NCBI RefSeq assembly: GCF_023100725.1 | Contig: NZ_CP095501.1 | Span: 1,922,001 to 1,986,000, forward strand | Direction: 5' to 3' | DNA from: Arthrobacter antioxidans | Lineage (GTDB): Bacteria > Actinomycetota > Actinomycetes > Actinomycetales > Micrococcaceae | DNA length: 64,000 bases | In this document: in pieces, positions 1 through 64,000 of the stretch | Numbering within the stretch: the stretch's first letter is position 1 | Layout: the number at the start of each line of letters is the position of its first letter | Program-made: the position numbers and the translations under genes | The notes under the pieces: model-generated | What the model saw: only the letters and a program-made list of their open reading frames with translations | Told to the model about the DNA's origin: nothing | Databases searched by the model: none

Positions 1-219
1 TGGTTCGCGCGTCTCGTGACGCTGAAGACCCATGCGGTGGAGGCCGCAGTGGCCGCCACCACGGCGGCGCTCCATGTGGGCGGGGGATCGGGCTTCTCGG
101 CGTCGTCGGAGGTGTCCCGCCTTCACCGTGACGCCCTGGCCGGTCAGTTCCATCCCTCGACGGAGGAGTCCGCGCGGGCCACGGTCGCGACCGCGCTGCT
201 GGGTCCGATGTCGGGCTGA
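1..219 (+). CDS. Acyl-CoA dehydrogenase family protein, C-terminal fragment
   Basis: The reading frame is open from the window edge to TGA at 217-219, so only the last 72 codons of a gene that begins upstream are visible. The tail has the small-residue helix and the RLHRDALAGQFHP stretch typical of the C-terminal helical domain of acyl-CoA dehydrogenases, where an Arg-Arg-Asp segment precedes the flavin-contacting end. No catalytic residue lies in the visible part, so the family call rests on this short tail and could be another flavoprotein of the same fold. Confidence 0.5.
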   Translation, partial: WFARLVTLKTHAVEAAVAATTAALHVGGGSGFSASSEVSRLHRDALAGQFHPSTEESARATVATALLGPMSG

Positions 220-226
220 CGGTCTT

Positions 227-252
227 GCCCGGCCTGCTCGGAGCAGCCGGGC
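227..252. terminator. GC-rich hairpin between convergent genes
   Basis: GCCCGGCCTGCTC (227-239) pairs with GAGCA-GCCGGGC (241-252), with one bulged base and a very short loop. It sits between the end of the dehydrogenase (+) and the end of the DUF5703 gene (-). There is no U-tract, so it is a possible bidirectional intrinsic terminator only. Confidence 0.45.
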
Positions 253-486
253 TCAGGCGGTGCGCTCGACGCGGAGGACCTTCCGCCGCAGCCAGTACCG
301 CCGGCCACCGCCCATGTAGATGCAGCTGCGCTCGAGCTCCCACTTGCCGTACTCCGCGTGCTCGGTGACGAGTTTGCGCGCCGCGGGCAGTGGTTCGCCG
401 GCGTTCATCGTGAGGACCAGGTACTCGTACTGCCGCCCGTAATCGCGTTCCCGGACGGCTGTCGCATTCAGAAAATGTTCTCGCAT
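253..486 (-). CDS. DUF5703 family small protein
   Basis: A 77-residue protein of unknown function with the start MREHFLNATAVRERDYGRQY, which I recognise as the DUF5703 family found in Micrococcaceae. It is basic, rich in Arg, Tyr and Glu, and has no signal peptide or membrane segment. The ATG is preceded by a GGAGGG ribosome site, and a TAAAGT -10 box (505-510, minus) lies 18 bases upstream. It diverges from the acidic protein at 527. Confidence 0.75.
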   Translation of the reverse strand: MREHFLNATAVRERDYGRQYEYLVLTMNAGEPLPAARKLVTEHAEYGKWELERSCIYMGGGRRYWLRRKVLRVERTA

Positions 487-514
487 ATCCCTCCAATTCC
501 GTCCACTTTACCGA

Positions 515-520
515 TAACGT
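515..520 (+). promoter_or_regulatory. -10 box TAACGT, leaderless promoter
   Basis: TAACGT is followed by six bases and then the ATG at 527, which puts the expected transcription start on the start codon. Confidence 0.45.
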
Positions 521-526
521 CGAGCC

Positions 527-805
527 ATGAGCATAGATCCGCGTGTCGCGCTCCAGTCCCTCGTGACAGCCCTCGAGGAGCACCTTGCGGCCTCGGCGTC
601 ACGACGGCGCGAGGACGACCCTGCGGTGGAAGCGGCGTATATCGGTATCGCCGACGCGTTCGAGGTCTACGAGGAGGCGCTCTACGACGCCTTCGGCGAG
701 ATCACCCCGCTCGAGATCTATGAGGAAGCGGACGAGGACGACGAAGATGACGACGAGGACGCCGAGTATGCGTCCGACCTCGTGGAGGCCGAAGTAGAGA
801 ACTGA
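527..805 (+). CDS. Conserved very acidic small protein
   Basis: A 92-residue protein of unknown function. The first 60 residues look like a small helical domain; the last 30 are almost only Asp and Glu (EEADEDDEDDDEDAEYASDL). No ribosome site precedes the ATG, but a TAACGT box sits six bases upstream, consistent with a leaderless mRNA. Similar proteins in Arthrobacter relatives are, to my memory, sometimes labelled 'primosomal protein', but nothing in the sequence supports a replication role. It is convergent with the aldo/keto reductase. Confidence 0.7.
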   Translation: MSIDPRVALQSLVTALEEHLAASASRRREDDPAVEAAYIGIADAFEVYEEALYDAFGEITPLEIYEEADEDDEDDDEDAEYASDLVEAEVEN

Positions 806-824
806 CCCTCCAGGCGGGACTGTC

Positions 825-1751
825 TCAGGCGGAGACCTCGTCGAGGACCGCAGCGATGGGTTCGGCCACGGGCGCGCCGCTGGTCTGCAGGATCTCCTTG
901 AGCTGCTGCGGCGTCCGGGCGCCCACGATCGCGGAGGCCACGCCGGGCCGGTGAAGGAGCCAGCGCAGCGCGAGTTCGTGGGGCTGCAGATCCAGGCCCC
1001 GCGCCGCCGTGCACAGCGCCTCCGTGATGCGCTGGGGCTTCCCTGCCAGGTAGGGCTCGACGTACGGCGCCCACACGTCGGAGGCCCCGCGTGATTCGGT
1101 GGGGATCCGGCCGCGGTACTTGCCGGTCAGGACGCCCCTACCCAGCGGCCCCCAGGCGAACACCGCGGCGCCGAACGCCTCCGCGGCGGGGAGCACCTCC
1201 CGCTCGGCGCCGCGATTCACGAGCGAGTACTCGACGTCGTTGACGAGGAGCGGGAAGGACGCCGTCGCGGCCGCCCGGGCGAACTCCCAGCCCGCGTAGT
1301 CGGAGACGCCGACGTAGCGCGCGCGACCGGTCACGTAGGCGGCTTCCAGCGCACTCAGCGTCTCCTGCAGCGGGACGGCGGAGTCGGGGGAGGGCGCGAG
1401 CCAGACGTCGACGTGGTCCGTGCCGAGCAGCGACAGGGAGGCATCGAGCGAATCGAGCAGACCCCGGCGCGATGCGTCGAGGCGCCGGCTGCCGCTGCGG
1501 GTGGTGCCGCCCTGCACCACGAGGACGAGTTCCGACCGGGCCACGGTGTCGCCGATGAAGCCGCCCAGTATCGCTTCCGCCTGGCCCTCACCGTAGCGGG
1601 CCGCGGTCTCGACGAGCGTGCCACCGGCATCGGTGAAGAGACGGAGCTGCTCCCGGGCAGCCTCCTCGGACACTTCCTGGCCCCAGTTCATGGTGCCCAA
1701 CCCGAGGGCGGACACGGTCAGGCCGCTCATCCCCACATTTCGCCGTTGCAT
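825..1751 (-). CDS. Aldo/keto reductase-like protein with eroded active site
   Basis: A TIM-barrel protein of 308 residues with the family landmarks LGLGTMNWG (17-24), RYVGVSD and the C-terminal cofactor segment AIVGARTPQQLKE. The catalytic tetrad is mostly lost: the usual DTAxxYG reads ETAARYG (Asp to Glu48, Tyr53 kept), the Lys after the third strand reads VVQG (Gln80), and the usual HRPD reads PSPD (Pro120 where His is expected). The NADP fold seems intact, so it may bind nucleotide without normal reduction, or the alignment at Lys may be shifted. The start is set at 1751 because TAGGCT lies seven bases upstream; an earlier in-frame start exists at 1775. Confidence 0.8.
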   Translation of the reverse strand: MQRRNVGMSGLTVSALGLGTMNWGQEVSEEAAREQLRLFTDAGGTLVETAARYGEGQAEAILGGFIGDTVARSELVLVVQGGTTRSGSRRLDASRRGLLDSLDASLSLLGTDHVDVWLAPSPDSAVPLQETLSALEAAYVTGRARYVGVSDYAGWEFARAAATASFPLLVNDVEYSLVNRGAEREVLPAAEAFGAAVFAWGPLGRGVLTGKYRGRIPTESRGASDVWAPYVEPYLAGKPQRITEALCTAARGLDLQPHELALRWLLHRPGVASAIVGARTPQQLKEILQTSGAPVAEPIAAVLDEVSA

Positions 1752-1758
1752 GAGGCCA

Positions 1759-1764
1759 AGCCTA
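1759..1764 (-). promoter_or_regulatory. -10 box TAGGCT, leaderless promoter
   Basis: On the minus strand TAGGCT is followed by seven bases and the ATG at 1751. It lies back to back with the uppP promoter at 1789. Confidence 0.5.
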
Positions 1765-1788
1765 AAGCCTGTCACCGGCCGGATGGCT

Positions 1789-1794
1789 TAGGGT
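1789..1794 (+). promoter_or_regulatory. -10 box TAGGGT, leaderless promoter of uppP
   Basis: TAGGGT is followed by seven bases and the GTG start at 1802. No ribosome site is visible before the GTG. Confidence 0.5.
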
Positions 1795-1801
1795 CGTAAG
1801 G

Positions 1802-2626
1802 GTGAATTGGATAGAAGCGATCATCCTGGGGTTCGTCCAGGGCCTTACCGAATTCCTACCCATTTCATCGAGCGCACACCTGCGCATCGTGGGCGAGTTC
1901 CTCCCGAACGCGCAGGATCCGGGTGCGGCGTTCACCGCCATCACCCAGCTGGGCACCGAGACCGCCGTCGTCGTGTTCTTCTGGAAGGACATCGTCCGGA
2001 TCGTCAAGGCCTGGTTCGGCGCATTGAGGGGTAAGGTCCCGCGGAACGACCCCGACGCGCGCATGGGCTGGCTGGTCATCATCGGCAGCGTGCCGATCGT
2101 CGTGCTCGGTCTGCTCTTCCAGGACCAGATCGAGGGCTCGTTCCGCAGCATGTGGATCGTCGCGACCATGCTGATCGTCTTCGGGCTCATCCTGGCGGTC
2201 GCGGACGCCGTGGGGCGGCAGACCCGTGATCTCCAAAGCCTCACCTACCGGCACGGCATCCTGTACGGGCTGGCGCAGGCACTTGCCCTGATCCCCGGGG
2301 TGTCGCGCTCCGGCGGCACCATCACCGCCGGGCTGCTCATGGGCTACACGCGTGAGGCCGCGGCGCGCTACTCGTTCCTGCTGGCCATCCCCGCCGTGTT
2401 CGGCAGCGGTGTGTTCCAGCTCGTGAAGAGCTACGACGAGACCGGCCCGTACGGGCTCGCGGAGACCGCCCTGGCCACCGTCGTCGCCTTCGTGGTCGGG
2501 TTCGCGATCATCGGCTGGTTCCTGAGGTACGTCACCACCCGCGGCTACGGGCTCTTCGTCTGGTACCGCATCCTGCTCGGCCTCGCCCTGTACGTACTTC
2601 TCGGCTTCGGCGTCATCAGCGCCTGA
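1802..2626 (+). CDS. uppP: Undecaprenyl-diphosphatase (BacA type)
   Basis: An integral membrane enzyme that removes one phosphate from undecaprenyl diphosphate, recycling the lipid carrier for peptidoglycan and other wall polymers; overproduction gives bacitracin resistance. The 274 residues match the family length. Both signature loops are present: [14 protein letters not shown] at 14-27 and PGVSRSGGT at 165-173, with catalytic Glu and Arg. Several hydrophobic segments follow the usual pattern. It starts with GTG directly after a -10 box and ends 23 bases before mshC. Confidence 0.96.
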
Positions 2627-2636
2627 CCGCGGCCCG

Positions 2637-2642
2637 TAAGGT
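2637..2642 (+). promoter_or_regulatory. -10 box TAAGGT, leaderless promoter of mshC
   Basis: TAAGGT is followed by seven bases and the GTG at 2650, so mshC has its own promoter although uppP is only 23 bases upstream. Confidence 0.45.
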
Positions 2643-2649
2643 TGACCGT

Positions 2650-3933
2650 GTGATTGCGTGGAGTTCGACCCCTGTCCCAGTACTCGACGGTACCCAGGCG
2701 GGTATCAGCCTGTTCGACACGGCACTCCAGGGGCCGGCCCCCCTGGGGAACCGTCCCGAGCAGAGCCTCTACGTCTGCGGTATCACCCCCTACGACGCCA
2801 CGCACCTCGGCCACGCGTCCACCTACGTGGCCTTCGACCTCCTCAACCGGACCTGGCGCGACGCGGGATCCACGGTACGTTACGTGCAGAACGTCACCGA
2901 CGTCGACGATCCCCTCCTCGAACGGGCCACCGCCACCGGCGTGGACTGGCAGGACCTCGCCGCGGACCAGATCGCCCTGTTCCGTGAGGACATGGAGGCC
3001 CTGAACGTCCTCCCTCCGGACCATTACATCGGAGCCGTCGAGTCGATCGACTGGATCGTCCCGATCGTCGAGAAGCTCGTGGGACGCGACCTCGCCTACA
3101 CGGTGCCGGGCGAGGGCGGGGAGCCCGACGGCGACGTCTACTTCTCCCTCGACGCTGCGGCAACGCTGGACCAGGGCGACCCCGCGCGCTGGTTCCTCGG
3201 GCAGGTCTCGCACCTCGACCTCGGGACGATGCTCACGCTGTCGGCCGAGCGCGGCGGCGACCCCCAGCGGCCCCACAAGCGCAACGCACTCGATCCCCTC
3301 CTCTGGCGCGCGGCGAGGCCCGGCGAGCCGAGCTGGCCCGCCGGGTCGCTCGGCGACGGACGGCCGGGCTGGCACATCGAGTGTGCGGTGATCGCCCAGC
3401 AGTTCCTGCCGTCCCCGTTCACCGTGCAGGGCGGCGGCTCGGATCTCGTCTTCCCGCACCACGAGATGAGCGCCTCCCATGCCTGGGCCGCCGGCGGGAC
3501 ACCCCTGGCCCAGCACTACGCCCACGCCGGGATGGTGGGCTACGACGGCGAGAAGATGAGCAAGTCGCGCGGGAACCTCGTCCTCGTGTCGAGGCTGCGC
3601 CAGGCGGGCGTCGATCCCGCGGCGATCCGCCTCGCGATCCTCGCCCACCACTACCGCACGGACTGGTCGTGGACGGAGGGCGTCCTCGACACGGCGATCC
3701 GCCGTCTCGCCACGTGGCGCGAGGCCGCACGGTCGGCGACCCCCGACGACGTCGTCGTGCTCCGTGAACAGGTGAGGGCGCACCTGGCGAACGACCTCGA
3801 TGCGCCGTCCGCGCTGGCCGCGATCGATGCGTGGGCGGCGGCACGACCCGCCCTGGCCGACGGCGGGACCGGCGGGCGGGCGCTGGGGGACGTCGTCGAC
3901 GCCCTGCTCGGCGTCCGGCTCCAGGCGAACTGA
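2650..3933 (+). CDS. mshC: Mycothiol ligase: L-cysteine:1D-myo-inositol 2-amino-2-deoxy-alpha-D-glucopyranoside ligase
   Basis: Joins cysteine to GlcN-inositol with ATP in the penultimate step of mycothiol synthesis. It is a class I cysteinyl-tRNA synthetase relative of 427 residues, short because the anticodon-binding part is missing. Seen: [15 protein letters not shown] with Cys43 and the HIGH-like loop, WHIECAV (Cys245), FPHHE (His270) and KMSKS at 302-306. Cys245 and His270 are the likely zinc ligands that bind the cysteine substrate (inferred from family knowledge). Starts with GTG. Mycothiol use agrees with an actinobacterial host and with the SigR-type promoter seen later. Confidence 0.95.
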
Positions 3934-3946
3934 GCCTGCAGCCGGC

Positions 3947-4837
3947 CTACTGTTCGCGCCGGCGCTTCTTCAGGTACCGCTCGAATTCCCGGGCGATCGA
4001 CTCGCCGCTGGCCTCCGGGAGGTCCACGGTGTCCTTGGCCTCCTCGAGCTGGCGCACGTAGGCGGCGACCTCCGGGTCCTCGGTGGCGAGTTCGTCGACC
4101 CCGCGCTCCCAGGCCTCCGACTCCTCCGTGAGCACGTGCGTGTCCACGGCGATCTGCAGGATCTCCTCGAGCTTGTTCAGGAGCGCGAGCTGCGCCTTCG
4201 GCGAAGGTGACTGGCCCACATAGTGCGGTACGGCGGCCCACAGGGACATGGTGGGGATGTCCGCGAGGAGGCCCATCTCAGCGAGGACCCCGACGATCCC
4301 GATAGGGCCCTCGTACGTGGACGGTTCCACGTCGAGGCTCTGCCGGACGAGGTCGTCGTCGGACGTGACCGTCACCGGGATGGGACGCGAGTGGGGGACA
4401 TCGGCCAGGAGCGCGCCGACCAGGACGATGCAGTCGACGCTGAGCTCCTTCGCGAGCGCGACCAGTTCGGCGGTGTAGGCACGCCACTTGTAGGAGGGCT
4501 CGACGCCGTTGACGAGGATGAGGTCGACGTTCGAATGGGGCACCACGGTCTTGCTGATGCGCGTGTTGGGCCACTTGATGCGGCGCTGGCCCGATGCGTT
4601 CCGCTTGATCATGGGACGTGTGAACTGGAAGTCGTAGAACTCGTCGGCGTCGATGGTGGAGATGCGCTCACTGCCGAAGAAGCGTCCCATGTACTTCAGT
4701 GCGTCGCTGGCCGCCTCACCGGCGTCGTTCCATCCCTCGAAGGCCGCGAGCATGATCGTGATCCTGCGTTCGGGTTCGGCGGCGTCCTGGAACAGGTCCT
4801 GGACTCCGGTCGGCTGGTTCTCTTCGAAGCTATCCAC
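3947..4837 (-). CDS. PAC2 family protein
   Basis: A 296-residue cytoplasmic protein of the PAC2 fold, related to eukaryotic and archaeal proteasome-assembly chaperones. Landmarks are AAFEGWNDAGEAASDALKYM near the N-terminus, the FTRP stretch and the central VLVGALLADVPHSRP segment. The C-terminus is charged and ends in ERYLKKRRREQ. The function in actinobacteria is not established; its position a few kb from the proteasome locus makes a link tempting but unproven. The GTG start at 4837 has TAGGGT six bases upstream. It is convergent with mshC. Confidence 0.88.
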   Translation of the reverse strand: MDSFEENQPTGVQDLFQDAAEPERRITIMLAAFEGWNDAGEAASDALKYMGRFFGSERISTIDADEFYDFQFTRPMIKRNASGQRRIKWPNTRISKTVVPHSNVDLILVNGVEPSYKWRAYTAELVALAKELSVDCIVLVGALLADVPHSRPIPVTVTSDDDLVRQSLDVEPSTYEGPIGIVGVLAEMGLLADIPTMSLWAAVPHYVGQSPSPKAQLALLNKLEEILQIAVDTHVLTEESEAWERGVDELATEDPEVAAYVRQLEEAKDTVDLPEASGESIAREFERYLKKRRREQ

Positions 4838-4843
4838 GCTCTC

Positions 4844-4849
4844 ACCCTA
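4844..4849 (-). promoter_or_regulatory. -10 box TAGGGT, leaderless promoter
   Basis: TAGGGT on the minus strand, then six bases, then the GTG start of the PAC2 gene. Confidence 0.45.
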
Positions 4850-4928
4850 GACCCCGGTGCGCGGCCATGTCAGGCGGGCTCCCGGTGCAGCGGAGGGCCC
4901 GGCGGGCGGGTCTGCCGGGCCGCCACCG

Positions 4929-4934
4929 TAGACT
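4929..4934 (+). promoter_or_regulatory. -10 box TAGACT, leaderless promoter
   Basis: TAGACT is followed by seven bases and the ATG at 4942; it supports that start over the in-frame one at 4867. Confidence 0.5.
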
Positions 4935-4941
4935 TGGGGGC

Positions 4942-5754
4942 ATGGCAACCCACCCCACCGGCAGCATGCACATCCTTGCCCCCGACGAGACCGACGACGA
5001 GCGGGCGGCCGCCACCGGGAACTCCGGTGGCCTGCGGGGCGTGCTCTGGGACATGGACGGAACCATCGTCGACACCGAGCCCTACTGGATCCGGGCCGAG
5101 AAGGACCTCGTCGAAGCGTACGGCGGCACCTGGACGGACGAGCAGGCCACCACGCTCGTCGGCCAGGCCCTCGAATTCTCCGCGGGGCAGCTTCAGCAGG
5201 CCGGGGTGGACCTCGGCATCCGCGACATCATCGACCACCTCATCGGGCGCGTCGCGACCGACGTCAGCAACACCGTTCCCTGGCGTCCGGGAGCGCGGGA
5301 ACTGCTCGCCGCGCTGCACGCCGAGGGCATCCCCTGCGCGATGGTCACCATGTCCGAGACCCTCCTCGCGAGCGCGGTCGCCGCGCACCTGCCCGAGGGG
5401 ACGTTCTCCCACCTCGTCACCGGGGACCGCGTGAGTGCGGGCAAGCCCGACCCGGAGGCCTACCAGCTGGGCTTCGACCTGCTGGCGGCCGACCACCCGG
5501 GACTCGGCAAGGACGCCGTGGTCGCGATCGAGGATTCCCTGCCCGGCGTGACCGCCGCCCTCGCCGCCGGGCTCACCACCCTCGCCGTCCCGCACTTCGT
5601 GCCGCTGCCGCCCGACGCGCGCCGTACCGACTGGGACACCCTCGCCGGGCGCACGCCCGCGGATCTCGCGGCCCTGCTGCCCGCGACCAATGTCCAGGAC
5701 GGGTCCGACGACGAGTCGGACGATGATTTAGACGATGACGAGAACGTCGCGTGA
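4942..5754 (+). CDS. HAD superfamily phosphatase (beta-phosphoglucomutase-like)
   Basis: A 270-residue haloacid-dehalogenase hydrolase. Motif I is DMDGTIVDTEP (both Asp present), motif II is in MVTMSE, Lys follows in GKPDPEAY, and motif IV is IEDSLPGV. The cap domain between motifs I and II is of the helical type seen in sugar-phosphate phosphatases and phosphoglucomutases; the substrate cannot be read from the sequence. The tail (SDDESDDDLDDDENVA) is acidic. The TGA overlaps the GTG of the following protease (GTGA), so the two are probably translationally coupled. Confidence 0.88.
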   Translation: MATHPTGSMHILAPDETDDERAAATGNSGGLRGVLWDMDGTIVDTEPYWIRAEKDLVEAYGGTWTDEQATTLVGQALEFSAGQLQQAGVDLGIRDIIDHLIGRVATDVSNTVPWRPGARELLAALHAEGIPCAMVTMSETLLASAVAAHLPEGTFSHLVTGDRVSAGKPDPEAYQLGFDLLAADHPGLGKDAVVAIEDSLPGVTAALAAGLTTLAVPHFVPLPPDARRTDWDTLAGRTPADLAALLPATNVQDGSDDESDDDLDDDENVA

Positions 5755-6929
5755 GCGCACCCCAGGACGCTCCGCAGGACGCTCCGCGGCAGGAGAGGAC
5801 CCCCGGTCTGCCGCTCGGCCGGATCGCCGGTGTCCCCGTGGTCGTCGCCTGGTCCTGGTTCGTGATCACCGCGTTCATCGTGCTGGTCTTCGGGCCCCGC
5901 GTGGGCCAGGTCATCCCCGGGATCGGCGTCGGTGCGTACGCCGTCGCCCTCGGCTACGCCCTGCTCCTCGCGGCGTCCGTGCTCCTCCACGAGCTGGCGC
6001 ACGCGCTCACCGCCCGGGCCTTCGGCTGGCCCACCACCAGGATCGTGCTCAACCTGTGGGGCGGGCACACCCAGTTCGCGAGCTTCAACGCTTCCCCGGG
6101 GCGGTCCCTCCTCGTCGCCCTCGCGGGGCCCGCAGCGAACTTCGTGCTCGCCGGCCTCGGCTGGGCGATCCTCCAGGCGGTGGAACCGGGCAGTGTCACC
6201 TACCTCCTGACGACCATCCTCGTGTGGGCGAACCTGCTCATCGCGGTCTTCAACGTGCTCCCGGGGCTGCCCCTGGACGGCGGGCGCCTCGTCGAGAGCG
6301 CGGTCTGGCGGGTCACCGGGAGCCAGGAGCAGGGCACCGTGGCGGCGGGCTGGGCCGGACGCATCCTCGTGGTCCTGCTGATGGGCGTCGTGGTGGGCGT
6401 CCCGCTGGTCGTGGGCCGCGGCCCCGACCTCACGTTCATCCTCATCGCCGTGGTCATGGGCGCCTTCCTGTGGATGGGGGCGACCGCCGCCATCACGAAC
6501 GCCAAAATGCGCCTGCGCCTCCCCGCGATCAGTGCGGGAAGGCTCCAGAGACCCGCGGTCGGTGTCGCGGCGGGCACGAGCGTGCTCGCCGTCCGCCGCA
6601 TCCTGCGGGAGAACCCGGGGGTCGCCGTCGTCCTGACCGGGCCCTCCGGCGTCCCCGAGGCCGTGGTCGACGACGCCGCGCTGCTGGCCGTCCCCGAGGA
6701 GACCGCGGCAGGCACGGCGGTCAATGCCGCCGCACGGCGCCTCGGCGCCGGTGCGTACGTCCCGGAGTGGGCGGAGGGGCAGGAGCTCGTGCAGTTCCTC
6801 GCGCGGCTGGAAGGCAGCGAGTACGCCGTCGTGAACCGTGCGGGCGCCGTCACCGGCCTGCTCCACCAGCGGACGGTGGTGCAGGCCATCACCGGCAAGG
6901 GCACCACGGGGATCTCGCCCGGCGCCTGA
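5751..6929 (+). CDS. Site-2 protease family (M50) membrane metalloprotease
   Basis: A 392-residue intramembrane zinc protease. The HELAH zinc motif sits in the second hydrophobic segment, the third ligand region NVLPGLPLDGGRL in a later one, and about six membrane segments fill the first 240 residues. The C-terminal ~130 residues look like a soluble regulatory region with two CBS-like repeats (VGVAAGTSVLAVRRIL; GAVTGLLHQRTVVQAI). Such proteins usually cleave membrane-bound anti-sigma factors or related substrates; no partner is visible nearby. Start overlaps the HAD gene stop. Confidence 0.9.
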   Translation: MSAPQDAPQDAPRQERTPGLPLGRIAGVPVVVAWSWFVITAFIVLVFGPRVGQVIPGIGVGAYAVALGYALLLAASVLLHELAHALTARAFGWPTTRIVLNLWGGHTQFASFNASPGRSLLVALAGPAANFVLAGLGWAILQAVEPGSVTYLLTTILVWANLLIAVFNVLPGLPLDGGRLVESAVWRVTGSQEQGTVAAGWAGRILVVLLMGVVVGVPLVVGRGPDLTFILIAVVMGAFLWMGATAAITNAKMRLRLPAISAGRLQRPAVGVAAGTSVLAVRRILRENPGVAVVLTGPSGVPEAVVDDAALLAVPEETAAGTAVNAAARRLGAGAYVPEWAEGQELVQFLARLEGSEYAVVNRAGAVTGLLHQRTVVQAITGKGTTGISPGA

Positions 6930-7035
6930 CCGACGGCCGCCCGGCCCCATCCGGGCCTGCCCCCACCGCTTCCCACCTCCCGATCCATCCGCCTCATTCA
7001 TGCCGGCCCCGCCGGCCCACGCCGAAGGACCACCC

Positions 7036-8106
7036 ATGAGCACCACCCCCACACCCGCACAATCCGCCGGACCGCACGGCGCGGCAGCCCGCCGCGGTCC
7101 GTTCCGCGCCGGCGAGCGCGTGCAGCTCACCGACGAGAAGGGCCGGATGAACACCATCACCCTCACGCCCGGCGGCGCGTTCCACACCCACAAGGGCTTC
7201 CTCCAGCACGACGCGCTCATCGGCGCCGTCGAGGGCACCATCCTCGAGAACACCACCGGTCAGCTGTACCAGGCCCTGCGGCCCCTCCTGTCGGACTTCG
7301 TGCTGTCCATGCCGCGCGGCGCGGCTGTCGTCTACCCGAAGGACGCCGGGCAGATCGTCACGATGGCCGACATCTATCCGGGCGCGCGCGTCGTGGAGGC
7401 CGGCGTGGGTTCCGGAGCGCTGTCCATCTCGCTGCTGCGGGCCGTGGGCGACAGCGGCTACCTCCACTCCTTCGAGCGCCGCGAGGAGTTCGCGGACATC
7501 GCCCGCGGCAACGTCGAGACGATCTTCGGCGGGCCCCATCCGGCCTGGCAGATCACCCTGGGCGACTTCCAGGAGCAGGTCCTCGCCCAGGAGTCGCCCG
7601 GATCCGTGGACCGCGTGGTCCTGGACATGCTGGCACCCTGGGAGTGCCTTGACGCCGTCGCCACCGTCCTGGCGCCCGGCGGCGTGTGGATCAGCTACGT
7701 GGCCACGGTCACCCAGCTCTCCCGGACCGCCGAGGCCATCCGCGCGGACGGCCGCTTCACCGAGCCCGAGGCTTGGGAGTCCATGGTGCGCGGCTGGCAC
7801 CTCGAGGGCCTCGCCGTGCGCCCCGACCACCGCATGGTCGCCCACACCGGTTTCCTGCTCACCACCCGCCGCCTGGCCGAGGGTGCCATCGGCTTCACCC
7901 CGAAGCGCCGACCCTCCAAGACCGGGTTCAGCGAAGAGGACCTCAACGCCTGGACGCCGCAGGCCGTGGGGGAGCGGGACGTCTCCGACAAGCGGCTGCG
8001 CCGCGTCGCCCGTGATGCGGCGTCCACCATCCAGCGCGGCGCCCTGCCCGCCGAGGAGGCCCAGGCCCGCCGCGACGCGATCGCCGACGGCGGCACCGTC
8101 GAGTAG
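7036..8106 (+). CDS. trmI: tRNA (adenine-N1)-methyltransferase TrmI
   Basis: Methylates N1 of A58 in the T-loop of tRNA with S-adenosylmethionine. The 356 residues include the small N-terminal barrel ([19 protein letters not shown]), the hinge [12 protein letters not shown] and the SAM-binding [12 protein letters not shown], then the [13 protein letters not shown] acidic loop typical of the family. The ATG at 7036 follows a weak GAAGGA site; an upstream in-frame extension overlaps the protease gene and looks non-coding. In actinobacteria this gene commonly precedes the proteasomal ATPase gene, as here. Confidence 0.94.
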
Positions 8107-8190
8107 GCCTCCCGCGACAGGAAGAGGTTGACGGCCGTCATGCGTTAACTCGTCGCAGCAACAGTGCGCATAGCGGACAGAGCTCTGCGC

Positions 8191-8196
8191 TAAGGT
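8191..8196 (+). promoter_or_regulatory. Probable -10 box (TAAGGT) of the proteasome operon
   Basis: TAAGGT lies about 40 bases before the mpa ATG, giving a short leader. No good -35 is seen. This is the best promoter candidate in the 131-base gap between trmI and mpa. Confidence 0.35.
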
Positions 8197-8237
8197 CGAA
8201 AGACAGCCGAAGGTCGAACCGAAGGTGGCGAACCGAA

Positions 8238-9995
8238 ATGCCGGAATCCGATGACCACGCTCCAGCCGCCGGATCGCACGAGCCGGCTTCCCCGCTCGTC
8301 GACAACTCCGCCGCGCAACGCCAGCTGAACGTGCTGCGGGACAAGCTGCGCCACATCGACCGCCAGCTGGGGTCGGCCACCCAGAACAACGGGAAGCTCG
8401 TCGCCGCCCTCGAAGCGGCGCGCACCGAGATCGTCCGGCTGAAGGCCGCCCTCGAGAAGGAGGGCGCGGCCCCCTTCAGCTTCGCCACCGTGATGCAGGT
8501 GAACCCGAAGCGCCCGTCCGAGCCGGGCACGACCACCGAGGCCACGGTGCAGGACACAGCGGACATCCTGCAGTCGGGCCGCAAACTGCGGGTCACCGTC
8601 AGCCCGCTCATCAACGTGCGCCAGCTCGCTCCCGGCCAGGAAGTGCTGCTCAACGAGTCCCTGACCATCGTCGCGGCGCTCGGCTTCGAACGCGCCGGGG
8701 AGATCGTCACGGTCAAGGAGCTCATGGGCACCGACCGCGCACTCGTGGTGGGGCGCACGGACGACGAACGCGTCATCAAGCTCAGTGGGCCCCTGCGGGC
8801 CGAGAGGATCCGCGTGGGCGACGCCCTCGCCGTCGACACGAAGTCCGGCTACGGACTGGAGAAGGTACCGCGCAGCGAGGTGGAGAACCTCGTGCTCGAG
8901 GAGGTCCCCGACATCGCGTACGGCGACATCGGCGGGCTGGGCCCGCAGATCGAACAGATCCGCGACGCCGTCGAGCTTCCCTTCCTGCACCCCGACCTGT
9001 ATCGCGAGCACGGGCTCAAGCCACCCAAGGGCATCCTCCTGTACGGGCCGCCGGGCTGCGGCAAGACCCTGATCGCGAAGGCGGTCGCCAACTCGCTGGC
9101 CGCCCGCGCCGCCGAACGCGCCGGCGTCGAGCAGATCCGCAGCTACTTCCTGAACATCAAGGGCCCCGAGCTGCTGGACAAGTACGTGGGCGAGACCGAG
9201 CGCCACATCCGGCTCATTTTCGCCCGCGCACGGGAGAAGGCCTCGGACGGCAGCCCCGTCGTCGTGTTCTTCGACGAGATGGACTCCCTGTTCCGCACCC
9301 GCGGAACCGGGGTGTCCTCCGACGTCGAGACGACGATCGTGCCGCAGCTGCTCAGTGAGATCGACGGTGTCGAGAAGCTCGAGAACGTGATCGTCATCGG
9401 CGCCTCCAACCGCGAGGACATGATCGACCCCGCCATCCTGCGGCCGGGGCGGCTGGATGTGAAGATCAAGATCCAGAGGCCCGACGCCGAGGGCGCCGCC
9501 GAGATCTTCGCGAAGTACATCACGGCGGACCTGCCGCTGCACGCGGACGACCTCGCCGAGAACGGCGACGACCCGCAGACCACCATCGCCGAGATGATCC
9601 GGCGGACGGTCGAACAGATGTACTCGACGGACAAGTCCAACGAGTACCTCGAGGTGACCTACGCCAACGGCGACACCGAGATGCTGTACTTCAAGGACTT
9701 CAACTCCGGCGCGGTCATCCAGAACGTCGTGGACCGTGCGAAGAAGTACGCCATCAAGGACCTCCTCCTCGACGGGAGCAAGGGCCTGCGCATCGAGCAC
9801 CTGATGCGCGCCGTGGTGGACGAGTTCCGCGAGCACGAGGACATGCCCAACACCACGAACCCCGACGACTGGGCTCGCATCTCCGGTAAGAAGGGCGAGC
9901 GCATCACGTACATCCGCACCATCGTGCAGGGCAAGGCCGGCCAGGAACCGGGCAAGTCGATCGAGACGACGGCGAACACGGGCCAGTATCTGTGA
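8238..9995 (+). CDS. mpa: Proteasomal AAA ATPase (Mpa/ARC)
   Basis: The hexameric unfoldase that captures pupylated proteins and feeds them to the 20S proteasome. Of 585 residues, about 25-75 form the coiled coil that binds Pup, about 80-210 the tandem OB folds, then the AAA domain with Walker A GPPGCGKT (270-277), Walker [11 protein letters not shown] and the sensor [18 protein letters not shown]. The C-terminus is GQYL, the motif that docks into the proteasome alpha ring and opens its gate. First gene of the cluster mpa-dop-pup-prcB-prcA-pafA; its stop overlaps the possible dop GTG start. Confidence 0.97.
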
Positions 9996-10072
9996 TCGTC
10001 ACGGGTGGACGGCGGACGACGCGGCCGGGGGACCTGCCGGCCATCGGTGACGGGATCTCCGTCCACCGTGTC

Positions 10073-11638
10073 ATGGGGACGGAGACCGAGTACGGCATCA
10101 TCGCTCCCGCCCTGCCGTCGGCGAATCCCACCCTGCTGTCCTCGCAGGTGGTCAACGCCTACGCCGCTACCCTGCGCGACGGGCTCGGCAACCTCGCGGG
10201 CACCCGCTGGGACTACACGGACGAGACTCCGCTGACCGACGCGCGCGGTTTCAGGATGGACCGCGGCAGCGCCCATCCGAGCCAGCTGACGGACGAGCCC
10301 GTGGAGCTCACCGCCGAGCAGATCGCGCTCGAGCGCGGGGAGCCCGCGGAGGCCGCCGTGCTCATGAACCTCGTGCTTAACAACGGCGCCCGGCTCTACG
10401 TGGACCACGCCCATCCGGAGTACTCCTCGCCCGAGGTCACCAACCCCCTCGACGCCGTGCTCTGGGACCGCGCCGGGGATCACGTGGCCGTCGCGGCGAT
10501 GGACCGCATCAGGACCACGCCGGGCTTCTCGCCCGTGATCCTCTACAAGAACAACACGGACAACAAGAGCGTCTCCTACGGCTCCCACGAGAACTACCTC
10601 GTCCCCCGGAGCGTGCCCTTCTCCAAGCTGGCTGAGGCACTCATCCCGTTCTTCGTCTCGCGCCAGGTCATCTGCGGCGCCGGGCGCGTGGGCCTCGGCC
10701 CCCTGAACCAGGAGCCCGGCTTCCAGATCAGTCAACGGGCCGACTTCTTCGAGAACGAGATCGGCCTCGAGACGACCGTGCGGCGCCCCATCATCAACAC
10801 GCGGGACGAGCCCCATGCCGTCGCGGAGAAGTACCGGCGGCTGCACGTCATCATCGGTGACGCCAACCTGAGCGAGGTGTCGAACTACCTGAAGCTGGGC
10901 ACCACCGCCCTCGTCCTCTCCCTCATCGAGCAGGGCCTGGCGCCGGTGCCCGAGCTCGAGGATCCGGTCGAGGCGCTGCGTGCCATCAGCCACGACCCCT
11001 CGCTGACGGTGGAGGTCGGGCTGAAGGACGGGCGGAGCCTGACCGGGCTCCAGCTGCAGGAACTCTACTGCGCCGCGGTCCTGGCCGCGCTCCCGGCGGA
11101 CGCAGACCGGCAGACGCTCGACGTCGTCGAGCGCTGGCAGTCGCTGCTGGTGACCCTGCGGCGCGATCCGATGGAGGCCGCCCGCGAGGTCGACTGGGTC
11201 GCGAAGCTGAAGGTCCTGGAGGCGTACCGGACACGGGACGGCCTGGCGTGGACGGATTCCCGGCTCGCGCTCATCGACCTGCAATACGCCGACCTGCGGC
11301 CCGAGAAGGGCATCTACCAGCGGCTGGCCCGCAGGGGCGACGTCGAGCTGCTCGTCGATCCCGCCGACGTCGCGCGGGCGGCCGTCGAGCCGCCCCGGGA
11401 CACGCGCGCCTACTTCCGTGGGCGGTGCATCGCCGAGTATCCCGCCGAGGTGGTGGGCGCGAGCTGGGACTCGCTGATCTTCGAACTCCCGGGGCAGCGG
11501 AGGCTGCAACGTGTCCAGACCCGCGAACCGCTGCGGGGCACGGAGGCGCTCACCGGGGCGTTGTTCGATGCAGCCACGGACGCCGAGGATTTCCTCGCCC
11601 GATTGTTGAGCGGCCCGGATCGACGCGTGGCACCATAG
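10073..11638 (+). CDS. dop: Pup deamidase / depupylase
   Basis: Converts the C-terminal Gln of Pup to Glu and also removes Pup from substrates. It is a glutamine-synthetase-fold enzyme and homologue of PafA. Seen: GTETEYGI at the very N-terminus with the magnesium/ATP-binding Glu residues, [36 protein letters not shown] and [11 protein letters not shown]. The extra loop of about 40 residues (RGFRMDRGSAHPSQLTDEP region) is the Dop-type insertion absent from PafA. The start is uncertain: ATG 10073 begins at GTETEYGI, while GTG 9992 overlaps the mpa stop and would include VHRV, which resembles the N-terminus of other Dop proteins. Confidence 0.94.
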   Translation: MGTETEYGIIAPALPSANPTLLSSQVVNAYAATLRDGLGNLAGTRWDYTDETPLTDARGFRMDRGSAHPSQLTDEPVELTAEQIALERGEPAEAAVLMNLVLNNGARLYVDHAHPEYSSPEVTNPLDAVLWDRAGDHVAVAAMDRIRTTPGFSPVILYKNNTDNKSVSYGSHENYLVPRSVPFSKLAEALIPFFVSRQVICGAGRVGLGPLNQEPGFQISQRADFFENEIGLETTVRRPIINTRDEPHAVAEKYRRLHVIIGDANLSEVSNYLKLGTTALVLSLIEQGLAPVPELEDPVEALRAISHDPSLTVEVGLKDGRSLTGLQLQELYCAAVLAALPADADRQTLDVVERWQSLLVTLRRDPMEAAREVDWVAKLKVLEAYRTRDGLAWTDSRLALIDLQYADLRPEKGIYQRLARRGDVELLVDPADVARAAVEPPRDTRAYFRGRCIAEYPAEVVGASWDSLIFELPGQRRLQRVQTREPLRGTEALTGALFDAATDAEDFLARLLSGPDRRVAP

Positions 11639-11684
11639 GAGCCTGACCTCCGAATTGATCACGACGACGGAAAGGGTGGATACC

Positions 11685-11891
11685 GTGGCGACACAGGACC
11701 GCAGGAACACGGGCGGCTCGTCCTCAGCGGAGGAGGAGGAACTCCCGGATCCCGCCCCCGCGACCCCCGCGGCCGCGCAGGACTCCGGCCAGACCCAGGG
11801 CGTCGACGACCTGCTCGACGAGATCGACGGCGTCCTCGAGTCCAATGCGGAGGAATTCGTCCGCGGCTTCGTGCAGAAGGGCGGCCAGTAG
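11685..11891 (+). CDS. pup: Prokaryotic ubiquitin-like protein Pup
   Basis: The 68-residue, largely disordered protein modifier that PafA joins to lysines of target proteins. It ends in FVQKGGQ, so it is the Gln form that Dop must deamidate before ligation. The central DDLLDEIDGVLESNAEEFVRG region is the helix that binds the Mpa coiled coil. The GTG at 11685 gives the usual family length and follows a GGAAAGG site; the longer TTG start at 11655 is less likely. Confidence 0.96.
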   Translation: MATQDRRNTGGSSSAEEEELPDPAPATPAAAQDSGQTQGVDDLLDEIDGVLESNAEEFVRGFVQKGGQ

Positions 11892-11894
11892 CGG

Positions 11895-12722
11895 ATGCTT
11901 CCGGATGATGCCGCGGCAGCGGTCCCACGGGCCGCCTCGACGTCCTTTGCCGACTACCTGGGCGCGCACCATCCGGGAATGCTGCCGTCGAACCGGACGC
12001 TCGGTCCGGTCACGGCGACCTCCGACGCCTCCCATCTCGCACCGCACGCGACGACGATCGTGTCGCTCACGTTCCCGGGCGGGGTGCTCATGGCCGGGGA
12101 TCGCCGGGCCACGATGGGCAATGTGATCGCCAGCCGCCACATCGAGAAGGTGTTCCCCGCGGACCACTCGTCGGTGCTCGGGATCGCCGGCAGCGCCGGC
12201 ATCGGCGTGGATCTGGCGCGGCTCTTCCAGGTGGAGCTGGAGCACTACGAGAAGATCGAAGCGACCATGATGAGCCTGGACGGCAAGGCCAACCGCCTCG
12301 CCGCGATGGTCCGGCAGAACCTGCCGATGGCCATGCAGGGCCTCGCCGTCGTGCCGCTCTTCGCCGGCTTCGACACGGACCGGCATCTCGGGCGCCTCTT
12401 CTCGTTCGACGTCACGGGAGGCCGCTACGAGGAGCACGAACACCACTCCGTCGGATCCGGCTCGGTCTTCGCCCGTGGAGCCCTGAAGAAACTGTGGAAT
12501 CCGCGCCTCGACGAGGCGTCCGCCGTCCGCGTGGCGGTCGAGGCCCTCTACGACGCGGCCGACGACGACTCCGCGACCGGCGGACCGGACACCGTGCGCG
12601 GCCTGTGGCCCGTGGTCTACGTCGTGGACGCCGCCGGCACGCGGCGCGTCCCGGAGCGTGACCTCGAAGCCGTGGCGCACACCATCATCGACGCCCGTTC
12701 CTCCGCGGGCCGGGAGGCATAG
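11895..12722 (+). CDS. prcB: Proteasome beta subunit
   Basis: Catalytic ring subunit of the 20S proteasome, an N-terminal-nucleophile threonine protease. Residues 1-52 are a propeptide; the mature chain starts at Thr53 in HATTIVSL, followed by the family blocks [27 protein letters not shown] and [13 protein letters not shown]. The residue before the cut is Ala here, whereas the M. tuberculosis subunit has Gly. It begins three bases after the pup stop and ends three bases before prcA, so the genes form one tight operon. Confidence 0.97.
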
Positions 12723-12725
12723 GCC

Positions 12726-13466
12726 ATGACCCAGCAGTTCTACGTCTCGCCCGAGCAGCTGATGAAGGACCGCGCCGATTTCGCGCGCAAGGGCATCTCG
12801 CGCGGCCGATCGGTGGTGGTGATCAGCTGCCGGGACGGCATCGCCCTCGTCGCCCAGAACCCCTCGCCCTCCCTCCACAAGCTCGGCGAGATCTACGACC
12901 GCATCGCCTTCGCGGCGGTCGGCAAGTACAACGAGTTCGAGAGCCTCCGCCAGGCCGGGGTCCGCTACGCCGACGTCCGCGGGTACTCCTACGCGCGCGA
13001 GGACGTCACGGCGCGCGGCCTCGCCAGCGTCTATGCGCAGAGCCTGGGCGCCGTGTTCACGGCCGAGAGCAAGCCCTTCGAGGTGGAGCTCGTGGTCGCC
13101 GAGGTGGGCCGCTCCCAGGACACCGACCACCTCTACCGGCTCACCTTCGACGGCTCCATCGCCGACGAGGCCGGCTTCGTGGTCATGGGCGGTGCGGCCG
13201 ACGCCGTCGTCGGAGCCCTCCGCGGCACCTGGTCCGCGGACGTAGGCCTGACCGACGGCGTCCGGGCCGCCGCCCGGGCCCTCGCGAGCGCCGCACCCCC
13301 CGCTGCCGACGGCGACCGGCCGGGGGCTCCCGCCCTCGACCCGTCCGTCCTCGAGGTCGCGTTCCTCGAACGCGACCCGGACACCCTGCGTGGCAGCCAC
13401 CGCGCGTTCCGCCGGATCGGCGGACCCGAACTCGAGACCATGCTCCAGGGCGGACAGGACAGCTGA
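12726..13466 (+). CDS. prcA: Proteasome alpha subunit
   Basis: Gate-forming outer-ring subunit of the 20S proteasome, 246 residues. The N-terminal [31 protein letters not shown] is the usual gate and first helix. The strands around [18 protein letters not shown] and the helix [23 protein letters not shown] match the family. It lacks a catalytic Thr, as expected. The stop overlaps the pafA start by four bases (ATGA), supporting coupled translation. Confidence 0.96.
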
Positions 13467-14827
13467 TGGACCGGCGTATCTTCGGGGTCGAGACCGAGTT
13501 CGGCATCTCCTACTCAGGGCCCAATTCCCGCCCGCTGTCCCCCGAGGAGGTGGCCCGCTACCTCTTCCGCAAGGTCGTCAGCTGGGGCAGGTCCTCGAAC
13601 GTCTTCCTGACGAACGGGTCCCGGCTCTACCTGGACGTCGGCTCCCACCCCGAATACGCGACGGCGGAGTGCGACGACCTCGCCCAGCTCGTCGCCCACG
13701 ACCGCGCCGGAGAGCTGATCCTGGAGGACCTCGTCTCCGAGGCGCAGCGGAAGCTGGCGCAGGAGGGCTACGACGGGCGGATCTACCTCTTCAAGAACAA
13801 CACGGACTCCGCGGGCAACTCCTACGGCAGCCACGAGAACTACCTGATCCCTCGCAAGCTCGAGTTCGCCCGGCTCGCCGACATCCTCATCCCGTTCCTC
13901 GTGACGCGGCAGCTGCTCGTCGGGGCCGGCAAGGTCCTGAAGACCCAGACCGGGTCCATCTACGCCTTCTCCCAGCGGGCGGACCACTTGTGGGAAGGGA
14001 TCTCCTCCGCCACGACCCGCTCCCGGCCCATCATCAACACCAGGGACGAGCCGCACGCCGACGCCGAGCACTACCGCCGGCTGCACGTCATCGCCGGCGA
14101 TTCCAACATGTCCGAGACCACCACGCTGCTCAAGATCGGCTCCGTGGACCTGCTGCTGCGCATGGTCGAGGCGGGTGAGCTCATGCGCGACTACCGCCTG
14201 GAGAACCCGATCCGCAGCATCCGCGAGATCTCCCACGACCTCACGGGCGGGCAGCTCCTCAAACTGGCGAACGGCCGCCACATGACCGCGCTCGAGATGC
14301 AGCGGGAGTATCTCGCGAAGGCGACGGCGTTCGTCCAGCAGCACGGCGCGCACAACCAGCACGTGCCTGCCATCCTGGACCTGTGGGAGCGGGTCCTCGA
14401 CGCGGTGGAGACGGGGAACACCGCGCACATCGACCGGGAGGTCGACTGGGCGATCAAGAAGAAGCTGATCGACCGGTACCTGGCACGATCCGGCGAGGAC
14501 CTCGATTCGGCGAAGGCGGCCCAGCTCGACCTCACCTATCACGACATCTCCCGCACGCGCGGCCTGTTCTTCCTCCTCCAGGCCAGGGGGGAGGCCGCCC
14601 GCGTGATCGAGGAGACGGCGGTGAAGGAGGCGGTGGACGTGCCGCCCCAGACCACCCGGGCGCGGCTCCGCGGCGAGTTCGTGCGGCGCGCCAAGGAGGC
14701 GAACCGCGACTACACGGTCGACTGGGTCCACCTCAAACTCAACGACAGGGCGCAGCAGACCATCCTCTGCAAGGACCCCTTCGCCTCCGTCGACGAGCGG
14801 GTCGAGGCACTCCTGCAGCAGTTGTGA
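13466..14827 (+). CDS. pafA: Pup--protein ligase
   Basis: Uses ATP to join the C-terminal Glu of deamidated Pup to lysine side chains of substrates. The 453 residues start [14 protein letters not shown], with the ATP/magnesium Glu residues, and share [18 protein letters not shown] and [11 protein letters not shown] with Dop. Lacking the Dop insertion loop, it is assigned as the ligase. It is the last gene of the core proteasome operon; a 200-base gap with short tandem repeats follows. Confidence 0.97.
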
Positions 14828-14877
14828 CGGCGACGGCGGCGGCCCGCAGCCCTGCCGCAGCCCTGCCCGTCACCCTC

Positions 14878-14921
14878 CTGACAGGGTGCTGACAGGGCGC
14901 TGACAGGGTGCTGACGCGGAG
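14878..14921 (+). repeat. 11-bp tandem repeats
   Basis: Three copies of CTGACAGGGTG (the second has CG at the end) at 14878-14888, 14889-14899 and 14900-14910 are followed by a degenerate fourth, CTGACGCGGAG. They lie between pafA and the FKBP lipoprotein gene, about 45 bases upstream of the latter's -10 box TAGGCT (14964-14969). They may be a simple slippage product or a set of phased regulator sites. Confidence 0.8.
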
Positions 14922-14963
14922 TTGGCAGGAGATTCACAGGAGCAAGCGCACCCCTGATGCCGT

Positions 14964-14969
14964 TAGGCT
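14964..14969 (+). promoter_or_regulatory. -10 box TAGGCT before the FKBP lipoprotein
   Basis: TAGGCT would start transcription near 14976, giving a leader of about 50 bases before the GTG at 15029. Confidence 0.4.
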
Positions 14970-15028
14970 GGTCGGGGCCCATCGTTCCACGGGCACCCTG
15001 GACCGGACACCGAACCGAAAGTAGCTTC

Positions 15029-16000
15029 GTGCGAAAAGTACTCACAACCTCCCTTGCGCTCACGCTGGTCCTGTCAGCCTGTGGCGGGCCCACGACGGAC
15101 GACCTGACGGGGGACTCGTCGGGGGATTCGTCCGGGACATCGGCCGGCGCCGCCGAGGTCTTCGACACCGTCACCGTCAGCGGAGGCTCCGACGAGGAGG
15201 CGCCGACCGTCGAGTTCGAAGCCCCGCTGGAGATCACCGGCGTGGCCGCGAAGACCCTGGAGGACGGCGACGGCGACGAGGTCGAGGCCGGGGAGCAGAT
15301 CCGCTACCACCTCGTCTCGCTGAACGCCGAGGACGGCGAGGCGCTCGGGGACACCTACAGCCAGGGCGACCCTCAGGTCCTCCCGGTCGACGACATGCTG
15401 AAGGAACAGGACGCCGAGCTCTACGAGGTCCTGACCGGTTCGAAGGTCGGCGCGCAGGTCGGGTACACGCGTCCCGCACCGGAAGCCGCGGAGGGCCAGC
15501 AGGCCACCCCGGAGCAGCTGATCGTCCTGAAGGTCATCTCGGCCGAGCAGCCCCCGCCCGAGCCCGAGGTACTCTCGCCCGAGGAGGTCGAGAAGCTCGA
15601 CGAGGAGGGCAAGCTGCCCACGTTCACCTTCGGGGAGGACGGCGCGCCCGCGGTCACCATCCCCGAGAACGAGCCCTCCGAGGACCTCGTCGTGAAGGTC
15701 CTCAAGGAGGGCACGGGCGAGGAGGTCGCCGAGTCGGACACCATTACCGCCAAGTACAGCGGATGGCGCTGGGAGGACGGCGAGCAGTTCGACTCCAGCT
15801 ACGAGCGCGGCGAGCCCGCCGAATTCCCGCTGAACCAGGTCATCACGGGCTGGACCAAGGGCCTCGCCGGCCAGAAGGTCGGTTCCCAGGTGCTCCTGGT
15901 CATCCCCGAGCCGTGGGCCTACCCCAACGCGAGCGAGGGCCAGCCCTCCGGTACCCTCGTGTTCTTCGTCGAGATCACCGGCAAGACCGCCGCCGAGTAG
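15029..16000 (+). CDS. Lipoprotein FKBP-type peptidyl-prolyl isomerase
   Basis: A secreted, lipid-anchored prolyl isomerase of 323 residues that probably helps fold exported proteins. The start GTG 15029 gives a clean lipoprotein signal (RKVLTTSLALTLVLSACGG) with the lipidated Cys in LSAC. A Ser/Thr/Asp-rich linker follows, then a degenerate FKBP-like domain (GEQIRYHLVSLNAEDGEALG...) and a C-terminal FKBP domain (SDTITAKYSGWRWEDGEQFDSSYERGEP, ITGWTKGLAGQKVGS). Several aromatic active-site residues of classical FKBPs are only partly kept. It is followed 44 bases later by a cytoplasmic FKBP gene. Confidence 0.88.
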   Translation: MRKVLTTSLALTLVLSACGGPTTDDLTGDSSGDSSGTSAGAAEVFDTVTVSGGSDEEAPTVEFEAPLEITGVAAKTLEDGDGDEVEAGEQIRYHLVSLNAEDGEALGDTYSQGDPQVLPVDDMLKEQDAELYEVLTGSKVGAQVGYTRPAPEAAEGQQATPEQLIVLKVISAEQPPPEPEVLSPEEVEKLDEEGKLPTFTFGEDGAPAVTIPENEPSEDLVVKVLKEGTGEEVAESDTITAKYSGWRWEDGEQFDSSYERGEPAEFPLNQVITGWTKGLAGQKVGSQVLLVIPEPWAYPNASEGQPSGTLVFFVEITGKTAAE

Positions 16001-16044
16001 CGACGGCCCGCCCAGCACCCACCCACCGCACCCAAGGAGTATCC

Positions 16045-16440
16045 ATGTCATTCGGACACCGCGAATTCGACCGGCAGAAGCCGGAGATCGACTTCCCCGC
16101 CCACGACGTCCCCACCGACCTCGTCATCGAGGACATCATCACGGGCACCGGCGACGAGGCGAAGCCGGGCAACACCGTCTCCACCCACTACGTGGGTGTC
16201 GCCTTCTCCACGGGCGAGGAATTCGACGCCTCCTGGAACCGGGGCACCCCGCTCGACTTCAAGGTCGGCGTCGGCCAGGTCATCCAGGGCTGGGACCAGG
16301 GACTCCTCGGCATGAAGGTCGGCGGCCGCCGACGTCTCGAGATCCCGTCCCACCTCGCCTATGGCGCGAGCGGCGCGGGCTCGGCGATCGGCCCCAACGA
16401 GGCACTGATCTTCGTCGTCGACCTCCTCGGGGTCCGCTAG
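16045..16440 (+). CDS. Cytoplasmic FKBP-type peptidyl-prolyl isomerase
   Basis: A single-domain FKBP of 131 residues with no signal peptide. The core is complete: NTVSTHYVGVAFSTGEEFDASWNRGTPLDFKVGVGQVIQGWDQGL, GGRRRLEIPSHLAYG and ALIFVVDLL. The Tyr, Phe, Asp, Val, Ile and Trp positions of the FK506-binding pocket are present. The ATG follows an AAGGAG site. Such proteins catalyse cis-trans isomerisation of X-Pro bonds. It is probably cotranscribed with the lipoprotein paralogue just upstream. Confidence 0.94.
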   Translation: MSFGHREFDRQKPEIDFPAHDVPTDLVIEDIITGTGDEAKPGNTVSTHYVGVAFSTGEEFDASWNRGTPLDFKVGVGQVIQGWDQGLLGMKVGGRRRLEIPSHLAYGASGAGSAIGPNEALIFVVDLLGVR

Positions 16441-16489
16441 CACCACCCCGGCAACCGCGGATCCGCGGCCGCCCCGGGCACCACCACAC

Positions 16490-16531
16490 GGAAGGGACGT
16501 ACGTCGACCACGGTCGGTGTGCGTCCCTTCC
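16490..16531 (+). terminator. Ten-base-pair hairpin between fkbp and pafBC
   Basis: GGAAGGGACG (16490-16499) and CGTCCCTTCC (16522-16531) pair perfectly around a 22-base loop. It lies after the FKBP stop and before the pafBC -10 box. There is no U-run, so termination is inferred from position. Confidence 0.5.
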
Positions 16532-16547
16532 GCCGCTCCCGTGAAGG

Positions 16548-16553
16548 TAGGGT
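16548..16553 (+). promoter_or_regulatory. -10 box TAGGGT, leaderless promoter of pafBC
   Basis: TAGGGT is followed by six bases and the GTG at 16560; no ribosome site is seen. Confidence 0.5.
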
Positions 16554-16559
16554 TTCACC

Positions 16560-18548
16560 GTGTCCGCAAAACGTACCGAACGCCTCCTCACCCTCGTGAT
16601 CATGCTCCTGTCGAGCCGCCGCGGGTTCACGAAGGAGGAACTGTTCGAGGAGATCGACCTGTACCGCGAGGCGACGTCGGTCGCGGCACGTGAGAAGCTC
16701 TTCGACCGCGACAAGGCCGCCTTGCGCGAGCAGGGCATCCCGCTGGAGGCCTTCAGCGAGGACGCCCTGTTCGACAACGACAACACCGTGCAGCGGTACC
16801 GGATCAGCGCCGAGGACTACCGGCTCGGCGGCGTGACCTTCCTTCCCGAGGAGTACGCGGTCCTCAACCTCGCCGCCGGGGTCTGGGACCAGGGCTCTCT
16901 CGACTCCGCGGCGTCCACGGCCCTGCGGAAGCTCAGCTCCCGCAGCATCGGCGGCGGCGTCGAACTCACGCCGCTCATCCAGCCGCGCATCACCACGGAT
17001 GCGCCCTACTGGGACACTGTGTGGCAGGCCCTGACCTCCCGCACCCCGCTCCGGTTCCCGTACCGGGCCGCGAGCACGGGCCGTGAGGAGACCCGCACGG
17101 TGCATCCCTGGGGCATGGGCGCGCGCTTCGGCCACTGGTACGTGGTCGGCTTCGACACCACGCGCAAGGCCGAACGGTTCTTCCGCCTCTCGCGGATGAC
17201 CGGCGAGCCCGTCATCCTGCAGGGGACGTTCGAGGTCCCGCCGTCCTTCGACATGAACCAGACGCTCTCCTCGCTGTCCCGCAGCGAGCCCGACCGGACC
17301 GCCGTCATCGCGGCGCGTCCCGGCTCCTGCCAGGTGTTGCGCGTCCGCAAGGACACCGAGATGGTGCAGGCGGGGGAGGAGTGGGACGTCCTCCGGGTGC
17401 CGTACGCGGCATCGAGCCCCATGGCCGCGACCATCGCGGGGCTGGGCGTCAATGCGAGGGTCGAGGAGCCGCAGGAGCTGGCCGCCGAGGTTGTCCGGCT
17501 CCTCGACGGCGCCCACCGGGCGGCCCTCGCCGCGCCCGAGCACCTCGAGATCACCGGCAGCGCCCGCCCCGCACCCCGGCGCAAGTCCTCCTCCCAGGAT
17601 CACCTGCTGCGCCTGCTCGACCTCGTCCCGTACCTCCTGGCGAACCCGGGGGCCGAGGTGGCGGAGACGGCACGCAGGTTCGACGTGACCGAGAGCCAGC
17701 TCACCAAGGACCTCGACCTGCTGTTCGTCAGCGGGCCGCGCCACTACCCGGACGGGCTGATGGACGTGAACATCGAGGACGACCGCATCTACCTCACCAA
17801 CGCGCGCGACCTCGCGGAGCCCGTGAAGCTCAGCATGGACGAGGCGTGCTCCCTGATCGTGGGGCTGCAGGCCCTCCGGGAGCTTCCCGGCATGAGGAAC
17901 AACGAGGCGATCGTCAGCGCCCAGACCAAGCTGACCGCCGCGACCGGCGACGCGGCGCGTATCGGGACCGCCCTGGCGACCAAGCTCACGGAGGACGACG
18001 TCGACCCGACGCTCGAGGTGCTGCAGGCCGCCCTGCACTCGAACGTGCGCGTGGACGTGGACTACTTCGTGCCCACGCGCGACGAGATCACGCACCGCCT
18101 CCTCGAACCGGTCCGCATCTTCCTGCACCAGGACACGTGGTACCTGGAGGCCTGGAGCGTGGACTCCGACGGACTGAGGAACTTCCGGTTGGACCGCATC
18201 CAGCGGGCAACCCTGACGGAGCAGCCCGCCACCGCGGATTTGGACAAGGAGTTCCTCGCCCGCGACCGGCGGAGCGTCGCGCCCTACCGGTCCGGGGATG
18301 CCGATCTCGCCGTCACGCTCCTGCTCGAACCGCGGGCCCGCTGGATCGCGGCCCAGTACAACGCCGACGCCGTGCAGGAGCTCGGCGAGGACCGCCTGGC
18401 CGCCCGCCTCAAGGTGGCGTCCAGCACCTGGATCCCGGGCCTCGTCGCGGGCCTCGGAGGATCGGCGGCGGTCATCGCTCCGGCGGAACTGCGCCAGGAG
18501 ACCCTCCGCTGGCTCGAAGCAGCCCGCGCGCACCAGGCACTGGCCTAG
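16560..18548 (+). CDS. pafBC: PafB-PafC fusion, WYL-domain transcriptional activator of the DNA-damage response
   Basis: A 662-residue protein made of two HTH-WYL units in tandem: residues 1-330 (TERLLTLVIMLLSSRRGFTKEELFE..., WYL core RTVHPWGMGARFGHWYVVGFD) and 331-662 (HLLRLLDLVPYLLANPGAEVAETARRFDVTESQL..., RLLEPVRIFLHQDTWYLEAW). In mycobacteria PafB and PafC are separate proteins that act together to turn on LexA-independent DNA-damage genes; here they are one chain, as in other Micrococcaceae to my knowledge. WYL domains bind nucleic acid ligands. The GTG start directly follows a -10 box. Confidence 0.92.
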   Translation: MSAKRTERLLTLVIMLLSSRRGFTKEELFEEIDLYREATSVAAREKLFDRDKAALREQGIPLEAFSEDALFDNDNTVQRYRISAEDYRLGGVTFLPEEYAVLNLAAGVWDQGSLDSAASTALRKLSSRSIGGGVELTPLIQPRITTDAPYWDTVWQALTSRTPLRFPYRAASTGREETRTVHPWGMGARFGHWYVVGFDTTRKAERFFRLSRMTGEPVILQGTFEVPPSFDMNQTLSSLSRSEPDRTAVIAARPGSCQVLRVRKDTEMVQAGEEWDVLRVPYAASSPMAATIAGLGVNARVEEPQELAAEVVRLLDGAHRAALAAPEHLEITGSARPAPRRKSSSQDHLLRLLDLVPYLLANPGAEVAETARRFDVTESQLTKDLDLLFVSGPRHYPDGLMDVNIEDDRIYLTNARDLAEPVKLSMDEACSLIVGLQALRELPGMRNNEAIVSAQTKLTAATGDAARIGTALATKLTEDDVDPTLEVLQAALHSNVRVDVDYFVPTRDEITHRLLEPVRIFLHQDTWYLEAWSVDSDGLRNFRLDRIQRATLTEQPATADLDKEFLARDRRSVAPYRSGDADLAVTLLLEPRARWIAAQYNADAVQELGEDRLAARLKVASSTWIPGLVAGLGGSAAVIAPAELRQETLRWLEAARAHQALA

Positions 18549-18551
18549 ACT
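18546..18551 (+). promoter_or_regulatory. -10 box TAGACT, leaderless promoter
   Basis: TAGACT begins at the pafBC stop codon (TAG) and is followed by six bases and ATG 18558. Confidence 0.4.
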
Positions 18552-18557
18552 GGGATT

Positions 18558-18920
18558 ATGTTCTGGTGGATGTGGATCGTGCTGTGGGTTGCGCTGGTGG
18601 CGGTCAGCGTCATCTTCCTCGCCGTCGTCGGCTTCCGCGTCTTCCGCCGCGGAATGCGAACACTCGGTGAATTCGGGGAGGCCATGGACCGTCTCCAGGT
18701 CGACGCACCCCCTGCCGACGCCGTCGACGAGGGCACGGGAGCAGCCCGCCCGGGAGCGCCCGGCATCCCCGTCCCGGCCGTCTTCTCAGCCCCCGAGGCG
18801 GTCCGCGCCGCCCGGGACCTGGCCAGGACCCGCCGCATCGACGACCGGCGCGCGCGCCGCGTCGCCAAGCGGGCCGAACGCGAACAGCCGCAGCTGCTGC
18901 ACGACATGCCCCACCTGTGA
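18558..18920 (+). CDS. Small single-pass membrane protein of unknown function
   Basis: A 120-residue protein with one strong N-terminal membrane segment (MFWWMWIVLWVALVAVSVIFLAVVGFRVF) followed by a basic cytosolic tail rich in Ala and Arg (RRIDDRRARRVAKRAERE). I do not recognise the family. It sits between pafBC and tatA and may be cotranscribed with the Tat genes. Its start directly follows a TAGACT box, consistent with leaderless expression. Confidence 0.7.
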   Translation: MFWWMWIVLWVALVAVSVIFLAVVGFRVFRRGMRTLGEFGEAMDRLQVDAPPADAVDEGTGAARPGAPGIPVPAVFSAPEAVRAARDLARTRRIDDRRARRVAKRAEREQPQLLHDMPHL

Positions 18921-18922
18921 AC

Positions 18923-18928
18923 TAAACT
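18923..18928 (+). promoter_or_regulatory. -10 box TAAACT before tatA
   Basis: TAAACT lies 29 bases before the tatA ATG and would give a short leader that includes the GAGAGGA ribosome site. Confidence 0.4.
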
Positions 18929-18957
18929 CGAGGGCGAACCAACGAGAGGAATTGGGC

Positions 18958-19347
18958 ATGAAGCTCGAAGGCTGGCATATCGTCATCATCATCGTTCTTG
19001 CGATCGTCCTGTTCGGTGCGCCGAAGCTGCCCGGGCTGGCCCGGAGTGTGGGACAGTCGCTGCGGATCTTCAAGTCCGAGGTGAAGCAGATGAAGGACGA
19101 GAACAACACGGGTGAGGCCGGGACGGATCCCGTGGAGGGCCGGGTGGTGAACACCCCGGCACCGCAGGCGTACACCCCCACCTACCAGGCGCCTGCCCAG
19201 CACCCCGTCCCGCCGCAGGGTCCGGCGCAGCCCCACGCCGGCGCCCCGTCCGCAACCCCGTCGCCGGAGGCCCGGGTTCCCGGTGCCGACGGTCACGGTC
19301 ATGCGGGTCCGTCGCAGCAGAGCGGTAGCCCGCACCCCGGTCAGTAG
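18958..19347 (+). CDS. tatA: Sec-independent protein translocase TatA
   Basis: Pore-forming component of the twin-arginine translocase, which exports folded proteins. The N-terminal membrane helix WHIVIIIVLAIVLFGAPKLP carries the FG-x-KLP hinge, followed by the amphipathic helix LARSVGQSLRIFKSEVKQMK. The 129-residue length comes from a Pro/Ala-rich disordered C-terminus. A GAGAGGA site precedes the ATG. tatC follows after 15 bases. Confidence 0.95.
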   Translation: MKLEGWHIVIIIVLAIVLFGAPKLPGLARSVGQSLRIFKSEVKQMKDENNTGEAGTDPVEGRVVNTPAPQAYTPTYQAPAQHPVPPQGPAQPHAGAPSATPSPEARVPGADGHGHAGPSQQSGSPHPGQ

Positions 19348-19362
19348 GCAGGATCTTCTTTC

Positions 19363-20202
19363 GTGTCACCCGCATCGGCGCGCAAGCGCGGCAGGAAGGC
19401 CAACCCCGAGGGGCGGATGGCCCTGAAGGAGCACCTGCGCGAGGCCCGTAACCGGCTGTTCAAGTCCGCGATCGCGGTGATCGCCGCGACGGTGCTGGGT
19501 TTCTTCGTGTACGAGCCGGTGCTGCGCGCCCTGGCCGCCCCGATCATCGCGATCAACGGGCAGGAGGGTCGCACGGCGTCGCTGAACTTCGACAGTGCGG
19601 CGTCCCCGTTCGACCTGCTCATCCAGGTCTCGGTGTTCCTGGGCCTGGTGCTCTCGAGCCCGGTGTGGCTGTACCAGTTGTGGGCGTTCATCACCCCGGG
19701 GCTGAAGACCAAGGAGCGGCGGATCGCGCTGGCGTTCATCGCCGTCGCGTTCCCGTTGTTCCTGGCCGGGATCGGGTTGGCGTGGATGATCCTGCCCAAC
19801 GCGGTGCGGGTGCTGACCGAGTTCACGCCGGAGGACTTCTCCAACTACATCAGCGTCTCGGTGTATTTCGCGTTTGTGCTGCGGCTGATGCTGGCCTTCG
19901 GGATCGCGTTCCTGCTGCCGGTGGTCCTGGTGGGCCTGAACATGGTGGGTCTGGTCTCGGGCCGGCAGGTCCTGAAGGCCTGGCGTATCACCGTGTTCCT
20001 GGTGTGCCTGTTCGCGGCCATGGCGGCGCCGGGCGGGGACGCGCTGAGCATGTTCTATCTCGCGGTACCCCTGCTGCTGCTGTTCTTCGTCGCGATCGGG
20101 CTGTGCCTGCTCAACGACAAGCGCCGGGCCCGCCGCGCCGCGGCCCGCGAGGCCGCCGTCGACGCCACCGCGGACACCGCCACACCCCTGGACGCCCTCT
20201 GA
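19363..20202 (+). CDS. tatC: Sec-independent protein translocase TatC
   Basis: Multispanning Tat receptor that recognises twin-arginine signal peptides, 279 residues with six membrane segments. Family blocks are ALKEHLREARNRLFKSA, SPFDLLIQVSVFLGLVLSSPVWLYQLWAFITPGL and the ASPGGD-like AAPGGDALSMFYLAVPLLLLF. The GTG start follows tatA closely. Together with tatA it forms a minimal Tat operon; a tatB gene is not visible here and is often encoded elsewhere in actinobacteria. Confidence 0.95.
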   Translation: MSPASARKRGRKANPEGRMALKEHLREARNRLFKSAIAVIAATVLGFFVYEPVLRALAAPIIAINGQEGRTASLNFDSAASPFDLLIQVSVFLGLVLSSPVWLYQLWAFITPGLKTKERRIALAFIAVAFPLFLAGIGLAWMILPNAVRVLTEFTPEDFSNYISVSVYFAFVLRLMLAFGIAFLLPVVLVGLNMVGLVSGRQVLKAWRITVFLVCLFAAMAAPGGDALSMFYLAVPLLLLFFVAIGLCLLNDKRRARRAAAREAAVDATADTATPLDAL

Positions 20203-20292
20203 CCCGAGGCACGCCGGAAGGCCCTCCCGCAAGGGTGGTCCGTGCCCGGGTGCGCTGCGGTGGCACCGCGTGCCCGTCTCCCGCGGAACGTC

Positions 20293-20298
20293 TAGGGT
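20293..20298 (+). promoter_or_regulatory. -10 box TAGGGT before the helY-like gene
   Basis: TAGGGT is followed by six bases and ATG 20305, which favours the second of two adjacent ATG codons. Confidence 0.45.
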
Positions 20299-20304
20299 GG
20301 AATG

Positions 20305-23127
20305 ATGAACACCCCCGCGGAGAGATACGCAGCTGCAAGGGCCCGCACGGACCACTCCCGGACGCAGCTGTTCCATTTCGAGCAGACCCTCGATTTCGAG
20401 CTCGATCCGTTCCAGCGGGAAGCCTGCACCGCACTCGAGGGGGGCAGGGGGGTGCTCGTCGCGGCGCCCACCGGGGCCGGCAAGACGGTCGTCGGCGAGT
20501 TCGCGGTCTTCATGGCGCTGCAGCACGGTCTCAAGGCCTTCTACACCACGCCCATCAAGGCGCTCAGCAACCAGAAGTACTCTGAGCTCGCTGCCGTGCA
20601 CGGCAGCGAGCGCGTAGGTCTGCTGACCGGGGACACGAGCATCAACGGTGACGCCGACGTGATCGTGATGACCACCGAGGTGCTGCGCAACATGCTCTAT
20701 GCCAACTCGGACTCCCTCGACGGCCTCGGGTACGTGGTGATGGACGAGGTGCACTACCTGGCCGACCGGTTCCGTGGCGCCGTGTGGGAGGAAGTGATCA
20801 TCCACCTGCCCACCGAGGTGAAGCTGGTGTCCCTCAGTGCCACGGTGTCCAACGCGGAGGAGTTCGGCGCATGGCTGGACACCGTGCGGGGGGACACCGA
20901 CGTCGTCGTGTCGGAGCACCGGCCCGTGCCCCTCTGGCAGCACGTGATGGTGGGCCACGACCTGATGGATCTGTTCGCCGGCGACGTCGCGTTCGACGAG
21001 GCGGCGCCCGCCGGGGCGGAAGCCGGCGCCCGCGACCAGTACGACGTGAACCCCGAACTGCTCGAGCTGGCCAGCAGCGAGATCCGGATGAACCAGCGGG
21101 CGGGCTGGGGCGCCGGCGGCCGGCGCGGCAAGCAGCGCAACGGCCGCGGCGGACCGCCCCCGACGACGCTGGTCCGTCGTGCCACGCGGCCGCAGGTGAT
21201 CGCGGCCCTCGACCGCTCGGACCTGCTCCCGGCCATCACGTTCATCTTCTCGAGGGCCGGCTGCGAGGCCGCCGTCACTCAATGCCTGCACGCCGGGCTG
21301 TGGCTCACCACGGAGGACGAGCGTGACGAGATCAGCGAGACGGTGGACGCCGCCACGATGGACATCCCCCGGGACGACCTCGAGATCCTCGGATTCTGGA
21401 CCTGGCGCGAAGGCCTCATCCGCGGGTTCACCGCCCACCATGCCGGGATGCTGCCCACGTTCAAGGAGATCGTCGAGAAGCTGTTCGCCGCGGGCCTGGT
21501 GAAGGCCGTGTTCGCCACCGAGACCCTCGCCCTCGGCGTGAACATGCCTGCCCGCACCGTGGTGCTGGAGAAGCTGGACAAGTTCAACGGTGAGGCCCAC
21601 GTGAACGTGACGGCAGGGGAGTACACGCAGCTCACGGGCCGGGCCGGACGGCGCGGGATCGACGTCGAGGGCCACGCCGTCGTGCTGTGGCAGCCCGGCA
21701 CGGATCCGGGAGCGGTGGCGGGCCTCGCCTCCCGCCGCACCTACCCGCTGAACTCGAGCTTCCGCCCCACCTACAACATGAGTATCAACCTCATGGCCCA
21801 GTTCGGGCAGGAACGGTCCCGAGAGATCCTCGAGACCTCCTTCGCGCAGTTCCAGGCGGACCGCTCCGTGGTGGGGCTGGCGAAGCAGGTGCGCAGTCGT
21901 GAGGACTCCCTCAAGGGCTACGAGAAGTCCATGACGTGCCACCTCGGGGACTTCCGCGAGTACGCGAACCTGCGACGCGAACTGTCCGACCTCGAATCCC
22001 GGGCCTCCCGGGACCGGTCGCGGACGCTGCGATCGGCGGCCGAGTCCTCCCTCGAGTCCCTGCGCCCCGGCGACGTGATCGACGTGCCCGGCGGGCGGAG
22101 CCAGGGGTTCGCCGTGGTGCTGGACGGCGACACGTCGAGGGAACCACGGCCCACGGTCCTCACGCTCGAGACGCAGATCCGCCGCGTCGGCGTGCAGGAC
22201 CTGGACGGTCCCGTGGAGGTGCTCTCCCGCATCCGCATCCCGAAGCACTTCAGCGCGCGCAGCCCGAAGGACCGCCGCGACCTCACCTCGTCCCTCCGGA
22301 ATGCGCTGCAGGAGAACCGGCCACCGCGCCAGGGTTCCGACCGGGTCTCCGCCGGGTACTCGGCGTCCGCAGCCGCGGAGGAACGCGCGATCACGGAACT
22401 CCGTCGGCGCCTCCGTGCGCACCCCTGCCACGGCTGCAGCGAACGCGAGCAGCACGCGCGCTGGGCCGAACGCTGGGGGAAGCTGCGCCGTGAGACGGAC
22501 AGGATCGCCGGCCAGATCCGGGGCCGCACGAACACGATCGCCAAGACCTTCGACCGCGTCTCGGAGGTCCTCGGGCACTACGGCTACCTCGAATACACCG
22601 ACGACGGCGTCGTCGTCAGTGCCTCCGGCCAGAAGCTCCGGCGGATCTACGGGGAGAAGGACCTCCTGATCGCGCTCTGCATCGAGGAGGGGGCGTTCGG
22701 CGACCTCGATGCCGCCGAACTCGCCGCGGTCATCACGGTGCTCGTGTACCAGGCAAAGCGGGAGGAGCGGGGACTGCGCCCGGTCATGCCGAGCGTGGCG
22801 CTGGAGGGGTCCGTCGAGACGATCATCCGCCGGTGGTCGCAGCTCAACGACGTCGAGGAGCAGCATCGGCTCCCTGTCACCGGAGAACCGGAGCTCTCGC
22901 TCGTGTGGCCGATGTTCAAGTGGGCGCAGGGCCGGTCCCTGCAGGCCGCCCTGAGCGGGACCGACCTCGCGGCCGGTGACTTCGTGCGCTGGTCCAAGCA
23001 GGTCATCGACCTCCTCGACCAGCTCGCGAAGGTGCCGGACCTGCCCGGGAACCTGCAGCAGACGTGCAAGCGCGCGATCGCCCTGGTCCGTCGGGGCGTG
23101 GTGGCATACTCGAACATCAGCGAGTAA
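20305..23127 (+). CDS. helY: Ski2/Mtr4-like DExH RNA helicase (HelY family)
   Basis: An ATP-dependent helicase of 940 residues, related to eukaryotic Ski2 and Mtr4 and probably acting in RNA turnover. Seen in order: Walker A AAPTGAGKTVVGEF, motif Ib TPIKALSNQKY, DEVH box MDEVHYLADRFRG, SAT motif SLSATVSNAEEFG, motif V ATETLALGVNMPARTVV and motif VI QLTGRAGRRGID. The C-terminal DSHCT-like domain is present (LRPVMPSVALEGSVETIIRRWSQLNDVEEQHRLP). A basic, Gly-rich insert occurs at about residue 260 (GGRRGKQRNGRGG). The gene is isolated from tatC by 90 bases and has its own promoter. Confidence 0.94.
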   Translation: MNTPAERYAAARARTDHSRTQLFHFEQTLDFELDPFQREACTALEGGRGVLVAAPTGAGKTVVGEFAVFMALQHGLKAFYTTPIKALSNQKYSELAAVHGSERVGLLTGDTSINGDADVIVMTTEVLRNMLYANSDSLDGLGYVVMDEVHYLADRFRGAVWEEVIIHLPTEVKLVSLSATVSNAEEFGAWLDTVRGDTDVVVSEHRPVPLWQHVMVGHDLMDLFAGDVAFDEAAPAGAEAGARDQYDVNPELLELASSEIRMNQRAGWGAGGRRGKQRNGRGGPPPTTLVRRATRPQVIAALDRSDLLPAITFIFSRAGCEAAVTQCLHAGLWLTTEDERDEISETVDAATMDIPRDDLEILGFWTWREGLIRGFTAHHAGMLPTFKEIVEKLFAAGLVKAVFATETLALGVNMPARTVVLEKLDKFNGEAHVNVTAGEYTQLTGRAGRRGIDVEGHAVVLWQPGTDPGAVAGLASRRTYPLNSSFRPTYNMSINLMAQFGQERSREILETSFAQFQADRSVVGLAKQVRSREDSLKGYEKSMTCHLGDFREYANLRRELSDLESRASRDRSRTLRSAAESSLESLRPGDVIDVPGGRSQGFAVVLDGDTSREPRPTVLTLETQIRRVGVQDLDGPVEVLSRIRIPKHFSARSPKDRRDLTSSLRNALQENRPPRQGSDRVSAGYSASAAAEERAITELRRRLRAHPCHGCSEREQHARWAERWGKLRRETDRIAGQIRGRTNTIAKTFDRVSEVLGHYGYLEYTDDGVVVSASGQKLRRIYGEKDLLIALCIEEGAFGDLDAAELAAVITVLVYQAKREERGLRPVMPSVALEGSVETIIRRWSQLNDVEEQHRLPVTGEPELSLVWPMFKWAQGRSLQAALSGTDLAAGDFVRWSKQVIDLLDQLAKVPDLPGNLQQTCKRAIALVRRGVVAYSNISE

Positions 23128-23175
23128 GTCCCCGCCGTCGGACCCGCCCTCCACAGAAAGCCACCCAGCACCGCC

Positions 23176-24816
23176 ATGCCAACTCCTGAGCGCCCCATGC
23201 CCGTCCTGTACCGCAACGGGTCCGTCTACAGCCCCGCCGACCCCTTCGCCACCGCCATGCTCGTGGACGGCGGGACGGTGGCGTGGGTCGGCACCGAGCA
23301 CGCCGCCGCGAACCTCACCGGCCCGGGGGTCCGGACCGTGGACCTCGACGGCGCGCTCATCGCCCCCGGGTTCGTCGACGCCCACACGCACACCACGGAG
23401 ACGGGCATCGCCCTCGGGTCGATCGACCTCACGGGGTGCCGTTCCCTGCAGGAGCTGCTCGACGCAGTGTCCGCTGCGGCGTCCTCCGGTGCTTCCACGA
23501 TCCTCGGATTCGGCTGGGACGAGTCCCAGTGGCCGGAGAAGCGGGTGCCGACCGCCGGGGAGCTCGACCGCGCCGGCAACGGCGCCCTCGTCTACCTCGT
23601 GCGTGCCGACATCCATTCCGCCGCCGTCTCCGGCGCGCTGGCGGCCGGCCTCGGCCTGGCGGGCACGGACGGCTGGGACGACGGCTTCGTGGTCCGGGAT
23701 GCCCATGAAGCAGCCCGCCGGGCCACCCGGAGCCTGTCGGCGGACCAGCGGCGCACCTACCAGCAGGCGGCACTGCTCCACGCCGCCTCCCGCGGCTACG
23801 TCGGACTGACGGAGATGGCCGCCCCGCACATCGCGCCCCTCGAGGACCTGGAGACTCTGCTCTCGATCGACGGCCCGGCACGGGAGCTGCCCCTGCCCGA
23901 GGTCATCCCCTACTGGGCGCAGCTGACGTCCTCACGGCAGGAGGTGCGCGAACTCATGCTGGGCTTCGGCGGACGCCTCGCCGGTCTCGCCGGGGATCTC
24001 AACGTCGACGGCTCGATCGGATCCCGCACCGCGGCGCTCCGCGAGCCGTACAGCGACGCGCCGGACAGCCGGGGCACGCTCTACCTGGGCGCGGACGACG
24101 TCGCCGGCCACCTGCTCGCCGCGACGGCCGAGACGGTGCAGGCCGGCTTCCATGTCATCGGCGACGCCGGGCTCGACGTCGTCCTGCAGGGTATCGAGCG
24201 GACCGCGCGGGAGCTGGGTGTGGAGGAGGTCCGCCGCGCCCGCCACCGCCTGGAACACGTGGAACTCGCCGACGACGCCGCGATCGCCGCGCTGGTGCAC
24301 TACGGCGTGGCCGTCAGCGGCCAGCCCGCCTTCGATGCCCTCTGGGGCGCCGAGGACGGACTGTACGCCCAGCGACTGGGGGAGCGGCGCACCGGCATGA
24401 ACCGCTTCGCCTCCCTCCTGTCCGCCGGCGTGCTCGTGGCGCTGGGCTCCGACAGCCCGGTCACGCCGCTCGACCCGTGGGCGTCGGTGCGGGCCTGCCT
24501 CCGCCACAGCACCTCCTCGGAGAACATCTCGGCGCGTGCCGCGTTCATCGCCCACACGCGCGCGAGCTGGCGGCTCGCCGGCCGCAGCCCCATGATGGGA
24601 CAGCTCGCGCCGGGGACGCCCGCGTCCTTCGCGGTCTGGAAGGTCGACGAACTGATGGTGCAGACCCCGGACAACCGGGTGCAGTCCTGGAGCACAGACC
24701 CCCGCGCGGGCACCCCGCTCCTGCCGGCGCTCGATACCGAGAACGCTCCGGAATGTCTGGAGACCGTGCACGACGGGCGCCGCCTGTATGCGGCGGAGGG
24801 CTTCGCAGGCGCCTGA
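23176..24816 (+). CDS. Metal-dependent amidohydrolase (YtcJ-like)
   Basis: A 546-residue cytoplasmic hydrolase of the amidohydrolase superfamily. Seen: GFVDAHTHTTETG (HxH metal site), LNVDGSIGSRTAALREPYSD, the FHVIGDAGLDVVL His-containing strand, RHRLEHVELADD and the distal Asp in LGSDSPVTPLDPW, all typical of YtcJ-type enzymes. The substrate is unknown. ATG 23176 is used, but ATG 23197 is equally possible. The inverted repeat at 24861-24900 lies downstream. Confidence 0.88.
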   Translation: MPTPERPMPVLYRNGSVYSPADPFATAMLVDGGTVAWVGTEHAAANLTGPGVRTVDLDGALIAPGFVDAHTHTTETGIALGSIDLTGCRSLQELLDAVSAAASSGASTILGFGWDESQWPEKRVPTAGELDRAGNGALVYLVRADIHSAAVSGALAAGLGLAGTDGWDDGFVVRDAHEAARRATRSLSADQRRTYQQAALLHAASRGYVGLTEMAAPHIAPLEDLETLLSIDGPARELPLPEVIPYWAQLTSSRQEVRELMLGFGGRLAGLAGDLNVDGSIGSRTAALREPYSDAPDSRGTLYLGADDVAGHLLAATAETVQAGFHVIGDAGLDVVLQGIERTARELGVEEVRRARHRLEHVELADDAAIAALVHYGVAVSGQPAFDALWGAEDGLYAQRLGERRTGMNRFASLLSAGVLVALGSDSPVTPLDPWASVRACLRHSTSSENISARAAFIAHTRASWRLAGRSPMMGQLAPGTPASFAVWKVDELMVQTPDNRVQSWSTDPRAGTPLLPALDTENAPECLETVHDGRRLYAAEGFAGA

Positions 24817-24860
24817 CGCCCAGCCCGGCGCCTCACATCCGTCACCGAAAGCCAACAGCC

Positions 24861-24900
24861 CCCTGACCTGCACCGAAACACGTTTCCGCAGGTCAGAGGG
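24861..24900 (+). terminator. Long hairpin after the amidohydrolase, overlapping a promoter
   Basis: CCCTGACCTGC (24861-24871) pairs with GCAGGTCAG-A-GGG (24888-24900) with one bulge; flanking AACA and TGTT could extend it. It is followed by TTGTTGA. The right arm abuts the TTGACA -35 box at 24904, so terminator and next promoter are interleaved. Confidence 0.55.
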
Positions 24901-24903
24901 TTG

Positions 24904-24931
24904 TTGACACGTCCTCCACAGCACGTAAGCT
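24904..24931 (+). promoter_or_regulatory. Sigma-70-type promoter TTGACA-16-TAAGCT
   Basis: TTGACA at 24904-24909 and TAAGCT at 24926-24931 are 16 bases apart. Transcription would start near 24938, about 300 bases before the ppm start codon. It is one of the clearest promoters in the window. Confidence 0.65.
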
Positions 24932-24937
24932 CTTGAG

Positions 24938-25236
24938 AACGGGTTAGAGGAACTCCTGCGGGAGGGAACCTGGCCGGTCTCCGCAAAGCGCAACGCATCG
25001 GCCTCTGTTCTGGCGCGCGTTGCCCATCCCGTCGGAGCCGGCATTCAAAGGGCAGGTCCACACGCCAGTAGAAAACGGTGGCCGCATTCGTGCGGGCACC
25101 GGTACGAAGGCGCGGGGACCTGCCCGACTGCTCTGCCCGACGGCCCGGCGGCGCCCGTCGCCTATACTTGCAGACTGGCTCCGCATCCGGAGCAGTTCCT
25201 GCGCGATGCGCATCCCGATGGAAAGGCCCCACCTGC
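24938..25236 (+). ncRNA. Structured leader or small RNA upstream of ppm
   Basis: A 299-base stretch without a convincing gene. Several perfect stems are visible: CTCC/GGAG (24953-24964), GCAACGC/GCGTTGC (24990-24996 with 25017-25023), and a 10-bp stem GGGCAGGTCC/GGACCTGCCC (25050-25059 with 25116-25125) that encloses a CCGCA-TTCG-TGCGG hairpin (25082-25095) with a UUCG tetraloop. The strong promoter just upstream suggests it is transcribed. I could not match it to RNase P, tmRNA, SRP RNA, 6C RNA or a riboswitch I know. A second -10-like TATACT lies at 25163-25168, so the leader and the ppm mRNA may be separate transcripts. Confidence 0.45.
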
Positions 25237-25962
25237 GTGCGAGTCGTCACGATCATTCCCACCTACAACGAGATCGAGTCGCTGCCGGTGACGCTGGCCC
25301 GCCTGCGCGCCGCCGTCCCGGCCTCGGACGTGCTCATCGTGGACGACAACAGCCCGGACGGCACGGGTGACCTCGCCGACCGCGCGGCCGCGGCCGACGA
25401 CCAGGTGCACGTGCTGCACCGGAAGGGCAAGGAGGGCCTCGGCGCGGCCTACATCGCCGGGTTCCGCTGGGGCCTGGAGCGGGACTACGACGTCCTCGTC
25501 GAGATGGACGCCGACGGCTCCCACAAGCCCGAGCAGCTGCAGGGCCTCCTCGACGCGGTGCACCGCGCCGACCTCGTGATCGGCAGCCGCTGGGTCCGCG
25601 GCGGGAGCGTCGTCAACTGGCCCCTGCACCGGAAGCTCCTCTCGCGCGGCGGCAGCACCTACTCGCGGCTCATGCTGGGCCTGCCCGTCCGTGACATCAC
25701 CGCCGGATTCCGCGCCTTCCGCCGCTCCACGCTGGAGGCACTGGACCTCTCGGCGGTGGACTCCGTGGGCTACGGATTCCAGGTCGACATGACCTTCAGG
25801 GTCGCCCGCCTGGGCCTGACCATCGTCGAGGTGCCGATCACCTTCGTGGAGCGGGAGCTCGGGGACTCGAAGATGAGCGGGAACATCGTCTTCGAGGCCA
25901 TTGCCAATGTGACCCGGTGGGGGCTCGGGGCGCGCTGGGCCAAGCTCAGCGGCCGGGCCTGA
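25237..25962 (+). CDS. Polyprenol-phosphate mannose synthase (DPM1-like)
   Basis: A GT-A fold glycosyltransferase of 241 residues, family GT2. It transfers mannose from GDP-mannose to a polyprenyl phosphate carrier that supplies lipoglycan and glycoprotein mannosylation. Seen: the start RVVTIIPTYNEIESL, DDNSPDGTGD, the metal-binding MDADGSHKPEQL, and VIGSRWVRGG. It is the single-domain form without the apolipoprotein N-acyltransferase fusion of mycobacterial Ppm1. GTG 25237 follows a GGAAAGG site. A strong terminator follows at 25981. Confidence 0.9.
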   Translation: MRVVTIIPTYNEIESLPVTLARLRAAVPASDVLIVDDNSPDGTGDLADRAAAADDQVHVLHRKGKEGLGAAYIAGFRWGLERDYDVLVEMDADGSHKPEQLQGLLDAVHRADLVIGSRWVRGGSVVNWPLHRKLLSRGGSTYSRLMLGLPVRDITAGFRAFRRSTLEALDLSAVDSVGYGFQVDMTFRVARLGLTIVEVPITFVERELGDSKMSGNIVFEAIANVTRWGLGARWAKLSGRA

Positions 25963-25980
25963 GACCGGACGACCGCATGG

Positions 25981-26010
25981 AAAAGGCACCCGCCGCGGCG
26001 GGTGCCTTTT
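25981..26010. terminator. Bidirectional rho-independent terminator
   Basis: A-run, GGCACCCGCCG stem, its complement CGGCGGGTGCC and a T-run form an almost perfect palindrome that works on both strands. It separates ppm (+) from rbpA (-). Confidence 0.9.
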
Positions 26011-26029
26011 TCGTGGAACCGTGTCCGGG

Positions 26030-26377
26030 TCAGGCGGACCGGCGCTCCCCGCGACGCTCGCGGAGGATCGTCAGGCGATCCTGCAGGATCTGCTCCAGCT
26101 CCTCGACCGAACGGCGCTCCAGGAGCATGTCCCAGTGGGTACGCACGGGCTTGTCGTTCGAGGTGTCGGGCTTCTCGCCGTCGACCAGGAGGGCTTCCTT
26201 GCCGGTCTTCGAGACCCAGGTCGCCGGGATGTCGGCCTCGGAGGAGAACGTCACGAAGACCCGCTCGCCGTCCTCGCACCGGTACTCCACGCGCTGCCGG
26301 GGAGCGGGCTCGACGCCGGACTCCGTTTCCATCGACTGCGCACCGAGGCGCATGCCACGCAGGCTGCGATCGCTCAT
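26030..26377 (-). CDS. rbpA: RNA polymerase-binding protein RbpA
   Basis: A 115-residue actinobacterial protein that binds RNA polymerase and group I/II sigma factors and stabilises the open promoter complex. Seen: the N-terminal tail SDRSLRGMRLGAQS, the central beta domain (QRVEYRCEDGERVFVTF...EADIPATW) and the sigma-interaction segment RTHWDMLLERRSVEELEQILQDRL. Only one Cys is left, so this is the zinc-free form, as in M. tuberculosis. A SigR/SigH-type promoter lies about 135 bases upstream. Confidence 0.96.
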   Translation of the reverse strand: MSDRSLRGMRLGAQSMETESGVEPAPRQRVEYRCEDGERVFVTFSSEADIPATWVSKTGKEALLVDGEKPDTSNDKPVRTHWDMLLERRSVEELEQILQDRLTILRERRGERRSA

Positions 26378-26513
26378 ATTGTTCTCCTCATTACCCTTGC
26401 CCCCGTCGCCGGGGACCGTTGCCGCTGTTGTTCCACCGGACGTATCGGCCCGCCCGTGCCGCCTGCACGGGCCGGATGCGCCGCCGGGAGGCGACGCGGA
26501 AGCTGTCTGTCAT

Positions 26514-26539
26514 AACACCGCGCACCCCGGAGTTGTTCC
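26514..26539 (-). promoter_or_regulatory. SigR/SigH-type ECF promoter (GGAAC-N18-GTT) of rbpA
   Basis: Reading the minus strand, GGAAC (26539-26535) is followed by exactly 18 bases and GTT (26516-26514), matching the thiol-oxidative-stress sigma factor consensus GGAAT-N18-GTT. In Streptomyces rbpA is a known SigR target. The element is embedded in an imperfect inverted repeat (GTGCGCCCCG...CGGGGTGCGC on the minus strand). The leader to the start codon would be about 130 bases. Confidence 0.65.
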
Positions 26540-26581
26540 TTCGGGGCGCACGGGTAAACAGCTAACTATACAGGGGCCCGC

Positions 26582-27514
26582 TCAGGTGCGGGTTGTCAGC
26601 TCCGGCCCGTCGGACGGCGAATCGGGCGTGGTGGTGCCCAGGACGCTGCCGATGCCCTTCAGGGCCTCGCCGACCTCGCTCGGGATGATCCACAGCTTGT
26701 TCGCGGACCCGTCGGCGAGCTTGGGGAGGGTCTGCAAGTACTGGTAGGCGAGGAGCTTCTGCGTCGGATTCCCCTTGTGGATGGCGTCGAACACCTTGTG
26801 GATGGCCTGGGCCTCGCCGTCCGCCCGGAGGATCGCCGCCTTCGCGTCACCCTCGGCTGCGAGGATCGCTGCCTGGCGCTGGCCCTCCGCGGTGAGGATC
26901 TGGGACTGCTTGGTGCCCTCCGCGGTGAGGATGGCCGCGCGGCGGTCACGCTCGGCGCGCATCTGCTTCTCCATGGAGTCCTGGATGGAGTGGGGCGGGT
27001 CGATCGCCTTGAGTTCCACGCGTCCCACCCTGATGCCCCACCGGCCCGTCGCCTCGTCGAGGACGCCGCGGAGCTGGCCGTTGATCTGGTCGCGCGAGGT
27101 CAGGGCCTCCTCGAGGTTCAGCCCGCCGACCACGTTCCGGAGGGTCGTCGTCGTCAGCTGCTCGACGGCCTGGATGTAGTTGGCGATCTCGTAGGTGGCC
27201 GCGCGGGGGTCGGTGACCTGGAAGTACACCACGGTATCGATGGACACCACGAGGTTGTCCTCGGTGATCACCGGCTGCGGCGGGAAGGAGACCACCTGCT
27301 CACGCAGGTCGAGCAACGGCAGCAGCCTGTCGACGAACGGGATCAGGATCGTGAGCCCGGGATTCAGCGTCCGCTGATACTTGCCGAGACGCTCGACCAC
27401 CCCCGCGCGCGCCTGCGGGATGATCCGCACGGACTTCACGAGGATGACCAGGACGAAGATGATGAGGACGATCAGTACGAGGGTGAGCCCGATCGTTCCT
27501 GCGGAGGCGTTCAT
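26582..27514 (-). CDS. SPFH/band 7 domain membrane protein (stomatin/QmcA-like)
   Basis: A 310-residue protein with one N-terminal membrane segment (IGLTLVLIVLIIFVLVILV) followed by an SPFH domain (RAGVVERLGKYQRTLNPGLTILIPFVDRL ... LRNVVGGLNLEEALTSRDQIN). A long helix of near-repeats rich in Ala, Glu and Gln (AAILTAEGTKQSQILTAEG...) forms the oligomerisation coiled coil. Such proteins organise membrane microdomains and control membrane proteases. The NfeD protein encoded just upstream is the usual partner. Confidence 0.93.
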   Translation of the reverse strand: MNASAGTIGLTLVLIVLIIFVLVILVKSVRIIPQARAGVVERLGKYQRTLNPGLTILIPFVDRLLPLLDLREQVVSFPPQPVITEDNLVVSIDTVVYFQVTDPRAATYEIANYIQAVEQLTTTTLRNVVGGLNLEEALTSRDQINGQLRGVLDEATGRWGIRVGRVELKAIDPPHSIQDSMEKQMRAERDRRAAILTAEGTKQSQILTAEGQRQAAILAAEGDAKAAILRADGEAQAIHKVFDAIHKGNPTQKLLAYQYLQTLPKLADGSANKLWIIPSEVGEALKGIGSVLGTTTPDSPSDGPELTTRT

Positions 27515-27586
27515 GTATCCCCTTCGGTGGTGGGTGCGCTCCGCCCGGCCGACCGGCCGGAGAGCGGGACAGCTAGCGGCGCGCGG

Positions 27587-28063
27587 TCACAGTTCGGCGA
27601 CCGGAGGGCTGGGGCGCTCGAGCGCGGGCTCGACGACGGCCGTGGCCCCGTCGATCCGCGCGACGGCGAGGCGGGTGCCGGCCGGCAGGGAAGCGCCGTC
27701 GGCCGACCGGGCCGTCCAGGTGTCGCCGCCGATCTTGACCGTGCCGGAGTGCGCCGTCACGGGCTCGAGTGCGATGGCCGCGGCACCCACGAGGCGGTCG
27801 ATGTTGTTCAGCTGGTCGGCCGGGCCCCTCTTGAGGTGGCGTACCGCCACGGGCCGGACGAGCAGGATCATGAGGAGGGACACCACGGCGAAGACGACGA
27901 TCTGCAGGACCGGTCCCGCGCCGACGAAGTCGGCCACCAGGGCGGCGAGCGCACCGACGGCGAGCATGATGAAGAGCAGGTCGAGGGTGAGGGTCTCCAC
28001 GATGGCCAGTACCAGGAACAGTGCCAGCCACAGGATCCAGCCGTTGGCGATCATCCAGTCCAT
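27587..28063 (-). CDS. NfeD family membrane protein
   Basis: A 158-residue protein with three to four membrane segments (MDWMIANGWILWLALFLVLAIVETLTLDLLFIML..., VLQIVVFAVVSLLMILLV) and a C-terminal OB-fold domain (RLVGAAAIALEPVTAHSGTVKIGGDTWTARSADG), the standard short NfeD layout. The ATG at 28063 follows an AAGGGGG site; a longer frame from 28132 is unlikely. It is upstream of the SPFH gene on the same strand with a 72-base gap, the usual NfeD-stomatin pairing. Confidence 0.92.
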   Translation of the reverse strand: MDWMIANGWILWLALFLVLAIVETLTLDLLFIMLAVGALAALVADFVGAGPVLQIVVFAVVSLLMILLVRPVAVRHLKRGPADQLNNIDRLVGAAAIALEPVTAHSGTVKIGGDTWTARSADGASLPAGTRLAVARIDGATAVVEPALERPSPPVAEL

Positions 28064-28166
28064 CGAGCAACCCCCTTCATGTGGCACGCCTGATGCGGGC
28101 GCTACTCCCATCATGGCAAAAGGGCCCGCCATAACCTAGGGCCCGGTGGCACCGACGCCGGAGTTG

Positions 28167-29057
28167 TTACCCATCCGTGCCGTCAGCGGGAACCGGAGGG
28201 CGCCCGGGACCGCGCGGGGACCGGCCGGGACGGGTGAGCACCTGCACGGTGAAGCGCGCGGTGACCTCCAGCGGGGTATTAGGCCCGGTGGCCGTCGTCG
28301 TGCCCTCCGCCCCCGGGTGGCGCGCAGCGGGGCCCATCACGAGCGCCGACCGTGCGAGGTCCCAGGGCAGGGACATCGTGTAGTCGAGGTCCTCCCGACC
28401 GGTCTCCACGAGGGCGCCGTCGAAGGCGGCCCGCACGTCGTCGGCCTTCTGCGGCGGCACGGACAGGAGCGGCCCCACCTCCTCGAGGCCGGCGAGGTGG
28501 CCCGGCCGAGGGGTGACCACCACCAGGCGGCCACCCGGTGCCAGCACCCGCACGAACTCGCCGGCGTTCCGCGGCGCGAACACGTTGAGCAGCACGTCCA
28601 CCGATGCGTCGGCCACGGGAAGCGTCCGCCAGACGTCCCAGACGATGCTGACGCCGCCCGGGAGGCGCCGCGCCGCGCGGCGGAGGGCGACCTTGGAGAT
28701 GTCGAGAGCGACCGCGACGACGCCGGGCACCGCTGCGGCGAGGCCCTCCAGGTAGTACCCGGTCCCCGCGCCGGCATCGAGCGCCACCGCGGGCGCCTGC
28801 GCATCCCGCAGGGCGGCCGCGACCACCGCCTCGCGCAGTGGCGCGTAGTGGCCCGAGCCGAGGAACGCCTCCCGCGCCTCGACCATCCCGGCCGTGTCAC
28901 CCTCGAACGGGGAGCCCCTGCCCGTCAGCAGGTTGACGTAACCCTGGCGTGCCGCGTCGAAGCGGTGCCCGCCCTCGCAGGCCAGGGCGCGGCCCACGTC
29001 CTGCAGCGCGAGCGCGCAGACCGGGCAGGTGAGGAGATGCTGGGGGAGTGCGGGCAT
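28167..29057 (-). CDS. RlmA-like 23S rRNA (guanine-N1)-methyltransferase
   Basis: A 296-residue SAM-dependent methyltransferase. The N-terminal zinc site is CPVC...C...H (residues about 11-31, LTCPVCALALQDVGRALACEGGH), followed by the linker FDAARQGYVNLLTGRGSPFEGDT, the hallmark of RlmA enzymes, which methylate N1 of a guanine in helix 35 of 23S rRNA (G745 or G748). The SAM loop is ALDAGAGTGYYLEG, and LLNVFAPRNAGEFVRVLAPGG follows. In antibiotic producers the type II form gives tylosin resistance; which target is used here is unknown. Start directly follows a TAGGAT box. Confidence 0.85.
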   Translation of the reverse strand: MPALPQHLLTCPVCALALQDVGRALACEGGHRFDAARQGYVNLLTGRGSPFEGDTAGMVEAREAFLGSGHYAPLREAVVAAALRDAQAPAVALDAGAGTGYYLEGLAAAVPGVVAVALDISKVALRRAARRLPGGVSIVWDVWRTLPVADASVDVLLNVFAPRNAGEFVRVLAPGGRLVVVTPRPGHLAGLEEVGPLLSVPPQKADDVRAAFDGALVETGREDLDYTMSLPWDLARSALVMGPAARHPGAEGTTTATGPNTPLEVTARFTVQVLTRPGRSPRGPGRPPVPADGTDG

Positions 29058-29063
29058 CGTTCC

Positions 29064-29069
29064 ATCCTA
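29064..29069 (-). promoter_or_regulatory. -10 box TAGGAT, leaderless promoter
   Basis: TAGGAT on the minus strand, six bases, then the ATG at 29057. Confidence 0.5.
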
Positions 29070-29129
29070 GGCAGGGACACAGCCCGTTACCCGTTGACTC
29101 AGGCCACTATTTCGGGTCTGATCGGGAGG

Positions 29130-31175
29130 GTGAAACCTGACCAGATAGAACTCCTGACCACCACCGGCGCTCCGACCCTCCATCCGGACGGCACGCGCCT
29201 CGTCGTCGCTGCCACCCGCCCCGACCTCCGCGCCGACGCGTACGTCGGCCAACTGTGGGAGGTCACGCTCGACGGCGGGTCCCGCCGTCGCCTGACCCGC
29301 GGCTTCCGTGACACCGCACCGCGCTACTCGCCCGACGGCGAGGTCCTCCTGTTCCTCCGCGCCGCGCCGGGCGGCAAGCCCCAGCTGTTCGCCGTCCGTG
29401 CCTCAGGAGGGGAACCCGTCCAGGTGACGGACCAGCCCCTCGGCGTGGCCCGCTTCGACATCTCCCCCGACTCGCGGACAGTGGTCTTCGCCGCGCGGGT
29501 GCCCGAGCACGGGCGCTACGGGACGCTCGACGGCGTCGACGCCGGGCTGGAGGACCCCCGCCTGGTCACGCAGTACAAGTACCGGATGAACGGCCTCGGC
29601 TACGTCACGGACAAGCGCTCGCAGCTGTTCACGGTGACGCTACCCGATGTGGACGCGGAGCCCTTCGTTGCGGCGGTCGGCCGCCTGAAGCAGCAGCACA
29701 CGGACGGACCGGGCGCCCTCGAGGAGGAAGGCGCCGTCCCGAAGGCGACCCAGCTGACCACGGCCGACGCCGACCACGTGGAGCCCGCCTTCTCCGCGGA
29801 CGGCCGCCGGATCTTCTTCACCGCGGCACTCCAGCCGGACGCCGACTCGACCCTCGTGACCGACGTCCACTCGATCGACCTCGACGGTGGGGATTCCCGG
29901 CAGCTCACGAACCTGGGCGGGAACACGCGCCTCGGCTGCGCGGCGCCGCGCCCGAGCGCCGACGGCGCCTCGCTGTTCTTCCTCGCCTCGGACCTCTCGC
30001 CGTCGGGCCTGGACTTCGTGGCCCGCAACACGGCCCTGTACGTCCTGCCGCTGGCGGACCCCCGGGGTGTCCGGCGCCTCACCGATCCGGAGACCATCGA
30101 CTTCGGCGACGTCCAGGAGATCCTGCCGGACGGCCCCGACTCCGTGCTCGTGTTCAACCGCACCCGCGGGAGGGGTGAGCTCCTCCGCGTCTCCGCCGAC
30201 GGGGTGTCCGGCACCCTCGTCACCGGGCCCACCGTCGTCACCGGGGCCGCGTCGGCCGGCAGCGCCGTCGTCGTCTCCTACACCGACCCCTCGACCTCCG
30301 GCGACGTCGCCGTCGTCGAGGGGGGCTCCCTGCGCACCGTGTCCGACTTCTCGGCCGCCCTGCGCGCCGACACGCGCGTCGGTGAGCTGCAGGAACGCAC
30401 CTACACCGCACCCGACGGCACCCCCGTGCACGGGTGGGTGGTCCTGCCCGAGGGGGAGGGACCGCACCCGGTGCTCCTCGTCATCCATGGCGGACCGTTC
30501 GCCCAGTACGGCTGGGGGTACTTCGACGAGGCCCAGGTGTACGCGGCAGCCGGCTACGCCGTCCTGCTGTGCAACCCGCGCGGCGCCTCCGGCTACGGCC
30601 AGGCCCATGCGCGCGTGATCAAGGAGGCCATGGGCACCGTGGACCTCGACGACGTCCTCGCCTACGTCGACGGCGCGCTCGCCGACTTCGACGCCCTGGA
30701 CAGCGAGCGGCTCGGCGTCATGGGCGGCTCCTACGGCGGCTATCTGACGGCATGGACCATCGCCAACGATCACCGCTTCCGGGCGGCCATCGTCGAGCGG
30801 GGCTACCTCGATCCGCCGTCGTTCGTGGGCTCGTCCGACATCGGCTGGTTCTTCTCGGAGGAGTACACCGGCACCGATCCGGCGCACGTCGCCGGGCAGA
30901 ACCCGTTCGCGAGGATCGCCGACGTGCGGACGCCCGCGTTCGTCATCCACTCCGAGGAGGACCTGCGCTGCCCGATCGAGCAGGCCCAGCGGTACTACAC
31001 GGCCCTGAAGAAGCAGGGTGTGGAGACGGAGCTGCTCGTGTTCCCGGGGGAGACGCACGAACTGTCCCGGTCGGGGTCGCCGTGGCACCGCAGGCAGCGC
31101 TTCGAGCACATCCTCCGCTGGTGGGCGAAGTACCTGCCCACGACGGCGAACCCCTCGGCCGTCGGCGCAGGGTAG
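29130..31175 (+). CDS. S9 family prolyl oligopeptidase-like peptidase
   Basis: A serine peptidase of 681 residues. The first ~400 residues form a beta-propeller with repeated strands (APRYSPDGEVLLFLRA; EPAFSADGRRIFFTA). The C-terminal ~270 residues are the alpha/beta hydrolase domain with oxyanion HGGPFAQYGWGYFDEAQVYAAAGYAVL, the nucleophile Ser in GGSYGGYLTAW, and Asp and His in the HSEEDLRCPIEQ and PGETHELSRSG segments. It probably cleaves short peptides in the cytoplasm (acylaminoacyl-peptidase or dipeptidyl-peptidase type). GTG 29130 is the likely start; the frame stays open far upstream across the minus-strand methyltransferase, but that part is non-coding. Confidence 0.9.
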   Translation: MKPDQIELLTTTGAPTLHPDGTRLVVAATRPDLRADAYVGQLWEVTLDGGSRRRLTRGFRDTAPRYSPDGEVLLFLRAAPGGKPQLFAVRASGGEPVQVTDQPLGVARFDISPDSRTVVFAARVPEHGRYGTLDGVDAGLEDPRLVTQYKYRMNGLGYVTDKRSQLFTVTLPDVDAEPFVAAVGRLKQQHTDGPGALEEEGAVPKATQLTTADADHVEPAFSADGRRIFFTAALQPDADSTLVTDVHSIDLDGGDSRQLTNLGGNTRLGCAAPRPSADGASLFFLASDLSPSGLDFVARNTALYVLPLADPRGVRRLTDPETIDFGDVQEILPDGPDSVLVFNRTRGRGELLRVSADGVSGTLVTGPTVVTGAASAGSAVVVSYTDPSTSGDVAVVEGGSLRTVSDFSAALRADTRVGELQERTYTAPDGTPVHGWVVLPEGEGPHPVLLVIHGGPFAQYGWGYFDEAQVYAAAGYAVLLCNPRGASGYGQAHARVIKEAMGTVDLDDVLAYVDGALADFDALDSERLGVMGGSYGGYLTAWTIANDHRFRAAIVERGYLDPPSFVGSSDIGWFFSEEYTGTDPAHVAGQNPFARIADVRTPAFVIHSEEDLRCPIEQAQRYYTALKKQGVETELLVFPGETHELSRSGSPWHRRQRFEHILRWWAKYLPTTANPSAVGAG

Positions 31176-31194
31176 GAGCGCGTGCGCGGCGGGG

Positions 31195-31851
31195 TCAGAA
31201 GCCGAGGCCCCGCCGCGCCTCGTCGATCGTCGGCTGGGCCCACCGGGGGTGCTCCTCGTCGGCGGTGAGCGAGCGCAGGATGGCCCGGTCGAGGTAGAGC
31301 ATCCCGTCGAGGTGATCGGTCTCGTGCTGGACGATCCGCGCCGGCCAGCCCTCGAACCCCGCGGTGACGGTGCGCCCGTCCGGCTCCGTGTACGTCGCCT
31401 CGATGCGGTGGGGGCGTTCGACGACGGCCTGGTAGCCGGGCACGGAGAGGCAGCCCTCGTAGAACGCATCACGCCCGTCCTCCGCGGCCGTGTAGCGCGG
31501 GTTGATGAGCACCGTGAAGGGCAGCGGGCCTCGGGATCGCGCCGCGGCGACCACCGGGTCGGCGGCCCCCTGGTCCTCGAGGACGGCGATCCGCAGGGGG
31601 ATGCCGATCTGCGGGGCGGCGAGGCCCACGCCCGGCGCTGCGTGCATGACCCGGCGCATCGTGTCGATCAGCCGCGCCAGGGTTTCGTCGTCGAGCTGCC
31701 CGTCGTAGTCCTGCGCCGGACGGCGCAGGACCGGGTGGCCCGCGGCGACGATCGGCGGGAGGTCCGCGGCGAGCACGGACCCGACGTGGGCTGCGATCAC
31801 CTCCGGCGGCAGCGGGACGGCGGCATGGGTCTGCAGGGCATCGGCGGTCAT
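31195..31851 (-). CDS. def: Peptide deformylase
   Basis: Removes the formyl group from the N-terminal methionine of new proteins; metal enzyme of 218 residues. The three family motifs are intact: GVGLAAPQIG, EGCLSVPG and QHETDHLDG (Cys and two His bind the metal, Glu is the catalytic base). An N-terminal extension of about 40 residues precedes the first strand, as in many actinobacterial deformylases. The ATG at 31851 follows a TGGAGGG site. It is convergent with the S9 peptidase gene. Confidence 0.93.
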   Translation of the reverse strand: MTADALQTHAAVPLPPEVIAAHVGSVLAADLPPIVAAGHPVLRRPAQDYDGQLDDETLARLIDTMRRVMHAAPGVGLAAPQIGIPLRIAVLEDQGAADPVVAAARSRGPLPFTVLINPRYTAAEDGRDAFYEGCLSVPGYQAVVERPHRIEATYTEPDGRTVTAGFEGWPARIVQHETDHLDGMLYLDRAILRSLTADEEHPRWAQPTIDEARRGLGF

Positions 31852-32017
31852 CCCTCCAGCAAAGCACAGACGCGGACACGAACGGGTGCCCGCCCCATTG
31901 CCCCGGGGCCCGGGGAGGACCGAGAATCGGAGGTGCCGCCCGGGCCCGTCCCGATGACGCGGCGTTCGGCAGGGGTACTGGGGTGGCACGCGTGGTCACC
32001 CGGACATCGGAGGCACC

Positions 32018-34405
32018 ATGAGCACCACCACGACCGACGTCGAGCATGCTGCTGCGCATGCGGCGGACAGCCACGACCTCATCCGGGTCCGCGGTGCTCG
32101 GGAGAACAACCTGAAGGACATCACGATCGAGCTCCCGAAGCGGCGGCTCTCGGTCTTCACCGGGGTGTCCGGCTCCGGCAAGAGCTCCCTGGTGTTCGGG
32201 ACCATCGCGGCCGAGTCGCAGCGGATGATCAACGAGACGTACAGCGCGTTCCTGCAGGGCTTCATGCCCACGCTCGCCCGGCCCGACGTCGACGTGCTCG
32301 AGGGCCTGACCACGGCGATCATCGTCGACCAGGAGCGCATGGGTGCCAATCCCCGGTCCACGGTGGGGACCGCCACCGACGTCAATGCCATGCTGCGCAT
32401 CGTGTTCTCCCGGCTGGGACAGCCGCAGATCGGCTCACCGCAGGCCTTCTCCTTCAACGTCGCCTCCATCAGCGGGGCCGGCGCCGTCACGATGGAACGT
32501 GGCGGCACCACCGTCAAGGAGCGCCGCAGCTTCACCGTGACCGGGGGGATGTGCCCGCGCTGCGAGGGGATGGGATCCGTGACGGACGTGGACCTCACCC
32601 AGCTCTACGACGACAGCAAGTCCCTCACCGGGGGAGCACTGACCATCCCCGGGTACAGCATGGAGGGCTGGTACGGGAGGATCTACGGCGGCTGCGGATT
32701 CTTCGACGCGGACAAGCCCATCCGCGAGTTCACCGAGCGCGAGTTGAAGGACCTGCTCTACAAGGAACCGACCAAGATCAAGGTCGACGGCATCAACATC
32801 ACGTACGAGGGCCTGGTCCCGAAGATCCAGAAGTCGATGCTGTCCAAGGACCGTGAGTCCATGCAGCCGCACATCCGCGCGTTCGTGGACCGTGCCATCA
32901 CCTTCACCCGGTGCCCGGCGTGCCACGGCACCCGGCTGAGCGAGGCCGCCCGATCCTCGAAGATCGGCGGGATCAGCATCGCCGATGCGTGCGCCCTCCA
33001 GATCAGCGACCTCGCCGCCTGGGTGCGGGGGCTCGACGAACCGTCGGTCGCGCCGCTGCTGTCGGCGCTGGGGGAGACCCTCGACTCCTTCGTGGAGATC
33101 GGGCTCGGCTACCTCAGCCTCGACCGACCGTCCGGCACGCTCTCCGGGGGCGAGTCCCAGCGGACCAAGATGATCCGTCATCTCGGGTCCTCGCTCACGG
33201 ACGTCACGTACGTCTTCGACGAGCCGACGATCGGCCTGCACCCGCACGACATCCAGCGGATGAACGACCTGCTGCTGCGCCTGCGGGACAAGGGCAACAC
33301 GGTGCTGGTGGTCGAGCACAAGCCCGAGATGATCGCGATCGCCGACCACGTCGTCGACCTCGGCCCGGGCGCCGGCACGGCCGGAGGGAGCGTCTGCTTC
33401 GAGGGGTCCCTGGAGGGTCTGCGCCGCAGCGGCACCCTCACGGGGCGCCACCTCGACGACCGCGCCGCGCTGAAGTCCGCGGTGAGGCCGCGGCACGGCG
33501 TGCTGGAGATCCGCGGGGCGACGGCGCACAACGTGCGCGACGTCGACGTCGACATCCCGCTGGGCGTCCTGTGCGTCGTCACGGGAGTGGCGGGATCCGG
33601 CAAGAGCACGCTCATCCACGGCTCGGTCTCCGGGCGGGACGGCGTGGTCGCCGTGGACCAGGCGGCCATCAAGGGCTCGCGCCGCAGCAACCCGGCCACG
33701 TACACCGGGATGCTCGAGCCCATCCGCAAGGCGTTCGCCAAGGCCAACGGCGTGAAGCCTGCCCTGTTCAGTGCCAACTCCGCGGGCGCATGCCCCACCT
33801 GCAACGGCGCGGGGGTCATCTTCACGGACCTCGCCATGATGGCGGGCGTCGCGACGACCTGCGAGGTCTGCGACGGCAAGCGGTTCCTGGCCGAAGTACT
33901 CGAATACACGCTGGGCGGCAAGGACATCAGCGAGGTCCTGTCGATGCCTGTCTCCGACGCCGCCGCGTTCTTCGGGGCCGGCGCGTCGAAGGTGCCCGCC
34001 GCCGCGGCGATCCTCCACCGGCTGTCCGACGTCGGGCTGGGGTACCTGAGCCTCGGACAGCCGCTGACCACGCTGTCGGGCGGCGAGCGCCAGCGCCTGA
34101 AGCTCGCCACCCACATGGGCGAGAAGGGCGGCATCCTGGTCCTGGACGAGCCCACCGCGGGGCTGCACCTCGCCGACGTCGAGAACCTGCTGGGCCTGCT
34201 GGACCGCCTGGTGGACGCCGGGAAGTCCGTCATCGTCATCGAGCACCACCAGGCCGTCATGGCGCACGCGGACTGGATCATCGACCTGGGCCCGGGGGCC
34301 GGCCACGACGGCGGCACGATCGTCTTCGAGGGCACGCCGGCCGACCTCGTCGCCGCCCGGCCGACCCTCACCGGGCGGCACCTGGCGGAGTACGTCAAGG
34401 CCTAG
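32018..34405 (+). CDS. UvrA-like ABC ATPase (UvrA paralogue, drug-resistance type)
   Basis: A 795-residue protein with two ABC cassettes: Walker A GVSGSGKSS (49-57) and GVAGSGKST, signatures LSGGESQR and LSGGERQR, and UvrA-type zinc-finger pairs CPRCEGMG, CPACHGT, CPTCNGAG and CEVCDG. Canonical UvrA is about 950 residues and binds UvrB; this shorter form resembles the class II UvrA and the Streptomyces DrrC protein, which protect DNA from intercalating drugs. The main uvrA is expected elsewhere. GGAGG precedes the ATG. Its 3' end overlaps the end of the minus-strand hydrolase by 11 bases. Confidence 0.9.
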   Translation: MSTTTTDVEHAAAHAADSHDLIRVRGARENNLKDITIELPKRRLSVFTGVSGSGKSSLVFGTIAAESQRMINETYSAFLQGFMPTLARPDVDVLEGLTTAIIVDQERMGANPRSTVGTATDVNAMLRIVFSRLGQPQIGSPQAFSFNVASISGAGAVTMERGGTTVKERRSFTVTGGMCPRCEGMGSVTDVDLTQLYDDSKSLTGGALTIPGYSMEGWYGRIYGGCGFFDADKPIREFTERELKDLLYKEPTKIKVDGINITYEGLVPKIQKSMLSKDRESMQPHIRAFVDRAITFTRCPACHGTRLSEAARSSKIGGISIADACALQISDLAAWVRGLDEPSVAPLLSALGETLDSFVEIGLGYLSLDRPSGTLSGGESQRTKMIRHLGSSLTDVTYVFDEPTIGLHPHDIQRMNDLLLRLRDKGNTVLVVEHKPEMIAIADHVVDLGPGAGTAGGSVCFEGSLEGLRRSGTLTGRHLDDRAALKSAVRPRHGVLEIRGATAHNVRDVDVDIPLGVLCVVTGVAGSGKSTLIHGSVSGRDGVVAVDQAAIKGSRRSNPATYTGMLEPIRKAFAKANGVKPALFSANSAGACPTCNGAGVIFTDLAMMAGVATTCEVCDGKRFLAEVLEYTLGGKDISEVLSMPVSDAAAFFGAGASKVPAAAAILHRLSDVGLGYLSLGQPLTTLSGGERQRLKLATHMGEKGGILVLDEPTAGLHLADVENLLGLLDRLVDAGKSVIVIEHHQAVMAHADWIIDLGPGAGHDGGTIVFEGTPADLVAARPTLTGRHLAEYVKA

Positions 34406-35696
34406 CGTCGCGCTCGCGGACCGCGGAGACGGCGTCGAGGATCGCCCGAGCGGTCTCCGCGGCGTCGTGGTCGTCGTCGATCAGCGAGCCGTGCGTCGCC
34501 CCGCCGACGACGCGGTGCAGCGAGTTGCTCGACAGCGCGGCGAGGGCGTCCTGCGAGGCCGCCCACCCCGGCCTCGCCCCTCTGCCCGCGGACAGCACGA
34601 CCAGGGGCTTGTCATCGAAGGTCCGCAGGGCTGCAGCCTGATCCACCGAGAACCCGGCGAGGAGGTACTCGTCGACGGTGCTCTGCAGGTGGTCGGCCGA
34701 CGCCACTCCGAGGAGCCGGCCGAGGCCGAGCCGTCCTCCGGCGACGACGAGCGCGGAGATCCGCTGCATCGTGTCATCGGGATCCGCCGCGGGAGGAGGG
34801 CCGGGCGTCGGGTCCGCTGCCGGCGCGGTCGAATCGATCAGCACCAGCCCGGCCACCTCCTCGGGGTACCGGGCGGCGAAGGTGAGGGCGTACAGGCCCC
34901 CGAAGGAATGGCCTGCCAGCACGTAGGGCCCGGGCTCGTCGCCGCGCCGCAGCAGCGTATGCAGGTCGGCGGCGATCCGCGCGCCGTCCTGCGGGACGTC
35001 GGAGGGGTCGCTCCACCCCCGCCCCGCCCGGTCGTAGACGCAGACCCGGGTCTCGCGGGCCACGGCGGGGGAGATCGGGGCCAGGTCCGACGACGTCAGG
35101 CCCGCGCCCGGTTCGATCACCACGGTGGGCCCACCGGACCCGGTGCAGTGCAGGTACAGGCGGTGACCGCCGACGTCGATCAGCCGGCCCTGCCCGGGGG
35201 TGCTCCCTGCGCGAACGGCGCCCCGCACGGTCTCGTACCCGCCGGTCAGTGACGCGAGGACCAGCAGCACGATCACGGGGTAGAGCAGCGCCCGAACAGC
35301 CCTGCTCCGGAGCTGCCGGCGGATCCTCACGGCCGCCCACATCATGAGCGCCAGCAGGGCAGGGGGCCACAGCCAGGCGAGCACCTCCCGCATCGGGTCT
35401 CCGAACAGGACCAGGAGCAGACCGCCCAGGCCCATGAACACCGCCGGGACCGCGGTCCACCGCTGCGGCTGGTCGGAGAATCTCACCGACAGGACGGCCA
35501 CCAGAGCCCACCCGGACGCGAAGCCCAGCAGCAGGGCTCCCGTCACGCCGCTTTCCGTCGCCGGGATGAAGGGAGCGGCCGCCAGCACCAGGGCGATGAA
35601 GAGACCCGCACCCGACGCGCCGGCCACCAGGCGGCCGAGGCGCCCCGTCCGTGGTGGACCGGGAGGGTGCGAGGCCATCAGGGGATCTCCGTCCAT
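34395..35696 (-). CDS. Membrane-anchored alpha/beta hydrolase
   Basis: A 433-residue protein: about five hydrophobic segments in the first 160 residues (LVAGASGAGLFIALVLAAAPF...; LYPVIVLLVLASLTGG), then an alpha/beta-hydrolase domain, probably facing the outside. The domain has the start RLIDVGGHRLYLHCTGSGGPTVVIEPG, a nucleophile Ser in LAGHSFGGLYAL and a His in VGGATHGSL. No substrate can be inferred. The ATG at 35696 is chosen because TACACT lies six bases upstream; ATG 35678 is an alternative. Confidence 0.8.
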   Translation of the reverse strand: MDGDPLMASHPPGPPRTGRLGRLVAGASGAGLFIALVLAAAPFIPATESGVTGALLLGFASGWALVAVLSVRFSDQPQRWTAVPAVFMGLGGLLLVLFGDPMREVLAWLWPPALLALMMWAAVRIRRQLRSRAVRALLYPVIVLLVLASLTGGYETVRGAVRAGSTPGQGRLIDVGGHRLYLHCTGSGGPTVVIEPGAGLTSSDLAPISPAVARETRVCVYDRAGRGWSDPSDVPQDGARIAADLHTLLRRGDEPGPYVLAGHSFGGLYALTFAARYPEEVAGLVLIDSTAPAADPTPGPPPAADPDDTMQRISALVVAGGRLGLGRLLGVASADHLQSTVDEYLLAGFSVDQAAALRTFDDKPLVVLSAGRGARPGWAASQDALAALSSNSLHRVVGGATHGSLIDDDHDAAETARAILDAVSAVRERDARP

Positions 35697-35702
35697 CGCC
35701 CG

Positions 35703-35708
35703 AGTGTA
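35703..35708 (-). promoter_or_regulatory. -10 box TACACT, leaderless promoter
   Basis: TACACT on the minus strand, six bases, then the ATG at 35696. Confidence 0.45.
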
Positions 35709-35780
35709 CGTACCGGGCCCCGCGACCTGCGTCGTCCCGCGCATGTCATCCCCGAGGCGTACGCGGCTCCCAACCGCGCA

Positions 35781-36245
35781 TCAGCGGGCGAGGGCCTCCA
35801 GCTCGGCCCGCCTGATCCCGAGACGGTCGATGGCCCGTGCCGTGGTCCCGTATTCGAGATGTGCGGCCGCCGCGACGATATCGACGGCGCGCAGTGTCGC
35901 TCGCCGCTCCCGGGCGCGCTTTCGTGCGTCCTGGAAGACCGCCTGGGCGGATGCAGTGCTGTGCAGGACGCCCCGCGGGTGGTCGTCGATGGGAGTGCTG
36001 GTTCCTGCGAGGCCGAGGGATCCCAGGGCCTCGGCATGCACGGCGATGACCGCGTCGCGGAACCGCGGCGCATCGAGCGGGAGGGAGGCGAGGTCGGAGC
36101 GGTCGAGGTCCTCGCGGTCCAGCGCGGCGATGACCAGGTGTTCGGCGCCCATCACCGGGTCTCCCAGTTCATGCGCGACGCGTTCTGCGGCGGTGAAGAG
36201 CGACTTCATGAAGGAGACGTCGGAGACTGCGGTTCTGATGCCCAT
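35781..36245 (-). CDS. Clp N-terminal domain protein
   Basis: A 154-residue protein that carries a Clp N-terminal repeat (substrate/adaptor-binding domain of ClpA, ClpB and ClpC) without any ATPase domain: SLFTAAERVAHELGDPVMGAEHLVIAAL in the first half and AQAVFQDARKRARERRATLRAVDIVAAAAHLEYGTTARAIDRLGI in the second, which fits the paired four-helix layout. It may bind Clp substrates or adaptors independently of the chaperone. It follows the HTH gene by 11 bases on the same strand and is probably cotranscribed. Confidence 0.82.
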   Translation of the reverse strand: MGIRTAVSDVSFMKSLFTAAERVAHELGDPVMGAEHLVIAALDREDLDRSDLASLPLDAPRFRDAVIAVHAEALGSLGLAGTSTPIDDHPRGVLHSTASAQAVFQDARKRARERRATLRAVDIVAAAAHLEYGTTARAIDRLGIRRAELEALAR

Positions 36246-36256
36246 GATGATCCTGT

Positions 36257-36475
36257 TCAGTCGTTGGAGGGTCGGCGACGGCCGGGGGAGAGTCTCTTGT
36301 GTGCCGCCTGTGCACTGAGGTTCAGCGCGGCACCGATCTGGGCCCACGTCCATCCCTGGGCCAGGGCCTCGTCGACCGCGGACCGCTCGAGCGACGCGGC
36401 GAGGCGCCGGAGGGCGACGACAGCGGCGAGAGCGTCCGCCGGCCTGTCGGGAGGAGGCGTCGAGGTGAGGTCCAT
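36257..36475 (-). CDS. Small helix-turn-helix protein, first gene of the HTH-ClpN operon
   Basis: A 72-residue protein whose C-terminal half is a helix-turn-helix (WTWAQIGAALNLSAQAAHKRLSPGRRR), preceded by a helix. It is paralogous to the protein at 39327-39527 (both have W-x-x-I-x-x-x-L-x-x-S-x-Q-A-x-H-K-R). There is no ribosome site; TTGACA-17-TATGTT places the start of transcription on the ATG, so the mRNA is probably leaderless. Two operator-like palindromes cover the -10 and -35 boxes, which suggests autoregulation. Confidence 0.8.
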   Translation of the reverse strand: MDLTSTPPPDRPADALAAVVALRRLAASLERSAVDEALAQGWTWAQIGAALNLSAQAAHKRLSPGRRRPSND

Positions 36476-36478
36476 GGC

Positions 36479-36494
36479 ATCAACATAAGTTGAT
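36479..36494. promoter_or_regulatory. Palindrome ATCAACATAAGTTGAT over the -10 box
   Basis: Perfect inverted repeat ATCAAC-N4-GTTGAT that contains the -10 box TATGTT (36482-36487, minus) of the HTH-ClpN operon, three bases from the start codon. A probable operator. Confidence 0.7.
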
Positions 36495-36510
36495 AGTACG
36501 GATCTGTCAA
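36482..36510 (-). promoter_or_regulatory. Promoter TTGACA-17-TATGTT of the HTH-ClpN operon
   Basis: On the minus strand TTGACA (36510-36505), 17 bases, TATGTT (36487-36482), then six bases and the ATG at 36475: a leaderless promoter with near-consensus -35. Confidence 0.65.
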
Positions 36511-36521
36511 CGCTTGTTGAT
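36506..36521. promoter_or_regulatory. Second palindrome GTCAACGCTTGTTGAT over the -35 box
   Basis: GTCAAC-N4-GTTGAT overlaps the -35 box TTGACA. Its centre is 27 bases from the first palindrome, so the two sites cover the whole promoter. Confidence 0.65.
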
Positions 36522-36587
36522 GAGGCGGATACTGGTCGGGGAATTCGCCGGAGCGGAACGGGGGAGTAGCCGTCGAGTGGCCGCCTG

Positions 36588-38072
36588 CTACTCCAGGGCC
36601 GACGTCAGCCGCGCAACGCCGTCCAGGGAGGTCGACGAGAGCGGCTCCCGCGCCCACTCTTCACGGGTCAACTCGCTGGAGACCGATCGGTAGTGCTCCT
36701 CGACGTCGCGCATCCGTTGCACGAAGACGCGACCGCGCACCAGCAGTGAGACCTCGAGATCCAGGTTGAAGGAACGGATGTCCATGTTGCTGGACCCGAT
36801 GACCGCGATGTCGTCGTCGATCGACACATGCTTCGCATGCAGGATGTACGGCGCCGGGTATCTGAAGATCCGCACACCGGCGTCGAGGAGCTCTCCGTAG
36901 TAGGAACGCTGGGCATGGAACACCGGACCCTGATCGCCGATCTCCGAGACGAAGAGCTGGACGTCGAGGCCGCGCTGGCAGGCTGAGGTGATGGCGTACA
37001 TCATCGCCTCATCGGGGACGAAGTAGGGGCTCGTGATGATCGCTCGTTTCGACGCCCCGTACAGCAAGGACAGGAACAGGCGCAGATTGTTCTCGGTCTC
37101 GTAGGACGGACCGCTCGGCACCACCTGACATTCGATCGCATCCGGGGACCGGTCGAAGACGGCAGAGCGAATAGGCAGATTCGCGGTCGGCGACGCCGGG
37201 TCGAGTTGCTCCCCGGTCTCGGTCAGCCAGTCGGAGAGGAACACGGCGTTCAGGCTCGTCACCACCGGTCCCTCGAGCCGCGTCACCAGCTCCTGCCACT
37301 GCAGGCCGCGTTTGATGTTCTTCGGAGCGTTGTAGCTGCGATCGATCAGGTTCTGGGAGCCCATGAAGCCCACCCGCCCGTCCACCACCACGAGCTTCCG
37401 GTGGTTGCGGAGGTCGGGCCGTTGATACTTGCCCTTGAAGGGCATCACCGGCAGCATGTAGCTCCAGTGCACGCCGATGCGGTCGAGTTCAGCGAAGGTC
37501 TCCTTGCTGTGCGCGATCCTCGCGGAGGAGACATGGTCGGCGAGCAGGCGCACCGTCACGCCACGGCCGACGGCGGCTTCCATGGCTGCGAAAAAACTTT
37601 TCGTCGTGTCATCGAAGGACACGACGAAGAATTCCACGTGCACGAACCGCTCCGCCGTGTCGATCTCCGCGGCCATGGACTGGATGGATTGCCGATACTC
37701 GCCCAGGAGAGTGCCGGTGTTGCCGCCGACGACCGGGATGCCGCCGAGCAACTGGTTCTGTCGGGTGACATTGGTGAACCACTCCGGCCAGCTGTCCCGT
37801 TGCGGGGTCAGGTCAAGTCCTTCAGCAGCGGCAGCGATCAGGGCGGTGATGCGGTCCTGTTCCGCACGGCGTCGCTTCGGGAGTTTGGGCGAGCCGATGA
37901 CCAGGTAGAGCACCACGCCGATGACCGGGAGCATCACGATGGTGAGAATCCACGCCATTGCCGCCGTGGGCTTGCGCCGCTTGGGGATGACGATGAGCGC
38001 GGCGACGCAGACGACGAGGTGTGTGAGCACCCCGATGATCCACGCGAGGTTCGTGCTGAGTACCGGATCCAT
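36588..38072 (-). CDS. cls: Cardiolipin synthase (phospholipase D family)
   Basis: Condenses two phosphatidylglycerol molecules to cardiolipin at the membrane. The 494 residues begin with two membrane segments (NLAWIIGVLTHLVVCVAALIVI; AMAWILTIVMLPVIGVVLYLVIG), followed by two PLD domains with HKD motifs HRKLVVVD (His224) and HAKHVSID (His412), each followed by a GS-N stretch (GSQN, GSSN). Both active sites look complete. The classical actinobacterial Cls is a CDP-alcohol phosphotransferase, so this bacterial PLD-type enzyme is the second type. No obvious operon partner. Confidence 0.93.
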   Translation of the reverse strand: MDPVLSTNLAWIIGVLTHLVVCVAALIVIPKRRKPTAAMAWILTIVMLPVIGVVLYLVIGSPKLPKRRRAEQDRITALIAAAAEGLDLTPQRDSWPEWFTNVTRQNQLLGGIPVVGGNTGTLLGEYRQSIQSMAAEIDTAERFVHVEFFVVSFDDTTKSFFAAMEAAVGRGVTVRLLADHVSSARIAHSKETFAELDRIGVHWSYMLPVMPFKGKYQRPDLRNHRKLVVVDGRVGFMGSQNLIDRSYNAPKNIKRGLQWQELVTRLEGPVVTSLNAVFLSDWLTETGEQLDPASPTANLPIRSAVFDRSPDAIECQVVPSGPSYETENNLRLFLSLLYGASKRAIITSPYFVPDEAMMYAITSACQRGLDVQLFVSEIGDQGPVFHAQRSYYGELLDAGVRIFRYPAPYILHAKHVSIDDDIAVIGSSNMDIRSFNLDLEVSLLVRGRVFVQRMRDVEEHYRSVSSELTREEWAREPLSSTSLDGVARLTSALE

Positions 38073-38207
38073 CAGTCTGCCCTTACGCGGTCAGTGATGA
38101 GGTATCGCCGTCGGGGGGTCATCGGACCACGGTAGAGCGGTGCCCCGCCTTACACATCACCCTCGGGGAATGACGTGGGGCGCCTGCCCGGGCGGTACCG
38201 TCGACGC
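38073..38207. other. Divergent intergenic region cls / small ORF
   Basis: 135 bases between the cls start (minus) and the small open frame at 38208. Apart from the TACCGT box at 38196 nothing is recognised. Confidence 0.4.
38196..38201 (+). promoter_or_regulatory. -10 box TACCGT, leaderless
   Basis: TACCGT followed by six bases and ATG 38208 (the first of two adjacent ATG codons). Confidence 0.35.
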
Positions 38208-38348
38208 ATGATGGCCGGCGATCCGCGAGGAGAAGGGCACCCGGGCTGCGCCGGGCCGGGTGCTTCCCGCTGCCGTGACTGCCGCGCACGGTTCCGTGCC
38301 GACCCTCGAGACCCTTCCGCCCTTCCCTCACCCCCGGAGGCGACGTGA
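38208..38348 (+). CDS. Candidate 46-residue leader ORF coupled to the hydrolase
   Basis: A short open frame MMAGDPRGEGHPGCAGPGAS... with three Cys (a CRDC motif in its middle). It starts six bases after a -10-like box and its TGA overlaps the GTG of the downstream hydrolase (GTGA), so ribosomes finishing it could start the hydrolase. It could be a real leader peptide or a chance frame in high-GC DNA; nothing homologous is known to me. Confidence 0.3.
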   Translation: MMAGDPRGEGHPGCAGPGASRCRDCRARFRADPRDPSALPSPPEAT

Positions 38349-39259
38349 CGACCAACGTGCCAGGCCAACCCAGGTTCCAGCGTCGGGGACGCCGACTGCC
38401 CAGGCGTGCGGCCTCGGCACTGGCGGAACGGTGGACGACGGTCGACGGGGTCCACGTCTTCTACCGGGAATCGCCCGCCCCGCCCGATGCACCCGTCATG
38501 ATGCACGTCCACGGCTTCGGCCTGTCCGGGCGGTACCTCCTGCCGACGGCGGAACGTCTCAGCGACGAATTCCACACCCTTGTTCCCGACCTTCCAGGGT
38601 TCGGACGCAGCGGCAAGCCGATCGACCCTCTCGACGTGCCGGATCTCGCGCACGCGGCCGCCAGGTTCCTCGACGACCGTCAGGTCACGTCCGCCACGCT
38701 CGTCGGCAATTCGATGGGCTGTCCGGTCATCTGCGAGTTCGCCTACCGCTATCCCGAGCGTCTGGACCGGGCGGTCCTCGTCTCGCCGGCCGGGGGAGTG
38801 AACAACCAGCCGCTACGGCGCGCCGTGCGGCAACTCGCCCGCGACGGCACACGCGAGCCGGTCGGGATGATCCGCGTGGCAGCCCCGGACTACCTCAGGT
38901 TCGGTGTCCCCAGCACCGTCAGGATGTTCCGCGCCCTCACCCGGTACCCGTCCCTCGATCGCCTGCTGGCCTTGAAGGTCCCGACCCTGGTGGTCATCGG
39001 CGACAGGGATCCGCTGATGCCGAACCCTGACCGGATTCGCGAGGTCGCGAGCAACACGGACAACCATGTCCTCGTGGTGATCATCGAAGGGGCGGCGCAC
39101 GCGATCAACTTCAGCAACCCCGGCGAACTGGCCCATGTCATCCGCCAGTTCATGGCAGATCAACCGATCGTCGACGATCCCGATGAGCCCGGGCACTCCC
39201 ACTCCTACGAGATTCACCGCGGGACTCTCCATCCGCACCACAGACCACCAACTCGGTAG
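38345..39259 (+). CDS. Alpha/beta hydrolase
   Basis: A 304-residue cytoplasmic hydrolase. Seen: the oxyanion region HVHGFGLSGRYLLPTAERLS, DLPGFGRSGKP, the nucleophile Ser in LVGNSMGCPVICEFA, an acidic residue near VIGDRDPLMPN, and the catalytic His in EGAAHAINFSNP. This order fits esterases, C-C bond hydrolases and haloperoxidase-like enzymes; the substrate is unknown. The C-terminus is His-rich (DEPGHSHSYEIHRGTLHPHH). It begins with a GTG that overlaps the stop of a short upstream frame. Confidence 0.85.
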   Translation: MTTNVPGQPRFQRRGRRLPRRAASALAERWTTVDGVHVFYRESPAPPDAPVMMHVHGFGLSGRYLLPTAERLSDEFHTLVPDLPGFGRSGKPIDPLDVPDLAHAAARFLDDRQVTSATLVGNSMGCPVICEFAYRYPERLDRAVLVSPAGGVNNQPLRRAVRQLARDGTREPVGMIRVAAPDYLRFGVPSTVRMFRALTRYPSLDRLLALKVPTLVVIGDRDPLMPNPDRIREVASNTDNHVLVVIIEGAAHAINFSNPGELAHVIRQFMADQPIVDDPDEPGHSHSYEIHRGTLHPHHRPPTR

Positions 39260-39326
39260 CTGGCGGAGGGCTCGCAACCCGACGGCGTGACCGGGCCGAT
39301 CCACTGCGACGCGGGGATCGGCAGGA

Positions 39327-39527
39327 CTACTGCCGGCCGTACCTCTTGTGGACGGCCTGTTTGGACACCCCGAGGCTCTGTGCGATGGCCTCCCAGGACA
39401 GCCCGGACTGGCGGGCACTGCGGACAAGCCCGGCCTCGCTGCGCGCCACCTCCCGCTGAAGCTCGGCGACGATCCTCAGCGCTTCCGCCGGCCCCTTGCC
39501 ATCCATCGATCCGACAAGCGTCTTCAT
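39327..39527 (-). CDS. Small helix-turn-helix protein (paralogue of 36257-36475)
   Basis: A 66-residue protein with helix-turn-helix LSWEAIAQSLGVSKQAVHKRYGRQ at the C-terminus. The start could be ATG 39527 (GGAGGTGG ribosome site, used here) or the in-frame ATG 39542, where a TATCAT -10 box ends seven bases upstream and would give a leaderless mRNA. A palindrome of the same type as at the first HTH gene overlaps this -10 box. Unlike the paralogue it has no Clp-domain partner; it converges with the hydrolase. Confidence 0.8.
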   Translation of the reverse strand: MKTLVGSMDGKGPAEALRIVAELQREVARSEAGLVRSARQSGLSWEAIAQSLGVSKQAVHKRYGRQ

Positions 39528-39544
39528 CCTGTCCACCTCCATTC

Positions 39545-39560
39545 GTCAATGATAGTTGAC
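39545..39560. promoter_or_regulatory. Palindrome GTCAATGATAGTTGAC over the -10 box
   Basis: RTCAAY-N4-GTTGAY, the same pattern as at 36479 and 36506, three bases upstream of the ATG 39542 and covering TATCAT (39549-39554, minus). A shared operator for the two HTH paralogues. Confidence 0.65.
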
Positions 39561-40425
39561 GACTGGAGACGGACACAATGGGGCGTCCGATCGGAGTGCC
39601 GGGAATCGGTTCCGCCCACGGTGCAATGATGCAAAGCCTCTACTGCCGGCATCGCGGCCGCCCGGGGCCTCCTCGACGTCGACGGACGCTGACATCGCTA
39701 CGCGGGCGCATGCGGACCTTTCCGCGATCCGCGTCATCCGATGGGGGAGGTGTACGTCCTCGGCGCACACTGCTACACCAACGAAATATGGGTACATACA
39801 TGGTGGGGTTCGACCGGACGCCCGAATTCGGTGCATCCGTATGGATAACAAACGCCGTGGTTTTGATCGTCTGTGCCGCAGTAAACGGATGTGTGACCTG
39901 CTGGAAGTCGAACACTGCATGCTGGGCGGGATCATCCTGACGTCGGGCGACCATCGATGATCACCGATGGGTTCCCGTAGGCGTCGTGACGCACGAACGA
40001 TCAGTGGAAAGACAAGCACCGCCGCCTTGCGTCCTGGTTTCTGGGTCCCGACGTTCGTGACTGGCATCCACCGGTGGAAGCCCGGCGTGGCAGTGGCCAG
40101 TCGGTGAAAGCTCGTAGGTCGAGTGGCGCTCGGGCCGTCTCGAATGCGGACGCCGAACGAGACGTCGGCGACAGGCGAGGTGAGCGCGTCATGGCTGACG
40201 GGACCGGTTGATCGGAGGTTCGGAACCCCCGCTCGGGCGACCTGGTTATTTCGCCGATAATCTACATTATGTCAACTAAAAGATGTTCCGTTGCAGGATC
40301 TGCGGCCCTGGACCCGGTGATACGACTCCCCCTCGGCCGGGTTGCCGGGCGCCTGGTCCCGGGCCGTCGAAAGGTGAGCCCTGCACTGGCCCGTGCATTC
40401 GTCGGGTCAGTATCACCTCCGTCGA
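39561..40425. other. 865-bp region without a recognisable gene
   Basis: No convincing gene is seen on either strand. There are stretches of lower GC (39781-39900), short unrelated open frames with no known family, and no clear terminal inverted repeat. A GGAGGTTCGGAACCCCC segment (40216-40232) resembles a tRNA T-arm, but no acceptor or anticodon arm accompanies it. The region borders a standalone nuclease gene, so it may be the scar of a lost mobile element. Confidence 0.4.
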
Positions 40426-41481
40426 TCAGGAATTCCGTGATTCGGGAGCATCTGGTTGTTCGTGCTCCAGTGCAGCGGTGATGGCGGCCGGCGATGGCAG
40501 GGAAGCTCGCTCGTCGGCCGGAAGTGCTTCGTACGTGTAGGACGTGACGGCCAGGGGTTGTGTGGAGCCCTCGAGTGCATAGCGTACGACTCGGTCGCTC
40601 TTGGACCCGCACACGAGGATACCGACAGTCGGCGCTTGCCGTGAGAGTCGCAGGATGTCGTTGACGGCTGCGACGTAGAAATTGAGCTGGCCCAGGTTCT
40701 CCGGTTTGAACTTGCCGGCCTTGAGCTCCACGACCACGTAACGGTCGGAGGGAACGTGGTAGAGCAGCAGGTCGATGTAGAAGTCGTCGCCGTCGATGTT
40801 CAGGTGATGTTGACGCCCGACGAACGCGAAGCCCGGTCCGAACTCGGCCAGGGTCTGGGCCATCCGCAGGGTCATCGCCTCCTCGATGGCGTGTTCCTGG
40901 GCTTCCTCGGTCAAGCCGAGGAAGTCGAGCACCAAGGGGTCCTTGGCCACTTCCCGTGCCAGGTCTGTGCCTTCGCTGGGCAGCCGCGCTTCGAGGTTGT
41001 TCGGTGCTGCACCTACCCGAGCGTGGAGATTGGTGAGGATCTGGTGTTCCAGCACGGCCACGGACCAGCCATGCTGGGCGGCACGTAGTGCGTACCAGGT
41101 GCGTAGCTCGTGGTTGTCCACCTTGTTCAGAAGGGTGACGTTGTGGCTCCAGCTCAATTGTCCAGACGGCGTCTGGACAATCGGTGTCGAGGTGTCCCAT
41201 GCCGCTGCGAAGGCACGCATGTTGTACAGGTTCGTCCGGGAGAAACCCCTCATGTGCGGGAACTCCGCCTTCAGGTCCTGCGCCAGACGGTTTAGGACCC
41301 TACTCCCCCACGGTTCGTCCGCCTGCCTCTCCAAGATGGACCGCCCGATGTTCCAGTACAGCTCGATCATCGCGGTATTCACGACACGCTGCGCATGATG
41401 CTGGGCTTCCCGGACCAGCGCCTTCAGAGCCGTGAAGGCGACGGCGTAATCTTCGGGAAGGTCGGGCTCGAGCTGAGGCAT
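40426..41481 (-). CDS. YhcG-type PDDEXK nuclease (DUF1016 family)
   Basis: A 351-residue protein with the two-part DUF1016 layout. The N-terminal part (about 1-180) has ALVREAQHHAQRVVNTAMIELYWNIGRSI and GFSRTNLYNMRAF; the C-terminal part has the nuclease core FVGRQHHLNIDGDDFYIDLLLYHVPSDRYVVVELKAGKFKPENLGQLNFYV, in which D-x-x-L and ELK (E-x-K) form the PD-(D/E)XK site. Family members occur near restriction-modification systems and phages or act alone. Here no methylase or partner is near, only the empty region. It starts six bases after a TAGGGT box. Confidence 0.9.
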   Translation of the reverse strand: MPQLEPDLPEDYAVAFTALKALVREAQHHAQRVVNTAMIELYWNIGRSILERQADEPWGSRVLNRLAQDLKAEFPHMRGFSRTNLYNMRAFAAAWDTSTPIVQTPSGQLSWSHNVTLLNKVDNHELRTWYALRAAQHGWSVAVLEHQILTNLHARVGAAPNNLEARLPSEGTDLAREVAKDPLVLDFLGLTEEAQEHAIEEAMTLRMAQTLAEFGPGFAFVGRQHHLNIDGDDFYIDLLLYHVPSDRYVVVELKAGKFKPENLGQLNFYVAAVNDILRLSRQAPTVGILVCGSKSDRVVRYALEGSTQPLAVTSYTYEALPADERASLPSPAAITAALEHEQPDAPESRNS

Positions 41482-41487
41482 GAAACA

Positions 41488-41493
41488 ACCCTA
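41488..41493 (-). promoter_or_regulatory. -10 box TAGGGT, leaderless promoter of the nuclease
   Basis: TAGGGT on the minus strand, six bases, then the ATG at 41481. Confidence 0.45.
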
Positions 41494-41584
41494 GTCGGAC
41501 GCGTGGGCGTCCCTTTCCACGCGCTGAGGATCGCCTGACGGGCGGTCCGAACGGCCTCATGCGGGGTCGCCCCCCGCTCGGCCG

Positions 41585-41761
41585 TCAGCGCTTCCGGAAG
41601 GCGTCCCTCACCTTCTCGGCCGCCTGCCTCAGGTCCGCCTTGACCTGATCCCTTTTTCCCTCCGTCTCGAGTCGCTCGTTTCCTGTTGCCCTGCCCGTGG
41701 CTTCCTTGGCCCTGCCTGAAAGCTTCTTCGCTGCATTCTTGATCTTGTCGCCCAGACTCAT
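41585..41761 (-). CDS. CsbD family stress protein
   Basis: A 58-residue CsbD-like protein, MSLGDKIKNAAKKLSGRAKEATGRATGNERLETEGKRDQVKADLRQ, a largely disordered, Lys/Ala-rich family often induced under stress. The ATG at 41761 follows AAGGAGAA. It marks the left end of a stress-gene cluster that runs to about 57.6 kb. No DosR-like box is seen close upstream on the minus strand. Confidence 0.85.
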   Translation of the reverse strand: MSLGDKIKNAAKKLSGRAKEATGRATGNERLETEGKRDQVKADLRQAAEKVRDAFRKR

Positions 41762-42126
41762 CGAGTTCTCCTTCGGCGTGCAGGCCCCGCCGCCTATCGG
41801 CAGGCAGAGCCTTTCGCGGCGCAGGCCGGGGCTGGATGCTTGCCCGTTCCGTGACGATGAGTGGCCCCTGAACCTGCCGGTTCGCGGTCGCGCAGGAATG
41901 CGACGCGCAAATTGGTCCTGGACCCCTCGGGACGTCACCTGGTGCTTGCCGGCTGGTGCTGCCATGTGATCCTTTCACCGGCGATGCGGGACTCCTTCAC
42001 ATGTCCGCGCCACGAACTCCCGCACCAGACTGTGCTTGGGGCTCGCATTACGGCCTGGACGATCCGCGTTGTCCGATGAGATGCAGGTCACCCGGCAATT
42101 GTTGCTGGGAACCTCCGACCCCATCA

Positions 42127-42140
42127 GGGTCTTTGGTCCC
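42127..42140. promoter_or_regulatory. DosR-like box 1, GGGTCTTTGGTCCC
   Basis: GGGTCTTTGGTCCC with inverted flanks ATCA and TGAT (42123-42144 in all). It resembles the DosR consensus TTSGGGACTWWAGTCCCSAA and lies about 160 bases before the universal stress gene at 42301. Confidence 0.7.
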
Positions 42141-42210
42141 TGATTCAGGCGTGCATCCCACCGCCGGCGCGATCCTCCGGCCTTGTAGCATGGCCCCCCC
42201 CACTCCTCAT

Positions 42211-42224
42211 AGGACGAAAGGCCC
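42211..42224. promoter_or_regulatory. DosR-like box 2, AGGACGAAAGGCCC
   Basis: With flanks AT and TAT it forms the near-palindrome ATAGGACGAAAGGCCCTAT (42209-42227), 84 bases centre to centre from box 1 and about 75 bases before the ATG. Confidence 0.6.
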
Positions 42225-42300
42225 TATCGTCCATTGCGGCCGGTGGGCACGCTTCAGGCAGCAGGACCACCTGATCGCAGCAAGCCTGAGGAGACACTCC

Positions 42301-42795
42301 ATGAGCACAGCAGCCGCCCCGCGAATCGTCGTCGGCGTCGATGGTTCGCAGCAGTCCGTCGAGGCGTTGCGTTACGCCCAGCGGCTGGCCCCCGCCTTCG
42401 ACGCGACGATCCTGGCGGTCGCGGCATGGGACTACCCGGCCGAGTACCCCGGGTACGTTCCGCTCGGCACCAGTGAGTTCGCCGACGCCGCGAAGATCCA
42501 TCTGGAGCACGCCGTCACGAAGGCCTACGGAGGGAACGTCCCGAACGGCCTCGAGACCACGGTGGTCTTCGCCCATCCCGGCAAGGCGCTCGTTCAGGCC
42601 TCCCGCGATGCCGCCCTGCTCATCGTGGGCCGGAGAGGTCACGGAACATTCCGGGGGCTGCTCCTGGGGTCCGTGAGCGCCAGTTGCGTCTCGCACGCCC
42701 ACTGTCCCGTCCTCGTGATTCCTCACGTGGCTGAAGAACCGGCGTCGGAGAACAAGCCGGCAGCCGGCAAAGTGGCCGAAGACGCAGACGCTTGA
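42301..42795 (+). CDS. Universal stress protein (single UspA domain)
   Basis: A 164-residue UspA-fold protein with start RIVVGVDGSQQSVEALRYA and the ATP-binding loop GRRGHGTFRGLLLGSVSASC. The C-terminal tail is short and charged. Universal stress genes are core members of the mycobacterial DosR regulon, and two DosR-like boxes lie upstream. It has a GAGGAGA ribosome site. The lycopene cyclase gene follows 83 bases later and is probably cotranscribed. Confidence 0.92.
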   Translation: MSTAAAPRIVVGVDGSQQSVEALRYAQRLAPAFDATILAVAAWDYPAEYPGYVPLGTSEFADAAKIHLEHAVTKAYGGNVPNGLETTVVFAHPGKALVQASRDAALLIVGRRGHGTFRGLLLGSVSASCVSHAHCPVLVIPHVAEEPASENKPAAGKVAEDADA

Positions 42796-42878
42796 AGGAT
42801 GTGCCACCGCTCCCCCGGCGTCGCCGCTGCGTCCTGACGCACGCGTGGCCTGCCGGGTGAGCGCGGACACCGGCCCCC

Positions 42879-44015
42879 GTGAGTCGTGAACCGGCGGACT
42901 TCGACATCATCCTCGCCGGCGGTGGTCTCGCCGGACGGAGCCTCGCCTATTTCCTCAGCAGGCAACCGGGTCTGGATGACGCGCGGATCCTCCTCGTCGA
43001 CGACAGCCGCCACTACCAGCACCGTGCCATCGTCTACTGGTACGACGGCGTGCTGCCCCTGCACCTGACCCCGTCAGCGAGCTACACGACGCTCGCGGTC
43101 GATACAGCCACAGGATTGCGCAGGCTGTCACTCGATCGCCACACGCTGTCCCTGACCTCCTCACAGAGGATCTTCCGCTCCCTGGATCAGGTGATCGATG
43201 CCGATCCGCGCATCACGCGGCTCGACGCTCACGCCGCCCGGATCCATGCCAGAGGGGACCGGGTCGCGGTGACCCTCACCGACGGCCGATCCTTCACGGC
43301 CTCGCACTGTTGCGACAGCACCGCCCCTCCGTCCGGAGTGGCCCCTCCCCTGCTCATGACCGGCGAGATCAGACAGGTCCGGACCGTGCGCGACTCCTTC
43401 GACCCGGCGGTGGCCACCTTCATGGACTTCAGGTCGGGCGACGGCGAGCACCCTGCCCGCTTCCATTGCCTCCTGCCGGTGTCCGCACGCGAAGCCTTCG
43501 TGGAGACGACGAGAATCACGCGCGGCGATACACCAGCCATGGGTGGGCCCTTCGAAACGGCGGCCTCGGAGTATCTGCGCAGCACCTGCGGAGTGACGGA
43601 CTTCTCCACGCTGACCGTTCAACGGGGTGCGATCCCGCTCGGCCTGCATCGCCAGGCGTCGCGGGGACGGCACCTGTATGTGGGTACGGCCTCCGGGATC
43701 ATCAAGGCCACGACCGGGTACGGCTTCACCCGCATACTCCACCAGGCCGAGCGTGTCGCGTCGTCGTTCGCCGCGACAGGATCGCCACGCAGCCCCGAGC
43801 CGTCGCGCCGCTTCCACTTCTACGACAAGCCCGTCCTCGGGATGTGGCTGCACGACCCCGAAGCGGCAGTCCGCTTCATGAGGGCCGCATTCGCAGCGCT
43901 GGACGTCGATCTGATCCTCGACTTCCTCGACGAACGCACCACCCCGCTGCAGGAACGCGAGCTCCTCGGAGCCATGCCGGTCCGGATGCTCCTGCGCCCG
44001 CGCCTCTGGCTGTGA
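42879..44015 (+). CDS. Lycopene beta-cyclase family flavoprotein (CrtY/CrtL type)
   Basis: A 378-residue FAD-dependent cyclase. Seen: N-terminal dinucleotide fold DIILAGGGLAGRSLAYFLS, FMDFR, the substrate strand LLPVSAREAFVETTRI, QRGAIPLGLH, and GTASGIIKATTGYGFTRILH, in the order used by bacterial lycopene cyclases. They convert linear lycopene to cyclic carotenoids. No phytoene synthase, desaturase or prenyltransferase gene lies in the window, so the gene is an orphan. GTG start. Its place behind a stress gene with DosR-like boxes is unusual and may mean induction at low oxygen. Confidence 0.85.
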   Translation: MSREPADFDIILAGGGLAGRSLAYFLSRQPGLDDARILLVDDSRHYQHRAIVYWYDGVLPLHLTPSASYTTLAVDTATGLRRLSLDRHTLSLTSSQRIFRSLDQVIDADPRITRLDAHAARIHARGDRVAVTLTDGRSFTASHCCDSTAPPSGVAPPLLMTGEIRQVRTVRDSFDPAVATFMDFRSGDGEHPARFHCLLPVSAREAFVETTRITRGDTPAMGGPFETAASEYLRSTCGVTDFSTLTVQRGAIPLGLHRQASRGRHLYVGTASGIIKATTGYGFTRILHQAERVASSFAATGSPRSPEPSRRFHFYDKPVLGMWLHDPEAAVRFMRAAFAALDVDLILDFLDERTTPLQERELLGAMPVRMLLRPRLWL

Positions 44016-44244
44016 CTCCCGGACGCGTCCGGCCTCCTGTCGGATCGCGCAGTGCGCCTCGTGCTGTCCTCAACGACGCGGTGGTGGCCGCAATGGTGAC
44101 GAAAGTCCCTACAGGGCCGTCCCGCCTCGCAGGACACTGGGACGCAACCCTTTCGGGAGTGGTCGTCGTGCGACGCCGGCAGGAAGCACACGGGAAGCAT
44201 CCGCCGGTCGGCAACCACTTCACGAGCGAACAAAGGACAGATGA
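44016..44244. other. Intergenic region with a weak DosR-like site
   Basis: 229 bases after the cyclase. GTGACGAAAGTCCC (44096-44109) matches one arm of the DosR box well and the other poorly. A 51-codon open frame (44093-44248) overlaps it and the next start, but has no family features and is not called as a gene. Confidence 0.35.
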
Positions 44245-44463
44245 ATGAGCTCGACAGAGCGCCCGATCGCCCCACCAATGCCCGCAACACCCCCGATCCA
44301 CCTCGATCCCTCCACCGAAGACGACACGTTCAGGACCATCGGTCTCAGGCCCAGCGGATCCGACCTCAAACGCCTCATGGAGCGTCGGCGGGAAGCAGAG
44401 CGGAAGCTCGCCCTGCACATCCAGAAATATCGGGAAACACACCCGCTCCCCTCCAAGGAGTGA
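44245..44463 (+). CDS. Small charged protein of unknown function
   Basis: A 72-residue protein; the first 30 residues are Pro/Thr-rich and the rest is one predicted amphipathic helix (GSDLKRLMERRREAERKLALHIQKYRETHP). I do not recognise a family. AAAGGAC precedes overlapping ATG codons (44241 in another frame, 44245 here); the 44245 frame has the more protein-like composition. It precedes the membrane protein gene and may be cotranscribed with it. Confidence 0.6.
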   Translation: MSSTERPIAPPMPATPPIHLDPSTEDDTFRTIGLRPSGSDLKRLMERRREAERKLALHIQKYRETHPLPSKE

Positions 44464-44538
44464 CCCAGAAGCTCGCGCCCGTGCCGGTGTGAGGGCTGCT
44501 CCTACCTCATCCAGGCACCACCACGGAGGACGCCCGCC

Positions 44539-46080
44539 ATGAGTTCGAGTTCGTCGAGTACCACTCCCCCTCCCGCTCGGACGCCCATGCGGGCAGGTCC
44601 GCTGGTCATGGTCCTGGTCGGCGCCCTGCTCGTCTCGGTAGCAGGGGGCCTGGCGTTCGGCGGTCTGCTCATCAGCGCTCTCGCCGGGTTCCAGCGGGAT
44701 GGACAATTCCTGAACACCTCCACGGAACGGTTCGAGTACGACTCCTACGCACTCACCACCCAGCCGCAGGACATCCGGCTGGACACCGGGGAGGGCGCCC
44801 TCCCCGCGGGTATCGCAACGGTCCAACTGAAGGCCACAGGCGTACCGAGCACGAAGGCGGTCTTCGTCGGCGTGGCCAGACAGGCCGACGTCGACGCATA
44901 CCTGTCGTCCGTGCAGCACACAGAATTGATCGAGGTACGGACCGACCCCTTCCGCGCCGCATACCGTGACATCCCGGGTTCCTCCGTTCCGGCCTCGCCC
45001 GCCGAACAGACGTTCTGGACGGCATCGGCCTCCGGCACCGGGACGCAGGTGATCTCCGTGGACGTGCGCTCCGGGAGCTGGGCGGTCGTGGTGATGAACG
45101 CCGACGGCAGCCAGACCGGCGCCGTGGACCTCCAGGCGGGTGTCCGGTCGGGCCTCTTCGGGCCCGTCGGCATGACGCTGCTCCTGGTGGCGGGCCTCCT
45201 GGTGCTGGTCGGCGTCCCCCTCCTGCTGATCGGGGCGAACGCGCTCGGCAAAGGGCTCGTCCCGTCCCCGGCAGCCGGCGGGAACCGGCGTGGAGGGCTG
45301 ACGGAGGACGCCCACCACACCGCGTCGGGCGATCCGATACGTGACTTCCTGCCCTACCCGGCGCGGCTCACGGGCTATCTGCAACCCAGACTCTCGCGGT
45401 GGCTGTGGCTGGTGAAGTGGTTCCTCGTCATCCCGCACCTCGTGGTGCTGTGGCTGCTCTGGACCGCGTGCTTCGTGAGCACGGTGGCCGCCGGCGTCGT
45501 CATCCTGTTCACCGGGCGCTACCCGGCCGGCCTGTTCGCCTTCACCGTGGGCGTCTTCCGCTGGACGTGGCGGGTGCAGTTCTACGCCTCCGCGCTCGGG
45601 ACGGACCTGTATCCGCCCTTCACCCTCGCCCGCGTCCCGGACTATCCCGCCGATTTCGAGGTCCCCTACCCGTCCCGGCTCCACCGCGGCCTCGTCCTCG
45701 TGAAGTGGTGGCTGCTGGCCCTCCCGCACCTCCTGATCGTCGCCGCCCTGACGGGTGCCGCGACCACGACCGTCGTCGTCGCCCCCGGGTCCGGCGACCT
45801 GATCAGGACCACCGCACCGTCTCTGCTGGGCCTGCTGGTGATCATTGCCGGGGTCGCCCTCCTGTTCACGGCGCGCTACCCCGCGCCGCTCTTCGGCCTG
45901 GTGATGGGGATCCACCGCTGGACGTACCGCGTGGCAGCCTACGTGTTCCTGCTGCGTGACGAATATCCACCGTTCCGCCTGGACCAGGGGGCGGAGGAGA
46001 CGGAGGCCCGGCCACGCGAAACCGGTGGGTGGGAAGCCGTGGGGATGAAGGCGCCTCCACCCCGTCCGCCCGGCTCCTGA
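44539..46080 (+). CDS. DUF4389 membrane protein
   Basis: A 513-residue membrane protein. An N-terminal membrane segment is followed by an extracellular stretch of about 150 residues, a second membrane segment (MTLLLVAGLLVLVGVPLLLIGANAL), and two copies of the DUF4389 module: RLSRWLWLVKWFLVIPHLVVLWLLWTA with VILFTGRYPAGLFAFTVGVFRWTWRVQFYA, and RGLVLVKWWLLALPHLLIVAALT with LLFTARYPAPLFGLVMGIHRWTYRVAAY. The function of the family is unknown. The GGAGG ribosome site is good. No DosR-like box is immediately upstream. Confidence 0.85.
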   Translation: MSSSSSSTTPPPARTPMRAGPLVMVLVGALLVSVAGGLAFGGLLISALAGFQRDGQFLNTSTERFEYDSYALTTQPQDIRLDTGEGALPAGIATVQLKATGVPSTKAVFVGVARQADVDAYLSSVQHTELIEVRTDPFRAAYRDIPGSSVPASPAEQTFWTASASGTGTQVISVDVRSGSWAVVVMNADGSQTGAVDLQAGVRSGLFGPVGMTLLLVAGLLVLVGVPLLLIGANALGKGLVPSPAAGGNRRGGLTEDAHHTASGDPIRDFLPYPARLTGYLQPRLSRWLWLVKWFLVIPHLVVLWLLWTACFVSTVAAGVVILFTGRYPAGLFAFTVGVFRWTWRVQFYASALGTDLYPPFTLARVPDYPADFEVPYPSRLHRGLVLVKWWLLALPHLLIVAALTGAATTTVVVAPGSGDLIRTTAPSLLGLLVIIAGVALLFTARYPAPLFGLVMGIHRWTYRVAAYVFLLRDEYPPFRLDQGAEETEARPRETGGWEAVGMKAPPPRPPGS

Positions 46081-46132
46081 TCGTCCTCGACATCTCCCAC
46101 CCGACGAATCACGACGGAAAGGCCCATCGACC

Positions 46133-47032
46133 ATGACACCCACCCACCCCCACGAGATCCTGGATCTCGCCCTCCTGCAGCGTGGCACGGAGGGCACCGC
46201 AGTGCTGGGCCGCAGTACTCCTGTGAGTGTGGAGATCCGCGCGACCCGCCGCGTGCGGGTGACCTCGGTCCAGTTCACCCTCGTGCACTCGCTGGAGCTC
46301 ACGCAGATGCGGGGCAATCAGTTCGGTGGGACCTACCATGCCGCAGAGCGCAGCTCGAAGGACATCGGGAGCACGCTGGTCCGCACCGGCACCACCCTGC
46401 GTGAGGGCGAGTCGTGTTTCGAGGTGAGCCAGCTGATGGTGCCCGCCGACGCGATCCCCACTCTTCACGGAAAGCTTGCGCTGTCCGGCTGGGCCGTGCG
46501 CGTCCGGGTGTCCTCCGACGGCAATCCGGACGTCGTCCGCTCCCAGCCGCTGGTCGTGCAGTCCGACGGATCCACGGCCGACGGCGAACCCGACACCCAC
46601 CCGACGGACGGACGCCACCCCGGAGCGGACCTGCACGTGGTGGAGCTGTCCACGCGCTCCGTGCATCCAGGGGTGGAGCTGTCCGGTGTCGTCACGGTCG
46701 GCGAAACCAAAGCACGCGCCCTGGACATCAGCATCGTCATGCAGGAGGAAGTGATGTTCTGGGCCGGCCAGCGTCCCCAGGAGGACCGTCACCCCGGGAA
46801 TTTCCTCATCGAGGAGACGGTGATCGACCAGGTCCGTCTCCCGGCCCATGCGGCCAGGGGATCGATGGTCCCCTTCACCCTCACGGCCGGCACCGTTCCC
46901 GCTCCGACGGTCACCTCACCCGTCCTACGGGTTCGCTGGTTCCTGCGGGCTGCACTCGAGGTACCGTTCCGGCGCGACCCTGAAGTGACCGTGCCCCTGG
47001 CCGCGGGCACCAGGATCCATTCCCGGGCCTGA
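46133..47032 (+). CDS. Conserved protein, possibly arrestin/SpoOM-like fold
   Basis: A 299-residue cytoplasmic protein without signal peptide. The alternation of short strands in two halves (RVRVTSVQFTLVHSLELTQMRG..., then ADLHVVELSTRSVHPGVELSGVVTVGETKARALDISIVMQEEV) suggests a two-lobed beta-sandwich of the arrestin/SpoOM kind; this is fold inference only. A GGAAAGG site precedes the ATG by ten bases. It follows the DUF4389 gene by 52 bases and converges with the minus-strand stress protein. Confidence 0.6.
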   Translation: MTPTHPHEILDLALLQRGTEGTAVLGRSTPVSVEIRATRRVRVTSVQFTLVHSLELTQMRGNQFGGTYHAAERSSKDIGSTLVRTGTTLREGESCFEVSQLMVPADAIPTLHGKLALSGWAVRVRVSSDGNPDVVRSQPLVVQSDGSTADGEPDTHPTDGRHPGADLHVVELSTRSVHPGVELSGVVTVGETKARALDISIVMQEEVMFWAGQRPQEDRHPGNFLIEETVIDQVRLPAHAARGSMVPFTLTAGTVPAPTVTSPVLRVRWFLRAALEVPFRRDPEVTVPLAAGTRIHSRA

Positions 47033-47033
47033 T

Positions 47034-47900
47034 CTATCGCACGACGACGACGTTGCCGCCGGCATGGTGCAGTACCGCATGGACCGTGGATCCGAGCCGG
47101 ATACCCAGTGTGTTGCCGCCCTTGGCCCCGAGGACCACACACGCGGCCCTCTCGGTCTCCTCCACGATGCGACCAGGCACTGACGCAGCGAGGACGAGGT
47201 CCCGGGTTGCGGTCAGGCCCGCGCGCTCGCCGAGCAGCGCGGAGGCCTGCTCCAGGATCGGATCCTGCTCCACCTCCCGCGACGACGCTTCGGCAATCCC
47301 GTCCCGGTGAGGGGCGCCCACGTGCAGGAGCCGAAGCGACTTGTGCAGGATGCGGGCCAGCTCGGTCGCGACCATCACCGCCCGGTCGCTTTCGGGAGAA
47401 CCGTCGACCGCGACCAGGACGGTGTCGTGCGTCGGACGGGCATCACGGACCACCATGACGGGACAGGACGCGGTGGAGACGAGGTGGAGGCTCACCGATC
47501 CGATCAGCAACCCGGAGAAGCCGCCGAGGCCCCGCGTCCCGGTGACGAGGAGGGAGGCCTCGTTCGAGAGCGTCGTCAGGACGCCGGTGGGTGCACCTGT
47601 CACCATCCGGTCATGCACCTCGAGATCCGGCTCGGAGCGGCGCGCCAGATCGAGTCCTTCCGCCAGGATCCGGTGTGCATCCCCGCGCAGCCCGCTGTCC
47701 TCGACGCCCGCCACCGGTCCCAGCCGATCCGTGAAGTACGGCCAGATGAAGGCGTGCGCGACGACGAGCGGCACCTCGGCCGCCCCGGCATAGCGGGAGG
47801 CCCACAGGACGGCTCTCTTCGATTCGTCGGAACCGTCATAGCCGACCATCACCGGCTTGCCTTCGCGCATCCCCGCGGTGCCGCCCCTGCCGGACGTCAT
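47034..47900 (-). CDS. Universal stress protein with two UspA domains
   Basis: A 288-residue tandem UspA protein. Domain 1 has PVMVGYDGSDESKRAVLWA and TGTRGLGGFSGLLIGSVSLHLV; domain 2 has TVLVAVDGSPESDRAVM and VVLGAKGGNTLGIRLGSTVH. The first ATP loop is complete (G-x2-G-x9-GS), the second is a variant. The layout is that of DosR-regulated Rv2623-type proteins. Its start overlaps the stop of the upstream stress gene by four bases (ATGA), so the two form an operon that reads from the box at 48465. Confidence 0.93.
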   Translation of the reverse strand: MTSGRGGTAGMREGKPVMVGYDGSDESKRAVLWASRYAGAAEVPLVVAHAFIWPYFTDRLGPVAGVEDSGLRGDAHRILAEGLDLARRSEPDLEVHDRMVTGAPTGVLTTLSNEASLLVTGTRGLGGFSGLLIGSVSLHLVSTASCPVMVVRDARPTHDTVLVAVDGSPESDRAVMVATELARILHKSLRLLHVGAPHRDGIAEASSREVEQDPILEQASALLGERAGLTATRDLVLAASVPGRIVEETERAACVVLGAKGGNTLGIRLGSTVHAVLHHAGGNVVVVR

Positions 47901-48391
47901 GCCGAGACGCCGGCGGGCTGGGCGGCGGCGGGATCGCCGTCGGGTGACCCGAGCGGGCCGTGCGCGATGATCACCGGGCAGGCGGAACGCTCGGCGACGG
48001 CGGAACTCACAGACCCGAGGAGGAGTCCCACGAACCCACCGTGACCGCGCGAGCCGACGACGACCATCGACGCCGTCCGGCTCTCCTCGATGAGCACCTG
48101 GGCCGTCGGCCCCTGCAGCACCCGGCGCTCCACCACGCACGGTGGCTCCTCCCCGAACGCCGCCGACAGCGCGTCGTCGAGTGCCGTCTCGGCGAGTTCG
48201 TCGGGGTTCCAGGTGATGGGGGCGAAGGTGCCGAAACCTATGGGGTACTGCCACACCGTCACGGCCCTGATGACATCACCGGCGAGGGGGACGAGGCTGC
48301 CCGCGAGTTCCAGAGCGGCGATCGACTGCTCCGACCCGTCGACGCCGACCACGAGGACGCGGGGCTTGCGGGGTGGGGTGGTCATGTCCAT
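47897..48391 (-). CDS. Universal stress protein (single UspA domain)
   Basis: A 164-residue UspA protein, VLVVGVDGSEQSIAALELA at the start and the ATP loop GSRGHGGFVGLLLGSVSSAV at about residue 120. It is the first gene of a two-gene stress operon. ATG 48391 or 48385 could be the start; an AGGAG site lies 10-16 bases upstream. The DosR-like box 3 is about 75 bases upstream and is shared with the divergent regulator gene. Confidence 0.93.
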   Translation of the reverse strand: MDMTTPPRKPRVLVVGVDGSEQSIAALELAGSLVPLAGDVIRAVTVWQYPIGFGTFAPITWNPDELAETALDDALSAAFGEEPPCVVERRVLQGPTAQVLIEESRTASMVVVGSRGHGGFVGLLLGSVSSAVAERSACPVIIAHGPLGSPDGDPAAAQPAGVSA

Positions 48392-48464
48392 GATGGGGGT
48401 CTGCTCCTTCGCGACAGGTGAACGTGCGCCCCGTCATCGTCTCCAGCCCCTCATGTGCTGGGTA

Positions 48465-48478
48465 GGGTCGAAAGGCCC
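48465..48478. promoter_or_regulatory. DosR-like box 3, GGGTCGAAAGGCCC
   Basis: Between the stress operon (minus, start 48391) and the regulator gene (plus, start 48598), so it could control both, including the regulator itself. Confidence 0.6.
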
Positions 48479-48597
48479 GCCCGATGTTGGGCCGTTGTGC
48501 CCTGACGACGCGCACGGTACCGGATGATGATGGTGCTTGAACACGAGGCACCCCGGCCCGGTAGCGCCGGGCGCGTCGACGACGTCGGAGGTTGGAG

Positions 48598-49287
48598 ATG
48601 GACTACCCCGTGACCGGAGTGCATCCCGAGGATGCCACGGTGTTCATCCTCGACGACCATGAGCTGGTCCGGCGTGGGTTGCGCGAACTGTTGGAGAGCG
48701 AGGGTTTCTCCATCATCGGAGAATCCGGATCGGCCGAGGAGGCGGCCCGGAGGATCCCTGCCCTGTCGCCGGACATCTCGATCCTCGACGCGAGGCTGCC
48801 CGACGGCACGGGCATCGAAGTGTGCCGCGACGTGCGCTCGGTCGACCCCTCCCTGGCGTGCGTGATCCTGACGAGCTATGACGACGACCAGGCGTTGCGC
48901 GGTGCGGTGCTCGCGGGTGCCTCCGGGTACATCCTGAAGGAGATCCTCGGATCCGACCTCGTCGAGAAGGTCCGCCGGGCGGCGTCCGGTCAGTCGTTGT
49001 TCGCGGCCGGCGTGACGGAACGGATCACCTCCGGGCTCCAGGACGCCCCGGTCGAGGACCCGCGGCTGGAAGGCCTGACCAGTCAGGAGAAGAAGGTCCT
49101 GGCACTCATCGGGGCCGGGCTGACCAATCGGGAGATCGGCGCGGAGCTGTTCCTCGCGGAGAAGACCGTGAAGAACTACGTGTCGTCCCTGCTGTCGAAG
49201 TTGGGATTCCAGCGCCGCACCCAGGCAGCGGTGTTCATCTCCCGCCCGTCGGGTCCACCGTCTCCGTCGCATTCAGAGGGATCCTGA
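48598..49287 (+). CDS. DosR/DevR-like response regulator (NarL family)
   Basis: A 229-residue two-component regulator. The receiver domain has the acidic pocket DDHELVRRGL, the phosphoacceptor Asp64 in ISILDARLPDG, LTSY and the Lys in YILKEI. The LuxR-type HTH is LTSQEKKVLALIGAGLTNREIGAELFLAEKTVKNYVSSLLSKLGFQRRTQAAVF. The AEKTVKNYVS recognition helix is the same as in M. tuberculosis DosR, where Lys179, Lys182 and Asn183 contact DNA. GGAGGTTGGAG precedes the ATG. It converges on the kinase gene, overlapping it by 53 bases. Strong assignment to the family; the symbol is left empty because orthology is not proven. Confidence 0.9.
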   Translation: MDYPVTGVHPEDATVFILDDHELVRRGLRELLESEGFSIIGESGSAEEAARRIPALSPDISILDARLPDGTGIEVCRDVRSVDPSLACVILTSYDDDQALRGAVLAGASGYILKEILGSDLVEKVRRAASGQSLFAAGVTERITSGLQDAPVEDPRLEGLTSQEKKVLALIGAGLTNREIGAELFLAEKTVKNYVSSLLSKLGFQRRTQAAVFISRPSGPPSPSHSEGS

Positions 49288-50977
49288 GGCGGATCTCCGT
49301 TCCCTCCCCGGGTTCACTGAGGATGGAGATCGTGCCGTCGCAGAGTTCGGCACGGCGCTTCATGTTGGCGATGCCGCTGGTGCGGGTGGGATTCTCGAAC
49401 CCGCGGCCGTCGTCGGTGATCTTCAGCTCGAGGTGGTCGTTGATCGCTCGCAGCGTCACCGTGATGGTCTGCGCGTCGGCATGGCGCAGCGCGTTCGACA
49501 GCCCTTCGAGCAATACGGCCCTGACATGGTCGGCGCGCTCATCGTCCAGCGCCGCGTCGAGCGGGCCGGACAGCTGGAGGACCGGAGCAAGATCATGGCC
49601 GTCGAAGGCATCCGCGACGAGGGAGAAGATCGTCGAGGTGAACGTCGGAGTGACCTGCGGAACCGTGCGCAGCGAGTAGATGGTGTCACGCAGTTCCCGG
49701 ATGGTCTCGTCCAGTTCCGTCGTCACCGCGGAGATGCGGGTCAGAGCCTCTCCGTCGGGCGTGTACTTGCGCAGGCTCTGGATGCTCAGTCCGGCCGCGA
49801 AGAGCCGCTGGATGACCAGGTCGTGCAGGTCCCGTGCAATACGGTCACGGTCGCCGAAGACGGCCTCCTGTTCCCGCTGGCGGTGGACGCGCAGCAGTTC
49901 GAGGGCCAGGGACACATGGGATACGAAGGTGGTCATCATCTCGTGGTCGACGTCGGAGAACGGCGACCCACCCGATGGTCGGCCGACGACGAGGAAGCGG
50001 CGGTCGCCGTCGCCCGGGAGCTTGCTGCACAGGGCCGTCCCGATCATGCCTTCCGGAGCGCCGGGCAGCACCTGCGCGAATTCGTCAGCATCCAGGACGA
50101 TGGGTGACAGCGTGGTCGGAAGCCTGTCGAGCAGCGTCGGATCCAGGTTCGACTGGCCGAGAAGGGCCTCGACCTCGACACCGTCCACTGCCTCGCAGCC
50201 CACCCCCCGGTGGCTACCGAAATCCCTGAGGACGGCCGCGAGGATACTCTGCGACGCGTTCAGCGCGTGGGTGGCGAGGATGTCCAGGTCGTGCCGTGCT
50301 TCGTCGTGCTGGCCGAGCAGTTCCCTCACGGCATTCAACCCGCCCTCGAGCCACCGGGTCCGCCGATTCGCTTCATCGAAGAGCCGCGAGTTCTCGATCG
50401 CGACCCCCGCGGCGGAGGCCAGGGCCACGACGAGCTGTTCGTCGTCGACGGAGAAGTCCTCACCTCCGTTCTTGTCGGTCAGGTACAGGTTCCCGAAGAC
50501 GCGGTCGTGGATGCGGATCGGGACACCGAGGAAGGACTTCATCGGCGGGTGGTCCGCCGGGTAGCCATAGGCGAGGGGATGTTCGCGCAGATCGGAGAGG
50601 CGGAGCGAATGCGGCACGGAGATCAGCAGGCCGAGGATCCCGTGTCCCGTCGGGAACTGGCCGATCCGCCGGATCTCGTCGTCCTCCAGGCCCACCGTCG
50701 TGAAGTGACCGAGTGTACGGTCCGGGCCGATGACTCCGAGGGCCCCGTAGCGGGCATCCACCAGTCGGCAGGCCGCCGAGATGACGCGTTCCAGAACCGT
50801 GTCGAGCCCGAGGTCGTCCGCTATGGCTGCGAAGGCGGCGAGGAGGTCTTCCATCCCGGCGAGCGCCGTCGTCCGCGAGGGCGCTCCGTTGGGCAGTTCT
50901 TCAGAATAGGTGACCACGTGCCGCACTCCGTACTGTCGACGTGATGTCCCGCCCCCAGGAGAATCACGATCCGTCAT
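49235..50977 (-). CDS. DosS/DosT-like GAF sensor histidine kinase
   Basis: A 580-residue HisKA_3-type kinase. GAF-A spans about residues 58-200 and contains DHPPM (His143), aligned by hand with the heme-ligating His149 of DosS; Tyr165 (FGNLYLTDK) aligns with distal-side Tyr171. Where DosS has Glu87, this protein has Gly81 (ARYGALG), as DosT has Gly85, which suggests an oxygen sensor of DosT type. GAF-B follows (about 230-365). The phosphoacceptor is His385 in IARDLHDLVIQRLF; the ATPase N-box is EGLSNALRHA and the G-box is ITDDGRGF. No membrane segments. The gene shares a box with the PNPOx gene. Confidence 0.92.
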   Translation of the reverse strand: MTDRDSPGGGTSRRQYGVRHVVTYSEELPNGAPSRTTALAGMEDLLAAFAAIADDLGLDTVLERVISAACRLVDARYGALGVIGPDRTLGHFTTVGLEDDEIRRIGQFPTGHGILGLLISVPHSLRLSDLREHPLAYGYPADHPPMKSFLGVPIRIHDRVFGNLYLTDKNGGEDFSVDDEQLVVALASAAGVAIENSRLFDEANRRTRWLEGGLNAVRELLGQHDEARHDLDILATHALNASQSILAAVLRDFGSHRGVGCEAVDGVEVEALLGQSNLDPTLLDRLPTTLSPIVLDADEFAQVLPGAPEGMIGTALCSKLPGDGDRRFLVVGRPSGGSPFSDVDHEMMTTFVSHVSLALELLRVHRQREQEAVFGDRDRIARDLHDLVIQRLFAAGLSIQSLRKYTPDGEALTRISAVTTELDETIRELRDTIYSLRTVPQVTPTFTSTIFSLVADAFDGHDLAPVLQLSGPLDAALDDERADHVRAVLLEGLSNALRHADAQTITVTLRAINDHLELKITDDGRGFENPTRTSGIANMKRRAELCDGTISILSEPGEGTEIRLRIPLNATETVDPTGGR

Positions 50978-51010
50978 CCATGACGAGACCTGACCTGCTG
51001 TCCGGCAAAA

Positions 51011-51024
51011 GGGTCAGAGTGCCC
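51011..51024. promoter_or_regulatory. DosR-like box 4, GGGTCAGAGTGCCC
   Basis: In the 82-base gap between the kinase gene (minus, start 50977) and the PNPOx gene (plus, start 51060). It ends 24 bases before the TAGTGT -10 box of the latter, close to the -35 position, where DosR acts in M. tuberculosis. Confidence 0.6.
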
Positions 51025-51047
51025 TATCCGGCCCGTAGGTCACTTCG

Positions 51048-51053
51048 TAGTGT
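51048..51053 (+). promoter_or_regulatory. -10 box TAGTGT, leaderless promoter of the PNPOx gene
   Basis: TAGTGT followed by six bases and ATG 51060, downstream of DosR-like box 4. Confidence 0.5.
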
Positions 51054-51059
51054 CGATCT

Positions 51060-51509
51060 ATGGAAGCCGAGAATACACCTACGGAAATCCTTCCAGCGCA
51101 TGAATGCTGGAAATTGCTCCGGGATGCTCCCTTCGGGCGCCTCGCTCTGTGCGTTCAGGGGATTCCCGGCATCTTTCCGGTCAATTTCGTCGTGGATCAC
51201 GGCACGATCGTCTTCCGGACCTCGGAGGGGACGAAGTCCCGATTCTCCGAGAAAGCGCCGGTCGCATTCGAGACGGACGGCTTCGTCGACGGCGGAGCGC
51301 GGGTGTGGAGCGTGATCGTTCACGGGCAGGCTACGACCATCAACCAGACGAGTGAACTCCTGGACACCGTCCACCTGCCGCTGCATCCGTGGGAGATGGG
51401 CCGTAAGGACCGCTTCATGCGACTGGTTCCCGAGACGATCACCGGACGTTCATTCGCTCCGCTGTACGCGTCGGCGAACCGTCAGGAGGCTCGGGCTCGC
51501 GATGAGTGA
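51060..51509 (+). CDS. PNPOx-like flavin split-barrel protein 1
   Basis: A 149-residue protein of the pyridoxamine-5'-phosphate-oxidase-like fold: CWKLLRDAPFGRLALCVQGIPGIFPVNFVVDHGTIVFRTSEGTK followed by FSEKAPVAFETDGF and VHGQA. Several such proteins in the M. tuberculosis DosR regulon bind flavin or F420; which cofactor is used here is unknown. The mRNA is probably leaderless. The 3' end overlaps the end of the minus-strand stress gene by 71 bases. Confidence 0.88.
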   Translation: MEAENTPTEILPAHECWKLLRDAPFGRLALCVQGIPGIFPVNFVVDHGTIVFRTSEGTKSRFSEKAPVAFETDGFVDGGARVWSVIVHGQATTINQTSELLDTVHLPLHPWEMGRKDRFMRLVPETITGRSFAPLYASANRQEARARDE

Positions 51510-52362
51510 GGACCAGGGTGGGGCAGGGTGGCTCCAGGAGCAGCGTATGCGTGACCGAGCCGAGGGACATCGCTGATCGCGCACCGCTCCCGTGGCGGCC
51601 GATCACCAGCAGATCCGAGCCGGTGCCATAGAGCGCGAGCGCCTCGACGGGCGTGTGCAGGTCATCGACGACCCAGCTCACGAGGAGGTCCGGGTAGCGT
51701 GTGCGCACGGCCAGGAGCATCGGCGCCGCACCGACCGCCATACGTTGCGGTGACGAACCCAGTGCGGTCACCACCGTCAGGCCCATTCCTGCCGAGTGGG
51801 CCTCCTCGGCCGCTCTCATGAGAGCGGCCCGGGACACCTCCGAGCCGTCCACACCCACCACCACTCCCCCTCCGGCCTGGCCGGAGTCCGTCCGATAGCC
51901 ATAGGCCGGCGGCACGACGGCGACGGGCGTCGCGGAGTTCAGCGCCACCTGCAGGGCCACGGAGCCCTTGTACTCCCCGCTGGTGGGATCCCTCCGGTCC
52001 GCGCCCACGACGATCATGGGTGCGGCGGCCGAGAGGCCCAGGAGCGCCTCGACGACGTCGCCGCAGTGGAGATACGTACTGACCCGCAGACCCGGGTACC
52101 TGTGGGCGACGCGCGACGCTTCGCGGCTGACCATCACTCGCCCGGCGATCACCTCGTCGCCGTAGAGGCGGCCCGGTGGCATCAGGGACGGGTCGGTGAT
52201 GGCGTGCAGGACCGTCAGCGGGGCGTCGAGGGCCGCAGCACGTGCGGCCGCCCATTCCACCGCAGGTCGGTCCGCCGCGGAATCGCGCATCGCGACGAGC
52301 ATCGGTTCGGAGCGCTGGACCGGTGGTTTCGTTGCTGTCGCCTCTGGAAGGACCGTCGTCAT
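51439..52362 (-). CDS. Universal stress protein with two UspA-like domains
   Basis: A 307-residue tandem UspA protein. Domain 1 (about 18-150) starts EPMLVAMRDSAADRPAVEWA and ends with the variant loop VGADRRDPTSGEYKGSVALQV, so ATP binding there is doubtful; domain 2 has GVVVGVDGSEVSRAALMRA and the complete loop GRHGSGARSAMSLGSVTHTL. It is the fourth universal stress gene of the cluster. ATG 52362 is preceded by GAGGAATGCACC. The palindromic DosR-like box 5 lies 170 bases upstream and is shared with the divergent PNPOx gene. Confidence 0.9.
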   Translation of the reverse strand: MTTVLPEATATKPPVQRSEPMLVAMRDSAADRPAVEWAAARAAALDAPLTVLHAITDPSLMPPGRLYGDEVIAGRVMVSREASRVAHRYPGLRVSTYLHCGDVVEALLGLSAAAPMIVVGADRRDPTSGEYKGSVALQVALNSATPVAVVPPAYGYRTDSGQAGGGVVVGVDGSEVSRAALMRAAEEAHSAGMGLTVVTALGSSPQRMAVGAAPMLLAVRTRYPDLLVSWVVDDLHTPVEALALYGTGSDLLVIGRHGSGARSAMSLGSVTHTLLLEPPCPTLVLTHREPEPPDGSPTRTAERMNVR

Positions 52363-52534
52363 GGTGCATTCCTCACATGCTTGTTCTGATCAGGAACGAT
52401 GACGGCTCGCCCCCACGCGCATCCTTCCCGGCGGCGGCGACGGCCGTCGGACCGACCCGGAGGGCGTCCGTGAGTCTCAGGCGTCGCGGGGAGGGGCACC
52501 CTCCCACGATCACAGATCCGGGGAATGCTGATCA

Positions 52535-52548
52535 GGGCCTTTGGGCCC
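52535..52548. promoter_or_regulatory. DosR-like box 5, GGGCCTTTGGGCCC
   Basis: The best palindrome of the set: flanks ATCA and TGAT (52531-52552) are the same as in box 1. It lies between the stress gene (minus) and the second PNPOx gene (plus, start 52659). Confidence 0.75.
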
Positions 52549-52658
52549 TGATACGGAGGCCGAAGTATTTGTAGCGTCGATAAAAGGCACCCTTCCGTCC
52601 CGGAATCACCGGGTACGACGCCGCGATCGAACCATCACTACGGACGAAGGACGACACC

Positions 52659-53108
52659 GTGTCAACAACGCCACGCCAGGACAGCTACTGGGACATGCCC
52701 GGCGCCCTTCATGCGTCGGAAGCCCTCACCCCGTCGCAGTGCTGGGCGCTGGCTACGACGCAGTCGCTCGGGCGTCTCGGCTTCTTCCACGAGGGGTTCC
52801 TGAACATCTTCCCCGTCAACTACTTCGTGCTCGATGAGCACCTGTATTTCCGGACCAGGGCCGACGGCACCATTGCCAGCAGCTATCTCGAGCACGCAGG
52901 ATTCCAGGTCGACCTCACCGACCGGAACACCCAGAGCGGGTGGACCGTCCTGGCCAACGGACCAGCCACCCGCGTGGAGGACCCGGCCCTCCTGACCACC
53001 CTGTGGGGGAAAGTGTCGGAGGAGCCGTGGGCGCCCGGTCTGCGCGACCTCTTCTACGAGATGGCGCCGATCCGGCTGCGTGGTCGTCGCCTCTCGACCG
53101 CACGCTAG
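52659..53108 (+). CDS. PNPOx-like flavin split-barrel protein 2
   Basis: A 149-residue paralogue of the protein at 51060: CWALATTQSLGRLGFFHEGFLNIFPVNYFVLDEHLYFRTRADG, then FQVDLTDRNTQSGWTVLANGPATRVED. Start GTG 52659, with AAGGACGAC just upstream. The cofactor is unknown. A short zinc-ribbon gene follows after 11 bases. Confidence 0.86.
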   Translation: MSTTPRQDSYWDMPGALHASEALTPSQCWALATTQSLGRLGFFHEGFLNIFPVNYFVLDEHLYFRTRADGTIASSYLEHAGFQVDLTDRNTQSGWTVLANGPATRVEDPALLTTLWGKVSEEPWAPGLRDLFYEMAPIRLRGRRLSTAR

Positions 53109-53119
53109 CCCTGATTGCC

Positions 53120-53443
53120 ATGTCGACGATCCGGCTCGGAACCAAGGGGCCAGCTGCGGCCCATACCTCGACGACGGCGGACGCGGAAGGACACACCCTG
53201 GACACGAGGGCAGTCCGTGAACGGGCGCTGCATGGCGAACGTCCTCGTGGACTGGCCCCGGTCTGCCTGACCTGCGGCTCGGACGACGCCCTCGTCTATT
53301 CCACCTACTCCGAACAGGTGGTCCTGCCCAACGGCCGGACCCGACATGCCCGGGCGAGATACTGCTGCGCCCGCTGCGGGCGCAGCCGTGATCACGAGGT
53401 ACCGGCCGGCTGGCGCCCGCCGGGCTGGTTCTGGTGCACCTGA
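53120..53443 (+). CDS. Small zinc-ribbon-like protein
   Basis: A 107-residue protein with two CxxC pairs, Cys49/Cys52 (CLTC) and Cys83/Cys86 (CARC; Cys82 also present), that can form a zinc ribbon; the N-terminus looks disordered. The ends are rich in Trp and Pro (PAGWRPPGWFWCT). I do not recognise a family. It follows the PNPOx gene and is followed by strong hairpins, so it is likely the last gene of that transcript. Confidence 0.55.
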   Translation: MSTIRLGTKGPAAAHTSTTADAEGHTLDTRAVRERALHGERPRGLAPVCLTCGSDDALVYSTYSEQVVLPNGRTRHARARYCCARCGRSRDHEVPAGWRPPGWFWCT

Positions 53444-53470
53444 CGGGACACGTGCAACCGGCCCCGCCTC

Positions 53471-53509
53471 GGTGCACCCCGCGCTCGCCGTTGAGCCCCG
53501 GGGTGCACC
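53471..53509. terminator. Eleven-base-pair hairpin between convergent genes
   Basis: GGTGCACCCCG (53471-53481) pairs perfectly with CGGGGTGCACC (53499-53509) around a 17-base loop. A second hairpin, CCTGCACC-TCAC-GGTGCAGG, follows at 53520-53539. They lie between the zinc-ribbon gene (+) and the STAS-like gene (-) and probably end both transcripts. Confidence 0.6.
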
Positions 53510-53527
53510 TGTTCACTGCCCTGCACC

Positions 53528-53938
53528 TCACGGTGCAGGAGGAATGACCCCCAGGGGGAAGGGCGCCGGTGCCGTGCCCTGCGCAGTCAGACGCGCGGTG
53601 ATGGACTCGGGGTGCAGGTCGGCCCGCACCGAGTCCCACGCCTGGGCTTCGCTCAGGTCGAGGACGACGTTCGTTCCCGGTGACAGGGTGGCTGCCCGTC
53701 TCACCACGAGGTCGAGCGCGTGCAGATTGACCGCCGACACGCAGCCGTGGACGAGGATCTGCACGATGTGGGCCTCGGCGTCGGCGCTGACGAGGATCTT
53801 CAGCTTCCGGTTGGAGGCCGACGGGTGCATCGCCATGGCGCGCCGCCGCATCGTCTCGTCCGATTCCGCACCGAGCGCGGATGTCCCGGAAGCCATCGCT
53901 CCCCGGCGGTAGGCGGTCCTCGCCGATCCCTGGGTCAC
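53528..53938 (-). CDS. STAS-like small protein
   Basis: A protein of about 136 residues. The core LKILVSADAEAHIVQILVHGCVSAVNLHALDLVVRRAATLSPGTNVVLDLSEAQAWDSV matches the strand-helix pattern of STAS domains (anti-anti-sigma fold), but the conserved phosphorylated Ser after DLS is not clear, so a regulatory role is only inferred. GTG 53938 or ATG 53896 could be the start. It follows the next gene on the minus strand by 26 bases. Confidence 0.5.
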   Translation of the reverse strand: MTQGSARTAYRRGAMASGTSALGAESDETMRRRAMAMHPSASNRKLKILVSADAEAHIVQILVHGCVSAVNLHALDLVVRRAATLSPGTNVVLDLSEAQAWDSVRADLHPESITARLTAQGTAPAPFPLGVIPPAP

Positions 53939-53964
53939 GCCGGCGGACGTGATCGGACGCCTTC

Positions 53965-54246
53965 TCACCGGTCCAGCATTTCTGCGTGGTCGTCCCACCG
54001 CAGGCGTTCGCGCCCATCGGTGGTGAACCTGCCCAGTTCCTGCGCACGACGGCGTGCCTTCAGGAACACGAGCTCTTCCCCTGAGAACCAGTACTCCCCG
54101 TGGGCGTCCGCATGCAGGCTCTCCCCGATGGTTGCTTCCACCCGGTTGACCAGGGTGCGCGGAAGGACTACGCACCCCGGATTCTCAAGAACCCATTGCT
54201 GAACGCCCGGATCGATCCTGGTCCAGATTGAACTGATGTTGGTCAC
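53965..54246 (-). CDS. Small conserved protein of unknown function
   Basis: A 93-residue basic protein, TNISSIWTRIDPGVQQWVLENPGCVVLPRTLVNRVEATIGESLHADAHGEYWFSGEELVFLKARRRAQELG. I recognise no domain. GTG 54246 has a GAGAGG ribosome site; ATG 54291 is also possible. The first gene after DosR-like box 6 on the minus strand, and probably cotranscribed with the STAS-like gene. Confidence 0.55.
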   Translation of the reverse strand: MTNISSIWTRIDPGVQQWVLENPGCVVLPRTLVNRVEATIGESLHADAHGEYWFSGEELVFLKARRRAQELGRFTTDGRERLRWDDHAEMLDR

Positions 54247-54315
54247 TGTGCGAACCTCTCGGATCGGTGTCTCGCCTTGCACGAACATCACACGCGAGAC
54301 CTCAACCGACGACTA

Positions 54316-54329
54316 GGGCCTTAAGTCCC
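54316..54329. promoter_or_regulatory. DosR-like box 6, GGGCCTTAAGTCCC
   Basis: The TTAAGTCCC half equals the canonical DosR half-site (WWAGTCCC). It lies between the minus-strand gene at 54246/54291 and the BON gene at 54427. Confidence 0.65.
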
Positions 54330-54426
54330 ATCCGACGTCGTCCACCGCCCGCACCGTGGGTTACGTAGGCAGGAGAGAGGACCTTCGACCCTGCAGACAT
54401 CACCATGCCTGGCGCACAGTGGACGC

Positions 54427-54696
54427 ATGACGATGTCACTCGACAACCATGCCCTCGGGGGTGGCAGAAGGCGCGCAGCAGATGATCACGCGTCACTCGA
54501 GGACCTTCTGCGCCAGGCGGTGCGCCGCGCAGCCGACTGCGCGAGCCTCGACATCACCGTGACCGAGGGCATCGTGATGCTCTCCGGGGTGGTGCTACGG
54601 CGCGAGGACAGGTCGCGCGCCGGTTTCGCCTGCTGGTGTGACCCGACCGTCCGCGCCGTCTACAACAACCTGACCGTCGCCTCGAGCCCTGCGTGA
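54427..54696 (+). CDS. BON domain protein
   Basis: An 89-residue protein with a single BON-like domain (SLEDLLRQAVRRAADCASLDITVTEGIVMLSGVVLRREDRSRAGFACWCDPTVRAVYNNLTV). BON domains bind membranes or lipids and occur in stress proteins. No signal peptide is evident. The gene is about 100 bases downstream of DosR-like box 6. Confidence 0.75.
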   Translation: MTMSLDNHALGGGRRRAADDHASLEDLLRQAVRRAADCASLDITVTEGIVMLSGVVLRREDRSRAGFACWCDPTVRAVYNNLTVASSPA

Positions 54697-54732
54697 GCAC
54701 CTCGGGCGATGCCCTGACCTGTCAGCCGATCA

Positions 54733-54746
54733 GGACCTAAGGCCCC
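54733..54746. promoter_or_regulatory. DosR-like box 7, GGACCTAAGGCCCC
   Basis: AGGACCTAAGGCCCCT has inverted arms and lies about 125 bases before the F420-dependent reductase gene. Confidence 0.5.
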
Positions 54747-54813
54747 TGCACGCCTTCCGTAACGCGTCCTAGGCTGACGCTCATGCTGCAGCGCAGGATC
54801 CTCGCCGCGCAAC

Positions 54814-54860
54814 CGGGTGGCCTGTCGGAAAGGCGCTCCCGGGTGGCCTGTCGGAAAGGC
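54814..54860 (+). repeat. Direct repeat upstream of the NADP-F420 oxidoreductase gene
   Basis: A 21-base unit (CGGGTGGCCTGTCGG then AAAGGC) occurs at 54814-54834 and 54840-54860, period 26 bases. The second copy ends eight bases before the ATG at 54869; its GGAAAGG could serve as ribosome site, so the duplication copies the ribosome site. Confidence 0.85.
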
Positions 54861-54868
54861 AGAAAGAC

Positions 54869-55510
54869 ATGAGCACAGTGACGATCGTCGGAAGCGGCAA
54901 AATGGCCCGGGGTATCGCCCTCCGCATGCTGCATGCCCGATGCCAGGTCAGGATCCTCGGGAGGAACGGGGAGCAGACGCGCGCCCTGGTGGAAGAGCTC
55001 GGACCCGGCGCCCAGGGCGGCTACCCGGGCGAACCCATCGACGGCCACGTCGTTGTCCTCGCCATCCCCTACGCCGACATCAGGGAGCTCGTCCTCGAGT
55101 ACGGGGCGGGCCTCGATGGGAAGATCGTAGTGGATATCAGCAACCCGGTCGACGTCGCCGGCTTCGATCGGCTGCTCACGCCGGCCGGCACGTCCTCGGC
55201 GGAGCAGACCGCGGAACTCCTGGGAGACCGGGCCGATGTGGTGAAGGCCTTCAACACCGTGTTCGCCGGCACACTCCAGGAGGGCAAGGTGGCCGGCGAA
55301 CCGCTCGATGTCTTCCTGGCGGGCGACTCCGAGGATGCCAAGGCCGTGGTCAGCAGACTCGTGGCGGGTTCGGGTCTGCGCCCCGTCGACGTGGGGCCGT
55401 TGCGCCGTTCACGGGAACTCGAGGCGATGATGCTCCTGATCATGGGGCTGCAGGTCGGCGATGCCCACCCGCACTTCAACTGGGACACCGCGCTGAAGAT
55501 CCTTCCGTGA
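54869..55510 (+). CDS. NADPH-dependent F420 reductase-like protein
   Basis: A 213-residue Rossmann-fold protein of the F420-dependent NADP oxidoreductase family: TVTIVGSGKMARGIALRML (nucleotide loop GSGKMA), VVVLAIPYADIRELVLEYG, VVDISNPVD and AFNTVFAGTL. Enzymes of this family move hydride between NADPH and coenzyme F420; use of F420 here is inferred. It precedes the P-type ATPase by 42 bases and is likely its operon partner. Confidence 0.85.
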   Translation: MSTVTIVGSGKMARGIALRMLHARCQVRILGRNGEQTRALVEELGPGAQGGYPGEPIDGHVVVLAIPYADIRELVLEYGAGLDGKIVVDISNPVDVAGFDRLLTPAGTSSAEQTAELLGDRADVVKAFNTVFAGTLQEGKVAGEPLDVFLAGDSEDAKAVVSRLVAGSGLRPVDVGPLRRSRELEAMMLLIMGLQVGDAHPHFNWDTALKILP

Positions 55511-55552
55511 CCGCCCTCGCAGGCACACAGCCCTCCGGGCGCGACAGCCGCA

Positions 55553-57553
55553 GTGCCCGCTGACACCCCCGCCCGGTCAGGCGGCCCACCGGGTCCCGAC
55601 CGGGCGGAGACTCTCGCCCGGCCACCTCTCCCCGGAGGACAACGGGACACGCCGTCGGGGGCTCCCGGGGTACAGGGCCGGACCTCGCTGCCGCGACTCC
55701 CCTGGCTGGTCGTCCTGACGTGCGTCGTGATCGTGGTGACGATCCTCCTCGATGCGGCGGGGGCCGGTGCCGCCGCGCAGATCACTGCGACGTCCTACTC
55801 CCTGGCCGTCGCAGCCGTGCAGGCCTTCGGCATGCTCCGGGACATCCGGAAGGGCCACTGGGGCGTGGACCTCCTGGCGCTGATGGCCATCATCGCCACG
55901 GCCGTCACCGGCGAGTACTACGCGAGCATCGTCGTCGTGCTGATGATCGCCAGCGGGCAGGCCCTGGACGACTTCGCGTCCGCACGCGCCCAGACCCAAC
56001 TCCGGGCACTGCTCGAGCGGGCACCTCGCTCGGCTCACCGGATCACGGAGGACGGACGGGAGTCGGTCGCGGGCGAGAGTGGGCCGATCGAGGACGTACC
56101 GATCGACGACCTCCAGGTGGGCGACCTCCTGCTGGTGAGACCCTCGGAGGTCGTCCCCGCGGACGGGACCCTGACAACGGACTCCGCGACACTCGACGAG
56201 TCCATGCTCACGGGTGAGAGCCTGCCCGTCGACAACCGGCGTGGTGCACACATCCTCAGCGGATCCCTGAACGGCGCGGACGCCCTGATTCTGCGGGCGA
56301 CGGCGACTCCGGCGCAGTCGCAGTACAGCCAGATCGTCGCGCTCGTCGCCGAGGCGTCGGCCAGCCGGTCACCGACGGTCAGGCTCGCCGACCGGTTCGC
56401 CGTTCCCTTCACCGCCTTCGCGTTGGCCCTCGCCGCGCTGTCGTGGTTCCTGAGCTCCGATCCGACGCGGGCTGCCGCAGTCCTGGTCGCTGCCACGCCC
56501 TGCCCCCTGCTGATCGCTGCTCCGGTGGCGTTCCTCGGGGGAATCAGTAGGGCGGCCCGCGCCGGCATCATCATCAGGAGCACCCAGGCGTTGGAGCAGC
56601 TCGCGCGGGCCCGGAGCGTGGCCTTCGACAAGACCGGCACCCTGACCTCCGGCACACCGCTGGTGGGCGGGATCGTCCTCGCCCCGACGGCGGGGCCCCT
56701 TACCGAGGACGAGGTCCTCGCCTTGGCGGCCTCCGCGGAGCAGTATTCCACCCACGTCCTCGCCGCGGCCATCACGGCCGAGGCCGCGCGCCGCGGACTG
56801 GCGCTCCGTCCGGCGAACAGGGCACAGGAGTTCGCGACCGACGGCGTCCGCGCGGAGGTCGCGGGGACCATGATCGCCGTCGGCAAACGCCGTTTCGTGG
56901 AAGGCCTCGTCGGGCGCGTCCCGGACCCTTCCCTGTCACCGGGGGAGACCGCCGTCTACGTGGGGGTCGGCGAGCGCTTCGCCGGGGTCATCCTGCTGCG
57001 GGACACCCTGCGCAGCGCGGCGCCCTCCACCGTCAGCTCGCTCGTCGCCCTCGGCGTGCGCGAGGTGCTCATGCTCACCGGGGACGTCGAAGCCACCGCG
57101 CGCCACATTGCGCGGGAGGCGGGCGTGACCACGATCCACGCCGATTGCCTGCCCGGGGACAAGGTGGAGATCGTCCGGACCCTCCCCGAGCGTCCCGTCA
57201 TCATGGTGGGTGACGGCGTCAACGATGCCCCGGTGCTCGCTGCCGCCGACGTCGGCATCGCCATGGGGGCGAGGGGATCGACGGCGGCCAGCGAATCGGC
57301 GGAGGTGATCATCACCGTCGACGACCTCGCGAAGGTCACCGAGGCCGTGCTCATCGGCAGGAGGACCCTGCGCATCGCACTGCAGAGCATCGGGATCGGC
57401 ATCGCCCTGAGCCTCGTGCTGATGATGGCCGCCGCCCTCGGACTCGTGCCCCCGCTGGCCGGCGCATTCGGCCAGGAGGGCATCGATCTGCTGACGATCC
57501 TCTACGCGCTGCGTGCGGCACGTGCCCCCCGGTCCGGGGCCCCCCGCACGTAG
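55553..57553 (+). CDS. P1B-type heavy-metal-translocating ATPase
   Basis: A 666-residue P-type ATPase without an N-terminal metal-binding domain. Seen: two to three N-terminal membrane helices, TGES phosphatase loop (LTGESLPVD), TPCPLL (Cys317) in the sixth membrane segment instead of the CPC of copper ATPases, DKTGTLTSG (Asp359), and MVGDGVNDAPVLAAADVGIAMG. The metal is unknown; the TPC motif argues against the copper type. An ATPase (CtpF) belongs to the M. tuberculosis DosR regulon, though it is of another class. GTG start. Confidence 0.9.
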   Translation: MPADTPARSGGPPGPDRAETLARPPLPGGQRDTPSGAPGVQGRTSLPRLPWLVVLTCVVIVVTILLDAAGAGAAAQITATSYSLAVAAVQAFGMLRDIRKGHWGVDLLALMAIIATAVTGEYYASIVVVLMIASGQALDDFASARAQTQLRALLERAPRSAHRITEDGRESVAGESGPIEDVPIDDLQVGDLLLVRPSEVVPADGTLTTDSATLDESMLTGESLPVDNRRGAHILSGSLNGADALILRATATPAQSQYSQIVALVAEASASRSPTVRLADRFAVPFTAFALALAALSWFLSSDPTRAAAVLVAATPCPLLIAAPVAFLGGISRAARAGIIIRSTQALEQLARARSVAFDKTGTLTSGTPLVGGIVLAPTAGPLTEDEVLALAASAEQYSTHVLAAAITAEAARRGLALRPANRAQEFATDGVRAEVAGTMIAVGKRRFVEGLVGRVPDPSLSPGETAVYVGVGERFAGVILLRDTLRSAAPSTVSSLVALGVREVLMLTGDVEATARHIAREAGVTTIHADCLPGDKVEIVRTLPERPVIMVGDGVNDAPVLAAADVGIAMGARGSTAASESAEVIITVDDLAKVTEAVLIGRRTLRIALQSIGIGIALSLVLMMAAALGLVPPLAGAFGQEGIDLLTILYALRAARAPRSGAPRT

Positions 57554-57832
57554 GGACATCACCCCTTCCCGGTTTCCTCGACATCACCTCGTTCTCAGGG
57601 TGAAAGACCCGTCGATTCCCTGAAGGACAACGGTCAGGTTCCCCGACGCCGTCGTCCGGCCGGGCGCTCGACCGGCAGTGACGGACCGCGCGGACCATCG
57701 CCTCCCACACCCCGCCATCTACAAGGCCCGCCCACTGGGCTACTGGGCGGTCCACGGGGAGCGCGAGCCGCAGGCGGCGGGTGCCTGAGCGGGAGGGCAA
57801 CGCCACGGGCGTGACCGGCTAGCGTGGGGACC
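57554..57832. other. Intergenic region P-type ATPase / MOSC
   Basis: 279 bases. GGGTGAAAGACCC (57598-57610) is a 13-base imperfect match to the DosR-like pattern. A 36-codon frame from GTG 57678 to 57788 could encode a small protein (…IYKARPLGYWAVHGE…), but has no ribosome site or known relatives. The right end carries the MOSC promoter. Confidence 0.35.
57820..57825 (+). promoter_or_regulatory. -10 box TAGCGT, leaderless promoter of the MOSC gene
   Basis: TAGCGT followed by seven bases and ATG 57833. Confidence 0.5.
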
Positions 57833-58405
57833 ATGACGCAAGAGTTCCGGTACGAGGTCGAGATCCTGCACCTGCTCGTCTCGCCCGGGCACGCCTACTT
57901 CGGACGTGCCCGGGACGGAGCAGCCGAAGTGGCCACCGTCGACGCGGACCGCGCGGAGGTCGTGGCGGGCAAGGGCATCGTGGGTGACCGGTTCTTCGGC
58001 AAGGCCGCCCACATGGACGCCGCCGTGACGCTCTTCGCCATCGAGTCGCTCGAGGCCATCGCGGCGGAACTGGGAGCGGCCCCCTTCGATCCGCTGCTTC
58101 CGCGCCGCAACGTGGTCCTCCGGGGCGCCGAACTCACGCCGCTCATCGGCCATGACTTCGTCCTCGAGGGCGCCGGCGGGGGTGTCACCCTGCACGGCGG
58201 CCGGCACGCCCACCCCTGTGCCTGGATGGACCGGGTCCTGGCGCCGGGCGCCCATCCGGCCATGCGCGGCCGGGGTGGTCTGCGGTGCCGGCCATTGAGC
58301 AGCGGAACCCTCCATCGGGGGCCGGCCGTCCTGGTCAGCCCCGTGCCGCTGGACCCGGCACGGGCGCCGGTGGCATCGGTGCTCAGGCCCTCCCGGCTGC
58401 CCTGA
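57833..58405 (+). CDS. MOSC domain protein
   Basis: A 190-residue protein of the MOSC fold (molybdenum cofactor sulfurase C-terminal family): VEILHLLVSPGHAYFGR, GKGIVGDRFFGKAAHMDAAVTLFAIESLEAIAAELG, RRNVVLRGAELTPLIGHDFVL and the Cys in HAHPCAWMD, where the family's reactive Cys is expected. MOSC proteins bind molybdenum cofactor or carry sulfur. The last 25 residues are Pro-rich. The start follows TAGCGT; an upstream GTG at 57824 is less likely. Confidence 0.85.
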   Translation: MTQEFRYEVEILHLLVSPGHAYFGRARDGAAEVATVDADRAEVVAGKGIVGDRFFGKAAHMDAAVTLFAIESLEAIAAELGAAPFDPLLPRRNVVLRGAELTPLIGHDFVLEGAGGGVTLHGGRHAHPCAWMDRVLAPGAHPAMRGRGGLRCRPLSSGTLHRGPAVLVSPVPLDPARAPVASVLRPSRLP

Positions 58406-58596
58406 GGCGTGTTCCGGCGCTGCTGCGCGGGCACCCGGAGAAGCAGGGACCGGTGCCGTTCACCCTCGGGAGGTGATCCCGGGAGCGCTCGGCCGTCGCA
58501 CGCTGGGGAGGAACCGCCGGGACAGGACCGGGCGCTGCCATCCCCGGCCGTCGCGGTGAGAAGGGCACGGGGAACGCCCGGGGAAGGAGCCGACCA

Positions 58597-59562
58597 GTGC
58601 CCGCACCCGCCACAGCACCTTCCCGGCCCACCGCGCAGGAGGACTGCACGGGGGAACGCGCGGTCCCGAAGGATTCCGGGCGGGGCCGCGCCGGCGAACC
58701 GCACCCGCCACCTGGCCCCTTCATCACGGACCGGTCGCGCACGATCGGCGAGCTGACGATCCTCTGCCTCCCCGGATCGGATGTCCCCGCCCTGCAGGCG
58801 CGGGAACCCACGGGCCGGCGACTCCAGGCCGTCATCCCGCTCAACGGGCCGATCACCCTGGGTGGGCCTGCGGGGCCCCTGCTCGCCCTGACGCAGGGGG
58901 CGCTCGCCGTCGTGCAGGGAGACCTGCGCCTCGGGCGCGACGGCGGAGAGGCCGCGATGATCCTCCTCCTCCGCCTGCCGGCGCACGTCCTTACAGGCCG
59001 TGGGCTCCGGCTGCGCGGCGGTCCTGCACGCGCCTGCCCGGGCAGGTCCCTCTCCCTGCCGCTCGGCGAGTTCGCGTACGCGCTGCTGCGGTCGGTTCCC
59101 GCCCCCGGGGATACGAGGACGTCCAGGGCCACCGAACGCAGCATCGTGGACCTCCTCGCGGGCGCTCTTCTCGAGTCCGACCCGCCGAGGACCGACGGCG
59201 CGGCGCTCAGAACGCTCCTCCGCGAACGCGCGGTCCGCATCGTCGAGCGGCGGTTCGCGGATCCGTCACTGCGACCGGCAGGAATCGCCCGTGAGCTGAA
59301 TGTGTCGCTACGGCACCTCCAACGCAGTTTCGAGGGGTCGGGCACGACGCTCGCCCTCGAGATCAGGCGCGCTCGCAGCGAATACGCCGCGCTCCTTCTG
59401 ACCACGCCCACCGGCGCGGACTGCTCGGACCTGCGGATCGCCCTCCGCTCCGGTTTCACCTCGGCCGATCAGTTGCGCGCCGCCTTCGAAGGGCACTTCG
59501 GCGTGTCGACCGCGCGCTGCAGCCAACCGCGCGTCGCGGAGGTGCTGCAGGCCTCCGCCTGA
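58597..59562 (+). CDS. AraC family transcriptional regulator 1
   Basis: A 321-residue regulator. The N-terminal ~45 residues are disordered, about 46-200 look like an AraC-type ligand-binding beta domain, and the C-terminal HTH pair is PAGIARELNVSLRHLQRSFEGSGTTLALEIRRARSEYAALLL with SDLRIALRSGFTSADQLRAAFEGHFGVS. GTG 58597 follows AAGGAG. Its closest relative in view is the protein encoded convergently four bases away (59567-60427); both share VSLRHLQR-FEGSGTT. Confidence 0.85.
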   Translation: MPAPATAPSRPTAQEDCTGERAVPKDSGRGRAGEPHPPPGPFITDRSRTIGELTILCLPGSDVPALQAREPTGRRLQAVIPLNGPITLGGPAGPLLALTQGALAVVQGDLRLGRDGGEAAMILLLRLPAHVLTGRGLRLRGGPARACPGRSLSLPLGEFAYALLRSVPAPGDTRTSRATERSIVDLLAGALLESDPPRTDGAALRTLLRERAVRIVERRFADPSLRPAGIARELNVSLRHLQRSFEGSGTTLALEIRRARSEYAALLLTTPTGADCSDLRIALRSGFTSADQLRAAFEGHFGVSTARCSQPRVAEVLQASA

Positions 59563-59566
59563 GGGG

Positions 59567-60427
59567 TCACGGCGGGACGACGGGGACCTGGCGGCCGACC
59601 GACGACCCGGACCGGCGCAGTTCCGACGGCGGGACACCGAATCTCGCGCGCACCCGTGAGCGCAGTTCGAAAGCGGACGAGAAACCCGACCGCCGCGCGA
59701 CCTCGGCGACCGTCAGCTCACGTGAGGCGGGTGCGGCGAGCAGCATGGAGGCGTTCTCGGTCCGCCGGTTGCTGATCTCCGAGGCGATGGTCGTCCCGCT
59801 TCCCTCGAAACAGCGCTGCAGGTGCCTGAGCGAGACGCCGACGTCGGCCGCGATGGCCGCCGGCGTCAGCAGGGCATCGCTGAAGCGTTCATCGATCAGG
59901 TCGATCGCCGCGCGCCGCACCCGGCGGCGCTGGTCCAGCCGTGGGTCCGTTTCCTCGTGCGCCTCGCCGTACACCGCGACCACGAGATTTTCCAGGACCC
60001 GGGCCGCGACGACGTCACTGATCGGACCGGAGTCCCCCGGCCCTTCCGCGAGCGCGGAGGCGAAGGCGGCGACGGGGCCGGCGAGCGCCCCTCCGCGCTT
60101 CTCGCACAGCCCGGCGTGGACCGGGACACCACGTTCGCGCAACCTGGTCGTCGTGACGAGCACATGGACCCAGCGCGCGGGTGCCGGGCTCTCCATGACG
60201 ACGTCGCGCGGTTCGGTGAGGATGACGGCCTCGCCCCGGTGGACGGACACCGGGGCGAGGCCCGGCGCGCGTACCTCGGCACGTCCGTGGACGAGGAAAC
60301 CGAGGTAGGTCATGCCCTGGAGCTCGGGCCCGGTCACCGTGAGCCTGGGCGCCGAGTGCGCCGTCGTCGCCACGACCATGGTCCCTACCCGGCGGACCGT
60401 CCCCCCGTGAGCCAGGTCCTCCCACAT
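59567..60427 (-). CDS. AraC family transcriptional regulator 2
   Basis: A 286-residue regulator with N-terminal AraC-binding-like domain (LTVTGPELQGMTYLGFLVHGRAEVRAPG) and C-terminal HTH pair PAAIAADVGVSLRHLQRCFEGSGTTIASEISNRRTENASMLL and LTVAEVARRSGFSSAFELRSRVRARFGVPPSELR. ATG 60427 follows GGAGGTGACC. It is 4 bases downstream of the membrane protein gene on the same strand, and its ribosome site lies in that gene's end, so the two are an operon. Confidence 0.87.
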   Translation of the reverse strand: MWEDLAHGGTVRRVGTMVVATTAHSAPRLTVTGPELQGMTYLGFLVHGRAEVRAPGLAPVSVHRGEAVILTEPRDVVMESPAPARWVHVLVTTTRLRERGVPVHAGLCEKRGGALAGPVAAFASALAEGPGDSGPISDVVAARVLENLVVAVYGEAHEETDPRLDQRRRVRRAAIDLIDERFSDALLTPAAIAADVGVSLRHLQRCFEGSGTTIASEISNRRTENASMLLAAPASRELTVAEVARRSGFSSAFELRSRVRARFGVPPSELRRSGSSVGRQVPVVPP

Positions 60428-60431
60428 GAGG

Positions 60432-61706
60432 TCACCTCCTGTCGCCGTTCCCTGCATCGCCGGAGAGGCCCGTGACGGTGAATTCCACGCTCACCGGCGG
60501 TCGGGCGGCGCGATGGCCGACGGCGGGGCCGCCTGCTCGTCCGGCCTGCGCGACGGCCGCTGCGGCGGGCGGCGGCGCGGTCGAGGCCAGCGCGTGGAGG
60601 AAGCGGACGAGGAGCGCGATCCAGCAGAAGATGATGACCGAGGTGCACAGCTCGAACGCGGTGAGATTGAGGTAGCCGACAGGGCTCCACAACGCCGTGC
60701 AGACGATCAGGGCGCCCAGCGACCCGTAGGTACCGATGTGGAAGCACGCCGGCAGCCCGGCGAGGACCACCGGGCTGAGGATCATCAGTGACGCGAAGGA
60801 GATCGTCATGCCGACGGCGCACGAGATGTGCAGCAGCCCCCTGCCGTGCGACGGGAAGATTCCCACGCCCACGAGGAGCATGCCGCTCGCCGTGATGCTG
60901 GCGAAGGTGACATCCGCGCTCCACGCATGGTGCAGCACGTGCCGCCCGTGCAGGCGTCGCAGTTCCCGCTGGAGATGCGACGCGAAGGTGGTGAGGAAGA
61001 TGCCCGCCACGACCAGCGTCACGTTGAACAGTCCGCCCGATCTCTCGCTCGGGTCGCCGAGCCTGCTGAAATTGTGCTGCCACCACGTCCGGTCCTGGAC
61101 GGTCGCCATGCCGGCCACGACGCTGAGCATCACGAGAACGACGAAGAGGCCGTACAACCTGCCGAGGGTGAGCGAGAACACCGAGGTGTAGGTCCAGTAC
61201 GCGGCCAGTCCGCAGCCGAACCCCACGATCATGGCTGCCGCGAAGGGGTGGAGACGCAGGCCCTCGAAGCCTCGCTGGAGCAGGAGGTAGCCGATCGGGG
61301 CGGTGGCGGCGATCACGGCGTACACGAGGGCCACCGACAGTCCGTCCAGGAGCCGCCGCCAGGTGGCCTGCATCTGCCGGTAGTCGTGGCCCGGCTGGTT
61401 CCTCGACCGCGAGTAGCCCACGAGCCCGACGACGAGTCCGGCACCGAAGGCGCCCGCGGTCGTGGCCGCACCGATCGATGTCCCGCCCCAGAGCGGGGCG
61501 GGACTCCCGTCGAAGAGGATCGCGGCCGCGGCAGAGCCCGCCGCCGTGACCACCGCCGCGACGATGGCGGCTTCGGTCTCGACCCTCACGGGTGACACCG
61601 GCCCGGCGGCCGACCGGCCGTGTGCCGGATCCAGGTCCGGTGCCGCCGCTCCGCCGTCCCGGGTCCGCCGCGCGGCCGTGGTGCCGGGTGTGCTGCCGAC
61701 GTTCAT
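60432..61706 (-). CDS. Multi-pass membrane protein of unknown function
   Basis: A 424-residue protein with about ten membrane segments (for example AAIVAAVVTAAGSAAAAILF; FGAGLVVGLVGYSR; LMILSPVVLAGLPACF; FELCTSVIIFCWIALLVRFL). Short N- and C-terminal tails are Pro/Ala-rich. I do not recognise a family with confidence; it has no visible transporter signature. The ATG at 61706 has an AGGAGCAG site. It is the first gene of the operon with AraC regulator 2, which may control or sense through it. Confidence 0.65.
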   Translation of the reverse strand: MNVGSTPGTTAARRTRDGGAAAPDLDPAHGRSAAGPVSPVRVETEAAIVAAVVTAAGSAAAAILFDGSPAPLWGGTSIGAATTAGAFGAGLVVGLVGYSRSRNQPGHDYRQMQATWRRLLDGLSVALVYAVIAATAPIGYLLLQRGFEGLRLHPFAAAMIVGFGCGLAAYWTYTSVFSLTLGRLYGLFVVLVMLSVVAGMATVQDRTWWQHNFSRLGDPSERSGGLFNVTLVVAGIFLTTFASHLQRELRRLHGRHVLHHAWSADVTFASITASGMLLVGVGIFPSHGRGLLHISCAVGMTISFASLMILSPVVLAGLPACFHIGTYGSLGALIVCTALWSPVGYLNLTAFELCTSVIIFCWIALLVRFLHALASTAPPPAAAAVAQAGRAGGPAVGHRAARPPVSVEFTVTGLSGDAGNGDRR

Positions 61707-61955
61707 GGGTCTGCTCCTGACCTGGCGCGGGCCGCCGCCCGTGGTCCACAACCCCTTGCCCGTGATCCGCTCAGCGACTCCGGCCAGCTTCTGCCACGTG
61801 ACGGGCGGCGCCCACACCCAGGACGGGTGATCCGCGCCAGCATGAGGGTGAATCGGCGACCGGCGGCACCGGCACGCGGGGCGGAGGGACATACTGGGAG
61901 CCCCGTCGGCCGGCGAGCCGACGGGGCCACGACCCGTCGAGATGAAGGGATCGTC

Positions 61956-62201
61956 ATGTCGAACCAGAACAAGGTCAAGGGCGCCAATGCAACGAAGCCG
62001 TGGTGGCACCGGCTCACCCTCCGCCAGATCACCGCGGTCCTGCTCGCCATCCTCGCCGTGATCTTCATCGGCCAGAACAGGCAGGAAGCGACCGTCTCCC
62101 TGCTGTTCGTCACGGTGACGCTCCCCCTGTGGATCACCCTCGCGTGCGCCACCGTCGTCGGTATCGCCGTCGGGTGGCTGGCCCACCGCCGGTCGGCCTA
62201 G
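61956..62201 (+). CDS. LapA-like small membrane protein (DUF1049)
   Basis: An 81-residue protein with two membrane segments (RQITAVLLAILAVIFIGQNRQ; TVSLLFVTVTLPLWITLACATVVGIAVGWLAHRR), the layout of LapA/DUF1049 proteins, which act in envelope lipid assembly in other bacteria. The ATG at 61956 follows GATGAAGGGA. Its TAG overlaps the GTG of the glutaminase by one base, so the two are probably coupled. Confidence 0.8.
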   Translation: MSNQNKVKGANATKPWWHRLTLRQITAVLLAILAVIFIGQNRQEATVSLLFVTVTLPLWITLACATVVGIAVGWLAHRRSA

Positions 62202-63277
62202 TGGACCCCCGGGAGAGCGGCGCCCTCGACCTGCTCAGCCCGGTCCGCGCCACCGACCCGTCCGGCGGCAGGCGCTTCAGCTCGACGGGGCACCTCCCGC
62301 CCCGCCTCACGGTGAGCGGCCTGCTGCGCGACGCCCATGCAGCCTATGCCGCGCTCGACGACGGCACGGTGGCCGACTACATCCCGTCGCTCGCAGCCGC
62401 CGATCCCGGCCGTTTCGGCATCAGTGTCTGCGGGGTGGACGGTACCTCGTTCTCGATCGGCGATGCGCAGGACGCGTTCTCCATCCAGTCCATCTCGAAG
62501 GCCTTCACTTTCGCCCTGGTGTGCGACGCCATCGGCCACACCGTCGTCCGGGAGGCCGTCGGGGTGAACAACTCGGGGCTGCCGTTCGATTCGGTGATGG
62601 CACTCGAACTCAACGGTGGCAGCCCCAGGAATCCGATGGTCAACGCGGGGGCGCTCGTCATGATCAGCCTCGCCCCCGGTGACTCGGCCGCAGCCAAGTG
62701 GCAGTTCCTCCAGGAAGGCATGTCCCGCTTCGCCGGTCGACGACTGCTGCTCGACGGCCAGGTCTACGACTCGGAGGCAGCGACCAATCACCGGAACCGT
62801 GCGCTCGCGGCGCTGCTCAGGAGCTACGGGCACATGTCCTACGATCCCCTGCTCACCACCGACATCTACACCCGGCAGTGCTCGCTCCTGGTCTCGGCCA
62901 GGGACCTCGCGGTGATGGGCGCCACGCTGGCCGATGGCGGGGTCAACCCCCTGACGCACGAGCGGGTCGTCGATCCGTCCGCCTGCCGGGACACCCTCGC
63001 CGTCATGGCGACCTCCGGGCTGTACCAGCGCTCGGGCGACTGGCTCTACGAGGTGGGGCTGCCGGGCAAGAGCGGCGTGTCCGGCGGCATCGTCACCGTG
63101 GCACCGGGCAAGGGCGGAATGGCCACCTACTCGCCGAGACTCGACGCAGCCGGTACGAGCGTCCGTGGGCAGCACGCCACACGGAGCCTGGCGCGGAGTC
63201 TCGGCCTCGATCTCTTCGCGTCCGCGCCGGAACCCGACGCGGCGCCCCCGGGCAGACCGGCGGAGCACACCGGTTGA
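62201..63277 (+). CDS. glsA: Glutaminase A
   Basis: Hydrolyses glutamine to glutamate and ammonia; cytoplasmic serine enzyme of the beta-lactamase-like fold, 358 residues. Seen: the catalytic S-x-x-K in DAFSIQSISKAF, NNSGLPFDSVMALELNGGSPRNPMVNAGAL, Tyr in SYGHMSYDPLLTTDIYTRQCS, and GLPGKSGVSGGIVTVAPGKGGMATYSPRLD. The GTG start overlaps the stop of the LapA-like gene. A frame open further upstream belongs to the overlap and is not coding. Confidence 0.94.
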   Translation: MDPRESGALDLLSPVRATDPSGGRRFSSTGHLPPRLTVSGLLRDAHAAYAALDDGTVADYIPSLAAADPGRFGISVCGVDGTSFSIGDAQDAFSIQSISKAFTFALVCDAIGHTVVREAVGVNNSGLPFDSVMALELNGGSPRNPMVNAGALVMISLAPGDSAAAKWQFLQEGMSRFAGRRLLLDGQVYDSEAATNHRNRALAALLRSYGHMSYDPLLTTDIYTRQCSLLVSARDLAVMGATLADGGVNPLTHERVVDPSACRDTLAVMATSGLYQRSGDWLYEVGLPGKSGVSGGIVTVAPGKGGMATYSPRLDAAGTSVRGQHATRSLARSLGLDLFASAPEPDAAPPGRPAEHTG

Positions 63278-63326
63278 GCGTCGGGGCCCGGCGGGATCGC
63301 TTCGGCGGGTCACGGGAGCCGGCCCC

Positions 63327-63890
63327 TCAGCCGCCGCCCTCACCGAAGTGCACGTCCTCCGCCGGGGTGACGTCCGCCGTCCGGCCCGGCGCGGATTGGT
63401 GCTGCCAGTAGAGGTTGGTATGCCGGATGACCTGATCCGGAGCCGGCGCTCCGAAGGCGCTGAGATCCTCGGTGGTGTGCGCGTCGCCGACCAGCGTCAC
63501 GTCGTAGCCCCGGACGAACGCCCCGTGGATGGTCGACCGGATGCACGCGTCGGTCTGCGCACCGGTGACGACGAGGCGCCCCACTCCTGCCAGACCGAGG
63601 ACGGACTCGAGGTCGGTGGCCTCGAAGGAATCTCCGTAGGTCTTGTGGACCAGCGGATCCGAGGCGAGGCGCTCGAGCTCGGGCACGAGCTGCCACGCGT
63701 CGCTGCCCTTCTCGAGCCCGGCGTCGGAGTGCTGGACCCAGACGACGGTGACGTCGGCGTCGCGTGCCCTCGATACCAGTCCGCGGATGGACGAGAGCAC
63801 CGCGTCGCGGGCGTGCGCTTCACCGACCACTCCGTTCTGTGCGTCGATGACCATCAGTGCGGTGTTCGGACGGTTCTGCAGCGTGGTCAT
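63327..63890 (-). CDS. Isochorismatase-like cysteine hydrolase
   Basis: A 187-residue cysteine hydrolase: catalytic Asp in MVIDAQNGVV, Lys in VHKTYGDSFEAT and Cys in VTGAQTDACIRST, the three residues of the family. Substrates range from isochorismate to nicotinamide and other amides; it cannot be specified here. The ATG at 63890 follows AGGAGTGCCG. The gene converges with glsA. Confidence 0.9.
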   Translation of the reverse strand: MTTLQNRPNTALMVIDAQNGVVGEAHARDAVLSSIRGLVSRARDADVTVVWVQHSDAGLEKGSDAWQLVPELERLASDPLVHKTYGDSFEATDLESVLGLAGVGRLVVTGAQTDACIRSTIHGAFVRGYDVTLVGDAHTTEDLSAFGAPAPDQVIRHTNLYWQHQSAPGRTADVTPAEDVHFGEGGG

Positions 63891-64000
63891 CGGCACTCCT
63901 GGACGCGGCGAGGAGCGGGGGCCCGCTCCGGTGGGTATCGGCTGAGGGAAGCGTAGCCGCCGGGCGGACCTGGGCCACGCGGAATGCGGACAGGACCGTT
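63891..64000. other. Upstream region at window end
   Basis: 110 bases upstream of the cysteine hydrolase; nothing further is recognised before the window ends. Confidence 0.4.

What the first reader, a model, noticed from the sequence alone, without database searches (positions are those of the whole stretch)
41585..57553. A compact DosR/DevR-type dormancy regulon outside the mycobacteria
About 16 kb groups a DosR-like regulator, a DosS/DosT-like kinase, four universal stress genes, two PNPOx-like proteins, BON and STAS-like proteins, an F420-dependent NADP reductase homologue and a P-type ATPase. Most match classes found in the M. tuberculosis DosR regulon, where the genes are scattered; here they are in one block with their regulators. 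At least seven GGG-N8-CCC palindromes (42127, 42211, 48465, 51011, 52535, 54316, 54733) sit in the promoter gaps. The two best, at 42123 and 52531, share their flanks, and the regulator's recognition helix (AEKTVKNYVS) equals that of DosR.
Basis: partly seen in the sequence, partly recalled or inferred. Interest (0 to 1): 0.85.

Follow-up and report, generated by a model that had tools for sequence, protein, structure and literature searches.

The report
Arthrobacter DosR-type stress regulon island
This stretch of an Arthrobacter-like bacterium's chromosome carries a close relative of the gas-sensing dormancy switch known from mycobacteria and Streptomyces, together with the stress genes it probably turns on; it is a well marked new example of a known kind, with one small uncharacterised protein family that travels with the switch.

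Summary
The block is real and best read as a DosR/OsdR-type regulon island. The regulator's best solved relative is DevR (214.7 bits; helix AEKTVKNYVS identical); the kinase keeps DosS/DosT's haem His and distal Tyr. GGG-N8-CCC alone is not enriched (40, expected 68), but a matrix from published OsdR and DosR sites puts its top nine hits in 184 kb in gaps of this block (six) and of a second dosR locus 136 kb away (three). In 29 same-genus stretches a -10-like hexamer starts exactly 30.5 bp from the box centre in 60 of 226 box-orientations (6.8 expected; permuted matrices 111 of 4303, 115 expected), fitting the -35 overlap reported for DosR.

Corrections: not one block (second intact locus, frameshifted third dosR, orphan kinase, unlinked boxes); two of seven boxes are one-mismatch, one (51011) is weak, one strong box (44095) was missed. 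DosR systems outside mycobacteria with clustered targets are published (OsdR). New: a small protein (53965-54246) with an upstream box at 15 of 16 dosR-linked copies, in 19 of 38 genus genomes, all dosR-positive, in none of 12 dosR-negative. Hypoxia response and dormancy are inferred.

The parts
48598..49287 (+). DosR/DevR-type response regulator (dosR-A); alternative start TTG 48592
   Evidence: Pfam Response_reg + GerE; best PDB match DevR 3c3w, 214.7 bits, AEKTVKNYVS identical
49235..50977 (-). DosS/DosT-type histidine kinase, tail-to-tail with dosR-A (3' ends overlap 53 bp)
   Evidence: GAF, HisKA_3, HATPase; GAF matches DosT 2vzw 163.5 bits; His143 and Tyr165 at the haem-ligand and distal positions
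42301..42795 (+). universal stress protein 1
   Evidence: Pfam Usp 95.1 bits
47034..47900 (-). universal stress protein 2 (two domains)
   Evidence: Pfam Usp 148.9 bits
47897..48391 (-). universal stress protein 3, divergent from dosR-A
   Evidence: Pfam Usp 85.6 bits
51439..52362 (-). universal stress protein 4
   Evidence: Pfam Usp 95.8 bits
51060..51509 (+). PNPOx-like protein 1
   Evidence: Pfam Pyridox_ox_2 89.1 bits
52659..53108 (+). PNPOx-like protein 2
   Evidence: Pfam Pyridox_ox_2 56.9 bits
53965..54246 (-). small orphan protein (93 aa, GTG start inferred from relatives), called p83 here; the gene most consistently linked to a box
   Evidence: relatives with a named source are Arthrobacter/Micrococcaceae; upstream box at 15 of 16 dosR-linked copies; found only in dosR-positive genomes
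53528..53899 (-). small protein downstream of p83 (reader: STAS-like; no Pfam match); start uncertain
54427..54696 (+). BON-domain protein
   Evidence: Pfam BON 35 bits
54869..55510 (+). F420_oxidored-family protein, below the npdG cut-off
55553..57553 (+). heavy-metal P1B-type ATPase, perhaps in one transcript with the preceding gene (inference)
   Evidence: Pfam E1-E2_ATPase; TIGR01525
42879..44015 (+). lycopene-cyclase-like FAD protein (cargo; membership in the regulon uncertain)
   Evidence: Pfam Lycopene_cycl 99.4 bits; TIGR01790 below cut-off
44539..46080 (+). DUF4389 protein (cargo)
46133..47032 (+). arrestin-like protein, below Pfam's gathering score (cargo)
42126..42141 (.). DosR-type box with TCA/TGA flanks, upstream of USP1
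   Evidence: score 12.7; perfect extended box
42210..42225 (.). DosR-type box upstream of USP1
   Evidence: score 12.6; CACGCT at +30.5
44095..44110 (.).
   Evidence: score 15.5, rank 2 in 184 kb; GACACT at +30.5
48464..48479 (.). DosR-type box between USP3 and dosR-A
   Evidence: score 13.3; GACGAT at +30.5 toward USP3
51010..51025 (.). weak box-like palindrome between kinase and PNPOx1
   Evidence: score 2.2; TAGTGT at +30.5 and the ATG at the implied start site, read by eye
52534..52549 (.). DosR-type box with TCA/TGA flanks between USP4 and PNPOx2
   Evidence: score 14.9; -10-like hexamers at +30.5 both ways; perfect extended box
54315..54330 (.). DosR-type box between p83 (76 bp from its start) and the BON gene
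   Evidence: best of 184 kb, score 16.5
54731..54746 (.). DosR-type box upstream of the F420_oxidored/ATPase pair
   Evidence: score 11.0; TAGGCT at +31.5

Best explanation
The block is a DosR/OsdR-type two-component island. A kinase with a haem-type GAF domain senses a gas (low O2, or NO/CO) and phosphorylates the DosR-type regulator, which binds 16-bp palindromes centred about 42 bp upstream of the transcription start, overlapping the -35 position, and activates USP, PNPOx-like, p83 and other stress genes and itself. Shown here by sequence: domain make-up, conserved ligand and helix residues, box clustering, box to -10 spacing, conservation in the genus. Inferred: haem binding, gas sensing, phosphotransfer, DNA binding, activation, and any role in dormancy. 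The genome has a second locus of the same kind (1.830-1.840 Mb, with a flavohaemoglobin-like gene), so the two modules may share operators.
For: DevR is the best PDB relative, 99 bits above the next; the kinase GAF matches DosT/DosS; of 75 aligned kinase rows (window kinase in it twice) 69 keep the haem His and 66 the Tyr. The top nine hits of a matrix from published sites lie in gaps of loci A and B; nine sites of 12.5 or more against a Markov mean of 2.55, maximum 6 in 20 runs. 13 of 61 distinct strict-pattern sites of the genome fall in 28 kb (counted; the pattern was fitted to window boxes, and two of the 13 overlap). Spacing of 30.5 in 60 of 226 against 6.8, p 1.6e-38, absent in 30 permuted models. 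Box near 23 of 31 dosR genes against 9.2% of random 500-bp stretches, and upstream of 15 of 16 linked p83 genes against 6.5% of random 350-bp stretches.
Against: No expression or binding data. The generic palindrome is not enriched, and the strict pattern is rarer than its reversed control genome-wide (69 against 114): only position, flanks and spacing discriminate. With the OsdR-only matrix 52534 ranks third, but 42126, 54731 and 51010 are not in the top 45 of 184 kb; the mixed matrix was made after that look. Kinase and PNPOx1 starts rarely have a box (3 of 27, 1 of 20). 13 of 82 loci have no box of score 11 or more (counted). 12 of 38 genus genomes lack dosR. Loci share descent, so the spacing p-value overstates independence.
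Confidence: 0.85

Rival explanations
1. A DosR-family regulon by descent and operator, but tuned to another signal (redox, nitrate, general stationary-phase stress), so not a hypoxia or dormancy regulon.
For: OsdR of Streptomyces is reported to control stress and development (PMC5069765). Mtb hallmarks that I recall, such as nitroreductase or alpha-crystallin, are not among the 19 block proteins scanned with Pfam; the rest of the genome was not searched for them.
Against: Haem His and distal Tyr kept in both kinases; a globin/FAD/NAD protein (flavohaemoglobin-like) lies in locus B, which fits O2/NO.
Confidence: 0.3
2. The boxes are served mainly by the second regulator (dosR-B, 79% identical) and locus A is chiefly a target island; dosR-A is redundant or has drifted.
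For: Same operator type in both loci; the extended box is shared between loci A, B and 58607; B sits in a supported group that does not hold A.
Against: dosR-A keeps the exact DosR helix and has its own upstream box.
Confidence: 0.15
3. A chance cluster of stress genes with GC-rich palindromes of no regulatory meaning.
For: GGG-N8-CCC is not above expectation.
Against: External matrix ranking, fixed 30.5-bp spacing, genus conservation and permuted controls.
Confidence: 0.02

Closest known systems
OsdR/OsdK regulon of Streptomyces coelicolor (PMC5069765, parts 1-3 of 9 read)
   Same: DosR-type regulator and kinase, 16-bp palindrome AGGGCCGATCGGCCCT, targets clustered round the regulator, many USP genes, a PNPOx target
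   Different: osdR-osdK are an operon there; here regulator and kinase are convergent with overlapping 3' ends. No nitrate reductase among the block proteins; p83, lycopene-cyclase-like, DUF4389 and arrestin-like cargo; two loci
DosR-DosS/DosT (DevR) dormancy regulon of Mycobacterium tuberculosis
   Same: regulator helix identical, haem-GAF ligand residues kept, operator resembles TTSGGGACTWWAGTCCCSAA (PMC2275270, passages), proximal box overlaps -35 (PMC3029386, passages), USP genes
   Different: gene order convergent; ATPase of heavy-metal type IB; recalled hallmark genes such as HspX not among the block proteins; physiology untested

Membership tests
DosR/DevR response regulators | receiver plus LuxR-type DNA-binding domain with DevR as nearest solved relative | tested here: met
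DosR/DevR response regulators | phospho-acceptor Asp and recognition helix AEKTVKNYVS | tested here: met
   alignment (LDARLPDG against LDVRLPDG; helix identical); residue roles recalled
DosR/DevR response regulators | binds the DosR/OsdR palindrome | not testable with these tools
   sites are present by an external matrix; binding itself needs the bench
DosS/DosT haem sensor kinases | GAF-A domain with proximal haem His and distal Tyr, HisKA_3 and HATPase | tested here: met
   residue roles recalled
DosS/DosT haem sensor kinases | haem-dependent O2/NO/CO control of autokinase activity | not testable with these tools
   needs purified protein
DosR/OsdR-type regulon | operators at several promoters near the regulator, proximal one overlapping -35 | tested here: met
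   (predicted -10 elements, no mapped starts); -35 overlap in Mtb from PMC3029386 passages
DosR/OsdR-type regulon | regulator and kinase in one operon | tested here: not met
   convergent here and in 26 of 31 genus and own loci, 5 without a kinase found beside the regulator. The operon is a feature of the studied cases (OsdR; Mtb recalled), not shown to be defining; 10 of 80 wider relatives are tandem and close
Mtb dormancy regulon | induction by hypoxia/NO and need for survival without oxygen | not testable with these tools
   no expression data

The most novel reading that the evidence does not exclude
In Arthrobacter the DosR system has become a duplicated, partly decaying network (two tail-to-tail dosR/dosS modules, an orphan haem-GAF kinase, a frameshifted third dosR) that shares one operator set, and whose most constant output is a lineage-specific small protein, p83, a new dedicated DosR effector, possibly DNA-binding.
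Probability: 0.4. Interest if true: 0.55.

Novelty: new member of a known kind. Interest (0 to 1): 0.42.

Why it matters
It offers a soil genus in which DosR logic (operator, box spacing, haem kinase, USP targets) could be tested without a pathogen, including how two DosR modules share operators. The p83 family is a concrete unknown: it was found only beside dosR-positive genomes and nearly always has a box, so it is a strong candidate for an undescribed DosR output. The 30.5-bp box to -10 spacing gives a sharp rule for predicting DosR targets in other actinobacteria.

Tried and rejected
GGG-N8-CCC as evidence: rejected, below expectation in the window and not enriched in the genome. One search used a mistyped extended pattern (one G missing on each side) and is ignored; one search is the correct one.

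Off-island sites: of 61 distinct strict-pattern sites (counted) 13 are in loci A and B, 2 more in the 184 kb, 44 were looked at (36 fetched stretches, 8 loci already held) and 2 were not fetched; these 2 and L012/L013 carry the same letters at four places, which I take for ribosomal RNA (not tested). Few of the 44 have both a fair score and the spacing: 1421980 (flavodoxin), 3750073 (142-aa protein that looks coiled-coil by eye), 2291459 (PLDc_N/SHOCT), 405195 and 1785335; candidates only.

Literature searches: DosR with Arthrobacter 7 papers; DosR with Micrococcus luteus, dormancy and universal stress protein 4; OsdR 76, 20 listed, many about a space data archive, 9 papers. By listing only, none appears to be about an Arthrobacter DosR system.
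Full report
What is there. The window is G000:C1:1922001-1986000 of a 3.78 Mb chromosome. The nearest named relatives of the regulator among the 80 loci returned are Arthrobacter bussei (90% identity) and Arthrobacter sp. Br18 (79%), so I call the host Arthrobacter-like; the name is inference. The protein called STAS-like has no Pfam match.

Regulator and kinase. The regulator's best solved relative is DevR (3c3w, 214.7 bits; the next, VraR, 115.6), with AEKTVKNYVS identical. In its own genome two further relatives stand far above the rest: 79% (1834402-1835049) and one of 74-75% in two frames (1917797-1918439); the next is 38%. The kinase's GAF domain matches DosT (163.5 bits) and DosS. In 75 aligned kinase rows (the window kinase is in it twice; for each locus the kinase nearest the regulator) the haem His is kept in 69, the Tyr in 66, the HisKA His in 74; the roles of these residues are recalled.

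Boxes. A first matrix, from the OsdR sites of PMC5069765 Table 1 alone, ranks 1832610, 1835176 and window 52534 first to third in 184 kb, but does not have 42126, 54731 or 51010 in its top 45. I then mixed it equally with the Mtb consensus in PMC2275270 (passages). The nine best hits of the mixture all lie in gaps, by my own simple gene calls, of the window block (54315, 44095, 52534, 48464, 42126, 42210) or of the second dosR locus (1832610, 1835151, 1835176). At 12.5 or more the region has these 9 sites; 20 first-order Markov sequences gave a mean of 2.55 and at most 6. The weak one is 51010 (2.2). The flank-extended form TCAGGGNCNNNNGNCCCTGA has four perfect sites in the genome: before USP1 and between USP4 and PNPOx2 in the window, before the PNPOx gene of locus B, and before an unlinked p83 gene at 58.6 kb; none has one mismatch, 23 have two, and the reversed pattern has 20 at up to two.

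Promoter geometry. In Micrococcaceae and own loci a NANNNT hexamer peaks at 30.5 bp from the box centre (43 of 152 box-orientations, mean 5.2 per offset; without the own genome 33 of 118, mean 3.9; other families 46 of 322, mean 7.9). In 29 same-genus stretches it is 60 of 226 against 6.8, and 30 column-permuted matrices show nothing (111 of 4303, 115 expected). This puts the box centre near -42, over the -35 position, as reported for Mtb DevR (PMC3029386, passages). The loci share descent, so the p-value is not one of independent trials.

Conservation. Across 29 genus stretches and the two own loci a box of score 10 or more lies near the start of 23 of 31 dosR, 12 of 16 usp3, 13 of 19 usp2, 10 of 14 usp1, 9 of 14 pnp2, 10 of 14 stas, 5 of 15 usp4, but only 3 of 27 dosS and 1 of 20 pnp1 genes; random 500-bp stretches 9.2%. 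Wider afield the signal is thinner: 170 boxes of 11 or more in 82 loci against 99 for permuted matrices, 8 against 1.4 in the window block, and 13 of the 82 loci have none. Regulator and kinase are convergent in 26 of 31 genus and own loci, with no kinase found beside the regulator in 5; among 80 wider relatives 39 are convergent within about 100 bp, 10 tandem, 3 divergent, 20 further apart and 8 without a kinase found. OsdR/OsdK are described as an operon.

Copies. dosR occurs in 26 of 38 genus genomes; 22 have one match, G002 and G005 two, and the own genome and G004 three. Own B falls in a supported group (100/98) with eight rows of other genomes, and own A outside it, unresolved. The third copy is split between frames and has a box-like site upstream. 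The own genome also holds an orphan full-length kinase at 3441734 (56%) and a C-terminal kinase fragment at 3523408. Locus B has USP and PNPOx-like genes and a globin/FAD/NAD protein.

The p83 family. Two searches of 5.8 billion proteins gave 12 and 16 relatives, one shared; every one whose source names an organism is Arthrobacter or Micrococcaceae, the rest have no organism given. It is in 19 of 38 genus genomes, all 19 dosR-positive; none of the 12 dosR-negative genomes has it (1.9e-5 if genomes were independent, which they are not; four of the 38 miss the 90% completeness and 5% contamination bar). An upstream box of 10 or more stands 76-148 bp before 15 of 16 dosR-linked copies, against 6.5% of random 350-bp stretches; in G025 the box is inside the gene. 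Copies away from dosR in G002, G008, G027 and G033 have one too; two in G016 have none, and the own one at 58.8 kb has 8.1 besides the extended box. The fold is undetermined.

Judgement. It works like, and on most tested features is a member of, the DosR/OsdR kind; the operon order differs, and the step from there to hypoxic dormancy is untested. It is ordinary in kind, since OsdR showed the same outside mycobacteria, but well supported, with a clear unknown (p83) and an unusual duplicated arrangement.

Noticed in passing
G000:C1:1917797-1918445 (L107), about 4 kb left of the window: A third dosR-like copy split between two reading frames, with a box-like site at 1917668 and, by eye, a resolvase-like gene 3 kb upstream; tblastn with nine island proteins found no trace of kinase, USP or PNPOx in 1910001-1922000.
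   Followed up: partly
G000:C1:1830070-1839023 (L103): Second dosR/dosS locus with PNPOx-like and USP genes, a flavohaemoglobin-like gene and a p83 gene, and its own boxes.
   Followed up: yes
G000:C1:3441734-3443437 (L215, L217): Orphan DosS/DosT-like kinase keeping His and Tyr, but with a stretch of about 40 residues before the His that, by eye, looks shifted in frame against its relatives.
   Followed up: partly
window 42879-44015: Lycopene-cyclase-like FAD protein inside the island; no match in the 29 same-genus stretches or in locus B. A possible link between carotenoids and this regulon.
   Followed up: no
G000:C1:1421980 (L117): High-scoring box (16.8) with a -10-like hexamer at 30.5 upstream of a flavodoxin gene, an off-island candidate target.
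   Followed up: partly
loci outside Micrococcaceae: Secondary peak of the -10-like hexamer at 52.5 bp (about two helical turns further), which may mark a distal box class.
   Followed up: no
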